From NCBI GenBank assembly GCA_026214975.1, contig CM047809.1, positions 28,989,977 to 29,053,976 of the forward strand: a stretch of 64,000 nucleotides of DNA, given 5' to 3'. The position numbers and the translations under genes were made by a program. The notes below the pieces were generated by a model. That model was not told the origin of the DNA. It searched no databases and saw nothing but the letters and a program-made list of their open reading frames with translations. Of the stretch, positions 1 to 64,000 are shown piece after piece. Source of the stretch: Gentiana macrophylla (Eukaryota; Streptophyta; Magnoliopsida; Gentianales; Gentianaceae). The first letter of the stretch is position 1; every line of letters begins with the position of its first letter.

Positions 1-191
1 ATGTTGTTGGTTGAAATTAAGTGAAAGGTTAGTAACGGAACGGCGAAAACCGCCACGAAATGGTTGATTCCGGCACATTGATCAAGGGTGAAGATTTTCC
101 ACCATTTTACTGAACCATATGCAAGAATCATAGCTACATATAGTGGAACTACAGCTGCTAGAACATCATATATATCTTTTCCTGTAATCAT
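1..191 (-). CDS. PIN2: PIN-family auxin efflux carrier, N-terminal part (PIN2-like), runs off the window
   Basis: Reading the minus strand from the ATG at 191 gives 63 uninterrupted codons that leave the window at position 1. The protein starts [13 protein letters not shown] and contains [20 protein letters not shown], then [17 protein letters not shown] and ISTNN. This is the conserved start of plasma-membrane PIN auxin exporters, covering the first two membrane helices (roughly residues 8-27 and 40-58). The opening MITGKD fits PIN2 better than PIN1 or PIN3, from memory of the family. Some positions that are nearly fixed in the family differ here: FTLDQC for FTPDQC, GINHF for GINRF, and LLTFHL for LLSFHF. 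This could be a diverged paralog. The ATG has a purine at -3. No stop or frameshift is seen. The rest of exon 1 lies outside the window, so intactness is unknown. A chromovirus LTR begins about 205 bp upstream. Confidence 0.85.
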
Positions 192-395
192 TTCTGCTTC
201 AAAAAAAGAAAAAAAAGGTTTGAATCTTTGGGTATTGGGCTTCAAAATGCAGGACAAATTTGTGTAATGATCTGTATTATAAATTGAGAGTATAGGTTTA
301 CTTTTGTGTGCATTAATTGTAAGGTGTACGGTTGTAGCAAAATAATGTAAAGTTGGATTGAATTGGAACGCTAAGTAAACAGGGGACAATCAGAA
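192..395 (-). promoter_or_regulatory. remaining proximal 5' region of the PIN gene
   Basis: This is the only non-transposon DNA between the PIN start codon and the chromovirus LTR starting at 396. It is AT-rich, with a purine-rich tract in plus orientation just upstream of the ATG (202-220). A TATA-like stretch (minus TTTATAATAC, about 277-286) lies about 90 bp upstream of the ATG. No other element is clear. Whether the transcription start lies here or inside the LTR cannot be told from sequence. Confidence 0.4.
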
Positions 396-2309
396 TGTCC
401 CGCTCCTGATATCTTAGAACTTTTATCCAGAAAAAGAACGTTCAAGACGTATAACATTAAATAAATCTAATATTATACGTCAGCCTCTACGTTGTCGTAT
501 CAAAATAAAACAAACGGAAGCTAAAAAGACTCGGGTAAAAACATAAATGCTACTAAGAATAGAAATTAACCATACTAAAGATGGATAGTTAAATTACAAC
601 GATGAAAAACCCAAAGACTTACACAATACGAGCTCTTAAAAGTACAAAAATAACTTACAAAAGTCTAGGAGTAAAAGAACAACAAATCTAGTACAGCCCT
701 TACGAAAAAGAAAATAAACTAAAAGCATCTTCAAGGCAAAGAACGCCATCAAGCCGTCAACTACTTTTGGTCAACATGTTCGTCTTCTCACCCCGCAATG
801 CTTACAAAAGAAATGCAATGGAGTTAAGTACAAAGTACTTAGTAATGTGAAAGCTAATGAATTACTAAGTTCTACAACAAAAGGTTCTTTTTATTATTAT
901 TATGTTATCTTTACGAGAGATCGACTCAATCTAGGATTAACTCCATGTCCATCAACATGTCATTACTATACGTTTCTATCTTAACTTATCTTGGTTACGT
1001 CATCAATCAAGGGCACTATGCATGATGTGTATCCATCACGAGATATACTTGCCAACTACGGTGATAGCACTGATAGTCCCGGGATCTCCCCGGTATGCAT
1101 ATACGTTCGATGAATTTCCTCCACTACCCTTCAGTCTTTTGAGCCAGTAGCGTTGTTAACCTTTTATGAACGTATCACATCGCCGATATGAATTGGTGCC
1201 TAACCGAGAATATGTGACGTTTTATCTTTTACTACCACGTATGTAACTTTATTGTGTATTAACTAGCCACCTAAGTGTTTTCAAATAAGCTCCCTCACAT
1301 ACACTACTCTCTTTCCTAGACCACTAGACACGGACTAACAATTACACAGACATTGATGAACTCTAGTTCATCAAAGCACAAGCCCTTTCATTCTCTTCCG
1401 ACGGATCCGAACTTCAACTCCCTTTAAGAGTACATTCGGTGCAGAAACTAATCGAATCGGAAGCTTGTTAAGGTTTAATTAATGTGATAAGACCAAAGGA
1501 TTACATATCTTAAAACACAATTATCACCAAACAACACCAAAACTCACCGGAACTCAACCTATCATTATAAAACTACAATTATTCATTAGGAAGAGCCTCT
1601 TACCTTAATTTCCAAAAAAACCAATCCAAAAACCTTCAAGAAAACGCTGAACTTCTAAGCCTTTAACTTGTAACCTAATTAAACAACAAGTAAATCTAAA
1701 AATCCTATCTTTTCTGAAAAAACCCGAATTGAAAAAGTGTGTAAAACTGAATATTACCTGAATAAATGATGTGAACTTATTTTTAGAATGATCTACGCTC
1801 CAAGACGATCATTTTGACTACTAATGGCTGAAAAACAGAGCTACGGATTAAAAGATACAAATTTTTGAAGAAACGAACTCGACGATTACGAAAAACTATG
1901 GCTAAACTGAAAACTTACGGAATAAGGATATTTTACTTTCCAAAGTTGCGTCTCGTCGCGGTGATCACTTTCCCTCCTGCGGCATTTTGAACAAATGAAC
2001 GGATTGACAACACGGTTAAAGATTACGTTCTCCCTTTTTTTTTTAAACTTGCATCAGTCGACCCTCTCTGTTGCTGCCGTTTGATCTCTTTTTTTCTTTT
2101 TTTTTTCAGAATATGCGTGATGAATTATGAGGATTTTGGGGATTATTTCTTTTTATTTTATAGACATTTAATTAAATCCCTTAATTAAATAACTAAATCA
2201 TTTTAATTAAATTCTTTTTAATTAAATAAATAGGATAAATAATAATTAGGTCATAATGAAATTACCCATTTACTACTTTACCTCTTTCTCGAAAGGTCGG
2301 GATGTTACA
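396..2309 (-). repeat. 3' LTR of the chromovirus
   Basis: The LTR is 1,914 bp. On the plus strand it starts TGTCCCGCTCC and ends GATGTTACA. Its first 530 bp are repeated at 13973-14494. In the element's own orientation U5 faces the PIN gene, so LTR transcription would read towards PIN. It is AT-rich near its U3 end, with repeated TTAATTAAAT at about 2165-2230. Confidence 0.8.
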
Positions 2310-2310
2310 T

Positions 2311-2320
2311 TCCTCCCCTT
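2311..2320 (-). other. polypurine tract of the chromovirus
   Basis: Minus-strand AAGGGGAGGA lies directly against the 3' LTR edge. This is the expected position and composition of the plus-strand primer. The preceding AACTCCTCTT and the upstream FEDE-coding stretch are the usual 3' context of Tekay-type elements. Confidence 0.7.
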
Positions 2321-2329
2321 AAGAGGAGT

Positions 2330-2910
2330 TTCGTCCTCGAAACTCGAACGTAACTAGAAGGTACTTGAACTCGGACATTACAAAGCCGCCTCGCCCTCTA
2401 ACTCTCATGTCGTCTCTGCCGTTGTGTGATCAAGTTTCTCTGAACGAAGACTAATTGTACATCTTCGTTCTTAACTTTCTTCGTCTACCGTTCTAAAGTG
2501 CACTTGATTACTCTTCATAGTTCAAGATCTCTTCAACCACTTCAAGGTCCATGCTTGCTTCCATATCCAAGTCGGTTAAGCAATTTACTTATCTTTGACA
2601 CATGAAAGGACGTCTTTATATACGCTTCATCTTCAACTTCAGCTCTAACGGTCTTCTCCCTACACCTGCCCAACTCTTCTGCCTGTCTTGAACCATATTG
2701 AGGTTGCGATGACCCACTTCAATCTTCTCATTAGCTTGCTGTATTAACTCTGGTCCCGTATCCTGTCATCGCTCCACTTCATTCTAGAAAACTGGCGTTC
2801 GTCGCTTTTCTCGAGGTAGAGTTTCAAATGTTGACATCTGGATGTTGACATGGTAACTATTGTTGTATGCAACTCTTCTATCTCTATCTTCATGAAAGAT
2901 CATCAGTAGT
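2330..2910 (-). pseudogene. integrase C-terminus / chromodomain remnant of the chromovirus
   Basis: Translating the minus strand across several frameshifts and stops recovers recognisable pieces of a Tekay-type Pol end. One piece, around 2700-2830, reads GPELIQQANEKIEV then QDRQKSWA, matching the integrase stretch usually seen as GPELIQ..EKV..I..RL..AQDRQKSYAD. A second piece (about 2480-2560) reads EVVEEILNYEE, chromodomain-like. A third, at 2330-2350, encodes FEDE just before the polypurine tract. The catalytic core upstream is absent because the nested element and deletions take its place. It is non-functional. Confidence 0.6.
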
Positions 2911-2973
2911 ACTGTTCCAACTCTCTATGCATCTTGGTTGCTCCGGATGAACACAAGTGCTATCTTATGGCTT

Positions 2974-4682
2974 TGACAAGATCAAGTGATAATAAAATAC
3001 TTGACCACCATAAACCAATACTAGCAAGAGGACTAGGTCCATCGTAGTATAGCTATAGCGAATCAAGGTCGATCCCACAGGGAACCTTTTGTGAATCATT
3101 TATTTACAAACAATTAATCATTCATGCCGAGCAGACGAAGGCGGTCTACGACCAACAAACGACAAGAAAAGATAAAGGACACGACTCGACACAACACATA
3201 GCATACAAGTAATTAACCTCCCAATTACTATGTTATCGTTTGGATCTGTAGATTCTATATAACCAAGCTAGACTCGACAACTATTAATCCGATTCATATT
3301 TCTTTTATATTGGCTACGGAGTCATCCCCAAACTTGACTTAGTTCCGGTAGACACTGAGATCACCGTGCTACATTACGTGACTTCACCTTTTGGGTCTCC
3401 ATCTCATATAACTTGCACGCTTACAATACTAGGGATGCCGATATAAACCGTATTCCTCACCTAGGCAACATTCCTGTGGTTAGCGCATTCCTAAGTGATC
3501 GCATCGGCCTCTCGTCCCCATTAACACTAACTTCGTAGGTATCATGTTAATCTACGATTTACGTATAACTAGGTGCATGCAATTCCCGAATACTGTAATG
3601 CATCTAGATCTCACAAAAGTCCCGGAAGATCAATTCATGAGCCGACCTAGAGAGTCTATATTGGTATTTCCTAATAATACGCTAATTAAAACAGACGAGC
3701 AACGTAGCCGTAGCCATACCTACTAAGATAAGAAATTCTAGGTGGACAATCACACCATAAAGACGTGGCTAGATTGACGCGGTGAAAACCTAAATCTTAG
3801 CGTTTCTATATACGTAATGGATAAAATAGAGATTCATAAAGCAAAGCAATTATATAGATCTACTAAAAACACGGTTGTCGTTCAGATCAAAGTCATACAC
3901 AGGTCACCAGATCTCGACGTGGGCGTGTGGATCCTTATAGACGAGGAATCCCCACTGCCTCACATCGTATCCTTAGATCTACATCGTTTGACAAAGAACG
4001 AACAACCTCAAACTGTAAACAATAATTGGGGGGGACTTAATTACAAAGAACAAAGAACAAATAAATACAAGAACTCACATAATTGCTGCTGAACTTGTAT
4101 TAAAACTGCTCTGAGAAACTGAGAATTTGTGTTATGAAAAAAAGTGATGTAAAGTGTTATGAATAACTAAGTATATATAGGCTTGGAAAATCGACTTAGG
4201 ATAAACTCCAGCCGACCTAATTTACTTTTCCTAAACCCTAAAGGAGATTGAAAACGTGTCGATATAACTCCGTGATGATCCTCAGCCTCGCCTCTCAACT
4301 CGCTCCCCAATGAGCCCTCTACTTACGCCCACGAGTCGATCCGCCTTCGATTGGCTCGGGCTTTTCTTGTTCCTTACTCCACTTTTCGTGTCGCTTCGGT
4401 ATTTATCTTTAATGCAAATGATCGATTCGCCCGATTTATCTTGAGATTTACTTCCTTCATTGGTAGATATCCTCCGATTCACCGTAATCTATAAAATCAA
4501 TAATTATCACACAGTAAATCATATTTAAATAATAAAAATAGATAAATACCAAATTATATTTTATAAATCACATAACATTAAATAAACATTATAAACATGT
4601 GATTTAATATAAAATATATATTATTAACCTCGATTTAAGGATAACGTTGATGACTTTTACGGGTATAATTCGATCGTCATCA
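2974..4682 (-). repeat. 3' LTR of the nested Athila/Tat-like element
   Basis: The LTR is 1,709 bp, starting TGACAAGATC and ending GTCATCA on the plus strand. A TATA box (minus CTATATATAC) lies near 4170-4180. Upstream of it in element sense, at 4278-4360, are repeated short CG-containing phrases (CGCCTC, GGCTC). The U5 block with tRNA-Asp complementarity is at 3021-3086. Confidence 0.85.
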
Positions 4683-5624
4683 ACTACTTCACTTAGACTT
4701 TGATCGTCCCGAACAAAGCATCGATAAGTCATTCCCAAGAAAACATTTTCCATGGTCAAATCATACTTACGCAAGAAACTCGAGTCAACTCATACCACCA
4801 TGCTCATAAGGTATCCATTATTCACTACTCGCTATGAATCAAGTGATGTGTGCATGTGCATTCGCTTTATATATTCGTGGCAAGATTAAAATTCATGCTA
4901 ACTTTGCAGTCTTAACCTACCAACATCAGCATTCCCACTTCTTAAGCCTCGCAATGGGTAAAGACATGGTGCAATAAGCAAGAGCGTTATCCAAAAGGTT
5001 TTTGGACTCGGAGACCGAGAAATATTCAAAGCCTCTTAAAAAGTTGAATTTCTACGCATTTTCATAATTTCAAGCATTAACACCTCTCAAGAAAGACACT
5101 TGCTTTAAAAGTAAAGTATGCATTGCAAGAATCCCCCTCTCACGGATTAGTCAATAGCGTGAATATTACCACAAGCTCGGGGCTACTTTGGTAATGTTAC
5201 TACAAGCCCAGTGTTTAACGCATTGTTAAACCACAGATAATTCTCAAACTTATTACTCCGCTTTGATGGCTAGAAGATAGTAATACACCAGCAGATAAAT
5301 ATCGACACTAAGTCTACATAACCAATCATCTACGCAATGTACACATAATTTCTTCTGGCTTATTATAATTGTATGCGGTAACATCGATTCAAAGATTGAG
5401 TAATCGAATAATAAATAACTACTTGCAACAGTCGGCATGAATATCCTTAAATTTTCATTCACATAAGTATAAAATGATCATGTACTCATGCAACTTGGTT
5501 CCTTTCCTATCAATTCCATGTTTTAGAACTCACAATTCTAAGGGTACGAGATAATTAATTTTGGCTTTTGTTCAATTCTTTCAATTTTTCACCTTTTCAT
5601 TTAATTTTCAATTATAGCACATCA

Positions 5625-5665
5625 TAGCTAAGTCTCCTACCCCACTTAAACTTGGCATTGTCCCC
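5625..5665 (-). other. conserved Athila/Tat 3'-interior motif
   Basis: The minus strand reads GGGGACAATGCCAAG followed by TTTAAGTGGGGTAGG. I know this phrase, usually ending AAGTGTGGGGG, from the non-coding part downstream of pol in many Athila/Tat elements. A second copy of the motif type, in another element, is at 29543-29570 on the plus strand. Together with the primer-binding site it supports the lineage call for an element that has lost all coding sequence. Confidence 0.5.
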
Positions 5666-8375
5666 AATGACAAAGAAAATGAGAATTTAAGAAGAAGACT
5701 TAGCTCGAAAACGCTCGTGATGCAAACATCGGAGTAATTCAAGCACGCCGTGGAGAAGCAAATGAAAACTGCTTTAAGCAAACCAAACAGAAACTCCACG
5801 AAATCAGTAATAATACATGTCAATGGAAGTTATAAAATAATGTGGCAGTAATTAGATGTAAAATGTCCAAAAACAAATTAAGCCACTTTATTTTATACAA
5901 CCAATGACAAGGAAAACCAAAGATTTTTAAAATGACTCGTTCAGACACGAATTCTAAAATGAATAAGAAAAAGGATATATACAGACTCAAAAGAAAAATA
6001 CTAAATAGAAAGAAAAATAAACAATCAACAAAAGATTATAGTCTTCATCGATATCCTCCACCACAAAAATATTAATAAAACCGGGTGGAGAATACAAAGA
6101 TCAAAAAGCATTTCCCCATGTGTGAAAACACGAGATTTACTGGATTGATAAGGTATTTAATCCAGCGTAAAAGAGAAACTTGTTAAGGTATAACAGATTG
6201 GATGGGACCTATTGGTTAAAGAATTAATCAGATACTTCGCGCAGATGCTTCACGTTTTGATTGGATATCAACAACTTAGGGAGATGTAGCTGAGCCGCAA
6301 AATTACTAATTACCCAATTTAGCACGTAGAAGTTCTCAACGTCACCAACAAGGTCGGATCGGTGGGATAGTATAGAACAAAACTCATCATCTAGAAATGC
6401 CGGAATAGGAGTAAAAGTGTGAAATTTAAAACTTCCGGTAGAAAAAGATAAGTTGTATTATGATCGGACCAAAAACTTTTAAAAATCTAGCTAGGGTCAG
6501 AGCTACACGTACCCCAGCTAAGATCATGAAAATCAGAATGAGGAAAGATAGTCATTAAAACTTAGCAATGTTCAAATTCCGCAACAAAAGGGTATCTTGT
6601 AAAGAAAATGGAAGTTGAGAGTATGATGGGTTTAGAAAAAGATAATGAAGGATGGTAAGAAAAGATAAAGGGTGGGTAAGACATTGTGATTATGGGTGGG
6701 TTGAAATTGGTTTAGAATATGGGTTTGGGTAGGTATTGGTGAAGGGATTGGGTTAGGGTGGGAGAGTGAAATAGATGGAAAGAAAGAGAGCGGATGAAAG
6801 AATGGTTAGAAATGTGAATTGTGAGGCAGATTGGTGAGAGAATAGAAAAGGTTGAAGGGTGGAAAGGTACAAAGGAAAGGATAAGGGTAGTTGCAGAACA
6901 AATTGCACACAACATTGGATTTTCACTCTGATCGCCATTCTAAAAAGTTTTGGGAGTTGACCAAAAAGCGTTCTCGTTCGCACCAATCATTCTCTGTTAC
7001 ATTTTCAGTAATTCTCAAGTTCTCTTAATGCTTCCATCTTAAGGTTCATTGCTAAATTTCCTTTTCTTTAGCAATTTCTCGACTCTTCTAAGAAACTCTA
7101 TTTCACGTGGCCTATATTGAGTAAAAAAGTTTTGCACATCCTTAGCCTAATGGCCATCGAAACACGGCAAAATAAAAAAGCTCAACATATGTCACATTAC
7201 TCTTATTTGACTCAAAGAAAACAAAACCTAAAATCCTAAAGAGAAATCCTACGGGGTTTAGAAGTAGTTCTGAGTTTTAAGTCCTCAGCTCGACTTTCCA
7301 AAATTTATCCTTGTTAGTTATCCTTCTTGGATCGCCAGATGTTGACCCCTTGAGCACTATATAAGGTGGGCTCAAATCGATTTATGGATTAATATCCTTC
7401 CCTTGGTTGTGAGACCTAAGAAACGACATTTATCCATACTATTTATACAAAGCTCTTACCTCGGCTCTCGCTTTTAGAACTAGTGAATTCTAAGAAGATT
7501 TAGTCCTAGGGACCTATTTTAATCACATCCTCTATAATGCTGCTTCATTATGCTCTCTCAAAACTCAACGTCTTCTTTGAATTGAGAATTCTTAAAAACT
7601 ACACAAATTGTTGCTCCCATGGCTGTAGGCTAATCTCATGCATATGACAATGAGATTTTGACAGAACTACGAGGAACTCTTTATTCACTCGCTTCTTCAA
7701 CTACTACATGTTTCTTTACACCATCTAGATGAGATGATTTGGGCCGTAACCTTAGACACTAATAAAATTAATCTTATAAACTCACTCCGGGCTATTATTC
7801 ATACCTGTGTTCATGTATAGGCTAACTTATGCTCAAAAACCAAAAGATAGTAAAACATAAGCAAAAAAGGTAGTACCTTGCCTTCAACATTATACCACGA
7901 AGAATTTAAGCCTTTAAATTTTTTTTCTTTCTTTCTTTTTTCTTTTCGGAGCCATCTTGGTGATTTAAAGGTATTGCTTACATCGCTTTTCCCATCGTAG
8001 ATTCGTAGCTCCACATGTTGTTGGGTTCTTTCCTCGCCATGAAAATTATCGACTCGGATTATTGTTCCCTGGTTTCCGCAAAAAGGAAGAAAACAAAAAC
8101 AAACAGACCGTAGAACGACTTTAACATGGTTTCCCATGTCGCTATCGTCACCTACGGATTAAACATACGGAGATAAATGTACACGCCAAGTCTCATAAAA
8201 CAGAACTGTGCTCGTTGGCGAGAGGCGCCTCATTGAGAGCGAAGACAAATGCTCCAAATTCGAATTTGTACACAGAGCGCATAACCAGAGGACTAAAAAA
8301 ACGTAAAAACAGACTTCTAAAATGTAAAACTTAACATGAATAAAAATTATTTATATATAAAATTGACAGTTGGTT

Positions 8376-8392
8376 CCCCGGCAATCGCGCCA
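8376..8392 (-). other. primer-binding site, tRNA-Asp type
   Basis: Minus TGGCGCGATTGCCGGGG lies 9 nt from the 5' LTR edge. It differs at two positions from TGGCGCCGTTGCCGGGG, the complement of the plant tRNA-Asp 3' end (from memory). It defines the element as minus-strand. Confidence 0.75.
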
Positions 8393-8401
8393 AAAACTTG
8401 A

Positions 8402-10087
8402 TGACAAGATCAAGTGATAAAAAAATACTTGACCACCATAAACAAATACTAGCAAGAGGACTAGGTCCATCGTAGTATAGCTATAGCGAATCAAGGTCGA
8501 TCGCACAGGGAACCAATTGTGGATCATTTATATACAAGCAATTAATCATTCATGACGAGCACACGAAGGCGGTCTACGACCAACAAACGACAAGAAAAGA
8601 TAAAGGACATGACTCGACACAACACATAACATACAAGTAATTAACCTCCCCAATTACTATGTTATCGTTTTGATCTAAAGATTCTATATAACTAAGCTGT
8701 AACTCGACAACTATTAATCCAATTCGTATTTCTTTTATATTGGCTACAGGAGTCATCCCCTAAACTTGACTTAGTTCCGGTAGACACTAGATCACCGTGC
8801 TACATTACGTGACTTCACCTTTTGGCTCTCCATCTCATATAACTTGCATGCTTACAATACTAGTGGATGCCCGATATTAACCGTATTCCTCACCTAGGCA
8901 ACATTCCCGTGGTTAGCGTACATCCTAAGTGATCGATCGAGTCTACATCCTATTAACACTAACTTCGTAGGTATCATGTTAATCTACGATTTACGATAAC
9001 TAGGTGCATGCAATTCCCGAATACGTGCAATGTATCTGTATCTCACTGAAAGTCCCGGAAGATCAATTCATGAGCCGACCTAGGAGTCCTATATTGGTAT
9101 TTCCTAATAATACGCTAATTAAAACAGACGAGCAACGTAGCCGTAGCCATACCTACTAAGATAAGAAATTTTAGGTGGACAATCACACCATAAAAACGTG
9201 GCTAGATTGACGCGGTGAAAACCTAAATCTTAGCGTTTCTATAAACGTAACGGATAAAATAGAGATTCATAAAGCAATTATATAGATCTACTAAAAACAC
9301 GGTTGTCGTTCAGATCAAAGTCATACGCAGGTCACCAGATCTCGACGTGGGCGTGTGGATCATTATAGACGAGGAATCCCCACTGCCTCACGTCGTATCC
9401 TTAGATCTACATCGTTTGACGAAGAACGAACAACCTCAAACGGTAAACAATATTTGGGGGGACTTAATTACAAAGAACAAAGAACAAAGAACAAATAAAT
9501 ACAAGAACTCACATAATTGCTAATGAACTTGTATTAAAACTGCTCTGAGAAACTGAGAATTTGTGTTATGAAAAAAAGTGATGTAAAGTGTTATGAATAA
9601 CTAAGTATATATAGGCTTGGAAAATCGACTTAGGATAAACTCCAAATTGACCTAATTTACGTTTCCTAAACCCTAAAGGAGATAGAAAATGTGTCGAGAT
9701 AACTCCGAGCCAATCCTCGCCGCCTCTCAACTCGCCTCCCAATGAGCCTCACTACCGCCAATGAGTCACCGCCTCGATTGGCTCACTGGCTTTTCTTGTT
9801 CCTTACTCCACTTTTCGTGCTGCTTCGGTATTTATCTTTAATGCAGTCTGATTCTGCTCCGATTTATCTTGAGATTTACTTCCTTCGTTGGTAGATATCC
9901 TCCGATTCACCGTAATCTATAAAATCAATAATTATCACACAGTAAATCGTATTTAAATAATAAAAATAGATAAATACCAAATTATATTCTATAAATCACA
10001 TAACATTAAATAAACATTATAAACATGTGAACCTCGATTTAAGGATAACGCTTGATGACTTTTACGGGTATAATTCGACCGTCATCA
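8402..10087 (-). repeat. 5' LTR of the nested Athila/Tat-like element
   Basis: The LTR is 1,686 bp, the partner of 2974-4682. The two differ by scattered substitutions and small indels, including loss of about 30 bp of an AT-rich stretch near 10025. The TATA box lies near 9605-9615 (minus) with CG-rich phrases at 9708-9790 upstream of it. The U5 block is at 8449-8514, directly before the primer-binding site. Confidence 0.85.
8449..8514 (-). other. U5 block with two tRNA-Asp-complementary stretches
   Basis: In element sense it contains GATCGACC (the fuller core GGGATCGA is intact in the sister LTR at 3021-3086) and, about 20 nt on, CTATACTAC. From memory, plant tRNA-Asp(GUC) carries GTAGTATAG near its 5' end and TTCGATCCC in its T-arm, which are the reverse complements. 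The block lies about 60-130 nt upstream of the primer-binding site. Relatives occur in eight other LTRs of this window. Confidence 0.55.
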
Positions 10088-13000
10088 AAGCTTCATTCGC
10101 TACTTCGACACAAGTTTGTTGTAGAACCACAATGATCCCAGCTTAAAGGACTTCGAGTCTTGTTGGGATGGAGAACATGCATTTGCCATACTTTCTCTCT
10201 GAAGATCTGATCCAATCCTTATGACAATAAGGGTTAGCTTGGAAAACAAACAAAGTTTGAAGGTGACAAGTTGAGCACCAGGAAGACTAAACCATTTAGA
10301 CTCGTATGAGGGTAGAATCTCAACATGCAGGAGCTTTAGAGACAAAACGAGTACACCAAAAGGTCTCAGAATGAAATAAAAGGGAACTTGTCAAGGAAAA
10401 ATCAAAGTCTGCATTATTCAAACAGAGGTTATTTCAAGATTGAAAATGAGATAGGGTTTTCCTCATGACAATGTAAGGGAAAAATCAATAGTTTGAAAAA
10501 GTAAGTGATAAACAAGTTTTCAAGTGAAGGGGAAAAGACACTTAAGAATTTTTGGATAAAGTTTGGCTTCAAAGAATTAACTCAAACTTTCAAATGAAGT
10601 GTGAAAGATCATTGATGATCCAATTCAAAGTTTCAAGGTTGCACCACTCAAGAGGAATATCATACTGCCGAGGAATAAGGGCTCAAGGTTATCCCTCGTA
10701 TGGGAAAGAAAAGGTTAAAACAAAACAGACATTTCGACCGGTGTAACAAAATTGTAATAGAAACGCCAAATAGAAGATGGAATATCAAAAGTGTGTATGG
10801 CGGTTAATGGCTCTACATGGCCCGAAAGAGATTTAAAACTGAAAAGGTACAAGGTGCATTAATCTGAATTGGAGAACAGAAGTTTAGGGATTCAAAGTTG
10901 ATTGGCTAAATAGGTTCGGAAGGCACCTTGGCAAAGACTACCTTCTGCTTGAAACTGGTTTAGCATAAATTGCAAGAAGGTTAAAAATAGGTAACTGAAG
11001 ATGGATGTCAAGGTAGGATTAAAGATCCAATTGGTAAGAAGATGAGATGCATACCTTGAAAGGACAAGTAGCATTAGATGGAAAGATTACAAAATCAACA
11101 CTACCGTTAGGAGGGAAGCTAAGAATAAACATAAGTAAAAAGAATGTTCTGACATTAAAAGGTTCAGTCAAATTTGTACTTGAAAAGAAGAATTGGGGTG
11201 CAACAATGCAGAGTTATAGGGAACTTGTTCCTTGATTTGACAAGTAAGGAAGCATGGATTTGTTCAAAAGAAAGGCTTATGGAGATATGTTTCTTAGGTA
11301 ATTCATGAGAACAAGTGAAGAGGATTTGTTGAGCTTAAAGATCTCAAGTGAGGGATTACATGAGAAATAAATTACCAGAAAAGGTATAATTACAAATGGG
11401 CTTGAAAATGGTCTGAACATCAAACATGGCATGCTAGAGGATAGTATCTTGTTTCTTGTTTATAATCGCAAAAGAAACAACAATGTTAACTTTACAAACA
11501 TTCTACCATGAGACATATCCTAGGGAAAGATCGCTTCGGAAATCTTCTAAGACATAACACCCGTAACTTGCAACACTCTTAGCCCAAACCTCAATCAAAG
11601 AGGTGAGGATCCTTTAGATGGTCATTCGTATTTATATTTACTCTGGATCTGACATTATCAATTTGTACAGCCAAACAAAAAGGAATTTGAGCACGATCCA
11701 AAGAGAAAAAGATTTAGATACTGGAGTTTCTTATGTGACATAAAAATATTAGAATTTTTGGATGAGAGTTAGTTGGTCAAAAACAATTATTTTTGCCGAT
11801 TACACAAGCTGTCAGAATTTTCTGATTAATAAACACTGATTTAAATTGCTGATTATTATCAAACAAAAAGGAATTTGAACTTGATTCCAAAAGAAAAGTT
11901 GTAGATAAAATTGTTGTCTGCAACATATCAAAAATTCAAGTCATTTCAAGATGTTTAACCTGTTCAAAACAGAAGAAGAAGTGAAGGTGCTGCTGCAGAT
12001 TTTCTGGACTGAGTGTCCGGCAAAAACATGGATTTTCTGAACAATCCATAAAGATTATCAAATCAATGTAAAAAGATAAATTGTAGATAAGACAGTAATC
12101 TACATTGATGAAAAAATTCAGAATTTTCGGAGCAGAGGAACAATAGTTTTACGTTAAAGGAAAACATGGGAACAAAAAGCATTCACCAGTGTTGAATAAA
12201 GCCAACCATGAGGACGATTAAAACTATATATGCTAAAGAAAGAAACATTTAACACTAATAATTGAAACGAGTAAGAAGTACTTGGAAAGGGTAAAATTTG
12301 CATATGGAGTTCGTGTGGAACCCATATCGAGCAAGCAAGGACAAGAATTTTGGTAAACATAAACCAAGCGATAGCGAAAAGAGAAAGGGGGGATTTGTTG
12401 AGACGAGTCTTTAAAAAAAAAGTTGTCTGTACTACAACATCTTGTAGGGAATGCATTGAGGGTAATCACTAGGATGCAAAAGTGTGTTGCCACGAAATAG
12501 CTAAACATGATATGGTTGTAAGGATATGCAGTTGTCAGTTCAAATAGTTCGAAGGATGATAAACTTATTTTCCTTAAATCAAGCACTTGACACGATGAAA
12601 ATATCTTAAAGAAAATAAGGCACATCAAAGAATGTACACACTTGGAAAACAAAACTTTGCAATAAAGGAACTTTTACCGAGTTTCTGTAAGTTTCAAATG
12701 GAGGATTTAACTGTAGCATGGGTTACAATTAGTATGGATGGGGAAACATTTGAAATCGTGATAACCAAGTAGGAAACTAGATGATTATAAAAGAGAACCT
12801 TATTAATGAAGAAATAAGATTGGAAAATCACCACACAATCGCTTTCTTGCCATCGAGAGCACTATAACGACAACACCTCGCCTCTACCTACCAAACTTCT
12901 TATCCTGGTAACAACTAGCTTAAGAATCAGATAAATCAAAGTATTCCAATCTCCTATAACCTACCACTCCATAACTTGCAGGGTGGAAGAAAGACATATA

Positions 13001-13958
13001 TCCTTCCTTGACCAGAGGACTTAAATGGTTTTGAGAAATTCGGGTGCTTACATAAGCCATGAAATAATTGATTTGCACAAAAACAAAATGAACTGATTTT
13101 GAACATGAGGCAAAAAAATCAGTGAGTATATAAGTTTTACATATGATGCCCAAAAATCAAAAATTTGGGTAGCCATAGGTCGGTCAAAATAATTCTTTTC
13201 ATCTACCGCTATAAGTCACAAAAATTTTAGACTTCATCAATCACATGTGTTGCAGATTCTGCTTCAGACTAAAACGAATTTGCACTTGGTTCCAAAACAA
13301 AATTATAGTGCAAGCTGTTTTCTACAACATATCAAAAATCCAAGTCATTTGGAGGTGTTTAGCTTATTCAAAATGAATGATAACTAAGAGTACCATTAGA
13401 GAATTTTCTCAACAAAGTACCCCTCCTTGTTAAACAATTTGTGAACAATCCATATTGAAAACTAAATTGATGTAAAGTGAGAAATTGTAGATAAGACAAA
13501 TTTCTAAATAGCTGAAAATTTACAGAATTCTTGGAACAAAAAAAATGATATAACATTACATGTAGAAACGTGAACAAAATCGTTTACTCGTTTTGCATAA
13601 CACCAAGTTACAAGGAAGAGATTTGAACCAAATGTATCATTACGAAAGCATTAAAACGTCAAAAAGAAAGAACATTAGAGAAAGATTCAAAGATTCCAAA
13701 AGGAAAGAGGGATCCTATTAGGGGTTCTCAAAAGGAACAAAACTTAAGAAGATCACAAAAGAGATGTGAGCTTAAAACTCAACCTAACTTTCGCCTAAGA
13801 AGACTTTTCACTTGCTCCTAGTGCAACTTAACCACAGTCTAAAGATTCCTAATCCTACGAGAATTTACCACCAAGATCAAGAGAGATCAGAAAGGTTCTA
13901 AAAAGTCTAAAGAAATCCTATCTTATATGGAAGAAGCTGAGGAAAGAAAGGACGCTTC
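10088..13958 (-). other. non-coding 5' interior of the chromovirus, with diverged internal repeats
   Basis: These 3.9 kb between the nested element and the primer-binding site show no gag or pol signature on either strand. Part of the stretch is internally repetitive. A phrase containing AAGGAATTTGA (or AATTTGCAC) with a CCAAA follow-up recurs at about 11675, 11865 and 13275. Longer related units of about 380 bp (about 11860-12150 and 13260-13550) share a 'caacatatcaaaaat..caagtcatt' phrase, an 'aatccat' phrase and an 'attgtagataagaca' phrase in the same order. This suggests an expanded untranslated leader, as in large non-autonomous derivatives. Confidence 0.5.
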
Positions 13959-13970
13959 GCTCTGATACCA
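13959..13970 (-). other. primer-binding site, tRNA-Met type (chromovirus)
   Basis: Minus TGGTATCAGAGC, the standard complement of initiator tRNA-Met, lies two bases inside the 5' LTR edge at 13973. It fixes the orientation of the outer element as minus. Confidence 0.85.
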
Positions 13971-13972
13971 AC

Positions 13973-14494
13973 TGTAACGCCCCGCTCCCGGATACCGAGC
14001 CCTTATCCGGAAGAGAAACGTTTGGCGTTTATAGCATTAAATACATCTAAGATTATACGCCAAATTCTACGCCGTCAGATCAAAATAAAGCAAACGAAAG
14101 CTAAAAAGACTCGGTAAAAACATAAATGCTACTAAGAATAGAAATTAACCATACTAAAGATGGATAGTTAAATTACAACGATTTAAAACCCAAAGACTTA
14201 CACAATACGAGCTCTTAAAAGTACAAAATAACTTACAAAAGTCTAGAAGTAAAAGAACAAAAGTCTAGACAACCCTTACGAAAAAGAAAATAAACTAAAA
14301 GCATCTTCAAGGCAAAGAACGCCATCAAGCCGCCAACTACTTTGGCCAACTCAGACGCCTTTTCACCCCGCAAATGGATACAAAAGAAAATGAAATGGAT
14401 GTAAAGATAAAAGAGACTTAGTAAAAATGAGTGTTTAATGAATAACTAAATTCTACAACAAAATGTTCTTTTTATTATTAGTATGTTATCTTTA
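13973..14494 (-). repeat. truncated 5' LTR of the chromovirus
   Basis: It is co-linear with 396-930 (for example a shared AAATGCTACTAAGAATAG stretch), then similarity stops abruptly after GTATGTTATCTTTA at about 14494. The missing 1.4 kb has been lost or displaced by the Athila-like LTR that follows. Confidence 0.75.
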
Positions 14495-15851
14495 AGCTTA
14501 TACCGTTGTATAATGATGAGATTTGGAAGATTGCAGTTTGCTCACGGTGTTCCGCACATTTGTCAGGGCGAACACCGAACGCTTTATACACGTCATCCGA
14601 AGATGGTTTGTCAAGTACAGGAGATTCAAGTTTTTGAAGATGGCGTCCACCAAAGCTTTGATTCAAGCGTCCTGACAAGATTCCAACCAGCTGGATGATG
14701 TGACATAAAGTAGTTGCGTGAGTGCGTCCACCGAAAGAAAAATATTGAAGAAATTGTTAGGGGTGAAACTCTCCCCAACAATGGAAAAATAAGAAGAAGA
14801 CCACCATCTCCATTTGTACACCATCACTTTTTCCTCCATGTTCCACCATTGTATTCATCATCTTTTTCTCATAAAACCTGAAAATATTTCTCCATGGGAT
14901 CTTGTAAATACAATTTTATAGCCTAGATTAGTTAAGCACAATTTGTAAATCATGGAGCCTACTTACATTCAAGCTCTTGACGTTGTTTTATGGTAGAGAT
15001 TAGCATCTTGGTGTTGTTTCTTCCATGGATTAGCTTGAAGAGCTATTACAATATTCTTCTTTTGAGTATGTTGTAATATTGTTGGTAACTTCTTCTTTTA
15101 CTTTTTGGATTTACAAAGTCCTTAAGTGACATTTTGATTTCATAGCTACGAAAAGCCAATCTTTGCTTAGTTAATATGACATTGTAGTAATAATGTATCA
15201 TTTCGTAATGGAATAAGAATAATAACCTTGTGTAATTGATTTTCTTTAATTGAGTTTATTGTTTTGTTAGTATTGAATTGATCTCTCAATATTAGCACAC
15301 ACACATACAAGAGATCTAGGAAAGAAATTATGTGTGGGAAAAGGGGTAAAGAAACCGATTGGTAAAATCGAAGTATTGATACGGTGTCAGACTCCTAAGC
15401 GGGGTTTATATCAAGTTGACCGCTTGTCTGTGCAGCCGTAGTTTTTAATCATGTTAACCTTGTAGAGTCTCATCATTGGTGAGGACGTGGGGGAGGCATA
15501 GTAGTAGTCGTGTGTCCGGTTTTAAGAAAATGGCTATTAGATTAGAGGTTTGTACCATTAATTACACTAGTGTAATAAGGAAGGTTGTAAGGATAATCAT
15601 TCTTATAAAATTGCATTGGATAATTAGTTATTCTACAATAATATTAACTAGTCCTCTCCTTGTTTATCCATGTAGTCTTGTATGTTTTAAACCTTGTATG
15701 CCTTGTTGATTTAAACCAAGAGAATGAAGTTATCAAGTACTCAACCTTGACTTTTTTCTCCCAGTGGAATACGACCCTGACTCATCAATTATAGGCTACA
15801 ATTGATCCGGTACACTGCCGGTAAGATTGGACACATAGAAAATGCCGATCA
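14495..15851 (+). repeat. decayed Athila-like LTR, plus orientation
   Basis: This stretch ends with ATGCCGATCA followed by a decayed tRNA-Asp primer-binding site at 15858, as in other Athila-type LTRs here. A weak U5 block is at 15761-15815. Near its start, inverted phrases CGGTGTTCCGC and GCGAACACCG (14545-14580) resemble the palindromic motif pairs of the other LTRs. The left boundary is uncertain; a TGATGAG at 14514 is the best candidate. No second LTR is seen, so it is a 5' fragment. Confidence 0.55.
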
Positions 15852-15857
15852 AGTTTT

Positions 15858-15875
15858 TGGTGTTGTTGCCGGGAA
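15858..15875 (+). other. decayed primer-binding site, tRNA-Asp type
   Basis: TGGTGTTGTTGCCGGGAA aligns with TGGCGCCGTTGCCGGGGA. The first three differences are C-to-T changes in the CG-rich half, as expected from deamination of methylated cytosines in a silenced element. A short stretch of interior DNA follows, to about 16000. Confidence 0.6.
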
Positions 15876-16000
15876 GACATGTGTGCTATTTAACGGTTGA
15901 TACTTACGATAACTTAAAACTTTTGGGATTAAGTCTCTCTTTTCTTATCTTCTGTTTTTGTTTATCTTTTGTCGGTACTTGTTGTAGTTATAAAAATTTT

Positions 16001-16325
16001 AATGTGACATATTATATACGTCACATACTATATATGTCCTAAAATTAAATTTATGTTATTATTATTTCCTATATAAAATATTAGGAAGTAATATAATAAA
16101 ATAATAATTAAAATCTCTTAAGAAAATTAGAGATTTTATTAATTCGTAATAAATGATATAAGTATAAATGTGAAACGTTATATGTGCCACATACTACATA
16201 TGTAATTAAATATAAATATTTTTTATATTATTTCCTAAAATAAATATTAGGAGATAATATACAATTATTTAAATCAAATCGCTGAAATAAAATAGTTAAG
16301 TGATTTGATTGATTTGTAATTAATG
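16001..16325. repeat. two diverged direct copies of a ~165-bp AT-rich unit
   Basis: Units at 16001-16166 and 16167-16325 both open AATGTGA, contain a CACATACTA.ATATGT phrase and a TTTCCTA..AAATATTAGGA hairpin, and end with an ATTTGTAAT or ATTCGTAAT phrase. They sit directly upstream of a shorter tandem array and a TATA box, so they look like upstream promoter repeats of an LTR or similar element. Confidence 0.6.
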
Positions 16326-16369
16326 TCAATCTTCTAAATATGGTTGGAATCAATCATGAGTCTAAGCAC

Positions 16370-16525
16370 ATTAAATGCAAATCAATCAAAAGTCCGACGC
16401 CGCTAAAATGCAAATCATTCAAGAGTCCTGACGATTAAATGCAAATCAATCAAAATTCTGACGCTTTAAATGCAAATCAATCAAGAGTATTGACGATTAA
16501 ATGAAAACCAATCAAAGTCACTCAT
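16370..16525 (+). repeat. ~31-bp tandem array (five copies) upstream of a TATA box
   Basis: Copies begin near 16370, 16405, 16434, 16466 and 16497. Each has AAATGCAAATCAATCAA (with changes), and the first four end with a TGACG or CGACG core. TGACG is the core of as-1/TGA-type bZIP sites. The array ends about 10 bp before a TATA box, which suggests an enhancer array in a retroelement U3 region. Confidence 0.65.
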
Positions 16526-16533
16526 CCAAAGAC

Positions 16534-16543
16534 TATAAATAGA
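16534..16543 (+). promoter_or_regulatory. TATA box downstream of the tandem array
   Basis: TATAAATAGA lies about 10 bp after the last array copy. An A-rich, purine-rich leader follows (16560-16700). This looks like a core promoter. No complete ORF follows, so the transcript it once made is unidentified. Confidence 0.5.
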
Positions 16544-17916
16544 TAACCTTGGTCATTTGCAAAACACCGTAAAAAGACGTAAGAACAAAAACAGAGAAAA
16601 ACATAGAGCGCCTTCAAACCTCAAAGATCTTGCAAGAATTCCTTGAAGTTCTTCAAGAAGTTAGATACACAAAAACATTTTGAAACGGTCGTCGATTTAA
16701 GTAGAATCAGAGTGGTGCGAGTCCATCTCTGTGTTCTACCTCTTGTATAAGAGTTGTATTCTTACTACGGTCCCTAAACAAATTAAGGAATTATAGTCTT
16801 CACCGAGGACTTACGCCCTTCTCAACCATTCCGGCAAATATGCTCACAATAATACAAACCGCCTACAACAAGAAAATCAAGAAAGTGGATATACAAATAC
16901 CAAAACCCTTTGAAACTATTTCTTTGCTTACTCCAAAACTCTACAAAAACATAGAGAAAAAAATATAGCTACATAAACATCGGTTTAGTCCAAGTTGGGA
17001 TTAAAACTCTCACAAAGGAAGACTTAAATACTTCTATTCTTGTCATGCTTAGAGATGTCAGGCATACTGATATGAAGATTCTCATTAGTGTAAAATTGTG
17101 ATGTCTGACACTCATCATAAGGAATTATTTGTCTCTCGTAAATTTCTAATTTTATTTCTAACATTTTCTCCTAGAAGAGTTGGAAGACCAGCTAGGAATT
17201 TTTCTTTCCCAAATGGATGATTTGAATCTTCTCTTAACATTATTCAAGTTAAGAAAGCATTCTTGTAATTTAGATATTCACTAAGTTTCATGCACATTAG
17301 CTTTGAGAGTAATTCCGCACTTTTATCTTTAATATGAGAAGGATCACCTATGAAGTGTAATGAGATGACAAGGATTAGAGTGTGTATATATATAAGTAGC
17401 TCATACATAATGATATGAGTTATGATATTAAATCCCATATTGTTATTTATGAGGACAATTGATTCTGCTTGGTAGTGTTGCACAAATGAGTAGCGGGTAT
17501 GACAATTTTTAGCCCCTACATTTAAATTGAAATCTATAAGTGAGGTGATATACAATAAGTATGCTTTTGTGATAATCTGATAGATTTGTTCGTTAAGTTA
17601 ATTCCTACATCTATTTTGGAGAAAGATGGTAATTTATAGTATTGTGATGCGCATATTTGAAAGAATTTTTTTCTTTAGTAGCAACGACAACTTCAAAACA
17701 CACGATGCATTGGTCCCAAGACCAATGACTATACTATTTTTCCCTTTAACTAAAGTTTTTTCCACAAGTTTTCTTAGTTAAAGGTTTTTTAACGAGATAA
17801 ATACCCAACACATAAAATCGCATCTCATTAACTATTTTTCGTATCTAGTTTTTGTCCCACTGAGTTTTTTTAAGCAAAGTTAATAGTAATGGCATATACA
17901 TTATGCAACTTGGAGA

Positions 17917-18137
17917 AATCAAATTAGTTGTATATTCACTAAAGCATTGTCGAAGGTTACATTTGAGCAGAAGATCATCAATCTCTGATTCAAAAATAAT
18001 TAATGTGCATCATCCCTATATTTTTACGCATGATCCTCGAGGTGAAAGCGATACACAACAACACTGCTAAAGAAATCGTTAATTTATTTACCAAAACATT
18101 GTCAACTGCAAAGTTCAAAAGACAAAGAATATCATGA
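17917..18137 (+). pseudogene. copia-type Pol C-terminal remnants (end of RNase H), two copies
   Basis: Plus-strand translation at 17917-17988 gives IFTKALSKVTFEQKI before a stop. At 18069-18137 it gives NLFTKTLSTAKFKRQR before a stop. Both resemble the very end of Ty1/copia polyproteins (ADIFTKAL..FE). No RT or integrase is seen upstream. The flanks (17747-17801, 17850-17880, 18208-18268) carry repeated T-rich phrases of the form CCCACTGGGTTTTT and TTTAACGAGG, which I associate with the region after pol in copia elements. These are degenerate fragments of one or two elements. Confidence 0.5.
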
Positions 18138-18560
18138 TGCGGCAGCTGAAAGATTTTTATTAATGCACATTAGGGGGAAAAAATAATACAGAAAGAAAGA
18201 TGTAATCTTTTTTCTTACTAAGATTTTTTTCCTCACTGGGTTTTTCCTTAGTAAGATTTTAACGAGGCATATTAACATCCAAAAGGATGAGTATTATGTA
18301 ATGATATATTTGGATGTCAATTAAGGTATAGAACTAAATATACTTCCACTACTTACCCCACTACTTTACATATTCAATGTACTACTAATTGTAATGGGAA
18401 CGGAGTGTATCCATGTTGGTTTAAATGTAGATGATGGTTCATCTCACATTGGTAATATATAAATCTCTCAAATTGCAAGTGTATAGGGAAATGAATAAGA
18501 AAAGTTCTTTTTTTTCCTTTTTTTCTCTACATCTTTGTTGCAGCTTTTGTTTGTTTTCTA

Positions 18561-18796
18561 CACCCTCCGCCCTGTTTTAATACTCATATTTGACTTTTCA
18601 CAAGATTAAAAACAAACAGAATTAATGCTTAATCTCATTAAATGATCCAATATTTTATATTTATGTCAAAGTATTATTTAAAGGATATAAATGTAAGAAA
18701 TATTGGATCATCATTTAATAAGATTCAAAATATTAATTACACTATTCTTAATCATGTTAAAAGTCAATCATGACTATTAAAATGGGACGGAGTGAG
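18561..18796. mobile_element. Stowaway-like MITE
   Basis: The 236-bp element has terminal inverted repeats: left CACCCTCCGCCCTGTTTTAA, right the reverse complement of CTCACTCCGTCCCATTTTAA. Both continue into a TAGTCAT..TTGACTTTT phrase. It is flanked by the TA dinucleotide (18559-18560 and 18797-18798), the target of Tc1/mariner transposons. It has no coding capacity. Confidence 0.85.
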
Positions 18797-19421
18797 TATT
18801 AGTATTTTATAACACTTCTCCCGTATTAGCATAGACATTGTTTTTATTAAGTGGGCTTTGTTGGTAAAAAAACTTTCAGTTTCGTGGATTGGGCTTGTTA
18901 ATGTCCATGAATTGTCTGGTTGATAGATTAACAATTATTATGATATATATATGTCAACTTTTTCCAATGGAAAATGATACATTTTAAATAAAAAGAAAAT
19001 CTATCTACACTAGTCATGTAAAATTAGTTTTGATGGAAAGATTATCCCTGAATTTGAATTATAAAAAAAAAGTTCTTAAAGATCACAAATTTATTCCAGA
19101 AAACAGAATTAGCGGACGAAGAAGATGAAGGTATTTACATGCTTTGAAATTCTTTTATTGTTATTGTATAATGATATATATAATATATCCTGACTTGACG
19201 TTATACACTCAATATCAAAGTAGGGTCTTGGAGAAAGAAAACACTCTCATTATTCTATATTTTAAAATAATAATTAAGGATGCATCCATTTTATATTTAA
19301 CTATCATTTCACGTTTTTATCACCTTTTATCACATTGATCATAACGAGACTCAAAGCTAATTCATGGATCTTAAACCTTGATCAATTATGATAAAAGAGT
19401 AAAATAATCCATAGAGTGAAT
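18797..19421. other. AT-rich intergenic stretch
   Basis: I see no gene, repeat boundary or RNA signature here. The short ORF at 19144-19338 is low-complexity and AT-driven. Confidence 0.4.
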
Positions 19422-19995
19422 TGTTAGATATTTTTCATAAATTAAATATTTTATAATCGCTACGTAAAAGTCATATACGAATTAACGTTATCGCAACGAA
19501 ACGATCGTGTCGAGGGGCGGCCCATTCTTTCAGCAGAGTCGATGGGGCATTGCCAACTCGTGGGGGCTCGGGGGCAACGCCCCTGAAAGCTAAACAAATC
19601 CATGCATCAGTTTGTGAACATATTCATACAGATTCATGAACCTGCGATGAGCTGCACCTAAAAAATCCAAGAGTCGCAGGTTTTGGCCGAACTGATATGA
19701 ACTTTACTCTTTCGTGTATGAGTATCTCACTTCGCGTATGAGGTACATTCGGCCTATAAAAGACACAAGCATGCAAACGAAAATATTCATACAAGTCATA
19801 GCATCATCAAGTTTTTTAGAGTGTTTCGGCCGGGCTCAAACAAAGTCACTATTCAATCAAACACCTCTATCAGATCCTAAGAGAGATTTTCATTGATTTC
19901 TAAGTAACAATCATGTGGGATGAAACATCATCTTAAAGATAACGCATTTACGTGCTTTGGAATTTCTTCATATTCTGTTAAATTTCTAAGTATCA
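19422..19995 (+). repeat. probable copia-type LTR fragment
   Basis: It begins TGTTAG, contains a GC-rich phrase typical of copia LTRs (GGGGGCAACGCCCCTGA near 19570), a TATA box (TATAAAAG, 19755-19762) and a leader. The right end is cut by the poly(T) that marks the tail of the LINE at 19996. No partner LTR is seen. Confidence 0.4.
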
Positions 19996-20100
19996 ATTTT
20001 TTTAATTTTTTTTTTTAAAGAAACGAGCTTTATTATTATGGTCAAAAAGTGGAAGTTCACGGAGTACAATGATGAAAAGGTAACAATACAAAAGACTAAT

Positions 20101-20833
20101 CAAACTCCCAAGCTAGTCTAAGGTTTCTAGCTCGGGTTTCAACATTGGTCTTCATAGCACTGATTGGTGGATTTTATCTTTAACTCCATGGTAGAGTTTA
20201 TTCCGCCAAATCCATACGCAGAGAGGCCATTTCCCTAAATTGATAGGCCCACTCCTTGTTACGTCCTCGAACATCGATATTTCTTTGAATCCAATCAACC
20301 TCCATAGTGCACGAAAAGAAGTCGTCCCAAAGATGTCTGGGAAAGGCACTCTTCCACAGCTTCTTCGCCAGATGACAATCTCTTAAGGCATGTAGAGTAG
20401 TTTCCTCATCATTCTTACAGAGCTGGCAAGTAGCAGTTGCACTCACATGTCGTTTAAATAGCAACGACATAGTGGGGAGGGCCTTGTGAGCTACTTGACA
20501 TAGTAAAAAATTACCTCTAGCTGGTCCTTTAAGTGACCAAACATCTCTCCAAATCTGGGCCGCATGTGCATTGTCCTTCATGAGGTAGTTGTACCCATCA
20601 GAGACAGAATATTTTCCGCTATTACTGTCACACCACACAACATTGTCACCTTCTACCCCAAACCCATCTTTCAACTGGTCCGCCGCATGCCAAATACTCT
20701 TCCAGGTGAAGGAACTGGTCGGCCTAGGCCTCAAGAAAGGATTCCCGTGCTTGTGTATCATGACTTTTACCCAGAGAGCTTGGTCATCAGTCAGCATTTG
20801 CCATACTAATTTCCCTGTGAAGGTCAGATTCAT
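20101..20833 (-). pseudogene. LINE ORF2 C-terminal part with zf-RVT domain
   Basis: The minus strand encodes WRDVWSLKGPARGNFLLCQ, HKALPTMSLLFKR and CQLCKNDEETTLHALRDC. This is the cysteine/histidine zinc-binding region found after RT in plant L1 ORF2 proteins. After a frameshift it continues with NVETRARNLRLAWEFD and a stop near 20098-20100, the usual L1 end. Conserved residues include the CQLC pair and the H..RDC pair. The 5' side (about 20833-20951) encodes LPKSTLLDMEKMC, the link back to RT, and is cut by the solo LTR at 20952. Confidence 0.8.
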
Positions 20834-20951
20834 ATGTCAGAGGTTTTGTGCCCAAGCCCCCACTTTCCTTAGATTGGCAGAGTTTGTCTCTTCTACCCAA
20901 ATTTTTTTTTCTACACATCTTCTCCATATCAAGCAAAGTAGATTTTGGTAG

Positions 20952-22381
20952 TGATCGCATGCAAAGCACTTACTAGCAATAGACTAGGTCTATCGTAGTA
21001 GAGCATCAAGTAGTCAAGGCCTAATCCCACAGAGACTCGTAAGAATGTCTAATTATCAAGATTGAGTTGTCACAATAACGGTCTACGACCAACTATAATA
21101 TATGTACATGAGTATCGGTGCCTTAAACTAACAAGATTATGCAAGTTCGACTTTAAGCAAACTAGAGTTTCTAAGGTATTAGTTCAATTACGAGTAATTA
21201 GTTATTCCTCCACACATGCAAATAATTCCCCATTGGTGAATTTATTCATTGTTCACCACGGGTACAACTCCTAACCCTATCTACTCCGACAATAGCAAGA
21301 AGAGACAATCTATACGCAAGCTACCCTCCTTAATTGGTCCGTAATATCCCATACGATAAAGAACTGTAGTCGCCGATGTTGAGTGTTACCTTATTCCGCA
21401 AACCCTCCTAGATAAATGCCGACATTGACCAAAGACGCTCCTAAGGTCCATTCTAGATAATGTCCTAATTAACACTTCACTTATGGTCCTTCATGTTAAT
21501 TTACGATGACATGCAAATAGTTGATCAAAGCACTAACATGTAAATTAAATCTATCGATCAACGTAGTCGGCGCCGATTATCATGAATTAGTAATTTACTA
21601 AGTATTCGTGTCTAATGATATGTATCGGCCGCAGATCCAAGAACGCAACTACTATTTCATGATTTCTTCACCAACGAATCGATCTATAACACATATGGTA
21701 AAATAAACTAGCTACTACATAATTAAACTAAATAAACAATTAAAACATACTAGTTGAATATAACGACGATAGATCTACATCTTGAAAAGATATAAAACCA
21801 TACCTCGAAGATTTAGCGTAGATCTCCTTCGGATCTCTCCTCTAGGCGGCACTGGCTGCTTCTCCAACCGTAACTCATAAAATAAATAAAATAAAGAACA
21901 AAGAACTTTTATTGCATAATTTCCTTGAATAATTTGAGTACATTTTGTTCTCGAGGCGGCCTCTTATTTATAGCTATCTAAACCGACTTAGGAACAAATA
22001 GTTTGACCTCGCCCAAGAAAACACGCTTCGAAGATTCTCGACCTCGTAAGTCGGGCGCCATCCTCGGTTACCGAGGGTATTTTCGCCCTTTTCTTCACCG
22101 ACTTAACTTGATGCTTCTGTAATACCCTAGCCCATTCTTTTCGCTCACCCACCTGCATTCGCCCATCATGCTCACCCCAATATTCCGTGATCCCGAAATC
22201 ATTAAATAACGCACGAAATAATATCGAAACAGGGAAAATAAACACTAAGTGTAGATTTCAACTCACGAACCCGACATATGATATTCAACGAAAATGGTTC
22301 ATATTTATAGTCGAAACAACTATTTTTAGCTCATAATGGATAGAATATTGATGCCGTAGATAGACTATTTTAACCGCCATC
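20952..22381 (-). repeat. solo LTR (Athila/Tat-like) inserted in the LINE
   Basis: This 1,430-bp sequence begins TGATCGCATGC and ends AACCGCCATC on the plus strand. It splits LINE ORF2 between the stretch encoding YAMQT and that encoding LPKSTLL, which adjoin in intact L1 elements. The flanks share GTAG (20948-20951 and 22382-22385). A U5 block (20973-21036) near the left end, and a TATA box (minus GCTATAAATAAG near 21965-21976) with CG-rich phrases at 22010-22080, give minus orientation. No interior or second LTR is present, so recombination between two LTRs has removed the rest. Confidence 0.75.
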
Positions 22382-22597
22382 GTAGTTCATAGTTTGCATA
22401 GCATAAAAAGTGTGTCCTTTAGGAACTTTTCGTAAGAATCATTCTACCAAATTGCTGATAAGCATTTGATTTTCCAACTAGCAAGTTTTCTCCCCATCTT
22501 GTCCATAATAAAATTAAAAGTGTTTTTTGTTACCCGTGAGTGAAGCAAAGGTGCTCCAAGGTATTGTCCAAGTTGAGCGTAATGTTGCATCCCCAAT

Positions 22598-23308
22598 TCA
22601 TGGTCGATTATCGATCGATTTGGTGGGGTGTTCTTGGACACACGGGAACCTGGACTTCCCAATACTCACCTTTGGCCTCAAACACCGCAAAATCATCAAG
22701 TACTGCTTGATAAATGATCGCTTGTTCAACTCGCGGCATCCCCAAATACCACGAGATCGTCCGCAAAAGAAACACATGAAAAAGGAGGTGCGTAACCGCG
22801 ATTTTAACGGGTTTCCGTGATCCGTTAAACAGAGCCGAGCCGATTTTTTTGGCTTAAGCACTCCATACACAAGATAAACAAAGCAGGGGGCAAGTGGGTC
22901 TCCTTGCCTTAGACCTCTCTTAGGCTGTCTTGGGGGCAAAGTATTTCCATTCCATAGAATCTGCATCTGGGACCATTCGAGCATAAACATGATAAGTTGC
23001 ACCAGCTTTGGAGAGAAACCCACTTTAGTGATGATCTTTTTTAAGAACTGCCAATCAACTCTATCGTATGCCTTTTCAAGATCAATCTTCAGCAGCATGC
23101 TACCTTTCCTCCCTGTTTTCTGTCTGAAGTAATGCAGAACTTCCTGGGTGATAATTATATTACCAGTGCCCCCTCTACCTGGGATGAAAGCAGATTGAGT
23201 TTGACTGACAAGTTTGCCGATGACAGATCGCAGCCTATTTGCAATCACCTTTGATATTACTTTCACACAAACATTCATTATAGCAATAGGTCGTAAATTG
23301 AGAGACAA
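22598..23308 (-). pseudogene. LINE ORF2 reverse transcriptase
   Basis: RT motifs are clear on the minus strand: LRPIAIMNV, the finger motif QSAFIPGR, KIDLEKAYDRVDW carrying the first catalytic aspartate, and GLRQGDPLAP. The catalytic FADD box is still encoded near 22737-22772 (FADDLVVFGDAAS) but in a shifted frame, followed by a stop. The reading frame is broken at least once inside RT and again before 22444. Downstream in sense, 22444-22600 encodes YLGAPLLHSRVTK and ASWKIKCLS, the thumb/connection region, before the solo LTR interrupts. Confidence 0.85.
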
Positions 23309-24261
23309 GCTCCGAGGGTTGACTTTCGATAAGTGAGATAGTAGGCAATTTAGTCGCTGGTCAAAACAAATTTCTCCTCAAAGCTTTAAAACAAAAGAGA
23401 GGAGCGCCTTATAGATTGTAGGCCAACATTTTTTTATAGAAAGTTGCAGGATCCCATCCACCCTGGGGGCCTTGAACTCTCCCATTTCGAATGCCGATCT
23501 TCAACTTCTTTCTCAGAACCTTCTCGCTTAGGATAAGAAGGTCCGGCGGAGAAAGCGCCGGAAAGTGAGCTCACTATCAAGAATCGCATATCTCGTGTCG
23601 TTTGAATAAGTTCTCATAGTAATTGCGCACCATATGTTTCAACTGACGCCATCATAAACCCAATTATCATGTTCATCTTTAAGGCATGTCACTATCCGCT
23701 GCTTTTTTTTCTAATGGTGAGAGGTGATATAAGTGGGTATTTCTTTCCCCTCCGCCATCCACATTAATTGTGATCGTTGGTGCCAATAAACTTCTTCCTC
23801 GAATCAAAATTTCATCAAGTTCTTGATTAAGGGTGAGTGCAAATTAGACAAGAACCGAGACGGTGCTTTTTCACGACTTTGCTCTACCCTTCCAAATAGC
23901 AAGGCATTCCTTCTTTCACAAAATATGTTACCAAAACTTTCCGGTTCCAAATGTTAGTCACTTGTGCGAATCTCTGATGCATCTCAAAAATATTTAAGTC
24001 CTCATCCCACGATCAAGTTACCATATCTTCAAATTCTCTATGTTCCAACCAAGCTCTCTCGAATGGAAGGATTGATCTCCCCGCATCCGTGGGTCTAAGG
24101 TCGCTTCTAAGAGAATAGATTGTGGTCCTGATTGCTCTCGAGGTAGATGCCTCACCAACGATGCTCAAATTTCTAGCCACTCCATATTTCCCAAACTTGG
24201 TCAAGTCTTTGCAGATTTTCTCGTTACCAAAAGTTTTTCCTTGCTGTGTAAATCTCGCCCC

Positions 24262-24656
24262 CGAAAGGGAATTTCAATCAAGCCGCATTGTTGTATCATG
24301 TTCCAAAGTTTGATCATGTTAAGGCCCCCACACTTCTTCCACCGCACTTATCTCTTTGAAAATCACTTGATTGAAGTCTCATGACACAAGTGGCCGATTG
24401 TGGAAGCACTTGAGCCTTGTTAGTATTCCAAGAACTCGCTCTCAAAGACAAGGGAATTTCAATCAATCCAAATTGCATTGTTGTATCATGTTCCTAAGTT
24501 TGATCATGTTAAGGCCCCCCACACTTCTTCCACTGTGACTTATCTCTTTGAAAATCACTTGATCAAGTCTCATACGAGACACTAGGCCGATCAGGAAGCA
24601 CTTGAGCCTTGTTAGTATTCCAAGAACTCGCTCTCAAAGATCAAGCATTGGTGATG
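24262..24656. repeat. tandem duplication of ~190 bp inside the LINE
   Basis: Two consecutive units (about 24262-24452 and 24453-24656) share long identical runs, for example TTTGATCATGTTAAGG, CTTATCTCTTTGAAAATCAC and CTTGAGCCTTGTTAGTATTC. The duplication lies in the decayed part of ORF2 between endonuclease and RT and adds to its inactivation. The high identity implies it is younger than the surrounding decay. Confidence 0.75.
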
Positions 24657-24752
24657 CATAGACAAGTGGTAAGGATCCAAATTATTTCCCCATTTTTCAT
24701 GGTGACCATAGAGAGGGATTGATTCGAGCACGTGATGTATTGTAGGGATACC

Positions 24753-24980
24753 TCATCTTCTTTCCAATAGCACCAGAGCCCTCCGGCATACCCCCCGAGC
24801 CTCCACAACAAAGAGATTCATAAACTCCGTTTTGTTAAGAATTTCAATCGCTCTCTCTCTAGAACTCCTTGTTTCCATTAAGAAAAGGATATCCGGTTTA
24901 AAGCTAGTCAAAATCGATTTAAGGTGTCTAAGGAACCCATTAGAGCAGGCCCCTCTACAATTCCACACAAGTATCTTCAT
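24753..24980 (-). pseudogene. LINE ORF2 endonuclease N-terminus
   Basis: The minus ATG at 24980 opens MKILVWNCRGACSN, followed by LKSILTSFKPDILFLMET. This is the start of the apurinic/apyrimidinic-type endonuclease of plant L1 ORF2, with the asparagine of WNCRG and the glutamate of LMET as catalytic-site residues. The frame is lost after 75 residues, and the catalytic SDH region downstream is not recognisable. The start codon is well supported because this motif normally begins within a few residues of the ORF2 start. Confidence 0.8.
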
Positions 24981-25650
24981 TAATTAATTAAATGAGGGTC
25001 TTGGGAGAGTTGGGTCTCCCTTCCCATTTCAAATAGCGGATTCATTGCGCTGTCTACACCAAATTTGTCAGAGGTCTCGGTCTGTTTACTCGAATCATGA
25101 GGATGATTTTTTATATGATCTCCAGAAATTTGGGGCGTATTCTTATCATTTTTATTCACCAGCTGAAACTGCTCTGTTGTTCTCCCTACATTCGATGGTT
25201 TTTTAGCAAAGATTGCTCATATCAAATGCCGAGAGCACTCGTGTCGATGTCGTTTTCCTGCCTCCTCCAGTTCGTTTCATTTGTTGTCCTTGGGCTCCCA
25301 AGTCAGAGTTATGTTCCATGCGCTTGCTTTGCTCAGTCGGACCATGTGTCACCTTGTCTCCACCCTTCTAGTTTTTATTAAACCGCCTCTTGCTACTTCC
25401 TTCCGCATTTCAGTCGAGCTCTTCTTGTTGTTTGTTCTGTGAGAAGTCAATTTATTAACTTCTTTTGTTGATGCTTTCCCTCCATGAGACTCCACTTGTT
25501 TAGCATATTCTCTTAGTTCCCGCACTGCATCAGGACCATCAACCACTATGTCTTCAATTGCCTCATCAGTATCCTGTGTGTTGTCTTCCTCAATGAGGAC
25601 ATCCCCCCATTGGAATTCTAGAGGTATTTTCTACTTCAGCTGTTATATTT

Positions 25651-26557
25651 TCAGTGCCCTGCTGCTGTGGTGCTCTGTTTTTTTACCGTGTTCCATTCTC
25701 TATGCCTAGACGCTATCATCCACGGTCCATAGGGAGTTTCAGAAGTTGGCCCTTGTTGTTTCGGTTGAGGCTTTTCTGAGACTGAATGTTCCCCAATTTT
25801 CTCTGCTTTAGTGAGGAGAGCAGCGCACTCCTCCTTACTGTGTCCAAATTTCCCACAACCATAGCATATTTGTTGTAATCCCTCGTACTCCACCTTGTAC
25901 CTTCTCCCATTGATCACAACAGAAGACTTAAGTCTATTTTCTAGATCCAACTCAACACATATTCTTGCAAATCTTCCTCTTGTATTCATAGAGGTTGTAG
26001 GATCAATCTTGACTTCTTTGCCTACCATGTTTCCTAGCCCCATCAACAATTTTTCACGAAATATTTCTAAAGAGAGACTTGTGAATCTTACCCAAGCCAT
26101 TGTTGTTGTGATTGTCTCCTTCTCTGGTTGAAAGAATGGCCTCCATTTTCTGACTGCGAGGTAGTGTCCCATTATCACCCATGGGCCATTCTCCAGGGCA
26201 ATCTCATAGTCTTCTTTTCTCGTGAATCGAACAACATAGAATCCATGTTCGAGGTCAAGAATTTCAATCCTCGCTTTGGTGTTTCCACACCCGGCCGACA
26301 AATTCTCTGCATAAATATCCATAGTAATCGATTTGCCCAAGAGCTTGAGGATTAGAGCCTTCCTCAATGGTTTCCAGAGGTCCAAGCACTCCTCAAGAGG
26401 AATTATCATTGCATCGTCATCGGTTTCTGGCCCCATGAGATTATCGACGACGTCTTGTATTCAGACATCACATCGTCTTCGTCATCTCCAGTGTAGATGG
26501 AGGTATCGGAGAACCTACCCTGCACGACGGCAACACCACTGTTTTTTTGCCAGACAT
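25651..26557 (-). pseudogene. LINE ORF1 (DUF4283 domain plus CCHC zinc knuckle)
   Basis: The main open stretch (26436-25651, 261 residues) contains a DUF4283-type RNA-binding region (LILKLLGKSI, FYVVRFTRKEDYEIALENGP, WVIMGHYLAVRKWRPFF) and a zinc knuckle CYGCGKFGHSKEEC (CX2CX4HX4C). This arrangement is typical of ORF1 of plant L1 elements, which binds the element RNA. The likely original start is the ATG at 26557 (MSGKKTVVLPS), separated from the main stretch by a frameshift near 26465. The 3' end is broken beyond 25651; a further piece of coil-rich sequence lies at 25349-25546. Confidence 0.8.
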
Positions 26558-26606
26558 TCGATATTTCCTGCGGTGGTTGTTAAGGGCTAATTTATATGAA
26601 TTTTTA

Positions 26607-27981
26607 TGATAACTTCCTATAAATTTCCCACATTATGAATATTTTGCATTGAATTTGGGCTTTATAATTAATTTAATGAGTAAAGTTGCTTTCAATTAAT
26701 CAAGTGTAAAATGGGCTTTAATTTGGGCTTTATTATAAATTTTATATCATTTTGGGCCATATTATGTTTTTGCATTTTGTATTAATTGTGATGTAGATGA
26801 AGATAAGATCAAATGATGAGGTGGAAGTGTAGATAAGAGCAAAGTTGTTGTAGGAGAGATGAAATGTGCATCAATAAGTGGATAGAACGGTTACATCTCA
26901 ACAAATTCAACCAGGTGAAGACAGAACGGACGCTCGTGGATGAAACGGGCGCTCAAGCGCAACAGAGAGTCCGGAAGTCGAGAAAATGAGATCAAACGGG
27001 CGTCCCATGCATGAAACCATGCTCCATCCGTAGAGTTGTCGGTTTTCTATAAATAGTCGCCACTTGTAATCTCGTGAGACATTATTAGATTTCATCTTTG
27101 TTTTCCAGATCGAAAATCTGAGATTTCTCGTAGCTCAAACACCTCAAAAGTAGATTCAATTCACTTTTTAGTCTAGATTTTATGGATTTCTCTTCAAGCT
27201 TTGTACTCAATCACTCCATGGATAGCTAAACAAATTTTACGGCAAACGCGGGATGCAATTGTAATCAACAATCCTGGTTTTCTTATAATTAATCTTGTGT
27301 TCTTCAACAGAGGTTAGATCAATTAGCTTGCTTTATTCATTTCAATTCGCTTACATCGAAAGATAACGATTTTATGATGCCTCATGAATGAAAGTTTATG
27401 AATCTAGATCATCTTGTTAACTTGATTGAACAATTAGCTCTTAGCTCATAACGAAAGTTGCTAAATTAATTGTTCGGTCGTTAATCGGTGGATTGCACAC
27501 CGATCGTTAATTGATACAAACGCTGTTAAGAAATTAATCGCTTTGTACGTGATAAGGTGAACCCGCCTTTGTTGAAAAACACTTTTGGTTGATTGTAATT
27601 GAGCCTTTATTGTTGATTAAATTGTCGAACCAAATGTTTGCCTCTCCTTTCCCGAATTACTCGCTTATAATTGCATAAATCGAAGTTTTTTCAAATCGCC
27701 GCTTAACTTAGTTAACTTAAAACGCCTTTCTTTCAAATTCGAGTGATCCTCTCATAGCTTTGAATCGCTTTTTGGTTCTCTCTGTTTATGCTCGTTGTAC
27801 CGCTGAATCTAAACCATAAAACATCATCAAAAGTATATCCTCAGGATCGATACCTATACTCATCTTACTATACTATCTACTACCCGATATTCGGTCGGTT
27901 AGAGGTAGTTTGCATAATAAGTATTGGTTTTATATAAATTGTTTTTGTTTTGAATGATTAATGCAAAAATTACTCCAAACA
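26607..27981 (+). repeat. Tat-type 5' LTR
   Basis: The LTR begins TGATAACTTCC and ends CCAAACA four bases before a tRNA-Asp primer-binding site (27985). The TATA box is TATAAATA at 27048-27055. Three copies of an AACGGGCGCTC-like phrase lie at 26925-27005, upstream of the TATA box. The U5 block is at 27839-27893 (GGATCGA, then CTATACTAT). The start coordinate is inferred from the TGAT starts of sister LTRs. It abuts the 5' end of the LINE. Confidence 0.7.
27048..27055 (+). promoter_or_regulatory. TATA box of the Tat-type LTR
   Basis: TATAAATA sits after the GC-rich phrase cluster and before a pyrimidine-rich leader, the standard U3/R layout of the LTRs in this window. Confidence 0.55.
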
Positions 27982-27984
27982 AGA

Positions 27985-28002
27985 TGGCGCCGCTGCCGGG
28001 AA
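27985..28002 (+). other. primer-binding site, tRNA-Asp type
   Basis: TGGCGCCGCTGCCGGGAA differs from the tRNA-Asp complement TGGCGCCGTTGCCGGGGA by two changes, one of which can still form a G-U type pair. Its position is directly after the LTR edge. Confidence 0.75.
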
Positions 28003-30547
28003 TCGGTGTTCGTTGAATCTACTTGAGTTAATTCTTTTATTTTGTTACGATTTATTTTTCTTTCAATAAAAGTAGCGTTAACTAAATTGAGAGTTTTTAT
28101 TTTTGCCGTGTTTCGATGACCGCTTGCTAAGAATGTGCAAAAGTTTTTTACTCAATTTGTTCAACGTGAATTATGTGTTTAGTGTGATTTCTAATCCGAC
28201 CCCGCATAAAAAATTTATCTGTACGTTGTCTCAGGCTATACGTGTGTTGAGTTTATGATTAGTTTTGGGTTGTCGTTATTTTTCCCGCCATCTGCGGCAT
28301 TTTTGAAATGGACGAGCGCTCAAGGCATCCAACGCCCGCCCAAGTTTATAATATGCAGTGGAACGCCTGTTGAGTGTCAAACGCCTGCTCGCTGTGAAAT
28401 TTTCAATAACGCCTGCCTTGAAGATGGAACGACGTTTCAAATAGTTGGACGGGCGCCCAACCCCGAGTACAGTTCCAATTTCTTCCTGCCTTGATTTTTA
28501 CCGCTTTATTTAACTTGATGTTTTTAATTTGAGCTTCGTGGCTATGTATCTTCACGTAGATGTCCTGAATTTGCATGTATATCTTTCCATCTACGAATCC
28601 ATGTTAAATAATTGATTCATCTATGCAAGTTATAAAGGATCGCCGGTTCTCGTAAGCTATAATCGGTCTTATTGTTATTTAGTAGCTAATGTCGGCTTCG
28701 TGATGCTACATACCGTGTGATGAATTTTTTAAGCTTTGAGACTTATGTGTTTCCTTGTTGTTTTTGTAACTCATACGGGTAGCTATCGCGGTTTTCCGTG
28801 ATGCTACGCCCAGCCATATGAGTTATATCTGCTTAGTATAGCTAATCGTTGGTTTCATAATGCTATCACTTTTGATGAGTTCTTAAGCGCGCGCACACAC
28901 CGCATTGTAATGGACAAAGACTGCCGCTTATCGTGAATCTCGTCATTATTTGGTAGACGCTTATTTTATACATGTCATGTTGCAAAATAAGGGGCTAGTT
29001 CTCTTTCTTTTATTTTCTTTTATTTCTCGATCTCATTTCGCTGTATGTCATCTAGTTGCATTGTTTTCTTTTTTTAAGCGGTCAGAGTCACCGTAGGTTG
29101 TTTCACAACCCGCCACCGAGCCTGCTTTACGCTTTTTTTATTAGATTACATATCATGTAGTTTGCATTGTAATGTAGTTGCACCTAGCCTACTATTTTGC
29201 AATGTCCATGTATATGTTCCATCCTTATCTCGAGCTTAATCAAACATCTCTATGATTTATTCTCCTTGTGTTTTCAATGTATAATTCTTTTCCCCCGTAG
29301 ACTCTTTTGCACCGATCAAGTATGCAGACACTTTTGATAATTAAGCAGCGCTTTCACGCCGATGTCGATTCCCGATGCTCCACAAGTCTACCGATCTATT
29401 CAAGCTTACTTGGATCTCGTGATGCTCCACATTTCCAAGGATAGTCAAGCAATTTTGGTTCTTCAGTGGTTTCTTTCCGCACTGCCAAGATGGAAATACA
29501 ATCACCTAAGTTCCTAAACTTTTATTTCTCTGCATAACTCTGAGGACAAGTTGCAATCTAAGTGTGGGGGGATTAGTATCTACATTCTTTTGCCATATTA
29601 GTCATATTTCTATGAAAATGCTAAATTTTTCAAAATTTTTGTTTTTGTCCCGAGTAATGTCATTTCACTTGCATGCTAGTTTTATAATCTGCACCTTTAG
29701 TTGTTTTCAGAGAGTCGTGTCATATTCTAAGAATAGATTTAAGTAGATCGACACTCACTTGAATTTCATTTCACGAACCTATTGTATGAAAACCAAATAT
29801 AAAATAGTCTCCGGTTAGTTAAAGGATAGCCAACTCTCGATGCAGATAACACTTATTTAGCATTGATGAAAGTTAAGAATTGTGACTATACTCACAGCTA
29901 GAATCTCAAGACTTTAGTGTTCTTAGAGAACCTTAAAAGTCTTGAATGTGTTAAAAGATACCTGATCAAGAGTTTCCAAAGAGTTTGGGCGAGAATATAA
30001 TATCTTATATATATATATATATGATAAATTTCACCTCGAGTCCATTTGGATACCGCCTCAATCGGAGTGTGGTTTACCTTGACAAGACGGGTTTGAGTGA
30101 TCTCAGGTGACCGCTTCTAAAGTAGGGGAGAGTGTTATACTTTTGAGACGCGAGAAGTTTGTGTTTTTAGAACTCGAGTCGAGTTGATCTAAACCCAAGA
30201 GAGACTCAAAGGTATTTTCTTGACACCAAGTAAAAGAATTTAAATGTGAGTTAGTTACTTTATTCTTGACAAGTAATTTTTGTAGGTAAGTGTCAGTAGA
30301 TGTAATGAAACTTTCGCTTATTTAACCGATGATCAAGTAGTGCTTGATTTAATACATCAAGAGAGGATCGTGGAAGTTTAGTAGGTTCTGCATACACAAT
30401 CACCGAGTGACTTCGATTTGGTCGAATACTAGCTTGTCGTGAGCACGACTACATCTATCTGTCGTTACGTGGATTCTGATAGTATGTTTTTGTTTTGTTT
30501 TGTTCGGGACTAACAAAAGTTTAAGTGCAGGGTGTTGTTAAGTATCA
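28003..30547 (+). other. non-coding interior of the Tat-type element
   Basis: No gag, protease, RT, RNase H or integrase signature is visible. The leader (28311-28458) repeats the LTR phrase as GACGAGCGCTC, AACGCCCGCC, AACGCCTGCTC and GACGGGCGCCC. A Tat-type 3' motif (GAGGACAAGTTGC, then AATCTAAGTGTGGGGGG) lies at 29543-29570. A short (TA)n is at 30004-30021. About 2.5 kb between LTRs means the whole of gag-pol was deleted or never present. Confidence 0.5.
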
Positions 30548-32052
30548 AATTGTAGTGTTTTTACCGATATATTTTATATCAATTTTCCCCATATTCTTAT
30601 TATTTTCATAGAAATCGAGCTTTATATTGAAATATTGAGTAAATGATATTTTCAATGGGTTAATTCCAAAACATATCAAATTTTATGCTTAATTGATGAT
30701 TTATTGTTAATTTGGAATTATATTACATTTTGGTATCATTTGATCATTATTTAGAGCTTACAAGTGTTCAAGCTTGAAGTGACAAGTGGCAAAAGGATAA
30801 GATCAAGAGGACAAGTCATGAATCATCTAATATCCAAGAGATAAGGTTTGTTACAAAAGGATAAGGATGGGTTGTTAGAGATATTGATAAGAATCATCGA
30901 ACAAGCTCAGAAATGTGGAATCGGGCGTTTCTACAAATGGAATCATGGCGTTCGGGATCGAAATCATGCGCTCAAGGCTTGGAAATCAATACCGGTGAGC
31001 TCGTAAAAGCATGGAACCGAGTTCCGTAATGGAATCGGCGCTCCAAAGGCCAAATCAAGCGCCCCATGATGAAACCAGCTGTCGTAATCGCTCAGACCGC
31101 TGTTTATAAATACAAAGCAGCCCCAATTCATTCAGAGAGACATTATAGATCGATTTTTCTTCCACACACCAAAAACACAGAGCAAACCGCCTTCTTCTTT
31201 TATTCATCATCACCCAAGCCTTGTGCTTGGGTGATCCGGGTAAGATTAGGTTTTACTTCTTTGTTTTCCTTTTCTTGTTCGACGCTATGATGATCTCTCA
31301 AGCTTTGAACTTGGAGCAATGCATGTAATACTTTTCAAAGCCTTCTATTTCTCGTCCATGGATGATCTTGTGAGTTTAATTTTAAAGTTGTTTTCTTTCC
31401 TTGATTATGTGTTATGCAATCGATAACGAAAAGTTGTATTGCTATCGATGTTTATCAGATGACTAAAGTCGGTGTAAACCTTAGATCACCATAGAAAGAT
31501 GAGATTTTTAACCTTGACATAACGAAAGTTGATAGGTTGAATCTCTAGTTGTTAGATTGAGAGATCTTGCACCTCGCTTTATGATGTGTTAATCTTTAAA
31601 ATCGAGAGATAGAAGATTACTTAAGAGAGGTGAACCACAACTTGAATTAAATCACCATAAGATAATCTAGTGGGAAGAATTAAGGCTCATGGATGGTGGA
31701 TCATGTTTGTTCTATGTTATATTGCTTTAGTCGTTATCATGGGTTCGTTAGTTTTACCGCTTTTCGTAGTTGTAGTTTTATTTATGTTGGTTCGCAATTA
31801 TTGTTTCCTCGCTTTGATTAATAGTCCTCCATTCAGCTTTATTTGTCTGCTTTAGTTTTATTAATAACCAGTGAGTAACAATTGGAAAGATTAACAAAAT
31901 TAGATTCAACATCCCAATTCTCAGGATCGACTCCTTACTTATCTCGCTATACTATCAACTACCCGGTGTTTGGCCGTTAGAGTTAGTTTTGCATCTAAGT
32001 TGTGGGTTTATAAATTTTTTCTTTGTTTAAATGATGCAAAATCCTCTCAACA
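30548..32052 (+). repeat. second Tat-type LTR, diverged from the first
   Basis: It has the same layout as 26607-27981: GC-rich phrases (GGGCG, GGCGCTC) at 30920-31065, a TATA box (TTTATAAATA, 31104-31113), a U5 block (31919-31965) and an end CTCTCAACA. No primer-binding site follows, so it is a 3' or solo LTR. Outside the U5 block similarity to the first LTR is low, which suggests a different subfamily rather than a true LTR pair. I found no target duplication. Confidence 0.55.
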
Positions 32053-33251
32053 AAGGGTCTTTGCTTCGCTTTCAACCGAACGACGGAGGAGGTCACCTTT
32101 CTTCCGTCACCGCCGATACCATACTCGTCCATTGGTGGCTTGGATTTGATGTATGGATTGGCGGCGAGGGAGACCCTAAGTCACTTTGTCTGCTTTTGGT
32201 ATCACGCTCATACATGTTTCATATTATTTTTTAAGTATCAATTTTTTCCAACATGAATATGTTATTTTTCTAAAATAAAATCATTCAAGTATATATAATT
32301 AACCACAAAATTAGTGGTTAAAATTATTGTTTATTGTTAAAATGACAATTTAAACATGTAAATACTAAAACGACTGTGAATTTTATTTGAGTAAAAAATA
32401 ATGTTTTATTCCATCGCGATAATAAACATTAGATTTCGCGCCAATTCCATCGCAACAAACAATCGATTTGAGATTGAATTAATGAGATTTATTTTTATCA
32501 CCTAATTTATATTTTCAGTGTCTTGATTTCTATTTCCTCCCTGTTTTTTTTGTCCTTTTAAACCACTCCCCCGTTAAATTAAGTACTATACTAAACACAA
32601 GCTTATCTGGATGCAGACTTATTGTCTCGTCCTTTTGTTTAATATCAAATCCTGCAAGCTAAGCAAATGCAACCACTTTGCTTGATTTCATACTATATTG
32701 ATAATAATTATATTTTAATTAAGAATAATGTACCCGACAAATCACGTTCCTTTCTTACAGATGTTCCTAATCTCGTCACCAAACTGCATTACATATATGA
32801 CAGCTTAACAGCTTTTTTATATAATATATAAGTTTAGGGAAACTTGGAAAAATATACTTAAAAAGAATAATATCGCTTAAAATACGTTTCAAAGCTTAAC
32901 ATTGTAAAACCATGACGCTTTCTTCGGTTCTCAGATCGCCGCGCGACGCCACGTGGCTCGTGGCGTGGCTCATGCGCTGCTCGCTCGGCCGACGCAGTAT
33001 ATAGCTTTCAAACATCTTCATACGGCATAATTTCAAAATTTTTTTCTTTCAAGTATATTTTTTCAAGTTTCTAAGTTTATATATAAGTTTTGCAGGGTGA
33101 ATACGTATAGTTTAGTTTATGATTTTCTCTCGTCGTCAGTAATTTTTTTATTTTATTTATAAAATAATCATATATTCTTACTACAGTATGATATAAATAT
33201 TTCCAATCAAATTCAAAGAAAATCAACTCCAATTATATACAAATGATCTCA
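32053..33251. other. intergenic stretch with one promoter-like patch
   Basis: This is mostly AT-rich DNA without ORFs or repeat boundaries. The exception is a GC-rich patch at 32930-33000 with a perfect G-box palindrome and a TATA-like sequence, listed separately. Confidence 0.4.
32948..33006 (+). promoter_or_regulatory. G-box palindrome followed by a TATA-like box
   Basis: GCCACGTGGC (32948-32957) is a perfect G-box. It is followed by CGTGGCGTGG and, about 40 bp on, GTATATAGC (32998-33006). This is a plausible plant promoter core with a bZIP/bHLH site, but no ORF follows before the LTR at 33257. It could serve a lost or non-coding transcript. Confidence 0.35.
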
Positions 33252-33256
33252 ATCAT

Positions 33257-35698
33257 TGTGATACCCTGAATCTTGTTTTGTTGTTATGTCACTTTCCGGT
33301 CAAGGTGTCGCATGAATATACATCATATATCTCATAAAATGATAAAGAATAAAGTATAATTTTGGTTGAGAAGTGTCACCGTCTCAACGGCAGGCTGATA
33401 TGGCGTTCAGACGGCAACTCTGAACGAAAGATCAGAGTCTTTACTTTAGGCCGGTATCTACAACCCCAAGTATTGTAAATGTATTATAAATGGTAAACCC
33501 TACCATTAAGGGTCCCTCACCCCGATCCTACACAGAAAGTGAGAGAGGTTAATCGAGTAACCTAAGAGCTCCAACATAGGTTGCTTTTTCACCATCTTGA
33601 CTGAGCGGTGTTATCAATCGAAATCAACCCCATTACGGGGAATCGAACCCGACCTCCAACATAGTCCAGCCGTGCATTACACACCCACGCCGCCACCACT
33701 AGGCCATATCCAGGGATTTGTAAAATGTATTATAGTTTTCATGTTTAAGGGTGTCTTTCTATCATGCATAAGATAGGGAATTCATGCTTGTAAGATAGTT
33801 CTTGTTGAACCTTTGATAGGGGAGTATTACATTCTAGCAGGAATATAGTAAGGTTGATCTTACCCCTACTGTTCATGGTAAGGACTCTTGCATCAAAGAT
33901 TTTATAGCATTTTATAAAAGGTTAAACATTTACAGTATTTTATAAAAGGTTATGCTATGTGCTATTGTTTATGCATTTTATTCTTTGAGTTATTGGGTAT
34001 GTGCATTAGTTAAGCATTTACATTTAAAGAACATGGAACTTTTCTGTTTGATGGCCATCGTCTCCGCGGCACACTAGTGTACCGTCTAGGCGGCAACATT
34101 TTTTCCGAAATATGATTCTGCGGTAGTTTGTAATATTCTGGAACTGAAGTAATTTATAGATTTTTTTTGTATGAACAAACTATACATGATACTAGATTAC
34201 CGGACATTAGAAATCATGTTTTAGGATTTACAATGAAAGATGATTTTGATCATTTTTAGTTGGTGTTTAAAAAGGAAATTCATGTATGTTATGTGTTTAG
34301 ATATCATGCCTATAGCGTTCTATGTTGTTATAAACATGGCACTTTTTATAATATGTGGAATCATTGAATGTATGTTATTTTTAAATGTTGAAGATAGGGA
34401 ATCTTGTTGTAATAGCTTGAAAAATTAATATATGGTGTTCAAAAGCATGTTCTTATGTTATTTTGTTATATTGTTATATGGTAGTTGGCATATACTAGTT
34501 ATGTGATCTAGTAAGTATGTTCAAGGATTATATGGTATATGTGATGTTATAATTTATGAGTACTAAGCATGAAATGTAAAAGAATGTCATGAAAGGATAA
34601 TAAAAAGAAAATATGTTAAAAAGCATAAAGAGATGCTTTAAACAGACGTGCATGGTCAAGTATTTTGATAGCAATAAAGACAACGAATCCTCGAGCATCA
34701 TTAGCATCAGTCCTCATTCGAAACCAAGAATAGTGAACATATGATGAGCCGGTTAGCAGGCCCTGACCATGGGATATAATAATGGTCGATCTTTTGGTTT
34801 GTCAAAGTTAAGCAAACTCTCCATGTTGGGCTATACTAGACATTGTGTGGTACTCATTAACAAAGGCAATCAACAGACTCTTCATGTTGGCTTATACTAA
34901 AAATGATATGGTTAATTGAAACCTGAAGTAAAGAAAGTGGCAGGCTCTTAATGTTGGACTATACTAAACATTGTATTGTCTTTAAGTCATAAGAAATGAA
35001 CATGAAGTTAAGTAAATGAGTTGATGAATGTAATGAAAGTTTATGTGCTATGTGTTAAAGTAATGATAGTTTGATCAAGCATGATAAACACTCTTTATAT
35101 GTTAAATGTTAATATACTTATGCATTCACTGTTTGATAATAAGAACTAAGAACTATGTTATGTGCAGCACACCTTCTAGAAGATCTGAGTGAATCCGCAG
35201 AAGGATCAGTGTAGCTTATGGTTCGTCTATTCCTGCAAGTGTTCATCTCCAAGTTCCATGAGGACCTTTGAATGTTAACCCATAGGTGTTGTGCCACTTC
35301 GTCCAAGGGTATCAGTGGACTACTCATGGTATCAGGATGTCTTCACTTACTATGTGATGTTCTATGATCTAAGGGTAGTATTTGTGACATGTGACGATGC
35401 GTTGGTTAATGTTGTGGACTTTTAGTTCCTTTGACTAAGTGTTTTTAAGTTAAGTTTAATTGTGCTAAACTATTATAAATAAGGTTGGAATGTAAAAAGT
35501 TGATGGATGACTTTTAAATGAAAGTAATATGTTTCAAGAATGGTGTTTTAGGAGGCCAAGTAGTTCATTGCAGCTTCCACGCAAATATCGTAGTATGGAG
35601 CTTCATAATTCGAGATGATAAAAAAAGTAAAGATATCCCGGGTCATGACCGAACAGGTCAATCCAAAAAATGCTCAGGTTTCGGTTTGGGTCGTTACA
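33257..35698. repeat. solo LTR with perfect 5-bp target duplication
   Basis: This 2,442-bp sequence begins TGTGATACCC and ends GGTCGTTACA. It is flanked on both sides by ATCAT (33252-33256 and 35699-35703). There is no interior and no second LTR, so recombination between LTRs removed the rest. TGT...ACA ends of this type occur in chromovirus LTRs. Paired phrases of the form ACCGTCT..CGGCA occur at 33380-33430 and 34055-34090. A SINE is inserted at 33489-33717. Short repeats of CTCTCCATGTTGGGCTATAC type occur three times at 34815-34975. Confidence 0.85.
33489..33717 (-). mobile_element. tRNA-derived SINE
   Basis: The minus strand carries an RNA polymerase III A box (TGGCCTAGTGG, 33696-33706) and a B box (GGTTCGATTCC, 33639-33649) at tRNA-like spacing. 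The body is flanked by a 16-17 bp target duplication, TTGTAAATGTATTATA (33473-33488) and TTGTAAAATGTATTATA (33718-33734). The A box lies at the 5' end of the minus-strand copy. It is not a tRNA gene because cloverleaf pairing is not maintained. The family is not assigned. Confidence 0.8.
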
Positions 35699-35774
35699 AT
35701 CATACTAACGAGATCTATTGTATAAGTGGAAGAGAATTAGCGACAATAATCTCCACATGATTGCTACAACAATC

Positions 35775-36240
35775 GTAGTGTCTCACCTCCGTAAAGTAAT
35801 ATCATGTTCACCCTCATATAAGTGTGAGACATAAAGATCTTGTCGACTCGGATAATCCTTTTAGACCAAGCGAGAAAGACGGTCTAAGCAGTTGACCGAA
35901 TTATTTATGACTCATTTAACGCTACCAGACCCGGCCGACTATCAGACGGACCTAAGTGACACACCATTAGACGGCGAGGGCCACCTCTAGACTCCTGTGA
36001 TAGGGACGAAACTGAGACAAGACTGTGGGGGCCGCCTCTAGACTTCTCTTGGAGGGATGAGGGGAGGGGGAGAATGTAAAGTCTCACATCTGTAAAATAG
36101 TATTCTGCTCACTCTCAAATAAGTATGAGACATAAATGTCTTGTTAACTCAGGTTAGCCATTTTAGACAAAACAGTAACAGACGGTCTAAGCAGTTACTC
36201 GAATAATTTATATCTCATTTAGTGCTATCAGACCCGAAAC
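35775..36240 (+). mobile_element. TRIM-like miniature LTR element
   Basis: Two direct repeats of about 160 bp (about 35775-35935 and 36075-36240) share GTCTCAC, AAGTNTGAGACATAAA, GACGGTCTAAGCAGTT and CAGACCCG in order. They flank about 140 bp that ends in a purine tract (GAGGGGAGGGGGAGA, about 36059-36073), the expected primer for plus-strand synthesis next to a 3' LTR starting TGTAAAG. The left interior has TATCAGACGG, a poor match to a tRNA-Met primer site. No coding capacity. Confidence 0.6.
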
Positions 36241-36454
36241 TTAGAGACGTTATAACAGCATACCGCTCTTTTACAACTAAGTTATGACGAGGTGGGATCA
36301 TGTAGTATTGAGTGATCATGTAGAAACATCACTTAACAATACTCTTCACAATTTCCTAGTAATACTAGTATATAAAATAAAGAAAGAAAAAAAAAAAAAA
36401 CCTCAAACTCTAGATGTAATTTAATTTAAACAAAAAGTGATTTTATAAAACTAA

Positions 36455-37169
36455 GGGGCCGTTTGTTAAAACTGAAGATTGAAATCCTGAAGTCTTACTT
36501 CTGAGTAAATTAAGTAACTGAATATTTTAAGTGTTGAAATTGATTAGACTGTTTGGTAACACTTATTATATCTGAAATTAGAATTTGTTTCGTGAGTGTG
36601 TATGTGGGTGTGGGTGTGTGGAGGGTGGGTGTAGGGTGGGTGGGGGTGTTGGTGTGGGGTAATGGGGGTGTAAGGTGGGGTGTGGGTGTAGGTGTGTGGG
36701 GGTGGGTTGTGTGGGCGTGGGTGTGGGTGTAGGGTGTGGGGGTAGGTATGGGTGGGTGAGGGTGTGGGGGTAGGTATGGGTGGGTGTGGGTGTGGGTTGT
36801 GTGGGGGGTGGGTATGGGTGGGTGAGGGTGTGGGCGGGTGTGTGGTGTGTAGGGTATGGGTTGTGTGGGTGCGGGGTGGGTGGGGGTATGGGTGGGGTGA
36901 TGGTGGGTGGGGTGGGGTTGGGGGTAAGGTGAGGGTGGGGTGTAGGTGTGAGGTAGGTATGGGTGTGGGGTGTACCCGTACCTAACATAGATTTATTGAA
37001 AAAATTCAGCATTTAATAGTTCCTCAACCACTTAAAATTTTCCATAATTTTTCTCAGAAAATTCATAAGATGTTAATTAATTAAGAGAGGTTAAAAAATA
37101 TTATCAAACAAAACTTATTTTAATAATCACTTATTATTTTAAAAATAAGTGGTGTAAGCAAACATGCCC
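36455..37169. mobile_element. Harbinger/Tourist-like MITE, expanded by a minisatellite
   Basis: The terminal repeats are GGGGCCGTTTGTTA on the left and, on the right, the reverse complement of GGGCATGTTTGCTTA. The target duplication is TAA (36452-36454 and 37170-37172). Outside the GT-rich array (36590-36973) it holds about 330 bp of AT-rich DNA with no coding capacity. It lies about 65 bp beyond the stop codon side of the ATL gene. Confidence 0.65.
36590..36973 (+). repeat. G/T-rich minisatellite (GGGTGTG/GGGTGG-like)
   Basis: About 385 bp composed almost only of G and T on the plus strand, made of irregular GGGTGTG, GGGTGGG and GGTAGGT units. Long ORFs on both strands here are artefacts of the composition. 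Many GGG runs at short spacing could form G-quadruplexes. The right end reverses to GTACCCGTACC. Confidence 0.85.
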
Positions 37170-37180
37170 TAAGTCGTCCA

Positions 37181-37227
37181 AAGATCATATATGGTTTTGC
37201 CAAAAAAAAAAAAAGATCATATATGGT
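37181..37227. repeat. A-tract with flanking duplication (possible minimal retro-insertion)
   Basis: AGATCATATATGGT occurs on both sides of TTTGCCAAAAAAAAAAAA. A short A tail inside a 14-bp direct repeat is what a very truncated LINE- or SINE-mediated insertion leaves. It lies just beyond the ATL stop codon, probably in the 3' UTR. Confidence 0.5.
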
Positions 37228-37235
37228 AAAATACA

Positions 37236-38564
37236 CTAACTTTGGTTAGTTTGAGATTGAGATTGAGAAATCCAAGCCAACCACCTTGATACAGCCCCAG
37301 CCTGTCGCTTTCTCTCCTGTTGCCGTTGCCGTTGCTCATCTTCCTCCTCATTACTCTTAAACCTACCCAATCCTGTGATTTCTGACATGCTTCTACCTTT
37401 TATTACATCCCTGCCACTCTCATTATTACTCCTACTACTGCTACTTCCACCGCCGTTGATCGATGATGCCGGCGGCAGCGGCAGCGGCAGCAGCCTTTTG
37501 GATTTCACAAACCGATGGCTGTCGCTTAATATGGTTTCTGATTGTAGAAACAGTAATTCCGAGGGTTGTACATCGCTCCAACGATGATTTTGGAATCCGG
37601 GTTTTTCGGTTTCTGGAGCTCCGGAAATTATGATCCGGTGCTCCAGCCGTCTTTGCTCTGTACTTCCGGTTCCGGACCCATTTGTGTGTGCTTTTTCTGC
37701 CAGCAGCAATCCGTCTTTTCTGGGTCGGTTGTCGAAGCATCCAATAGCAACGCTTTCTGGGTTCTTTTTCTTCTTGAAATTCCAGCTGTCTAGTGATCTT
37801 CTTGGAATGAACGACGTCGTCGTCGTCGGGTCAGTTCTCGGTTTCTCGACGATCACTTCTATTGATGAATTACCGCCGGCGAAAGAATGCCGGCCCGACA
37901 CCCTGGAAACTCCCCTGACTTCCTTCGGAGATTGATTGGTCGATGGAATCCTCGATGAATTTCCATTTGCACTTTGTTGCGAATTTCTGCTGTCTTCTAC
38001 CAGCAAAATGTCTTCCGGGTCGACCCGATACCGGCACAGAGGACATGTGGAATGAGCATCGAGCCAAGTGTCCACGCATTCTACATGAAAAGCATGTTTA
38101 CATTTTGGCAGAAGTCTTAAAACATCTGTAAATTCGAATTTGTTCAAACAAACAGCACATTCTAACCCATCTTTTCGACCCTTCAACGATTCAAATCGGA
38201 AAATGGGAAGCGATTCGACCACTGCCCGATTTACACCGGAGTTTTTCCGAGCAGTAACTACCGGCGGGTATGGTCTTGAATCACCACCGATTGAGAAAGC
38301 ATTACTACTATCACCCCTTCTACAGTGCTTAGCATAAAGAAGCAAAAGAAATGTAAAGGAGAAGATTATTGTAAGCACTCCTACTGTTACAGCAATACTA
38401 GGCTTAAACGCCCCTGGTTCTTTCGGTTGTTTCTCCACCGATTGCGGCGGTGGAGCAAATTCTGAGCCGACTAGGAAGGAGAAATTTGTCAGGAAGATGA
38501 AGAAATACAATAAACTAACAACATAGGATATGCCCATATCTATATCTATTACTCGTGTGATCAT
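37236..38564 (-). CDS. ATL-family RING-H2 E3 ubiquitin ligase (ATL42/ATL12-like), intact
   Basis: The protein has 442 residues and no intron, as is usual for ATL genes. It is predicted to attach ubiquitin to target proteins from a membrane. In order it has a hydrophobic N-terminal segment (about 12-33, signal-like), a proline-rich stretch, a transmembrane helix (about 56-78), a basic CRRG flank, the GLD region (about 110-123, GVNRAVVESLPIF) and a canonical RING-H2 domain. The zinc ligands are C136, C139, C155, H157, H160, C163, C174 and C177, with P153 and W167 as in ATLs. The long C-terminal tail carries LEHRIIISG, RWSDVQPSELLFLQSE and RSMSEITGL, which place it with the ATL12/13/42/43 group, and ends in a Gln/Arg-rich and a tryptophan-containing segment. 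Length fits that group. The second ATG (residue 10, 38537) has a better start context (G at +4) and may be the true start. Confidence 0.93.
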   Translation of the reverse strand: MITRVIDIDMGISYVVSLLYFFIFLTNFSFLVGSEFAPPPQSVEKQPKEPGAFKPSIAVTVGVLTIIFSFTFLLLLYAKHCRRGDSSNAFSIGGDSRPYPPVVTARKNSGVNRAVVESLPIFRFESLKGRKDGLECAVCLNKFEFTDVLRLLPKCKHAFHVECVDTWLDAHSTCPLCRYRVDPEDILLVEDSRNSQQSANGNSSRIPSTNQSPKEVRGVSRVSGRHSFAGGNSSIEVIVEKPRTDPTTTTSFIPRRSLDSWNFKKKKNPESVAIGCFDNRPRKDGLLLAEKAHTNGSGTGSTEQRRLEHRIIISGAPETEKPGFQNHRWSDVQPSELLFLQSETILSDSHRFVKSKRLLPLPLPPASSINGGGSSSSRSNNESGRDVIKGRSMSEITGLGRFKSNEEEDEQRQRQQERKRQAGAVSRWLAWISQSQSQTNQS

Positions 38565-38726
38565 GAATCTATGTTCGAATAATATGAAAAAGAAGGGATT
38601 TTTAGTGGGGAGATTGGGTCATTGAGATTGGAGATTCTATGAAATGGGTTCTTAACAAAAGTACAAAAAGGACAAGACAAATGGCAACCAGAAAGGGAAT
38701 TTATCATTTCATTATCCAACAGTAAA

Positions 38727-38736
38727 TATATAATAG
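38727..38736 (-). promoter_or_regulatory. candidate TATA box of the ATL gene
   Basis: Minus TATATATTTA lies about 165-170 bp upstream of the first ATG, a normal distance for a plant gene with a leader of about 130 nt. It is the only clear TATA-type match in the first 300 bp upstream. Confidence 0.4.
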
Positions 38737-39327
38737 TTCATCTGCATTATTTGTTGTGTAAAGAATAGTATAGAAAATGTGACGACGACAAGAAATTGGA
38801 CATTTCATGGTCACCGATAAGAATTTTGTCGGTAATATGATAAAGAAAGAAGCTTTTAAAGCCTGTGACGAGAGGAGGATTCACAAGTGATATGCATAGC
38901 AGTTTAAATCAGGCGCCGCTTTCTTTGAAATGACAAAGAAGAAGACGAAAGCACAAAAAGGGGGCTTAGTTGAAGAAGAGGACGAAAATGCGAACACATC
39001 TTAGGAATTACAGCAAGAATTTGGGTTGAGCATTTATGTGGCTCATTAAGCCATGTAGCCTTATAAACAGGAGTTTTTTAATATAGCACAAACAGCTGGG
39101 GAAAACATACACTCTAAACCATGGGCTTTTTAATTGATAATAAAATGAAACTCACGTGAACTGGTAAATTTTTTTCTCTTTTTCTCGCCAAAACTAACTT
39201 ATATATCCATATATAGTGAGGAAGTTTTTGCATAGTATTTCCATATGCACTGAAATGATGGGAAAAATAATCTATGCTATACAGTTTGAATCCAGTTTAG
39301 AAACAGATGGTCCCTTTGATGCCACAC

Positions 39328-39356
39328 GTGTCTCCACACCGACCGTGTGGAGACAC
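39328..39356. other. perfect 12-bp inverted repeat (hairpin)
   Basis: GTGTCTCCACAC, a 5-base loop CGACC, then GTGTGGAGACAC. It lies about 770 bp upstream of the ATL start codon. Confidence 0.75.
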
Positions 39357-39889
39357 CACCTAAAAATCTCCTCATACAGTGGACATATATTCACACATAC
39401 ACGATGGGGAAGTTTTTTGGTGCACCCACCATATGCGGAGTGCACCCATGTGGCAAACTGCATACCTTGTATTTTCAAACAGAATTCAAACTGTGTGATC
39501 CAGATTTGTTTAGTGGTCAATTAGTTGCATATGGATATACCACACAAGAGTTTTCCTACACGGTGGGACTTAAAATAGGACTTCATGGTCTTCACATCTC
39601 AACTGAACCATTTTGGTAAGCTTCATTGTCTGAATTAGTAATTTATTAATTTCATTTACAATTTCTGGATATGATGTTTTCATATCGTAACAAATAACGT
39701 GTCAAATAAAAGAAAATTTATATTAAGAGGAGGCAATTTTATTTATTCCTTTATTCGTTGAATATGGTGAAATTAGGGTCAATTAGACTTACTTCAGTTG
39801 TTAAGTTGAAACTTTTTTGGTCTAGACTTCAAATCTCACCATGTATAAGAAGTTAGGAAGTAAACAATCTAAAATAATATGAAAGCCAA

Positions 39890-40358
39890 TAGTTTTGTTT
39901 TGGTTTGGCTTTCAGGAATCTTATACTTTTTTTTCTTTTTTTCTTTTTTTAGCCTGAAGTATATGTGAATTTCCTGGTTTGATTTTGGTTGGTCGTGTAT
40001 AGTGAAGCTAGAAGTAAACAAATCAAAATAATATGAAAACACACTTCAAAAAATTTATGAAAATAAATAGTTTCGGTATGGTTCGGGTTGGTCATGTATA
40101 GTGAAGTTAGGAAGTAAACAAATCAAAATAATACGGAGTATCTAAACAAATGGTTTTGGGTTGGTCTGATTTTCAAGAATCTCATTGTTTTTTTAGTGTC
40201 CAAAACTATATGAGAACATTTGGTTTGGCTCAAGTTTGTCCGCTATCTCATTGTTTTCTTTAGTATCCAAAACTATACGAGAATATATACGTATAAGTAT
40301 TTTAATGCAATACAAATAGTTTGTATATTAAATATTTAACAAAACATATATGGAATAA
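39890..40358. repeat. repeat block A, copy 1
   Basis: The block contains related sub-units around the phrase AGTGAAG..TAGGAAGTAAACAAAT followed by CAAAATAATA, at about 39850, 40000 and 40100. The whole block recurs at 42080-42522, next to the same LTR. The sub-units suggest an older tandem array. Confidence 0.7.
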
Positions 40359-41487
40359 TGATGTCGCGCATATAAGTCGCTTATACTAGTAAGAGTACTA
40401 GGTCAATCGTAGTATAGCGATTAGCGAAGGCAAATCAAGGTCAATCCCACAGAGACAATGCAACATTGATAATAAATGTACTAAACTAATTAAGAACACA
40501 TAGAGTGTTCTACGACCAACGTAAAGACAAAAAAGAAATTGGTATTCCCCTCCTAACCTATCTCCTAGCTTGGTATAATTAATCGTTATGTTTACTTTCC
40601 CTGTAATTCCCCGAGTCAATCAGAACTTATGCTTTAATTCACTTTTAGCTACGGGTGTGATTTCCTAACCTTGTTTACTCCATTTGTAAGGACAGTAAAC
40701 GTCTATGTGCAGTTAACCTCCTTCATTGGTTGTATTAACCCACATGCAATAAGTTCTAGAAAGTGTCGTCTCAAGACCGAGAACCTTCCTAGGCAGCTAT
40801 CGACAATGACTAGCACGTTCCTAAAGATTGATCCAGACGATGTCCAGACTAACACTTCACTAATAGTCCTTCATGTTAATTTACGAATACGAAAAGTAGA
40901 TTGGATAGATCTAATCTATTGTTAATTAAACATGTCGATCAACGTAGCTGATGCTGAATCTCTAGATTTAGGGTGACCTAAAAGTTGCCTCGCAATTGCG
41001 ATATAGACCATCGCAATTGCAAGCGAGGCGGTTCCTAATTCTGGAATTTCATATTACTGTTCTGATTAATTCTGGTAAATTACGGATGCGTTAAACATGC
41101 AGATTAATAAAACTACGTAGAAAAAGCTAATCTACCATGGTAAAAATATGAAGGAACGTTCAAAGCTTCATACATTTGATTATGGCGGATCTAGCTTGAT
41201 CAATTCAAGCTAGTTGATGGCTTGGGGAAGGAAACCAATGGAAAAACTCAAAAGCAAAACCCAAGAACTTTTATTTCATATAAATCTTAACAAGAGTTGT
41301 AAGTATATGTTACAATGACTGCTACAGGCTTTTTATAAGCACTGTAAACCGACTTAAACAACCTAAACCCTAGCCAACTTATGCATAACACGGAAGCTCG
41401 ATTTCTTGCTGCCCAAGTACTTGCTATTGCGGATGGGCCTCTGCAATTGCAGGCCTAACTTCACCTTCTCTGTTATCAGTAGATCTC
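40359..41487 (-). repeat. LTR B, copy 1 (Athila/Tat-like), right end cut
   Basis: It starts TGATGTCGCGC, with a U5 block (40386-40455). Palindromic GCAATTGC phrases are at 40991-41026 and 41441-41452. The TATA box is on the minus strand near 41329-41340 (GCTTATAAAAAG). It is interrupted at 41488 by a copia LTR fragment. Its intact sister is 42523-43848. Confidence 0.75.
40386..40455 (-). other. U5 block with tRNA-Asp complementarity (LTR B)
   Basis: In element sense: GTGGGATTGACC, then CTATACTACGA. CTATACTAC is an exact complement of tRNA-Asp GTAGTATAG. The change in GGGATTGA still allows a U-G pair with the T-arm. Confidence 0.5.
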
Positions 41488-42075
41488 TGTTGAAATGGTG
41501 TCCTAAACCCAATCAGGTTGGACCGGATCCGACTGGGTAGGGTCGTTTACAGTCTGTTTAGCTCATGTAATAACTTTATTATGAATAATAAAAGCACTTT
41601 AGTTATTATATATTTTGTTTATCTCAATGAACCAATTATGTTATTGAATATATAGTAACATCCTTAGTGTTGAAATGTGATGGAGAAACGATGATGGTGA
41701 ATATGGTTGATGAGATCTCTATTCGCTTTAAGTAGTTTGATACTTAAATATCTCTAGTCGTATGTACTTTCAAACAGGGCATTGATAGTATGATTAGACT
41801 AGCACGTATTGGATGTCTTCTATCTTATTGAAGATAGATATAGATCTCGTCTATCTAAGTGTAGAGACACTTGGACTGTACGTGGACGTGTATTAGCGTA
41901 TGTTAGACTAGCCCACTTACATTAAGGGTCGTAGTATGTGGCTGTTGTGTAATTATCCTAAGACCGGAGTCCTCATGGCATCACGGTGTGGATTGTCATG
42001 CTTTGACACTATTGAGATTTTCCTTAGCCATGGGGCGATCATGCGAACACTTTTGAGATCTCCCCTGACTTGGAT
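41488..42075 (+). mobile_element. copia LTR fragment between the two A-B blocks
   Basis: It starts TGTTGAAATGGTGTCC and is co-linear for over 550 bp with the minus-strand start of the LTR at 51692-53636 (shared phrases include ACAGGGCATTGATAGTA, TTGGACTGTACGTGGACG and GGGGCGATCATGCG). Only the U3 side is present. The right junction with block A is approximate. Confidence 0.75.
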
Positions 42076-42079
42076 AGGT

Positions 42080-42522
42080 TTGGGTTTCAGGAATCTCATA
42101 GATTTTTTTAGTGCCAAAAATATATGGGAATTTCCGGTTTGGTTCTGGTTGGTCATGTTTAGTGAAGTTAGAAAGTAAACAAATCAAAATAATATGAAAA
42201 TACACTTCAAAAAAAATTTATGATAACAAATGGTTTCGGTTTCGGTTCGGGTTGGTCCTGTATAGTGAAGTTAGGAAATAAACAAATCGAAATAATACGG
42301 AGTATCTAAACAAATGGTTTGGGGTTGGTATGATTTTCAAGAATCTCATAGTTTTTTTAGGGTCCAAAACTATATGAGAACATTTGGTTTGGCTCAAGTT
42401 TTTCCGCTATCTCATTGTTTTCTTTAGTATCCAAAGCTATACGAGAACATACACGTCTAAGTATTTTAACGCAATACAAACAGTTTGTATATTAAATATT
42501 TAACAAAACATATATAGAATAA
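42080..42522. repeat. repeat block A, copy 2
   Basis: It is co-linear with 39890-40358, with the same junction to LTR B at its right end. Some A sub-units are slightly shorter. Confidence 0.7.
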
Positions 42523-43848
42523 TGATGTCACGCATGTTAGTCGCTTATATTGGCAAGAGTACTAGGTCAATCTTAGTATAGCTAAAACGAATCAAGGTGG
42601 ATCCCACGGAAACAATGCAACATTGATAATAAACGTACTAATCTAATTAAGAACACATAAAGTGGTCTACGACCAATGTAAAGACAAAAAAGAAATTGGT
42701 ATTCCTCCTCTTAACCTATCTCCAACTTGGTATAATTAATCGTTATGCTTACTTTCCCCCGTAATTCCCTGAGTCAATCAGAACTTATGTTTTAAGTCAG
42801 TTTTAGCTACGGGTGGAATTCTTTAACTTTGTTTACTTCAATTTGTAAGGACAATAAACGTCTATGTGCAGTTAACCTCCTTCATTGGTTGTATTAACCC
42901 ACTAACAATAAGTTCTAGAAAGTGTCGTCTCAAGACTGAGAACCTCTCTAGGCAGCTATCGAAAATGACTAGCACATTCCTAAAGATTGATCCAGACTAT
43001 GTCCAAACTAACACTTCACTAATAGTCCTTCATATTAATTTAAGAATACGAAAAGAGATTGGCCAGATCTAGTCTATCGTTAATTAAACATGTCGGTCAA
43101 CGTAGCTGACGCTGAATCTCCAAATTTAGGGTGACATAAAAGTTGCCTTGCAATTGCGATATAGACCGTTGCAATTGCGAGCGCGGCAGTTCCTAATTCT
43201 GGAATTTCATATTACTGTTATGTTTAATTTTGGTAAATTATGGGTGCGTTAAACATGCATATTAATTACATCGCGTAGAGAAAGCTAATCTACCATAGTA
43301 AAAATACGAAGGAACGTTCAAAACTTAATACCTTTGAATATGGCGGATATAGCTTGATCAACTCGAGCTAGTTGATGGCTTGGGGAAGGAAATCAATGGA
43401 AAAACTCAAAAGCATAACCCAACAACTTTTATTAACAAGAGTTGGAAGTATATGTTACAATGACTGCTACATGATTTTTATAGGCATTGTAAAATGACTT
43501 AAACAACCTAAACCCTAGCCGACTTATGCATAACACGGAAGCTCTATTTCTTGTTGCCCAAGTACTCGCTTATTCATGGGCCGGGCCTCCACAATTCATG
43601 GGCCTAACTTAAGCTTCTCTCATATCGTGAGATCTCTTCGTGGACTTTTCTACTTCGGCCCATTAATTCTTTTAGCCCGGATTAATTCTTTATTGCTCGA
43701 AAATATGGCATACACGAAAAGCATGGAAAACGAGACAAAACAGTACCAAAGTCGAGGGATAAATACGTAAATACAGATTTGACAACCAAGAAACATGCAC
43801 TAAACAATTGACATGCATTTCACACAATAACCGGACTATCACTCATCA
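42523..43848 (-). repeat. LTR B, copy 2, complete
   Basis: 1,326 bp from TGATGTCACGC to ACTCATCA, with a U5 block at 42551-42613 and GCAATTGC phrases at 43150-43178. The TATA-like box on the minus strand is near 43475. No primer-binding site lies next to its U5 edge; block A is there instead, exactly as in copy 1. Confidence 0.8.
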
Positions 43849-43853
43849 ATTTA

Positions 43854-45569
43854 TGTTTTGATGATGATTCATCACTTATTCAGTTATTGTTTTTAGGCCC
43901 CATTGATGAAGTGTCATAACTAGCTGTTATTGTGCAAAGCAAAAAGTTGTCTAGAAATCAATGTATAGGATTTAATAGAGTCTGATATTTGTATAAGTTA
44001 ATCAGACAAGCACTGTAATAGTTCTAGGTTTAGAACTGAGAAATTGAGTAAATAATTTATGAGGAAACTGAGATCCTAAAATAAATACCGTAAAATTGAC
44101 ATAAGAACACACCAACAGAATCTGAAGAAGTAAGTTCACAGAGGGACACAGACTCAGTTGACTTATCTAGAAGATCAAGAAGCGAGGTTCGAGACTCGAT
44201 TATTGAAGACGAAGAATCGAGGGTTCAAACTCGCTTTATGAAGACTAAGTCGAGATCAGAAAGTTAGACTTCAGGCAAGATTGTGATGACCTGAACTGAC
44301 TTTATGGATCTTGTATGAAGGACTAAGAATCATAAGGACAATGATATCTTAGATGATCGATTGAAAATGGTGTACTCTAATTTAGTCAATTATAATCAGA
44401 TGAAGAATAGAGTACTGAGATTTTGAAGAAGAGTAAAAACTCAGTTAATGCTCTTAAAAACTAGAAACTGACTAAGTCGTGTTTGAATCAGTTTTTTAAC
44501 TGAAGATATGAAAAACTGAAGACAAATCGGACCGTTATAAGATAAGCAATCTTATTGGACCCACAGAATGTCAGAAAGGATACTGATATACAAACAAAAA
44601 AACAGGACCACTAACGGTAAGGATTCAAATTCAAATGATCTAACCGTTAGAGAAACCCCTATAAATAGTCTTCTTCTACCATTAGAAGAAGTGCGGAATT
44701 CTAAGAATTAATCTAGTCAAGAAAGTTCATACTAAGAGGGAAAGTAAATCAAAAGAATTCCTGCTAAGCACTTAATTGCAAGATCAAGAAATATCTTCAA
44801 GTGTTCATAAGCATTCAAAGAAAGATCAAGATCAATCATTTGAAGGAAAACAGAGCTGTGCATAACTTGTATATCTAGAAGAGAAAGCTCAAATCACAAA
44901 TTGAATCATAGTTATTGATTCAAGTCTTAACTTTGATTTATCAAAGGTTTTAGACTGTGAAACACCAAGAAGGTGTGAAGGACAGTTGAGCTGCAGTCAG
45001 GAAGACTGTGTTTGTGATGAGCTGGTGAAGAGGCAAGACAACCCTCCAAGGACCAGTGTTTCAAACAATTGGAGAGCAGCCATACAACCTGTTCTACAAG
45101 TGTTTAGATAGTGAAGCTAGGGATTAGTCAATGACTATCAGTTTATGACTTTTTGTAACTGAGCCACCTCAAAGAGTTCTAGTGGAATTTTCCTCCGCAT
45201 CATAGGGGAAGAGAGGACTGACAGGATTACACCACCTGGAACCTCTATAATTGTTGTTTATTTACATTACGCATTTATTTATTGCATTATAGTTATAATA
45301 ATCCAGTTCACATACTCAGCAAACATCAGAACCTGAGTCAGCATATTAACTGATAATTCATATTTTTCAAAGGCTTAATTTAATCCACTACCGGTTAACT
45401 CAGCTAATGATAAGTCACTTTTGACTTATACTCAGCAAAGTTAGCTTAACTCCGCACAAGTTTAAGTTGAACTAAATCTGGTTTAAGATTCAGTTTTTGG
45501 GAAACATTTTGGTGACAAGTTTATTCACCCCCCCTCTAAACTTGTGTTCGCCTTTCCAAGGGACCAACA
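43854..45569 (+). repeat. 5' LTR of a copia (SIRE-like) element
   Basis: 1,716 bp from TGTTTTGATGATG to GGGACCAACA, followed two bases later by a tRNA-Met-type primer site. The TATA box is TATAAATA at 44660-44667. The early part (43910-44010) is similar to 63530-63640, the start of another LTR of the same family. ACTGA/CTCAGTT phrases are frequent throughout. Confidence 0.8.
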
Positions 45570-45571
45570 AT

Positions 45572-45583
45572 TGGTATCGGAGC
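45572..45583 (+). other. primer-binding site, tRNA-Met type (copia element)
   Basis: TGGTATCGGAGC is one base off the usual TGGTATCAGAGC. It is placed two bases after the LTR edge. Confidence 0.8.
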
Positions 45584-45697
45584 AGTGCTTCTGTTCTGAA
45601 GAGATCCATAGCTGAATCTCTACATCAGTTCGTTTACTCGAAGTAACCGGGTTTTAGTTATTTCCGTTACCAACCTTAGCTGATTCTCACAATTAAA

Positions 45698-46930
45698 TTG
45701 TTTGCTCAAGTCTTTAAAGTTTTTCAAAACTGCATCATGGACAAACAACAACACTTTAGAAATTTGATAAACTGTTCATTTTTAATATTTGATGAATACA
45801 AAAGTAAATTGCAGGCTTTGGTGGCTGATACTCAAGAAAAGCTGATTGAAACATTCATTGAAGATCCATCCATCAAAAGTCTGAAAAAAAATGTTGAGAC
45901 TCTACCCATAAGCTTTGGAGGAAATGACTATGGTGAGAATGATGAAGAAATTCTACTATTTAAAACCAATCTGATGAACAACTCTGTCAAATCAAACAAA
46001 GACAAGCAGATATTGGAATATGAAGTAGATGAAACTGAAACCTTATCAGTCAAACATCATGAGGCAAGTAATTCCACTTTCAACACTCACACTGCCATGA
46101 ACAATCATAGAAATGAAGATTTCAATGAAACCTTGGACATACTTATAAAGGAATTGGAGGTAATTCAAAAGAATTACGAGAATGTCAAAAAGGAAAAAGA
46201 TCTATTGAAAGCTGAATTTCTAAGATTGAATTCTAAGATCAATCTTATCAAGGCTTATAATGAAACTAAGGAGATTTGCTCAACTGATGAACTAACAGAG
46301 GTAATAAACGTCACAGAATCATCAGTTGATCCAACTTCTAACGTTCAATTCAAACCTGGAAAACCATTTGGAGACAGAACCGGTTTAGGGCTCGACAGTC
46401 AGCAAATTTCTAAGTTCAGACGTAGTAAAGTTGCACCTAAGTTTTTAGCTGCACAAAGTCAGGAACTCAGAAAACTGACAAAATTGTTAGAACTGACAAT
46501 TACACAGCACAGCCTCGAGCTAAAACTGACAAAATTGTAAAATCGATCAAGAGTAAACAAAGAGATCGAAAGATTTTACTGAAAAGTATCGAAGGATCGA
46601 AAAGTCACAACTGATCCAAGGTCAGTTAAAAGAACATTCAAGTCATATTCTCATAAGAATGAAAATCATTCATGGAATAATAGATTCAGGGGGAAAGGAA
46701 GACTCTTCCTTACTGATGAAGACTGGAATGCACCGATATTTCAAGATCTCATCAGTTTCACAAGTTTAATGAACCAAAGATTGACCAAAACATCATAAAT
46801 TTGTGAAAGCTGACTCTATTCAGTATCAAGAGAGGTATGTAAAGACTAAGACTAAGATCAACAAGCCTTTACCAAAAACTAATCAAAAAGGACCCAAGTA
46901 TGTATGGTATCAAAGATCTCTCATTCTGTT
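45698..46930 (+). pseudogene. SIRE-like copia gag remnant
   Basis: The open stretch 45698-46540 (280 residues) has a coiled-coil region (about 140-185, ETLDILIKELEVIQKNY then NVKKEKDLLKAEF) and the phrase KPFGDRTGLGL. The latter matches the TGLG motif that precedes the nucleic-acid-binding part of SIRE/Maximus gag. After the stop, about 46890-46920 still encodes KGPKYVWYQ, the usual end of that region. The capsid part that should precede the coil is missing and no zinc knuckle remains, so most of gag is deleted. Confidence 0.55.
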
Positions 46931-47249
46931 TTGCAGGAGAAAATCAAAAGTTGAGAACTGAGAAGTTGCAATTCTTAAAACTGAGTTGTACTCACAACTG
47001 AGTTTTTGAATTAACAAAGAAGGACATTTACTACAAGTTCCAGATAAGGACAAAACTGGATATTTATAGCTGGAGATACACTGCACCTACTGCATTTACT
47101 GATACTAGCTACATATGACAGAACGTATGTGACCTACATAAATCTTAACCGTTCACCTTTTTCACTCATCACCTTTTTTGCAATTTCAACGATTTTTGAC
47201 AAGACGTTTTGAATCCCACTCAGATCTTTCAACCACTCTATCTACCACT

Positions 47250-47257
47250 TATAAATA
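47250..47257 (+). promoter_or_regulatory. TATA box upstream of the extra ORF in the copia element
   Basis: TATAAATA is followed by a C/T-rich leader and, 109 bp on, an ATG in excellent context (AAAAAATGGCC). The arrangement looks like a separate transcription unit inside the element. Confidence 0.5.
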
Positions 47258-47365
47258 CCGTCGTATTTTCCCATTAATTCCTTACACTCAGTTTTCATAT
47301 AATCATCCTTTGAAGTTCTTTCTAAAATCTCAAACATCTCTAATCTAACTCGACCTTCAGAAAAA

Positions 47366-49293
47366 ATGGCCTTCACTCGAGTTGAACCTGGAATGATCAT
47401 CTCACTTGATCAATTTATTGCTAAATACACTGATCAGACCCTCACCAAGAAAATTGTAACAAAGATTCGGGAAATAAAGGGTTTGGAACAAGTGTTCAAT
47501 ATTAATCTGCAAAGCGTTTGTCTGATAGCATTGAAGACTTTTATGAATTTGGAAAGACGACCATAGAAGGAGAAGATGTTCACACCCTCACAACCACTGT
47601 TAATGGAAAAGAAATTCAAGTCAATGAGGACCTGATAGCAGATATCTTTGGCTTCGACAAATCTGGATGTTCGGCATCTGTCAAATTAAGCAAAGGGCAG
47701 AAAGAGAAATTATGGAAAGTTATTGCAGTAAATTCAGAAACACCAGTATTGCAGACTGGAAGCACAAGCCTACTCAAACCCGAGTTCAATTTTCTTACCA
47801 AGATGTTGGCAAATTGCGTGATTGGAAACGCAGGAAACTTTAGCAATCTATCTGGCACCAAACTGGATATACTGTACGTCATATGGTTCAAAGAAGATTT
47901 CGACTGGAAAAGGTACATTTTGGATCAACTAATGGCACAATCTTTTGATGTACCCAAGAAGAAAACTGAAGTGAAGAAAGGCAGATTTTATCATAAGAAG
48001 ACTCTTGCTATATTAGTCCAAAGAATTCTTCATCACTTTGGAATAGCAAAGAAAAAGGAAACTGCAATTGTAGACTGGAAAATTGCAACCAAAGAAGAAA
48101 AACCTGGAAAGAGGAAATTGGAGGTTTCTGAAATCGAACCTAAGAAGAAAAGTAGAAAATCAAAGAAACCTCGAAGCGGGCCTGAAGCTCTTGAACAAGT
48201 TGATGAACTGAGAGAAAAGAAGAGAAAGCTGGAAGCTTCAATTCAAGCAAAACTTGCTGAAACTGCAAAGAAAGTTTTGGAGCCTTCTCCAACAAAATCT
48301 GCTACTCCGGTTGCTGAAAGCTCAGCAAATAAACTGAGAACTGAAGAAACCCCCACCAAACCTGTTCCAACTGAAAAAGTCACCACTGATAAAGAAACTA
48401 CAGTTGAAGAAGAAGTTGTTCCTTCACTGCCAGAAGCTGACACTCAGGGTGAACAAACCCTGAGAGATAAGTTTAATGATGAAGAAACTGACAGTGAAGA
48501 AATTTTGATCGACTTAGAGACATTGACCATGCTCAAGCTACTCTCCAAGTCTAGATCCACACCACAAAAATCAGCATCTAGAATTGAGTATGAGGAGTCA
48601 TTCAAGAACGTTGAAACTTCTCAACATGAGGAAAAAGAATTTGCTGAAATTGAATCAAGACTAGTACAAGTCATCACTCTGGATGAGCTTGTCAGTGAAA
48701 CTGAAATCGTTCCAAAAGATAAGAAGGAAGAGGAATCGCTTCTGCGTAAAAGATCTTGAACCATCGTAAGATCAGTCGTTGAACCAACACCAAGAAGAGA
48801 ACCAGATTCTTTTAACTAGAACTTGAGTCGGCAAAAGAACAAGTTCTTGAACATGTAGAAGAACTTGTTGTCATTTGAAGAAATTTGGAAATCGAGCTTA
48901 CCATCTCGGCCTTTGATTGAAACTGAAACCAACATAATCTCAGTTATTGCTGAAGGGGAAGCCAACAAAAATGATCTGGAAAAAACTGAAGAAATTGAAA
49001 GAATTGAGACTCCTTTAGAATCTAATCTGGAGATTCCGAGAGAGAGTGAAGTAATCACAATTCCTCCTGGATTATCTGTTAACACTGGAGAATTGATAGC
49101 AGCTGACTGCAAGAGACTGCACGCTTATCAAAATTGGAAACTCAGCTCCATATCAAATCAAAGAAGTCAGTTAGCAGAAATGGAAATCACAGAGAAATGG
49201 GTATTTGATCTTTACAACATCACTCATTTGTCCGAACTGATCAACACTGATGAATTTTTGACCAACAACTATGTCTTCTATTTCCTTTCATAA
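47366..49293 (+). pseudogene. extra ORF of the copia element (plant-transposon-protein-like domain)
   Basis: The ATG at 47366 (MAFTRVEPGM) opens a protein broken by one frameshift near 47516 and then continuing in a single frame to 49293, with stops at 48757 and two more by 48850. Without these it would be about 640 residues. The N-terminal 200 residues (IEDFYEFGKTTI, TTVNGKEIQVNEDLIADIFGF, LLKPEFNFLTKMLANCVI, GTKLDILYVIWFKEDFDWKRYI) resemble the 'putative plant transposon protein' domain found in extra ORFs of plant retroelements. The rest is basic (EPKKKSRKSKKPR, a likely nuclear-localisation signal), then coiled-coil and acidic. Function is unknown. No pol domain lies nearby. Confidence 0.55.
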
Positions 49294-51678
49294 AGAAAAT
49301 TTAAAGTTTATTAAATAGTTTATTTAACCTTTTGAATCACATTCAAAACATGAACTATTTAATTAACCTTTAAGCAATGATAAAAGAATTAAGTCAATAC
49401 TTAAATCTTACAATTTTGAAAACAACATTTCCAAAATTCGACGTGGTCATTCTTATTCAACATTTGAATTAATTGTCATAGTATGACAGAATGTTCATGT
49501 TGGATCGTATCCAATATATGACTAATTCGTTGAAACTCATTTCAAGTGATTCTATAATGTCATGAGCTTCTGTTTTTCATTAATAATTAAAGTCTTGGAG
49601 CACTGCATCAAATATGTAGCCTCATTGTCTCTAACCACTATAACGGGGTTGCTCGTGTCATTACTTATTTAAAAGGATTAAAATTACCTAACCATATTTG
49701 AGAACGTTTCTCAAAAGGTAATAGTCATAATTTGGTTTTACTAATCGAGAATAAAAACATAAATATAAAAGTTTGCTAAAACTACAACATAAAATAAAGA
49801 TAAAAGAGTGTTGTTGTTTATACATGCAAAATCAAAGATGGTCTTTGGGATTATGATTTTGCTCCCACTAGTCAATTACTCTCAATTGACTTTCAAGAAT
49901 TTTCCAAAGTTCTTTAGTGGCTGGAATCCTATCTAGTTGACTCGATCGCCGGCGTGGGCCGATCGACCAGGTCGATTTCGACGGGTAGATACTTCTTACC
50001 AATCGCGTCCAACGCGACTTCCAGTGGTTTGACTAGTCAACTCTTTGACAATTCACATCGCCTATGTGATAATCAACCTCATGTCTCTAAAATCAGACGG
50101 TCCTGTCGTGGGCCAATCACCGCAAGATTCTTAGTCACGTCGTAACCCAAGTATTCATGAGATCTCATAACGATCATATCTCGATAATGATGATATACCC
50201 GAGGTAAGTCAACTCCCAACGTGGGCCGATCAGTTGGATCCGAACAAGGGCTCTTCACTGTCACTATAATATTGGGAGACATATTATAACTCGATTTTTG
50301 TTGTGGGAGTAATTTTAAATTAATTCACTTAATTAATTTCAAATTAATTCTCTTAATTAATTTAATTATGGTCTCATTATGTATATCTATCTCTATAGAC
50401 ATACATCCTACACATTCATCTTGATCGTGCCTAGTTATGCATCTATCGTATCATATAAAATAAATACAAGCACAAAATAAATAAATGTGTAAAGTAACCG
50501 GTATGATCATGAACTTTTCCTAGGTACATTTCGAATACAAACTGACGAAACCGCGGGTCATAATCTGAGGGTAGCTGCAACCGCCAATAAGATCTTTAAT
50601 TCGCCATCTCCAATGGGATCTTTATTCTTCTTTCTTTGGTCTCCATCTTCTGCTACATTCTTGTTACATTTAATGCTATCTAATAAAATAAATACACCCG
50701 CCGCATACGGGGGAGCTAACGGGAATGGGATAAATGCAGAAAATAAACTAGGTTACGTTCTTCATAACGGCCTAGGACAATTTTTAAACCAGCAGAAAAA
50801 ATAAATCATACACATCTATCCTATCGGTCGAGTCCATAATCAATCGGGGTCCATATAATCATATTATATCTACTATTACTAATCCATACAATAAAATCTT
50901 ATGAAATAGATAAATTAACACTTAACTACTTGCGTCTTAATTAATTGATTAACATTTAATTAATCAAATAATTTTATCCAATCAATAAACTAATTAACAT
51001 TTAATTAATTAAATGATTTTAATCGAAATAAAATTAACGGTAAATTTTAAACGATTTTAATTAATTAAAACTATTCTAAAAAATAAATCAAAATTAAAAT
51101 TAAGTCTCTTTTATTTCTTTCCTTTTGATTCCTAATCAAAAGGGACGCCTTTGGTTTCCTGAACCAAAATGCACCAACCTTGGCCCTTTCTATAATCAAA
51201 ATTTTGAAAAGGGCATAGGCCTAGGCATTTTCCAAAATCAAATATTTTGAAAATGGCCTAGACCTATTCCAAACTAAATTTAGAATGACCAAGATTATTT
51301 AAAGGCAAATCATATTTACCAAATAATGTCATGTGGCATCTCATTGGTCCAAACTATTTGAACCATTAGTTAGCCACATGACATCAACTAAACAAAGAGA
51401 TATCAATCACAACTATGAACCACATTGAATCACAAAATACATACAACAAAATTTTGGAGATCCACCAGAAAGAAGCACCAGCCGACGCCGACCGCCCCGG
51501 GGGGAAGCAGCCGCCGTCGGCGCAATTTCCGGTGGGGGTGCCGCCGCCGATCACCCCAAAAGCTGACTTATTGTTTTTTTTTCTTTTCGTGTATCGTTTT
51601 GCGAATAAAAAATATTTCATCTTTTAATTACGTGATTTAAACGATAAAATTAACTACGCAAACTTAAGTTCGAAACTC
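49294..51678 (-). other. non-coding interior of a minus-strand copia element
   Basis: This lies between the broken extra ORF and the primer site at 51679. It shows no gag or pol signature. It has three spaced copies of a GTGGGCCGATC-like phrase (49953, 50108, 50221), a purine tract on the minus strand (ACTAGTGGGAGC, 49861-49872) and a CG-rich patch (51480-51545) in otherwise AT-rich DNA. Where the copia element ends on the left is not visible. Confidence 0.45.
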
Positions 51679-51690
51679 GCTCTGCTACCA
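51679..51690 (-). other. primer-binding site, tRNA-Met type (minus copia element)
   Basis: Minus TGGTAGCAGAGC, one base off TGGTATCAGAGC, next to the LTR edge at 51692. Confidence 0.75.
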
Positions 51691-51691
51691 C

Positions 51692-52441
51692 TGTTAGGAA
51701 ATCTACGCGGGAACGCAGCGGAATTCAAAAATTATTCCTTTTAACTAAGATCGACTTCATTTAAGCAATAAACAAATAAGTAGTAGATGATGGTTACCTT
51801 GCTTGATCTAAAAGATTGACGCTTTGACCGTCTAAGGAGAGTAGCGATGCACGGAGCCGCCCAAGCGTTCAACCTCTACCGGTATCCACACGAACAGCCC
51901 GCCAGAATCCCATCATGGATTGCTACTAGAAAAATCCGGTTGCTAGACCGACATTTTCTCTCTCTCTAATCTCTCTCTAAGAAGCTCTCTATTTTTCACA
52001 AGAACTATTAGCTCTTGGAATTGTGATGTACAAAAGAGCTAGCCAAGACTCCCTTTTATAGGAGATACCTGCGCCCCATTGTGTCCCAATCAGATTAAAT
52101 ATTGAGGAGAAAGAAAATTTTTTCCTAATAAATTAAGGAAAATCCCAATGATTCATTTATCTCATTAATATTCAATATCTTATATTAAATATTTTTCCTT
52201 AGATATATATTGACAATATCTTATATTGAATATATCTTTATCTTATTACCACAAATCTATTTTTCCCAAAAATCAATTAATATCCAATATTAATATTATG
52301 GTAATCTTATTAATTAAATTGCATAAGCCAAGTGTATCTTATACACAAGAAACCTGCGCCCTTTATCCAAATTAACTGGCATCCGGAATATTCTTTAATT
52401 AATATAATACTATGATTAATCAATTTGAAAAATACATGTTT

Positions 52442-52516
<75 letters not shown>

Positions 52517-53636
52517 AATACATATCTAATAAATGTACATTTAATTAATCAACATAATTAATATCTTGTATTATATTTATACATAATAAATAAATACTAC
52601 CATATTAATTTACCACTATAACCTTTATAGTTTGAGATAAATTCTTTCCTTATTCGGTTATCACTATAACCGCATTTTAATCCGGCTTGATGTTCATATG
52701 TGTGTGAGCCGATAGGCTTCCGAATATGTTGGCCGTAGACACAAAGTGCAAATTACGAAAATGCCTTTCATACCTAACGATCACGGGATAGCGTCTAGCA
52801 ACACACCGTGACCCCCAATCATTAGAAGAGTCAAATGCAATGACTACTACCTTTAATGTGAAACTGTTACTGTGTAAATAGAATCCTATCGCTGTAATAA
52901 TATCCATACGGTCGTACGTCGAGTGTCAAGCATCAACGACCTTATCTTATAATCTGGATATCATGCTCTCTCGAAGTAACTCATTTACTTCCACTTTGCA
53001 AAGATTCACGAGAGTAAGACATTCCTTATAAGAAGGCCCTTTCAGATATTCACTCCTACTAATAGGGTACGCGATTTTCGGACGACCAAACATGTATACT
53101 CTGCATGCTTCATTATCACACCCAATCAATACCGCATGATCGCCCCGTGGATAAGAGAAACCTCAATAGTGTCAAAGCATGGCAATCCATACCGTGATGC
53201 TATGTAGACTCCGCTCCTAAGAATAATTACACAACCGTCATATAGTGTCACTTAACAGTGTAGGTGGGTCAGTCTAACATACGCATTCTCTAATACACGT
53301 CCACGTACAGTCCAAGTGACTCTACACTTCGATAGATGAGATCTATCCCTGCCCTTAAAGACAAAAGACATCTAATACGTGCTAGCCTGTTTGTACTATC
53401 AATGCCCTGTTTAATAATGCATAAGCCTAGAGACATTTAAGTATCAAACTTATTAAAGTGATTAGAGATCTCATCATCCATAATCGCCAACAGTTCATAA
53501 TTGGTTCTTTAAAAGAACAAATACACGACAACTGAAAAGTCATTTATTATATGTATAAACATAAAAAAATAGTAGAAATGATCCGACCCGGTCGGATCCG
53601 GTCCAACCCGATTGTGTTTAGGACACTATTTCAACA
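51692..53636 (-). repeat. 5' LTR of a minus-strand copia element
   Basis: 1,945 bp, TGTTAGGAAATC to CTATTTCAACA on the plus strand. The U3 side matches the fragment at 41488-42075. An (AT)n tract sits at 52445-52512. The LTR interrupts the transposon-protein-like gene that continues at 53637 on its right. Confidence 0.8.
52445..52512. repeat. (AT)n microsatellite
   Basis: 68 bp of pure AT dinucleotide inside the copia LTR. Such tracts are prone to length change and can extrude as cruciforms. Confidence 0.95.
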
Positions 53637-54341
53637 AAACGTATCGATCATACGCCCGTATGGAAGCAACTCACATTTAGATCCAGCAACATACCGAATG
53701 CGGGTATGCATGAGAAAACCGTCATTCACCTCATTTTCGATATCCAGAAAGAACATGAGCTCCGTATGACTTGGCGTAACCAAGCCATAATGATCGCAGG
53801 GCAGCAGATGGGAAATGACAAACCTATTCAATACCTTCACGTCCCATGACCGGTCATTTTCCAAAGAGATAGTCAGGGCATTGAAAAAGTCTCCCTGCCA
53901 CTCGACATCAAAATGTACAGCAATAATATCTAGCCTCTCCGTTCGGTACACTCGTAGCAGTAGTGTACTAATCCAAACCAATGGGTGCATCCTCAATGTC
54001 GAAGTATGCATTGATCCTCTCGATACATAAGTCAATACGAACACTTCTAATCTTATCAAACTGGGCTCGAGGGTTATGCGCTAAAAATGCATAAAACTAC
54101 CAGACGATTGTGGCTTTGAACATGGCCGGAACCTCGGCCATGGCCAACCATCGCTCACGACAATCACTGATATCGACGCCTCTCTCTCGAGCAACAATAC
54201 ATGTGTTTCAGTGGCGGCGGAATGACTCATAAATCTGTATCGAATCAAACTGCTCAACCCCGTTCATCTAGGGTTTAACATCTCTCTGGACATCCTACTG
54301 TCCACCAGGTCTTCTTGGTCCTTTGTTGCGTCTCCTGGCCA
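53637..54341 (-). pseudogene. plant-transposon-protein-like gene, cut by the copia LTR
   Basis: The minus strand from an ATG at 54341 (MARRRNKGPRRPGG) through a stop and frameshifts encodes FDSIQIYES, VDISDCRERWLAMAEVP, FYAFLAHNPRARFDKIRSV and, in the open stretch 54059-53637, VKVLNRFVISHLLPCDHYG, ELMFFLDIENEVNDG and LLPYGRMIDTFC. This pattern fits the 'putative plant transposon protein' domain: a conserved N-terminal EFY-like region, then W..F....L.P..H, a hydrophobic helix and LLPYG.LI..LC. The copia LTR begins directly after the final cysteine codon, so the C-terminus is lost. Its role is unknown. It is not the same protein as the extra ORF at 47366. Confidence 0.55.
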
Positions 54342-54675
54342 TGGAACTGGGACTGGTTACTGATTGGACATAGCTCGATTTTGCGGTTGAAGGTTTGCAA
54401 TTTCAAAAGCCTGGAGGTTGGATTTTTTCTAGACATGACTGCAACTGATGAACAGAGTTGGCGAACTAGTTGCAGCAATGGTGACAGCAATAGCAAAAAT
54501 ATCAGCAGCAGCAGTGGTGTTTGGGTAAGGTTTCATGGTGGTTTGGGTGGTGGAAAATGGAATTTTTGGGTGGTGGTATGGTGGTGATGGTGGCCGAACA
54601 TTGCAACAAATAAGAAGTAGAATGTTTGGTCATTTTGGTGAAATAAAGTGAGGGAAATAGTGGTGAAAAAGTGGG

Positions 54676-54683
54676 TTTATATA
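54676..54683 (-). promoter_or_regulatory. TATA box upstream of the transposon-protein-like gene
   Basis: Minus TATATAAA is about 335 bp upstream of the ATG at 54341 and about 140 bp upstream of an earlier ATG near 54536 (MKPYPNTTAAAD). Confidence 0.45.
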
Positions 54684-54929
54684 GGATAAATGGATGGATA
54701 TGGAAGGCTTTATGTGGGATAATGAGATGGATTAATGGTGGTGGAGTGATTGAGATGATTGTAAGGGGATTGAGGTGAAGGTGCTGACTTAAAAGGACAC
54801 GTGGTCAGCAATAACTGCATACTCCTCTCTTTGGCAGTTGTGTGGTATGCTTATACTTTTGGCAGATTTTTTTGTATGGTCATTAGTTTTGTGAGACATT
54901 TTATGGTGCAATATACCAATTAAAATATA

Positions 54930-55102
54930 TCAGAGCATCGAACCCATCGAACCCACGACCTTAGCCAATTGAACTAAGTTGATTATATTAAAAGTATATA
55001 CACAATTTTAATATTATTAGAGGGGTATATTAGTCAATTCGTCCGGAAATTTGAGTGGGGTCCATGGACCCCAGCCTTAACATGCTGGGTCCGCCCCTTT
55101 AT
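54930..55102 (-). repeat. dispersed short repeat, possibly a SINE
   Basis: The minus strand reads GGGGCGGACCCAGCATG, then a perfect palindrome GGGGTCCATGGACCCC (55057-55072), then AT-rich DNA, then TTCAATTGGCTAAGG and GTGGGTTCGAT. The last two resemble pol III A and B boxes but lie unusually close together. Similar sequences are common in dicot genomes. Class is uncertain. Confidence 0.35.
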
Positions 55103-55439
55103 CAGAGTCTTTTATTTTCATTTCTTTCGAAATGAGATGTTGTAATATATGTCATTTCATTAGCATTTATAAAATTCTTTATTGTAAAATATGTCCTCAT
55201 CTAGAAGCGTTGAATGAGAGTCACGTGTGCTCACCAGCAAAATTGTTGCTGCAATTAAGATTATCCTGGCGCAGCATATCCGTAAAGAGCACTGACTGAC
55301 TGCACCATGACTAGCTTCCCAAAGCGTTAAATTAAGCCTTTAAGAGTTAAATCAAACCCTTCTGTTTGTTAACGGTTTCAACACTCAACTGACTCCTCAA
55401 CAGTAGGAGCATCAGGCTCTGGGATCAGATTAGTGCGAC

Positions 55440-55790
55440 CATGAGAGATATATTCTCCATCACTTATTGCCCTCTTCAACGGGCGATGTTCAGTTTTGTT
55501 TCCTCAGAGATTTCCAGCTCAATCGTTTCCTCAGCTTCACGAATTTGAATACCGACATCCCATCTCCTTCTGGGGGCAGCACTTTGAGCAACTCTTATAT
55601 TCCCTGCACCTTGGGGAGCAGCGGGAACATTCGGACCCCACGCAACAGCCTATGGCGGGACACTTGTAGTTAGATCTTGGGCCATCTTCAGGGGAATCAG
55701 TTGTCCTCGATGGGCTGATAAAACTTGTTCCCTCGCAAGCCTCCTCTTCTCACCATGAAGTCTGATTGGGTCTATGTTTTCTGTACAAAG
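55440..55790 (-). pseudogene. unassigned coding-like remnant
   Basis: Two minus-strand pieces look protein-coding: MVRRGGLRGNKFYQPIEDN (about 55757-55701) and LKRAISDGEYISHGRTNLIPEPDAPT, running left from about 55487. Stops and frame changes lie between them. I do not recognise the family. It may be an exon or retroelement fragment truncated by the gypsy LTR at 55843. Confidence 0.25.
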
Positions 55791-56149
55791 GACAAAACAG
55801 TCAGCCCGTAATAATCAAGAAAAGAAAAGCAATAAGTCCTAGTGATGAGAGTCAACTCGACTCTGTTTTTCTACTACTTTTGTATCCCGTAATGACTCGT
55901 TTTGTACAATTCTGGGAGATTTTGATGCTTTATACTCCATTTTTCTTTTCCCGAGATCCGGATGTGTAATCCAGAAATCTCAATCATTTTTGGCGTTCTA
56001 CGTTCATTTTCGGTTACCCTAGTGTCCCGTAGGGGTTACGTTTGGTGTGTGTTTTGATGTGTTTCAGGAAGTAGATGTTCGAGAATGCCCGGATAAAGTG
56101 ATACGGAGCTTCAAGATGCTTAAAAGCTCTTTCTGGGGACAAAACAGGC

Positions 56150-56268
56150 CACGCGTGCGCCTGTCATATCTTAGGCACACGCCTGATATGTTGGATTTTG
56201 CCAAAGTTTCAGTCCGTGATTCTCAAACGATAGGTGCACGCCTAGCATGTGTTGGCGCACGCCTAGTA
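56150..56268 (+). repeat. GC-rich palindromic phrase cluster in the LTR
   Basis: Four copies in two pairs: CACGCGTGCGCCTG (56150-56163), AGGCACACGCCTG (56173-56185), TAGGTGCACGCCTA (56231-56244) and TTGGCGCACGCCTA (56252-56265). The third is close to a perfect palindrome around GTGCAC. The pairs sit upstream of the TATA-like box. Confidence 0.65.
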
Positions 56269-56670
56269 AAACCGACTGAGTTGTTCAGATTCGGTTTCGT
56301 GTGTGAGGTTTATATCGACTTGTCGAGCATTTCATTGACCATAGACCGTGTTGGGTCAGTTAAATCCGGTCATCGGACTGTTGAACCTAACATAGGAGGG
56401 TAGATTATTGAAATAATGTCTATTCTCGGAAATAGGAAGCGACAACCTACGTATGACATCAAGACGTTTAGGTAAATCAAGAATACCTCCGGACTTAGCT
56501 TGGGTTTGGTAAGTAGTTGATTGGATCATAGCTCGGCTATCGTTGTTAATTGTTTAAAACTTTCGTTTTAAGTTAATCATTTTAAACATAGCTCGTTATA
56601 GTTTAATAACCTTCTCAAAAACCTTATTGATCTAAACTAGAGATGACACTAGCTTTGGTACTTAACTAAA

Positions 56671-56715
56671 TTCCCTGTGGGATTACGATCTTGCTCGCTA
56701 GTTTTATACTACAAC
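56671..56715 (+). other. U5 block, longest D-arm complement
   Basis: TTCCCTGTGGGATTACGATC, then TATACTACAAC (56705-56715). The last 11 bases are an exact complement of GTTGTAGTATA near the 5' end of plant tRNA-Asp (recalled sequence). The primer site for the same tRNA lies 58 bases downstream. Confidence 0.6.
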
Positions 56716-56772
56716 CGACTCGGTACTCTACCGGTCAAAGTTGGTATACTATAAAACGGCCATCAAGTTTTC

Positions 56773-56790
56773 TGGCGCCGTTGCTGGGGA
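56773..56790 (+). other. primer-binding site, tRNA-Asp type
   Basis: TGGCGCCGTTGCTGGGGA differs by one base from the exact complement of the tRNA-Asp 3' end. Confidence 0.85.
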
Positions 56791-56883
56791 ATAGAGTTAA
56801 TATCCTGTAAGTTGATTAAATCTTCAGGATTAGGTCATTTTTCTTTCGAATTGTTTGTTTTTGTTTCATCGTTTGTGCATTGT

Positions 56884-59321
56884 ATGACCCGTAGTAGCAA
56901 TGAAGAATTGGTTGAATATAATCCGGAAATCGAACTTTACTTTCGTCGACAATTGGCTTTGAGAAATAGGACGATTGATCATCGAGCAGCTAAACAAGCC
57001 GAATCATTTAATCTGAAAATTGAATCTTCGATGACTATAGATACGACTACAACTGGTAGTCAAGGCTCTCCAACCGGGAGAGACCAACACGAACATCATG
57101 TCGAAGAAGTTGAATCAACCGAACGGCATGGTGAGTCAAGTCTTCCGGTTGGGGGAGAAGTTAGATTACATCTTCGGGAGCCTATTCAAATCCCAAGGCA
57201 AGAACAGAATCAGAGGGATCCTCCGCCTCAGAACGTTCAGCAACAGCCTCAAGTACAAGGGGTGAATCTGAATCCGAATGCTTTGGTTCAACATCCCGTA
57301 CCTTAGGTTGAGCCAAACCAAATCATGCAACAATACCAACAAATGATGTTGCAAATGGCTCAACTGAATCCAATGATGAAACAATACAATCCGATGGCTG
57401 CTCAGTATAATCCTATGCTTATGAATCCAATGATGGGGCAATATCAGAATCCTTATCAGCAACCTAACGTGCCAATTCCACAACCGATACCAGTTCCGGT
57501 GCAACAAGCTGCTCAGAATGCACAACCTTATCAGGCACCAGTATTCAGACCTTCGATTATTCAAGGGATGGTGAGAAATCCGGGGAGAACTTTGAGAGAT
57601 TATGCTACACCCGTAATTGGTGAAGGGCATTCTCCTATTCGTGGTCCACCAATCCAACCAAATAACATGGAAATCAAGGGTCATGTTTGGAATTTGTTAC
57701 AAGAGATCGCTCAGTTTAGAGGGAAACCCGACGAGGATCCGAATAAATTCTTGAATAACTTATGCAGGTGTGTAAGACCGTGAAGATCAACAGTGTTTCA
57801 GAGGAAGCTATTCGGTTAATATTGTTTCCACATGTCTTGAAGGAACATGCAATTGAGTGGTACGAGTCTTTACCTCATGATTCGCTACATACTTGGGATG
57901 AGGTGACAAGAACTTTCCTTTCAAAGTACTTCCCTTCGGGATGAACTTTGGACATGAAGGCAGACATAGCCACTTTTGAACAGTGGGCTTCTGAAGAGTT
58001 ACACAAGGCTTGGGATAGGTACAAGGCAATGTTGAGGAAATGTCCGCAACACGGTTTTGAGATTTGGAGTCAAATGCACATATTTTACCGAGTGGCGGAT
58101 AAGGAATCCAGAAGAACATTGAGTTTTCCTAGTGGATGAGATCTTATGAGCTTAGAGCCGGATGTTGCGTTGGCTACGATTGAAAGGATAGCCGAGAATA
58201 ACCGACAGTGGAATTCTACAAAGCCGAAAGAGCGTCAGAAGGGTAACGATTCTGAGAAACAGGTAAAAGTCGGCGGCTATGAACAGTCAATACAAGACGA
58301 GAACAATAAGTTATCCAACAAAGTGACAATGTTGGAGAAACAGTTACGTGAGGTGATTCTCGACCAACGAGCGGCGAATAAGTGTTCCTCTTGTGGTGGT
58401 ATGCATAAAACTTCAGAATGCACCAATACCGATGCAACACCGAAGCAGTTATTACCGAAAGCTCAAATCAATCAAGTGAGTGTAGGAGAAGCACCTACTC
58501 AACTGATGTTGAATCCGGAGCAGCTAAGTCAAATGTTTGCGGATCAAATGAATCAAGATTTTGTGAACCGAATGTCTATGAATCCAGAGGCGATACCACC
58601 GGTGGACCCAAATACGATGTCGGCAAACCTTACTTATGATGTGAACTATGTTCAGAATCAGAATTGGAGAGGGCAACCGAATCAATGGCAACCAAATCAG
58701 AATTGGAACTGGAATCCGAATCTAGCCGGGCCTTCTAATCAACATTATCAACATCAACAACAAGTCGGTCCTTCAAATCAAAGGCCGAATGCTTCTCAAC
58801 ACCCGAATGCCCCGGGGAGAACAGATAATCAAAATCAACAACAACCACAAACCTTAGAACAATTGGGTAAGATAGTTTCGGACAACCATAAAGAATTTTG
58901 AGAGGTTAAGAATAATGTAAATTCGATGCAAGCATCTTTACGAAATGTAGAGCATCAAATTGGCCAGATTGCGGAAACATTGAAAACCTTGACATCGGGG
59001 GGCCTACCAAGTAACACGGTTTGGAATCTGAAAGGAGTCAATGCAATTTCAATTGAATAAACCGTGGTTGAGGATGATGATCTTGGTATTGGGAGAAGTC
59101 TTAGGCCAGCCAATCCAGTTAATGCGATCTATACTCGGAGTGGTAAGAAAGTTGGTGTTGATGTTGAGATAGCTCGAAATGAGGAGAAGAAAGCACCGGT
59201 GAATGATGATGAGAATGAGAACGGCGGGGTCAATTCTAAATTGGTAAAGGTGAAGAATGAGCCGGTGGATAGTGATGACAACTGTGATGAGGCCATAGAT
59301 CAAGCAAGCAGGCACAACTAA
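56884..59321 (+). pseudogene. Athila-like gag
   Basis: The best start is the ATG at 56884 (MTRSSNEELVEYNPEIELYF). A Gln/Asn/Met-rich stretch follows, then the capsid region: GHVWNLLQEIAQFRGKPDED and NKFLNNL, a frameshift, then AIRLILFPHVLKEHAIEWYE, DSLHTWDEVTRTFLSKYFPS and HKAWDRYKAMLRKCPQHG, all typical of Athila/Tat gag. An atypical zinc knuckle, CSSCGGMHKTSEC (CX2CX3HX4C), lies at about 58381-58420, and the tail has VEHQIGQIAETL, GGLPSNT and VNAIYTRSGK. Defects include a TAG at 57304, a frameshift near 57770, and stops at 57942, 58137, 58899 and 59058. The order is otherwise complete. Confidence 0.85.
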
Positions 59322-59324
59322 GCA

Positions 59325-60206
59325 ATGCACGTGACAATGCTAACACACAGGGCTACAAAGAGAATGACTATGGAGGAAGGTTTAGTGAAGTCAAGCACGA
59401 TTGATGATAAGAATGAAGAGTTGGCAGAAGCCGCCGGTGAGCTCAAAATCACCGATTTTGTGGATGCAAGATGGCACAAGTACTTGGAACTTGAATTAAG
59501 TGATGAAAAAGCAATGCCCTTTATAGAAGATCCACCCCGAAACCTCGAAAGGAAGGAACTCCCGGCTCACCTGAAGTATGCTTTTCTTGAAACTGATTTA
59601 CACCCGTTAATTATTTCTTCTATTTTAACTAATCTGTAGGAGGAAAAGCTATTACGTGTTTTGATAAGTCACAAGTGTGCCTTTGGGTGGAAATGGCGGA
59701 TATACAGGGAATAAGCCCGGAGCTTTGCAAACATAAAATCATTCTCGATGAGGGCATGAAACCGGTAAGGCAGCCCCAAAGGAGGTTAAATCCTCATATG
59801 CAAGAGGTCGTAAAAAAGGATGTGATCAAGATGTTTGAGATGGGTATCATTTATGCTATAAGTGACAGTGAGTGGGTCAGCCCAACACAGGTTGTACCGA
59901 AGAAAGGAGGAATGATGGTGCAAGCCAATGAACATAATGAGCTCATACCTACTCGACTGGTCACCGGATACCGCGTGTGCATAGACTACCGGATGCTAAA
60001 TGATGCTACACGTAAGGATCACTTCCTTTTACCTTTCATTGATCAAATGTTGGAACGTTTGAGTGGACATGCATATTACTATTTTCTAGATGGCTTTAGT
60101 GGATATTACCATATCATAATCGACCCTAAAGACCAAGAAAAGACCACTTTTACGTGTCCGTATGGCACTTTTGCTTACACTCGAATGCCGTTTGGGTTAT
60201 GCAATG
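59325..60206 (+). pseudogene. Athila-like reverse transcriptase, first part
   Basis: 59500-59639 encodes the linker LPAHLKYAFLETDLHP and a stop. 59675-60206 encodes CKHKIILDEGMKPVRQPQRR, WVSPTQVVPKKGG, RVCIDYRMLNDATRKDHF, FLDGFSGYYHI with the first catalytic aspartate, and GTFAYTRMPFGLCN. The solo LTR follows inside the next codons, and coding resumes at 61960 in the expected frame. No protease motif (DLGAS-like) is present between gag and this region, so about 600-900 bp normally found there are missing. Confidence 0.9.
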
Positions 60207-60509
60207 TGATAACGGTCATTTTGTGCCCGTTATTCTATGACCTTTATCCCCGATTCTAGTTTAAAGGAGCTATAATAGAGCAATAATAAGTCGTAATACG
60301 CTTAATTTGCGTATGCCGAGAGTTACGATTCGTTATTATGTATTAGGAGGTTTTATTATATTATTTGATGTTACAGATCAGTATTTCATGCTATATTTGT
60401 AGTAACTCATTTTGGAGCACAAGGATGGACTTGGAGAAGCTTTAATGGATCGCAGACAAGTTCAGAAAGCCCAAGGCATAAAAGAAGAAGAAAGCCCAGA
60501 AGCATATAA

Positions 60510-60550
60510 GGCTCGGTCGACCGAGCCTATGCATTCGGTGGACCGAGTGG
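60510..60550 (+). repeat. palindromic phrase cluster 1 (TCGGTCGACCGA)
   Basis: A perfect 18-bp palindrome GGCTCGGTCGACCGAGCC (60510-60527), followed by TTCGGTGGACCGAG (60534-60547). It lies about 100 bp upstream of the TATA box. Confidence 0.9.
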
Positions 60551-61067
60551 GCCTTGTAGTCCGTAAGAAATTCGCACATTGTTTGAGGCGGTTAGGGTTC
60601 GATGAGTGTCGGCATTTAAGTCGGTTTTCTATGTCGGTGAGGATCTATAAAAACACAAGTCCTTTGTATTTTTATTATGCATTCACCAATATCAATTCAT
60701 ATATACAAATAAGCAAATAAGGATTCATTAGGCTTGAGAAGGAGCTGAGGGTGCAATCATTTAAGCCCTAGTTCTTCTTCTTATTTTCTTTTAGTAATCC
60801 ATTTCCCAATTATGCTTTGATTGTTTGAGTAGTTATTCATATCTAGATGATGTAGATCTAGGCTATGACGTTAGGGCAGTGATGATATCTTGTCTATGAG
60901 GATCTCATACCCTACGTCCTCTACCTAATATCTATGGATGAATCTGCGTGTTTAATTTACGTGCATTTAGATTAATTTATATGATGTCCTGATGATTCAC
61001 TATATAATCCGATTCGTATGAGAAACGCTGAGAAATATATTCGGGGATGTAATCTGGGGAGTTAAGC

Positions 61068-61127
61068 ACTCGGGTGACCGAGAGGTGTCACTCGGTCGAC
61101 CGAGTGTCCCTATTCGGTCGACCGAGA
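61068..61127 (+). repeat. palindromic phrase cluster 2 (TCGGTCGACCGA)
   Basis: Three copies: CACTCGGGTGACCGAG (61068-61083), a perfect 18-bp palindrome CACTCGGTCGACCGAGTG (61089-61106) and TCGGTCGACCGA (61114-61125). The cluster is about 420 bp downstream of the TATA box, in the transcribed part of the LTR. Confidence 0.9.
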
Positions 61128-61849
61128 GCTTTCCAAACCTGTTTCATCCGTTAATCAGTCACGTCTTTATGATTAGGTTAGCTTAATTGAATCTGTTATC
61201 TCAGTAGGTATGGCTATGGCTACGCCACCGCTAATTTAATTAAAACGTGTAGAAGGAAATACCGATATAAAACTCTTAGGTAGGCTCATGAATTGATCTT
61301 GGACGCTCAAATTATCTAGGTAGGTTTATATTAGGAATTGCGCGCACCTTGTTATAATGTAGAGATCGTAAACTAGCATGAGACTATAACTTTGTAATTG
61401 TTGGTTGGACGAGAGTTTGAGTGATCGTTTAGAAGTATGCCTAACCATAGGAATGTTGCCTGGACGAGGTGTACGGTTAATATCGGCATCCTTAGAGTCG
61501 TAAGCGCGTGAGTTATATGAGATGGAGGCACCAAAAGGCGAAGTCACGTAACAATACCACAGTTGATCTAGTGACCTACCGGTGCTACATCAAGTTTTGA
61601 GGATGACTCCGTAGCCAATATAAATAGATATGAACGGATTAATAGTTGGTGAGTCTTGTTGTTATATAAATTGTCTAGATCCAAATGATTACGGTTATAA
61701 TTGGGCGATTGATTACGTTATTTGTTTACATGTTATTAGTTTATATGTTTGAGTGTGTCTTTATTTTCTCGTATTCTATGTTGGCCATAGACCGTCTTTG
61801 TCAAACGAAATAAATAGGTTGACTATTTAAGTCAGGATCCACAAATTGA

Positions 61850-61915
61850 TTCTCTGTGGGATCGACCTCGACTCTATCTAGCTATACTGCGATTGAACCT
61901 AGTTCACTTGCTAGT
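61850..61915 (+). other. U5 block with two tRNA-Asp-complementary stretches
   Basis: GGGATCGA (61858-61865), then CTATACTGC (61882-61890). The first is an exact complement of TCGATCCC in the T-arm. The second differs from CTATACTAC at one base that still allows a G-U pair. Confidence 0.6.
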
Positions 61916-61959
61916 GGTTATTTAGGCATCGAGTTAATAATTTAACTTGACCGCAATCA

Positions 61960-62800
61960 CAATGCCCCGGCGACATTCCAACGTTGCATGACTGCCATAT
62001 TTTCTGATATGATTGAGAAGTTTTTAGAAGTGTTCATGGATGATTTCAGTGTCTTTGGTGATTCTTTCGATGACTATTTAGACAATCTGGACAAAGTGTT
62101 GCAACGTTGTGAGGACACTAATCTCGTGTTAAATTGGGAGAAATGTCACTTTATGGTAGAAGAGGGTATCGTGTTAGGGCATAAGATATCGAGGAAAGGT
62201 ATTGAGGTAGATCCAGTGAAAGTTGAAGCTATTGAATGATTACCGCCTCCCACGAACTTTAAAATGCTTAGGGGTTTCCTAGGACATGCAGGTTTTTATA
62301 GACGGTTTATACCGGATTTTTCAAAACATGTTAAATCTCTTACGCATTTGCTTTCGAAAGATGTGCCCTTTGTGTTTGATGACGCTTGTTTAGATGTTTT
62401 CTTAGACATTAAACGTTTGTTAGTAACTGCCCCGATTTTGATAGCACCAGATTGGAGTCAGGAATTCGAAGTTAAGCTGTTTAAGCCTATCTACTATGCA
62501 AGTCATACTTTGAATCCATCTCAAATAAATTATGCAACCATTGAGAAAGAATTGCTAGCGATAGTTTACGTCTTTGATAAGTTTCGTTCATATTTGATTG
62601 GTTCGAAGGTTGTAGTTCACACTGACCACGCAGCAATGAAATATCTTATGACTAAGAAAGATGCGAAACCTCGACTCTTGAGATGGGTAATTTTACTCCA
62701 AGAGTTCGACGTTGTGATTAAAGACCGTAAGGGCTGTGAGAATGTGGTCGCAGACCATCTCAGCCGCTTACAGCTGACCCCAGATGTTATTGCACGATAG
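61960..62800 (+). pseudogene. Athila-like RT second part and RNase H
   Basis: After the solo LTR the code resumes with the APATFQRCM-type stretch. Then come VFMDDFSVFGDSFDDYL (the catalytic FMDD box) and NLVLNWEKCHFMVEEGIVLG. After a TGA at 62237-62239, [19 protein letters not shown] and [16 protein letters not shown] follow. RNase H shows [20 protein letters not shown] (catalytic glutamate), [12 protein letters not shown] (catalytic aspartate) and [11 protein letters not shown]. The segment that should carry the first RNase H aspartate (CDASD..VGAVLGQ) is missing: EFEV runs straight into [11 protein letters not shown] stop lies at 62798-62800. Confidence 0.9.
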
Positions 62801-63491
62801 AGGTTGATAGATGACGAGTTTCCAGTTGAACAGTTGTTTTCTATTGATGCAGCAATTCCAGAAATGAGGGAGAGCCCTCTGATTCCCAGAAAATACGGTA
62901 ACGCATGGTATGCTTCTTTTGGGAATTATCTTGCGCGTGAGTATTTAGAGCCCGACTTGACCTACCAACAACATAAGAAATTCTTCAGTGATCTTAAATA
63001 TTACTACTGGGATGACCTGTATCTGTTTCGTAGATGTTCTGACGGTATAATTCATAGATGTGCTCATTATGGCGAGATACCAAGCATTCTGTCATTCTGT
63101 CACGACAATGAAGCCATAGACCATTTTTCCGGACATCGAACAGCTTTGAAAGTTCTCTAGAGTGGTTTTTATTGGCCCTCAATCTTTGTGATTCACACAA
63201 GTATGTGAGTATGTGTGATGCGTGTCAAAGATCGGGGGGAAACTCGAGACGGTTTGAAATTCCTATGCAACCGATTCTCAAGTGTGAAATCTTTGATGTT
63301 TGGGGAATAGACTTTATGGGGGACCATTCCTGTCCTCCTACAATAACAAGTACATTCTCGTCGCGGTCGACTACGTCTCGAAGTGGGTTGAAGCAATGGC
63401 TTCTCCTACCAATGACCGTAACGTAGTCATCCGTTTCTTGAAAAATCATATTTTCACGAGATTCGGAGTTCCTCGAGCAATGATTAGTGAC
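62801..63491 (+). pseudogene. Athila-like integrase, truncated
   Basis: 62804-63160 encodes the N-terminal zinc-binding part (RRCSDGIIHRC, FCHDNEAIDHFSGHRTALKVL). After a TAG and a small change, MCDACQRSGGNSRRFEIPMQ follows. The catalytic core starts WGIDFMG with the first aspartate, then after a frameshift reads [20 protein letters not shown] and [11 protein letters not shown], where the second catalytic aspartate is the last codon before the copia LTR. The third catalytic residue and the C-terminus are beyond the insertion. Confidence 0.9.
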
Positions 63492-64000
63492 TGTTGGACT
63501 TACTTCTGAGTTTTAGTGATGAGTGCCAGACTAGCTGTTATATTGCAAAGGCAAAAAGATGTCTAGATCAAATGTATAGGTTTATTAGAGTTTGATCTTT
63601 GTATAGGTTTGATCAAACAAGCCTCAGAATGGTCACCGACTTATGTCGTGAGATCGGTCTATATCGATGAGGTTGCTAGGTCGAGAGACTAGTCGAACCT
63701 CAAGACTGAAGGTTGAGGGATCAGACTCAGTTATTGAAGGCTAAGAGATCAAACTTAGTAATTCAAGTCAAGGATATGGAATCATAATTTAGGGAAGTCT
63801 GTGATGACCTAAATTGATTACATATACCTTGTGTACAAGGTCTAAGTTCCATAAGTTGGATGGTGATTGGAACTTAGTTATATGCAAAAAGGTGTAATCT
63901 AACTTCATAAATAAAAGTTAGATAAAAGAAGTCAGCTGCATTGTCTTTTAGACATAGAAAAATTTGGATCAGCTGACTGATATATGTATTCAGCAGACTT
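63492..64000 (+). repeat. start of a copia LTR inserted in integrase, runs off the window
   Basis: It begins TGTTGGACTTAC, directly after GTGAC (63487-63491). From about 63530 it is similar to the SIRE-like LTR at 43854-45569 (shared AACTAGCTGTTAT-like, GATGTCTAGA-like and AATGTATAGG phrases). The rest lies outside the window. Confidence 0.75.

Follow-up and report, generated by a model that had tools for sequence, protein, structure and literature searches.

A U5 segment complementary to the 5′ end and D-arm of tRNA-Asp is a probable second primer docking site in Ty3/gypsy LTR elements of a plant genome

The window, the whole 64-kb stretch of DNA analysed here, contains ten U5 blocks, all at the coordinates and on the strands given in a preliminary description: five on the minus strand (copies a, 3021-3086; b, 8449-8514; c, 20973-21036; d, 40386-40455; e, 42551-42613) and five on the plus strand (f, 15761-15815; g, 27839-27893; h, 31919-31965; i, 56671-56715; j, 61850-61915). 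The order proposed there, a GGGATCGACC-like motif and then a CTATACTAC-like motif, is borne out with variation, as in copy f (GGCTACAATTGAT) and in copies g and h (CTCAGGATCGA and CTATACTAT). Copies a and b are direct repeats of each other (91.5% over 1733 nt), which we take to be the LTRs of a single element, copy b being the 5′ LTR with the primer site next to it, and copies d and e form another such pair (87.7% over 1599 nt). Because of this pairing the ten blocks are not independent and represent about eight lineages. Seven copies (a, b, f, g, h, i and j) match U5 regions that precede a perfect tRNA-Asp primer site elsewhere in the genome (77.6-96% over 99-147 nt); for copies c, d and e the match to those regions is 72-76% over 92-105 nt.

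When up to 5 mismatches were tolerated in a search, a tRNA-Asp-type primer site was recognisable downstream of four of the ten blocks, at 8375-8392 (minus strand, 2 mismatches), 15858-15875 (plus, decayed, 4 mismatches), 27985-28002 (plus, 2 mismatches) and 56773-56790 (plus, 1 mismatch). Two further hits of this search, both with 5 mismatches, have no block preceding them. Downstream of copy i, an RVT_1 match lies at 59633-60259, and the best hits of this region are plant reverse transcriptase proteins, one of them named Ty3-I-like. The window elements are thus Ty3/gypsy LTR elements with a tRNA-Asp primer, since LTRs, Asp site and Ty3-type reverse transcriptase are all seen, in different copies rather than intact together in any single one. 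PF03078 had no hit among the 18 window ORFs scanned, the Rfam search of the window found nothing and the ARAGORN scan of the window gave no tRNA.

The preliminary description interpreted the block as bipartite antisense tRNA-Asp, with one half against the T-arm and a 9-11-mer against the 5′ end and D-arm. The latter half proved to be real, cognate-specific and larger than described: CTATACTAC-RAY-N-GAC together with an upstream ACTYACC is predicted to pair, with wobbles and bulges, with tRNA-Asp nt 1-25, that is, the 5′ acceptor strand plus the D-arm. The 5′ part of the tRNA, as given in that description, agrees with published sequences (PMC5831935, PMC3519564, in the portions available) and, except for one D-loop base, with a tRNA-Asp gene of the same genome (L021). 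On the minus strand the segment is found in copy a at 3037-3052 (CTATACTACGATGGAC, pairing with tRNA nt 15-1 with one bulge), in copy b at 8465-8480 (the same segment as in a), in copy c at 20988-21003 (CTCTACTACGATAGAC), in copy d at 40402-40417 (CTATACTACGATTGAC) and in copy e at 42566-42581 (CTATACTAAGATTGAC, one pair broken), where a different stretch outscored it in the pairing search. On the plus strand it lies in copy f at 15780-15806 (ACTCATCAATTATAGGCTACAATTGAT, nt 1-23), in copy g at 27856-27883 (ATACTCATCTTACTATACTATCTACTAC, nt 1-25), in copy h at 31947-31962 (CTATACTATCAACTAC, with an upstream TACTTATC that lengthens the match to nt 24), in copy i at 56704-56719 (TTATACTACAACCGAC) and in copy j at 61882-61897 (CTATACTGCGATTGAA).

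For a window profile of eight weighted lineages, tRNA-Asp ranked first of 22 tRNAs (score 17.2 versus 11.9 for the next), with the best match at nt 1-15, and only 1 of 1000 dinucleotide shuffles of tRNA-Asp reached the real score, so that this half passes both the shuffled and the non-cognate controls. With the addition of L014, a plant-like contig carrying an Asp site in a Streptomyces clavifer assembly, 4 of 4000 shuffles did as well. Taken singly under strict scoring, Asp came first in four of the ten copies, and the shuffles of each copy doing as well numbered, from a to j, 4, 4, 13, 1, 110, 162, 68, 2, 9 and 25 of 300; copies e, f and g are therefore no better than chance on their own. 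A looser pairing score gave high values throughout and was not retained; under it Asp was first in 2 of 10 copies and ranked as low as 14th.

Next we examined Asp-primed elements across the host genome, where at least 17,405 primer sites are perfect for tRNA-Asp, using the span nt 1-25 that had been chosen after inspection of the window. The 100 listed of these sites gave 21 U5 clusters, defined at 80% over 110 nt (single-linkage at 65% merged nearly everything and was replaced), which include relatives of the window families. In this sample of 100, Asp ranked first in 79 copies and, ties counted, in 16 of the 21 clusters, being outranked in the other five; its mean score over the clusters was 24.6 versus 18.6 for the next tRNA, and 1 of 2000 tRNA shuffles equalled it. 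These shuffles were shared by all U5s, replacing shuffles drawn per U5, which understate the spread. For the only three clusters without any of the first 70 loci the figure was 8 of 2000, one of the three ranking Asp 11th. No signal was obtained with the anticodon region of the tRNA (nt 26-48; 279/600) or with reverse-complemented U5 (189/1000), and Asp-site elements scored against tRNA-iMet gave 1634/2000. The segments are weak separately (nt 1-7, 280/400; nt 8-15, 40/400; nt 16-25, 5/400), which indicates that the signal is the joined stretch.

In 18 genome clusters the anti-5′ segment lies upstream of the primer site, with 51-100 nt between its end and that site. Across the 18 representatives, tRNA G and U face 294 aligned cells, of which 232 form Watson-Crick pairs and 49 wobble pairs; at A and C, Watson-Crick pairs make up 76 of 79 cells and 1 cell is a transition, in an alignment that itself favours pairs. 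The preference weakens when duplex energy replaces the pair score: Asp has the best mean (−21.9 versus −20.4 kcal/mol), yet leads in only 5 of 18 clusters. Six of the 18 representatives, each set against its own shuffles, gave 8 to 83 of 200. Collectively, complementarity to the cognate primer outside the primer site exceeds shuffled and non-cognate controls, less clearly by duplex energy, and it persists across diverged families.

The anti-T half did not fare as well. It is recognised in copies a (3067-3080, minus, CTGTGGGATCGACC), b (8495-8508, minus, CTGTGCGATCGACC), d (40439-40452, minus, CTGTGGGATTGACC), e (42596-42609, minus, CCGTGGGATCCACC) and j (61854-61867, plus, CTGTGGGATCGACC). The HIV-1 primer-activation signal (PAS) is 8 nt against the T arm, and tRNA nt 58 is usually m1A. 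Here, GGGATCGA is complementary to tRNA nt 55-62 in conventional numbering; nt 59-62 are already paired in the 18-nt primer site, so that the block overlaps bases taken by the primer site instead of pairing with free T-arm bases. Nor does the match single out the cognate tRNA: ArgACG tied with Asp in the window profile (45/2000 shuffles), and both Ala and ArgACG outscored Asp over 18 genome clusters (for Asp, 3/300 and, in a second scoring, 22/1000 shuffles did as well). Against linear tRNA nt 40-57 alone, 142 of 600 shuffles did as well. Furthermore, the T-arm sequence given in the preliminary description, TTCGATCC, reads TTCGAACC in L021. That this half is a primer-activation signal, as proposed there, accordingly finds no support here.

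Outside this genome, peanut Athena carries CTATACTTGCAACGA about 50 nt upstream of its Asp site, and Asp ranked first of 22 with 1 of 300 U5 shuffles doing as well (sequence from the available part of PMC5904367). In L014 the anti-5′ segment is visible by eye, but 47 of 300 shuffles matched it; with a milder gap cost, Asp was second in L014 (60/400) and third in Athena (6/400). Scans of viral contigs yielded 4 stretches for the Asp primer site and 9 for the block, none plant-LTR-like by eye, and all 9 lack an Asp site at up to 4 mismatches; L006, the only viral-contig stretch with ORFs listed, was rejected as phage-like by eye. A literature search by the letters of the block returned no plant paper, judged by title, and one by the letters of the Asp site returned the peanut paper only.

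Based on these sequence comparisons, we consider it likely that the conserved U5 block of these elements is a second primer docking site, for the 5′ end and D-arm of tRNA-Asp. Under this hypothesis, annealing of the 3′ 18 nt of the tRNA to the primer site would open the acceptor stem. The U5 segment, which is probably displayed or kept at its distance by an adjacent hairpin, H2, would then base-pair with the released 5′ strand (nt 1-7) as well as with nt 8-15 and the D-arm (nt 16-25). Such pairing may serve to select the right tRNA, to stabilise its annealing or to switch from initiation to elongation; we infer that it takes place in virus-like particles and influences reverse transcription.

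H2 lies directly 3′ of the anti-5′ segment in copy a (CTAGT-CCTCTT-GCTAG, 3021-3036, minus), with homologous columns in the other copies, such as copy i (stem TCGGTA / TACCGG, 56720-56734, plus). A hairpin with compensatory changes inside the block had gone unmentioned in the preliminary description. In H2, 96.2% of cells are paired and 3 of 5 pairs are changed on both sides; in a second hairpin, H1 (UCYC-NNN-GGGA), 81.8% are paired, and the H1+H2 structure outscores every slid control. The conservation of the block therefore need not all concern the tRNA, and part of it is explained by H2. One might thus regard the block as a conserved self-folding RNA for packaging, dimerisation or leader folding, with an incidental tRNA match. 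When six U5 stretches were folded alone, copies b (z −5.3) and j (z −3.3) fell well below shuffles, the other four not (z −0.7 to −1.9), and CTATACTA pairs by eye with a downstream TAGTAT in three of the six (a, b and d). We nevertheless think this explanation unlikely: H1 and H2 leave unexplained the match of the linker to the cognate tRNA over 15-25 nt, a match so seldom equalled by shuffled tRNAs among the 100 listed sites, and Athena has the anti-5′ segment, with an H1-like TTCCTAGGGA further upstream and no T-block by eye.

The anti-T, anti-D-loop and anti-5′ segments are ordered as in one antisense tRNA and nt 26-48 are without signal, as expected if an ancestral LTR had captured an antisense tRNA-Asp, lost its anticodon arm and kept the relic for an unrelated reason or let it decay; another family did capture a tRNA-Asp 5′ half, in sense. 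However, the segment is still recognisable in most clusters, which are less than 80% identical to each other, so something preserves it, and such an origin, itself quite improbable as the whole account, may hold alongside a present function. It is more improbable still that the segment is the target of a 5′ tRNA-Asp fragment (tRF) by which a host small RNA silences the elements. Plant small RNAs starting GTCGTTGTAGTATAGTGGT are reported as miRNAs (PMC5831935, PMC3519564), and a 5′ tRF from tRNA-Met is reported against Athila6A transcripts (PMC13390833, PMC8215267; all four as far as their accessible text goes), but a silencing site should disappear unless priming needs it, and the segment often has bulges and wobbles. 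Finally, CAACGAC pairs by eye at 6 of 7 positions with GCCGTTG of the primer site, and the segment might mimic the acceptor strand and sequester the primer site in cis, which we find barely credible because tRNA nt 8-25, much of the match, have no partner there.

A docking site of this kind would have counterparts elsewhere. In yeast Ty1, three stretches of the genomic RNA outside the primer site, Box 0, Box 1 and Box 2.1, complement the T and D hairpins of the primer tRNA, with an established role in initiation for Box 0 and Box 1 (PMC5454406, available text); each Ty1 box has 6-7 nt, is located on the 3′ side of the primer site and matches tRNAiMet, whereas the plant elements share the complementarity outside the primer site but have one 15-25-nt stretch 5′ of it that includes the extreme 5′ end of the tRNA. 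Yeast Ty3, likewise a Ty3/gypsy element, has a bipartite primer site in which the D arm pairs far from the main site (PMC5371799, in part); the second part is about 4800 nt away in U3, unlike the plant segment, whose predicted D-arm pairing lies in U5 tens of nt upstream. The HIV-1 PAS and A-rich-loop make upstream contacts with other parts of the primer (PMC3185550, in part), as predicted here, but the robust plant part opposes the 5′ end and D-arm, in contrast to the PAS. In plant Athila, Calypso and Diaspora, the primer site, 5 bp after the LTR, perfectly complements the 3′ 18 nt of tRNA-Asp as in our elements; the available text of that report describes no second tRNA-complementary site (PMC1142308).

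A recent review, in its accessible part, describes primer selection and annealing in plant LTR elements only as pairing of the 3′ acceptor stem with the primer site (PMC12786077), and we found no description of a second docking site in plants in the literature searched, as far as its text was available. A 5′-end docking site, for which a candidate segment is carried by the majority of the 100 copies listed from at least 17,405 sites, would make plant primer selection directly testable, extend the yeast and retroviral picture of extended primer contacts to plants and could explain how elements hold the right primer. It also raises the question of interplay with 5′ tRNA-Asp fragments. In addition, the segment may help to assign primers to elements with a decayed primer site, as in much of the window.

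Elements with an iMet primer site, which probably belong to other lineages than the Asp-primed ones, showed no complementarity to tRNA-Asp above shuffles (784/2000 and 438/2000). Asp had the highest mean of 22 tRNAs in this set (16.96), yet not above its own shuffles, which indicates that rank alone is no proof. A wider reading, which we put forward tentatively and with some doubt, is that plant tRNA-primed LTR elements in general have a U5 site for the 5′ end or D-arm of the cognate primer, acquired anew with each primer: Asp-primed elements would carry anti-Asp 1-25, and iMet-primed elements an anti-iMet D-arm stretch, TCCGCTGCGC. If true, primer choice would be written twice in the genomic RNA, and the template would hold both acceptor strands. 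This stretch is present in some iMet-site clusters, including the two largest; anti-iMet shuffles gave 14/2000 on 10 clusters, 3/2000 on 23 and 192/2000 on 14 without earlier loci, and on the 23 the mean score placed iMet no higher than third of 22 tRNAs. A perfect Lys-CTT primer site had 0 hits in the genome search, and no primer switch within a lineage was found. The window also has two iMet-like primer sites, for which iMet ranked 17th (293/400) and third (21/400). A scan of 126,260 nt of genome loci for other primer sites gave one Thr-like stretch, with 2 mismatches.

All ten U5 blocks were present at the places where the preliminary description had put them. Because a/b (3021-3086 and 8449-8514) and d/e (40386-40455 and 42551-42613) are duplicate pairs, the blocks represent about eight lineages of the window, and a recognisable primer site lies 3′ of the block in 4 of the 10 copies. 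A position near the U5 end, also proposed, is supported for a/b, where the block lies within a direct repeat read as the LTR (repeat ends 2974/8402) with the anti-5′ segment 63 nt inside, and is not supported for d/e, where the repeat runs about 480 nt beyond the block and no primer site was found. In the Gentiana macrophylla genome, seven of the ten blocks have relatives of 77.6-96% identity followed by a perfect tRNA-Asp primer site; the nearest relatives of c (20973-21036), d and e reach only 72-76%.

The half of the block said to match the 5′/D-arm of tRNA-Asp proved stronger than claimed. CTATACTAC is the mere middle of a longer match, in which CTATACTAC-RAY-N-GAC spans nt 15 to 1 (numbered from the tRNA 5′ end) with one bulge, and ACTYACC-like letters lengthen the match to nt 23-25 in several copies. 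The tRNA-Asp 5′ sequence was supplied by L021, the sole tRNA gene found by ARAGORN among 8 genome loci. Its D-loop has a G (GTGGTGAG), whereas the 5′ sequence in the available portions of PMC5831935 and PMC3519564 has an A (GTGGTAAG); ACTCACC in U5s such as those of loci L041 and L051 matches the G form.

To score specificity, we shuffled the tRNA itself besides the U5, since the shared ancestry of the U5s is thereby left intact. In the window, tRNA-Asp led the 22 tRNAs with a score of 17.2, the runner-up reaching 11.9, and 1 of 1000 tRNA shuffles scored at least as high; its score was 15.0 (4/4000) when L014, a contig from a Streptomyces clavifer assembly, was included. A pattern search found at least 8,733 and at least 8,672 perfect Asp sites in the genome, and our sample is the 100 listed sites, all within the first ~9 Mb of one contig. 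For the first 70 loci (18 clusters), nt 1-25, a span picked after inspection of the window, scored 24.1 against 18.9 for the next tRNA (0/300 shuffles); nt 1-57 also ranked first (3/300), and nt 26-48 ranked 21st, the signal being absent. Counting ties, tRNA-Asp came first in 13 of these 18 clusters and in 16 of the 21 formed by all 100 sites (1/2000 shuffles), leaving five in which it did not; the reverse-complemented U5 control gave 189/1000. Among single copies it was first in 79/100 and in the top three in 93/100. Only three of the 21 clusters hold none of the first 70 loci; these gave 8/2000, and one ranks tRNA-Asp 11th. Of the 18 cluster representatives, each set against dinucleotide-shuffled versions of itself, 12 were equalled by at most 5 of 200, and the remaining six by 8, 21, 26, 38, 67 and 83. 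Duplex energies discriminate tRNAs less, tRNA-Asp being best on average, yet first in 5/18 clusters.

Perfect tRNA-iMet sites numbered 309 and 285; 100 were listed, and 80 of those were analysed as a first and a later 40. The first 40 (10 clusters) gave 14/2000 against tRNA-iMet and 784/2000 against tRNA-Asp. Several of these loci carry TCCGCTGCGC-like letters complementary to tRNA-iMet nt 10-19, and L093, L094, L106, L114 and relatives have TCCGCTGCGC- or TTCCGTTGCG-like U5 letters complementary to its D-arm. All 80 (23 clusters) gave 3/2000 for tRNA-iMet, third by mean score, and the 14 clusters holding none of the first 40 loci gave 192/2000. Even across these 23 iMet-site clusters tRNA-Asp outscored the other 21 tRNAs on average (16.96), but not its own shuffles (438/2000); ranks alone can thus mislead, and we place weight on margin and shuffles. 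On sequence comparison, the tRNA-Asp values for the iMet set, which likely represents other lineages than the Asp-site elements, indicate that the Asp block accompanies elements primed by tRNA-Asp. Non-chromovirus elements mainly use tRNA-Ala, Arg, Asp, Lys and Trp as primers, according to the accessible part of PMC6317226; a genome pattern search for a perfect Lys-CTT primer site gave zero matches. Under a broader hypothesis, plant tRNA-primed LTR elements would carry a U5 site for the 5′ end/D-arm of their cognate primer, re-evolved with each primer. We regard this as rather doubtful, the more so because tRNA-Asp and not tRNA-iMet has the highest mean in the iMet-site set.

The anti-T half, proposed as a primer-activation signal, is weak. 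GGGATCGACC-like letters occur in most of the 18 cluster representatives, and this type of match is common to many tRNA T-arms. In the window profile tRNA-Asp ties with ArgACG (45/2000 shuffles), and in the genome set (first 70 loci) Ala and ArgACG exceed it, leaving it at rank 3 (22/1000). Furthermore, 4 of the 8 tRNA bases matched by the T-block are already occupied by the 18-nt primer site, and L021 reads TTCGAACC at the T-arm position, where the tRNA of the preliminary description has TTCGATCC. The T-block may have a role ahead of primer annealing, or it may belong to hairpin H1; we do not class it as a primer-activation signal.

A second hairpin, H2 (CTAGT...GCTAG, CCGGT...ACCGG and others), lies directly 3′ of the anti-5′ segment, with 96.2% of cells paired and both-side changes in 3/5 pairs; H1 is weaker (81.8% paired). 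Their joint covariation score was reached by 0/500 shuffles, all slid controls being lower; less favourable measures were both-side-changed pairs (30/500) and pair-type number (492/500). The pairing and compensatory changes of H2 beside the anti-5′ segment indicate that the block is a composite of a tRNA-complementary linker and a hairpin.

The U5 block is most likely a second primer-docking site, and as such would be a new form of the extended contacts between primer and template that yeast elements and retroviruses make, with Ty1, Ty3 and HIV-1 as precedents. In the portions of open-licence literature searched, no plant element was described as having an additional site for its primer tRNA, though this leaves the absence of such a description unproven. 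Peanut Athena (PMC5904367) has CTATACTTGCAACGA and gave 1/300; when gaps were penalised less, it gave 6/400 and tRNA-Asp ranked third. L014 (3.9 kb, 36.5% GC) was matched when genome contigs were scanned for an LTR end followed by an Asp site; in its U5 a T-block and a GC hairpin can be made out by eye, as can TTACTACAATTG, and its score alone is not significant (47/300). This plant-like retroelement contig is probably plant contamination of the Streptomyces assembly.

Sense copies of tRNA-Asp nt ~1-33, a 5′ tRNA half, occur at ~1498-1530 of each of seven loci of a repeat family (L015-L020, L022). The 25-base core has 735 exact genome matches, and the 8 loci examined comprise these seven and one true tRNA gene. 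L019 and L020, the two with an Asp-type primer site in the stretch examined, have it ~730-930 nt upstream of the tRNA half. L020 (~567-754, repeat-sense orientation) has four tandem tRNA-Asp primer sites spaced 55-59 nt, downstream of one U5, and its RNA would contain the antisense U5 segment and the sense tRNA-Asp half together. On the minus strand of the window, 20198-26460 is degraded sequence with zf-RVT, RVT_1 and DUF4283 matches, which is probably LINE-like, and 37236-38618 holds, amid repeats, a 460-aa ORF with a RING finger, possibly a host gene.
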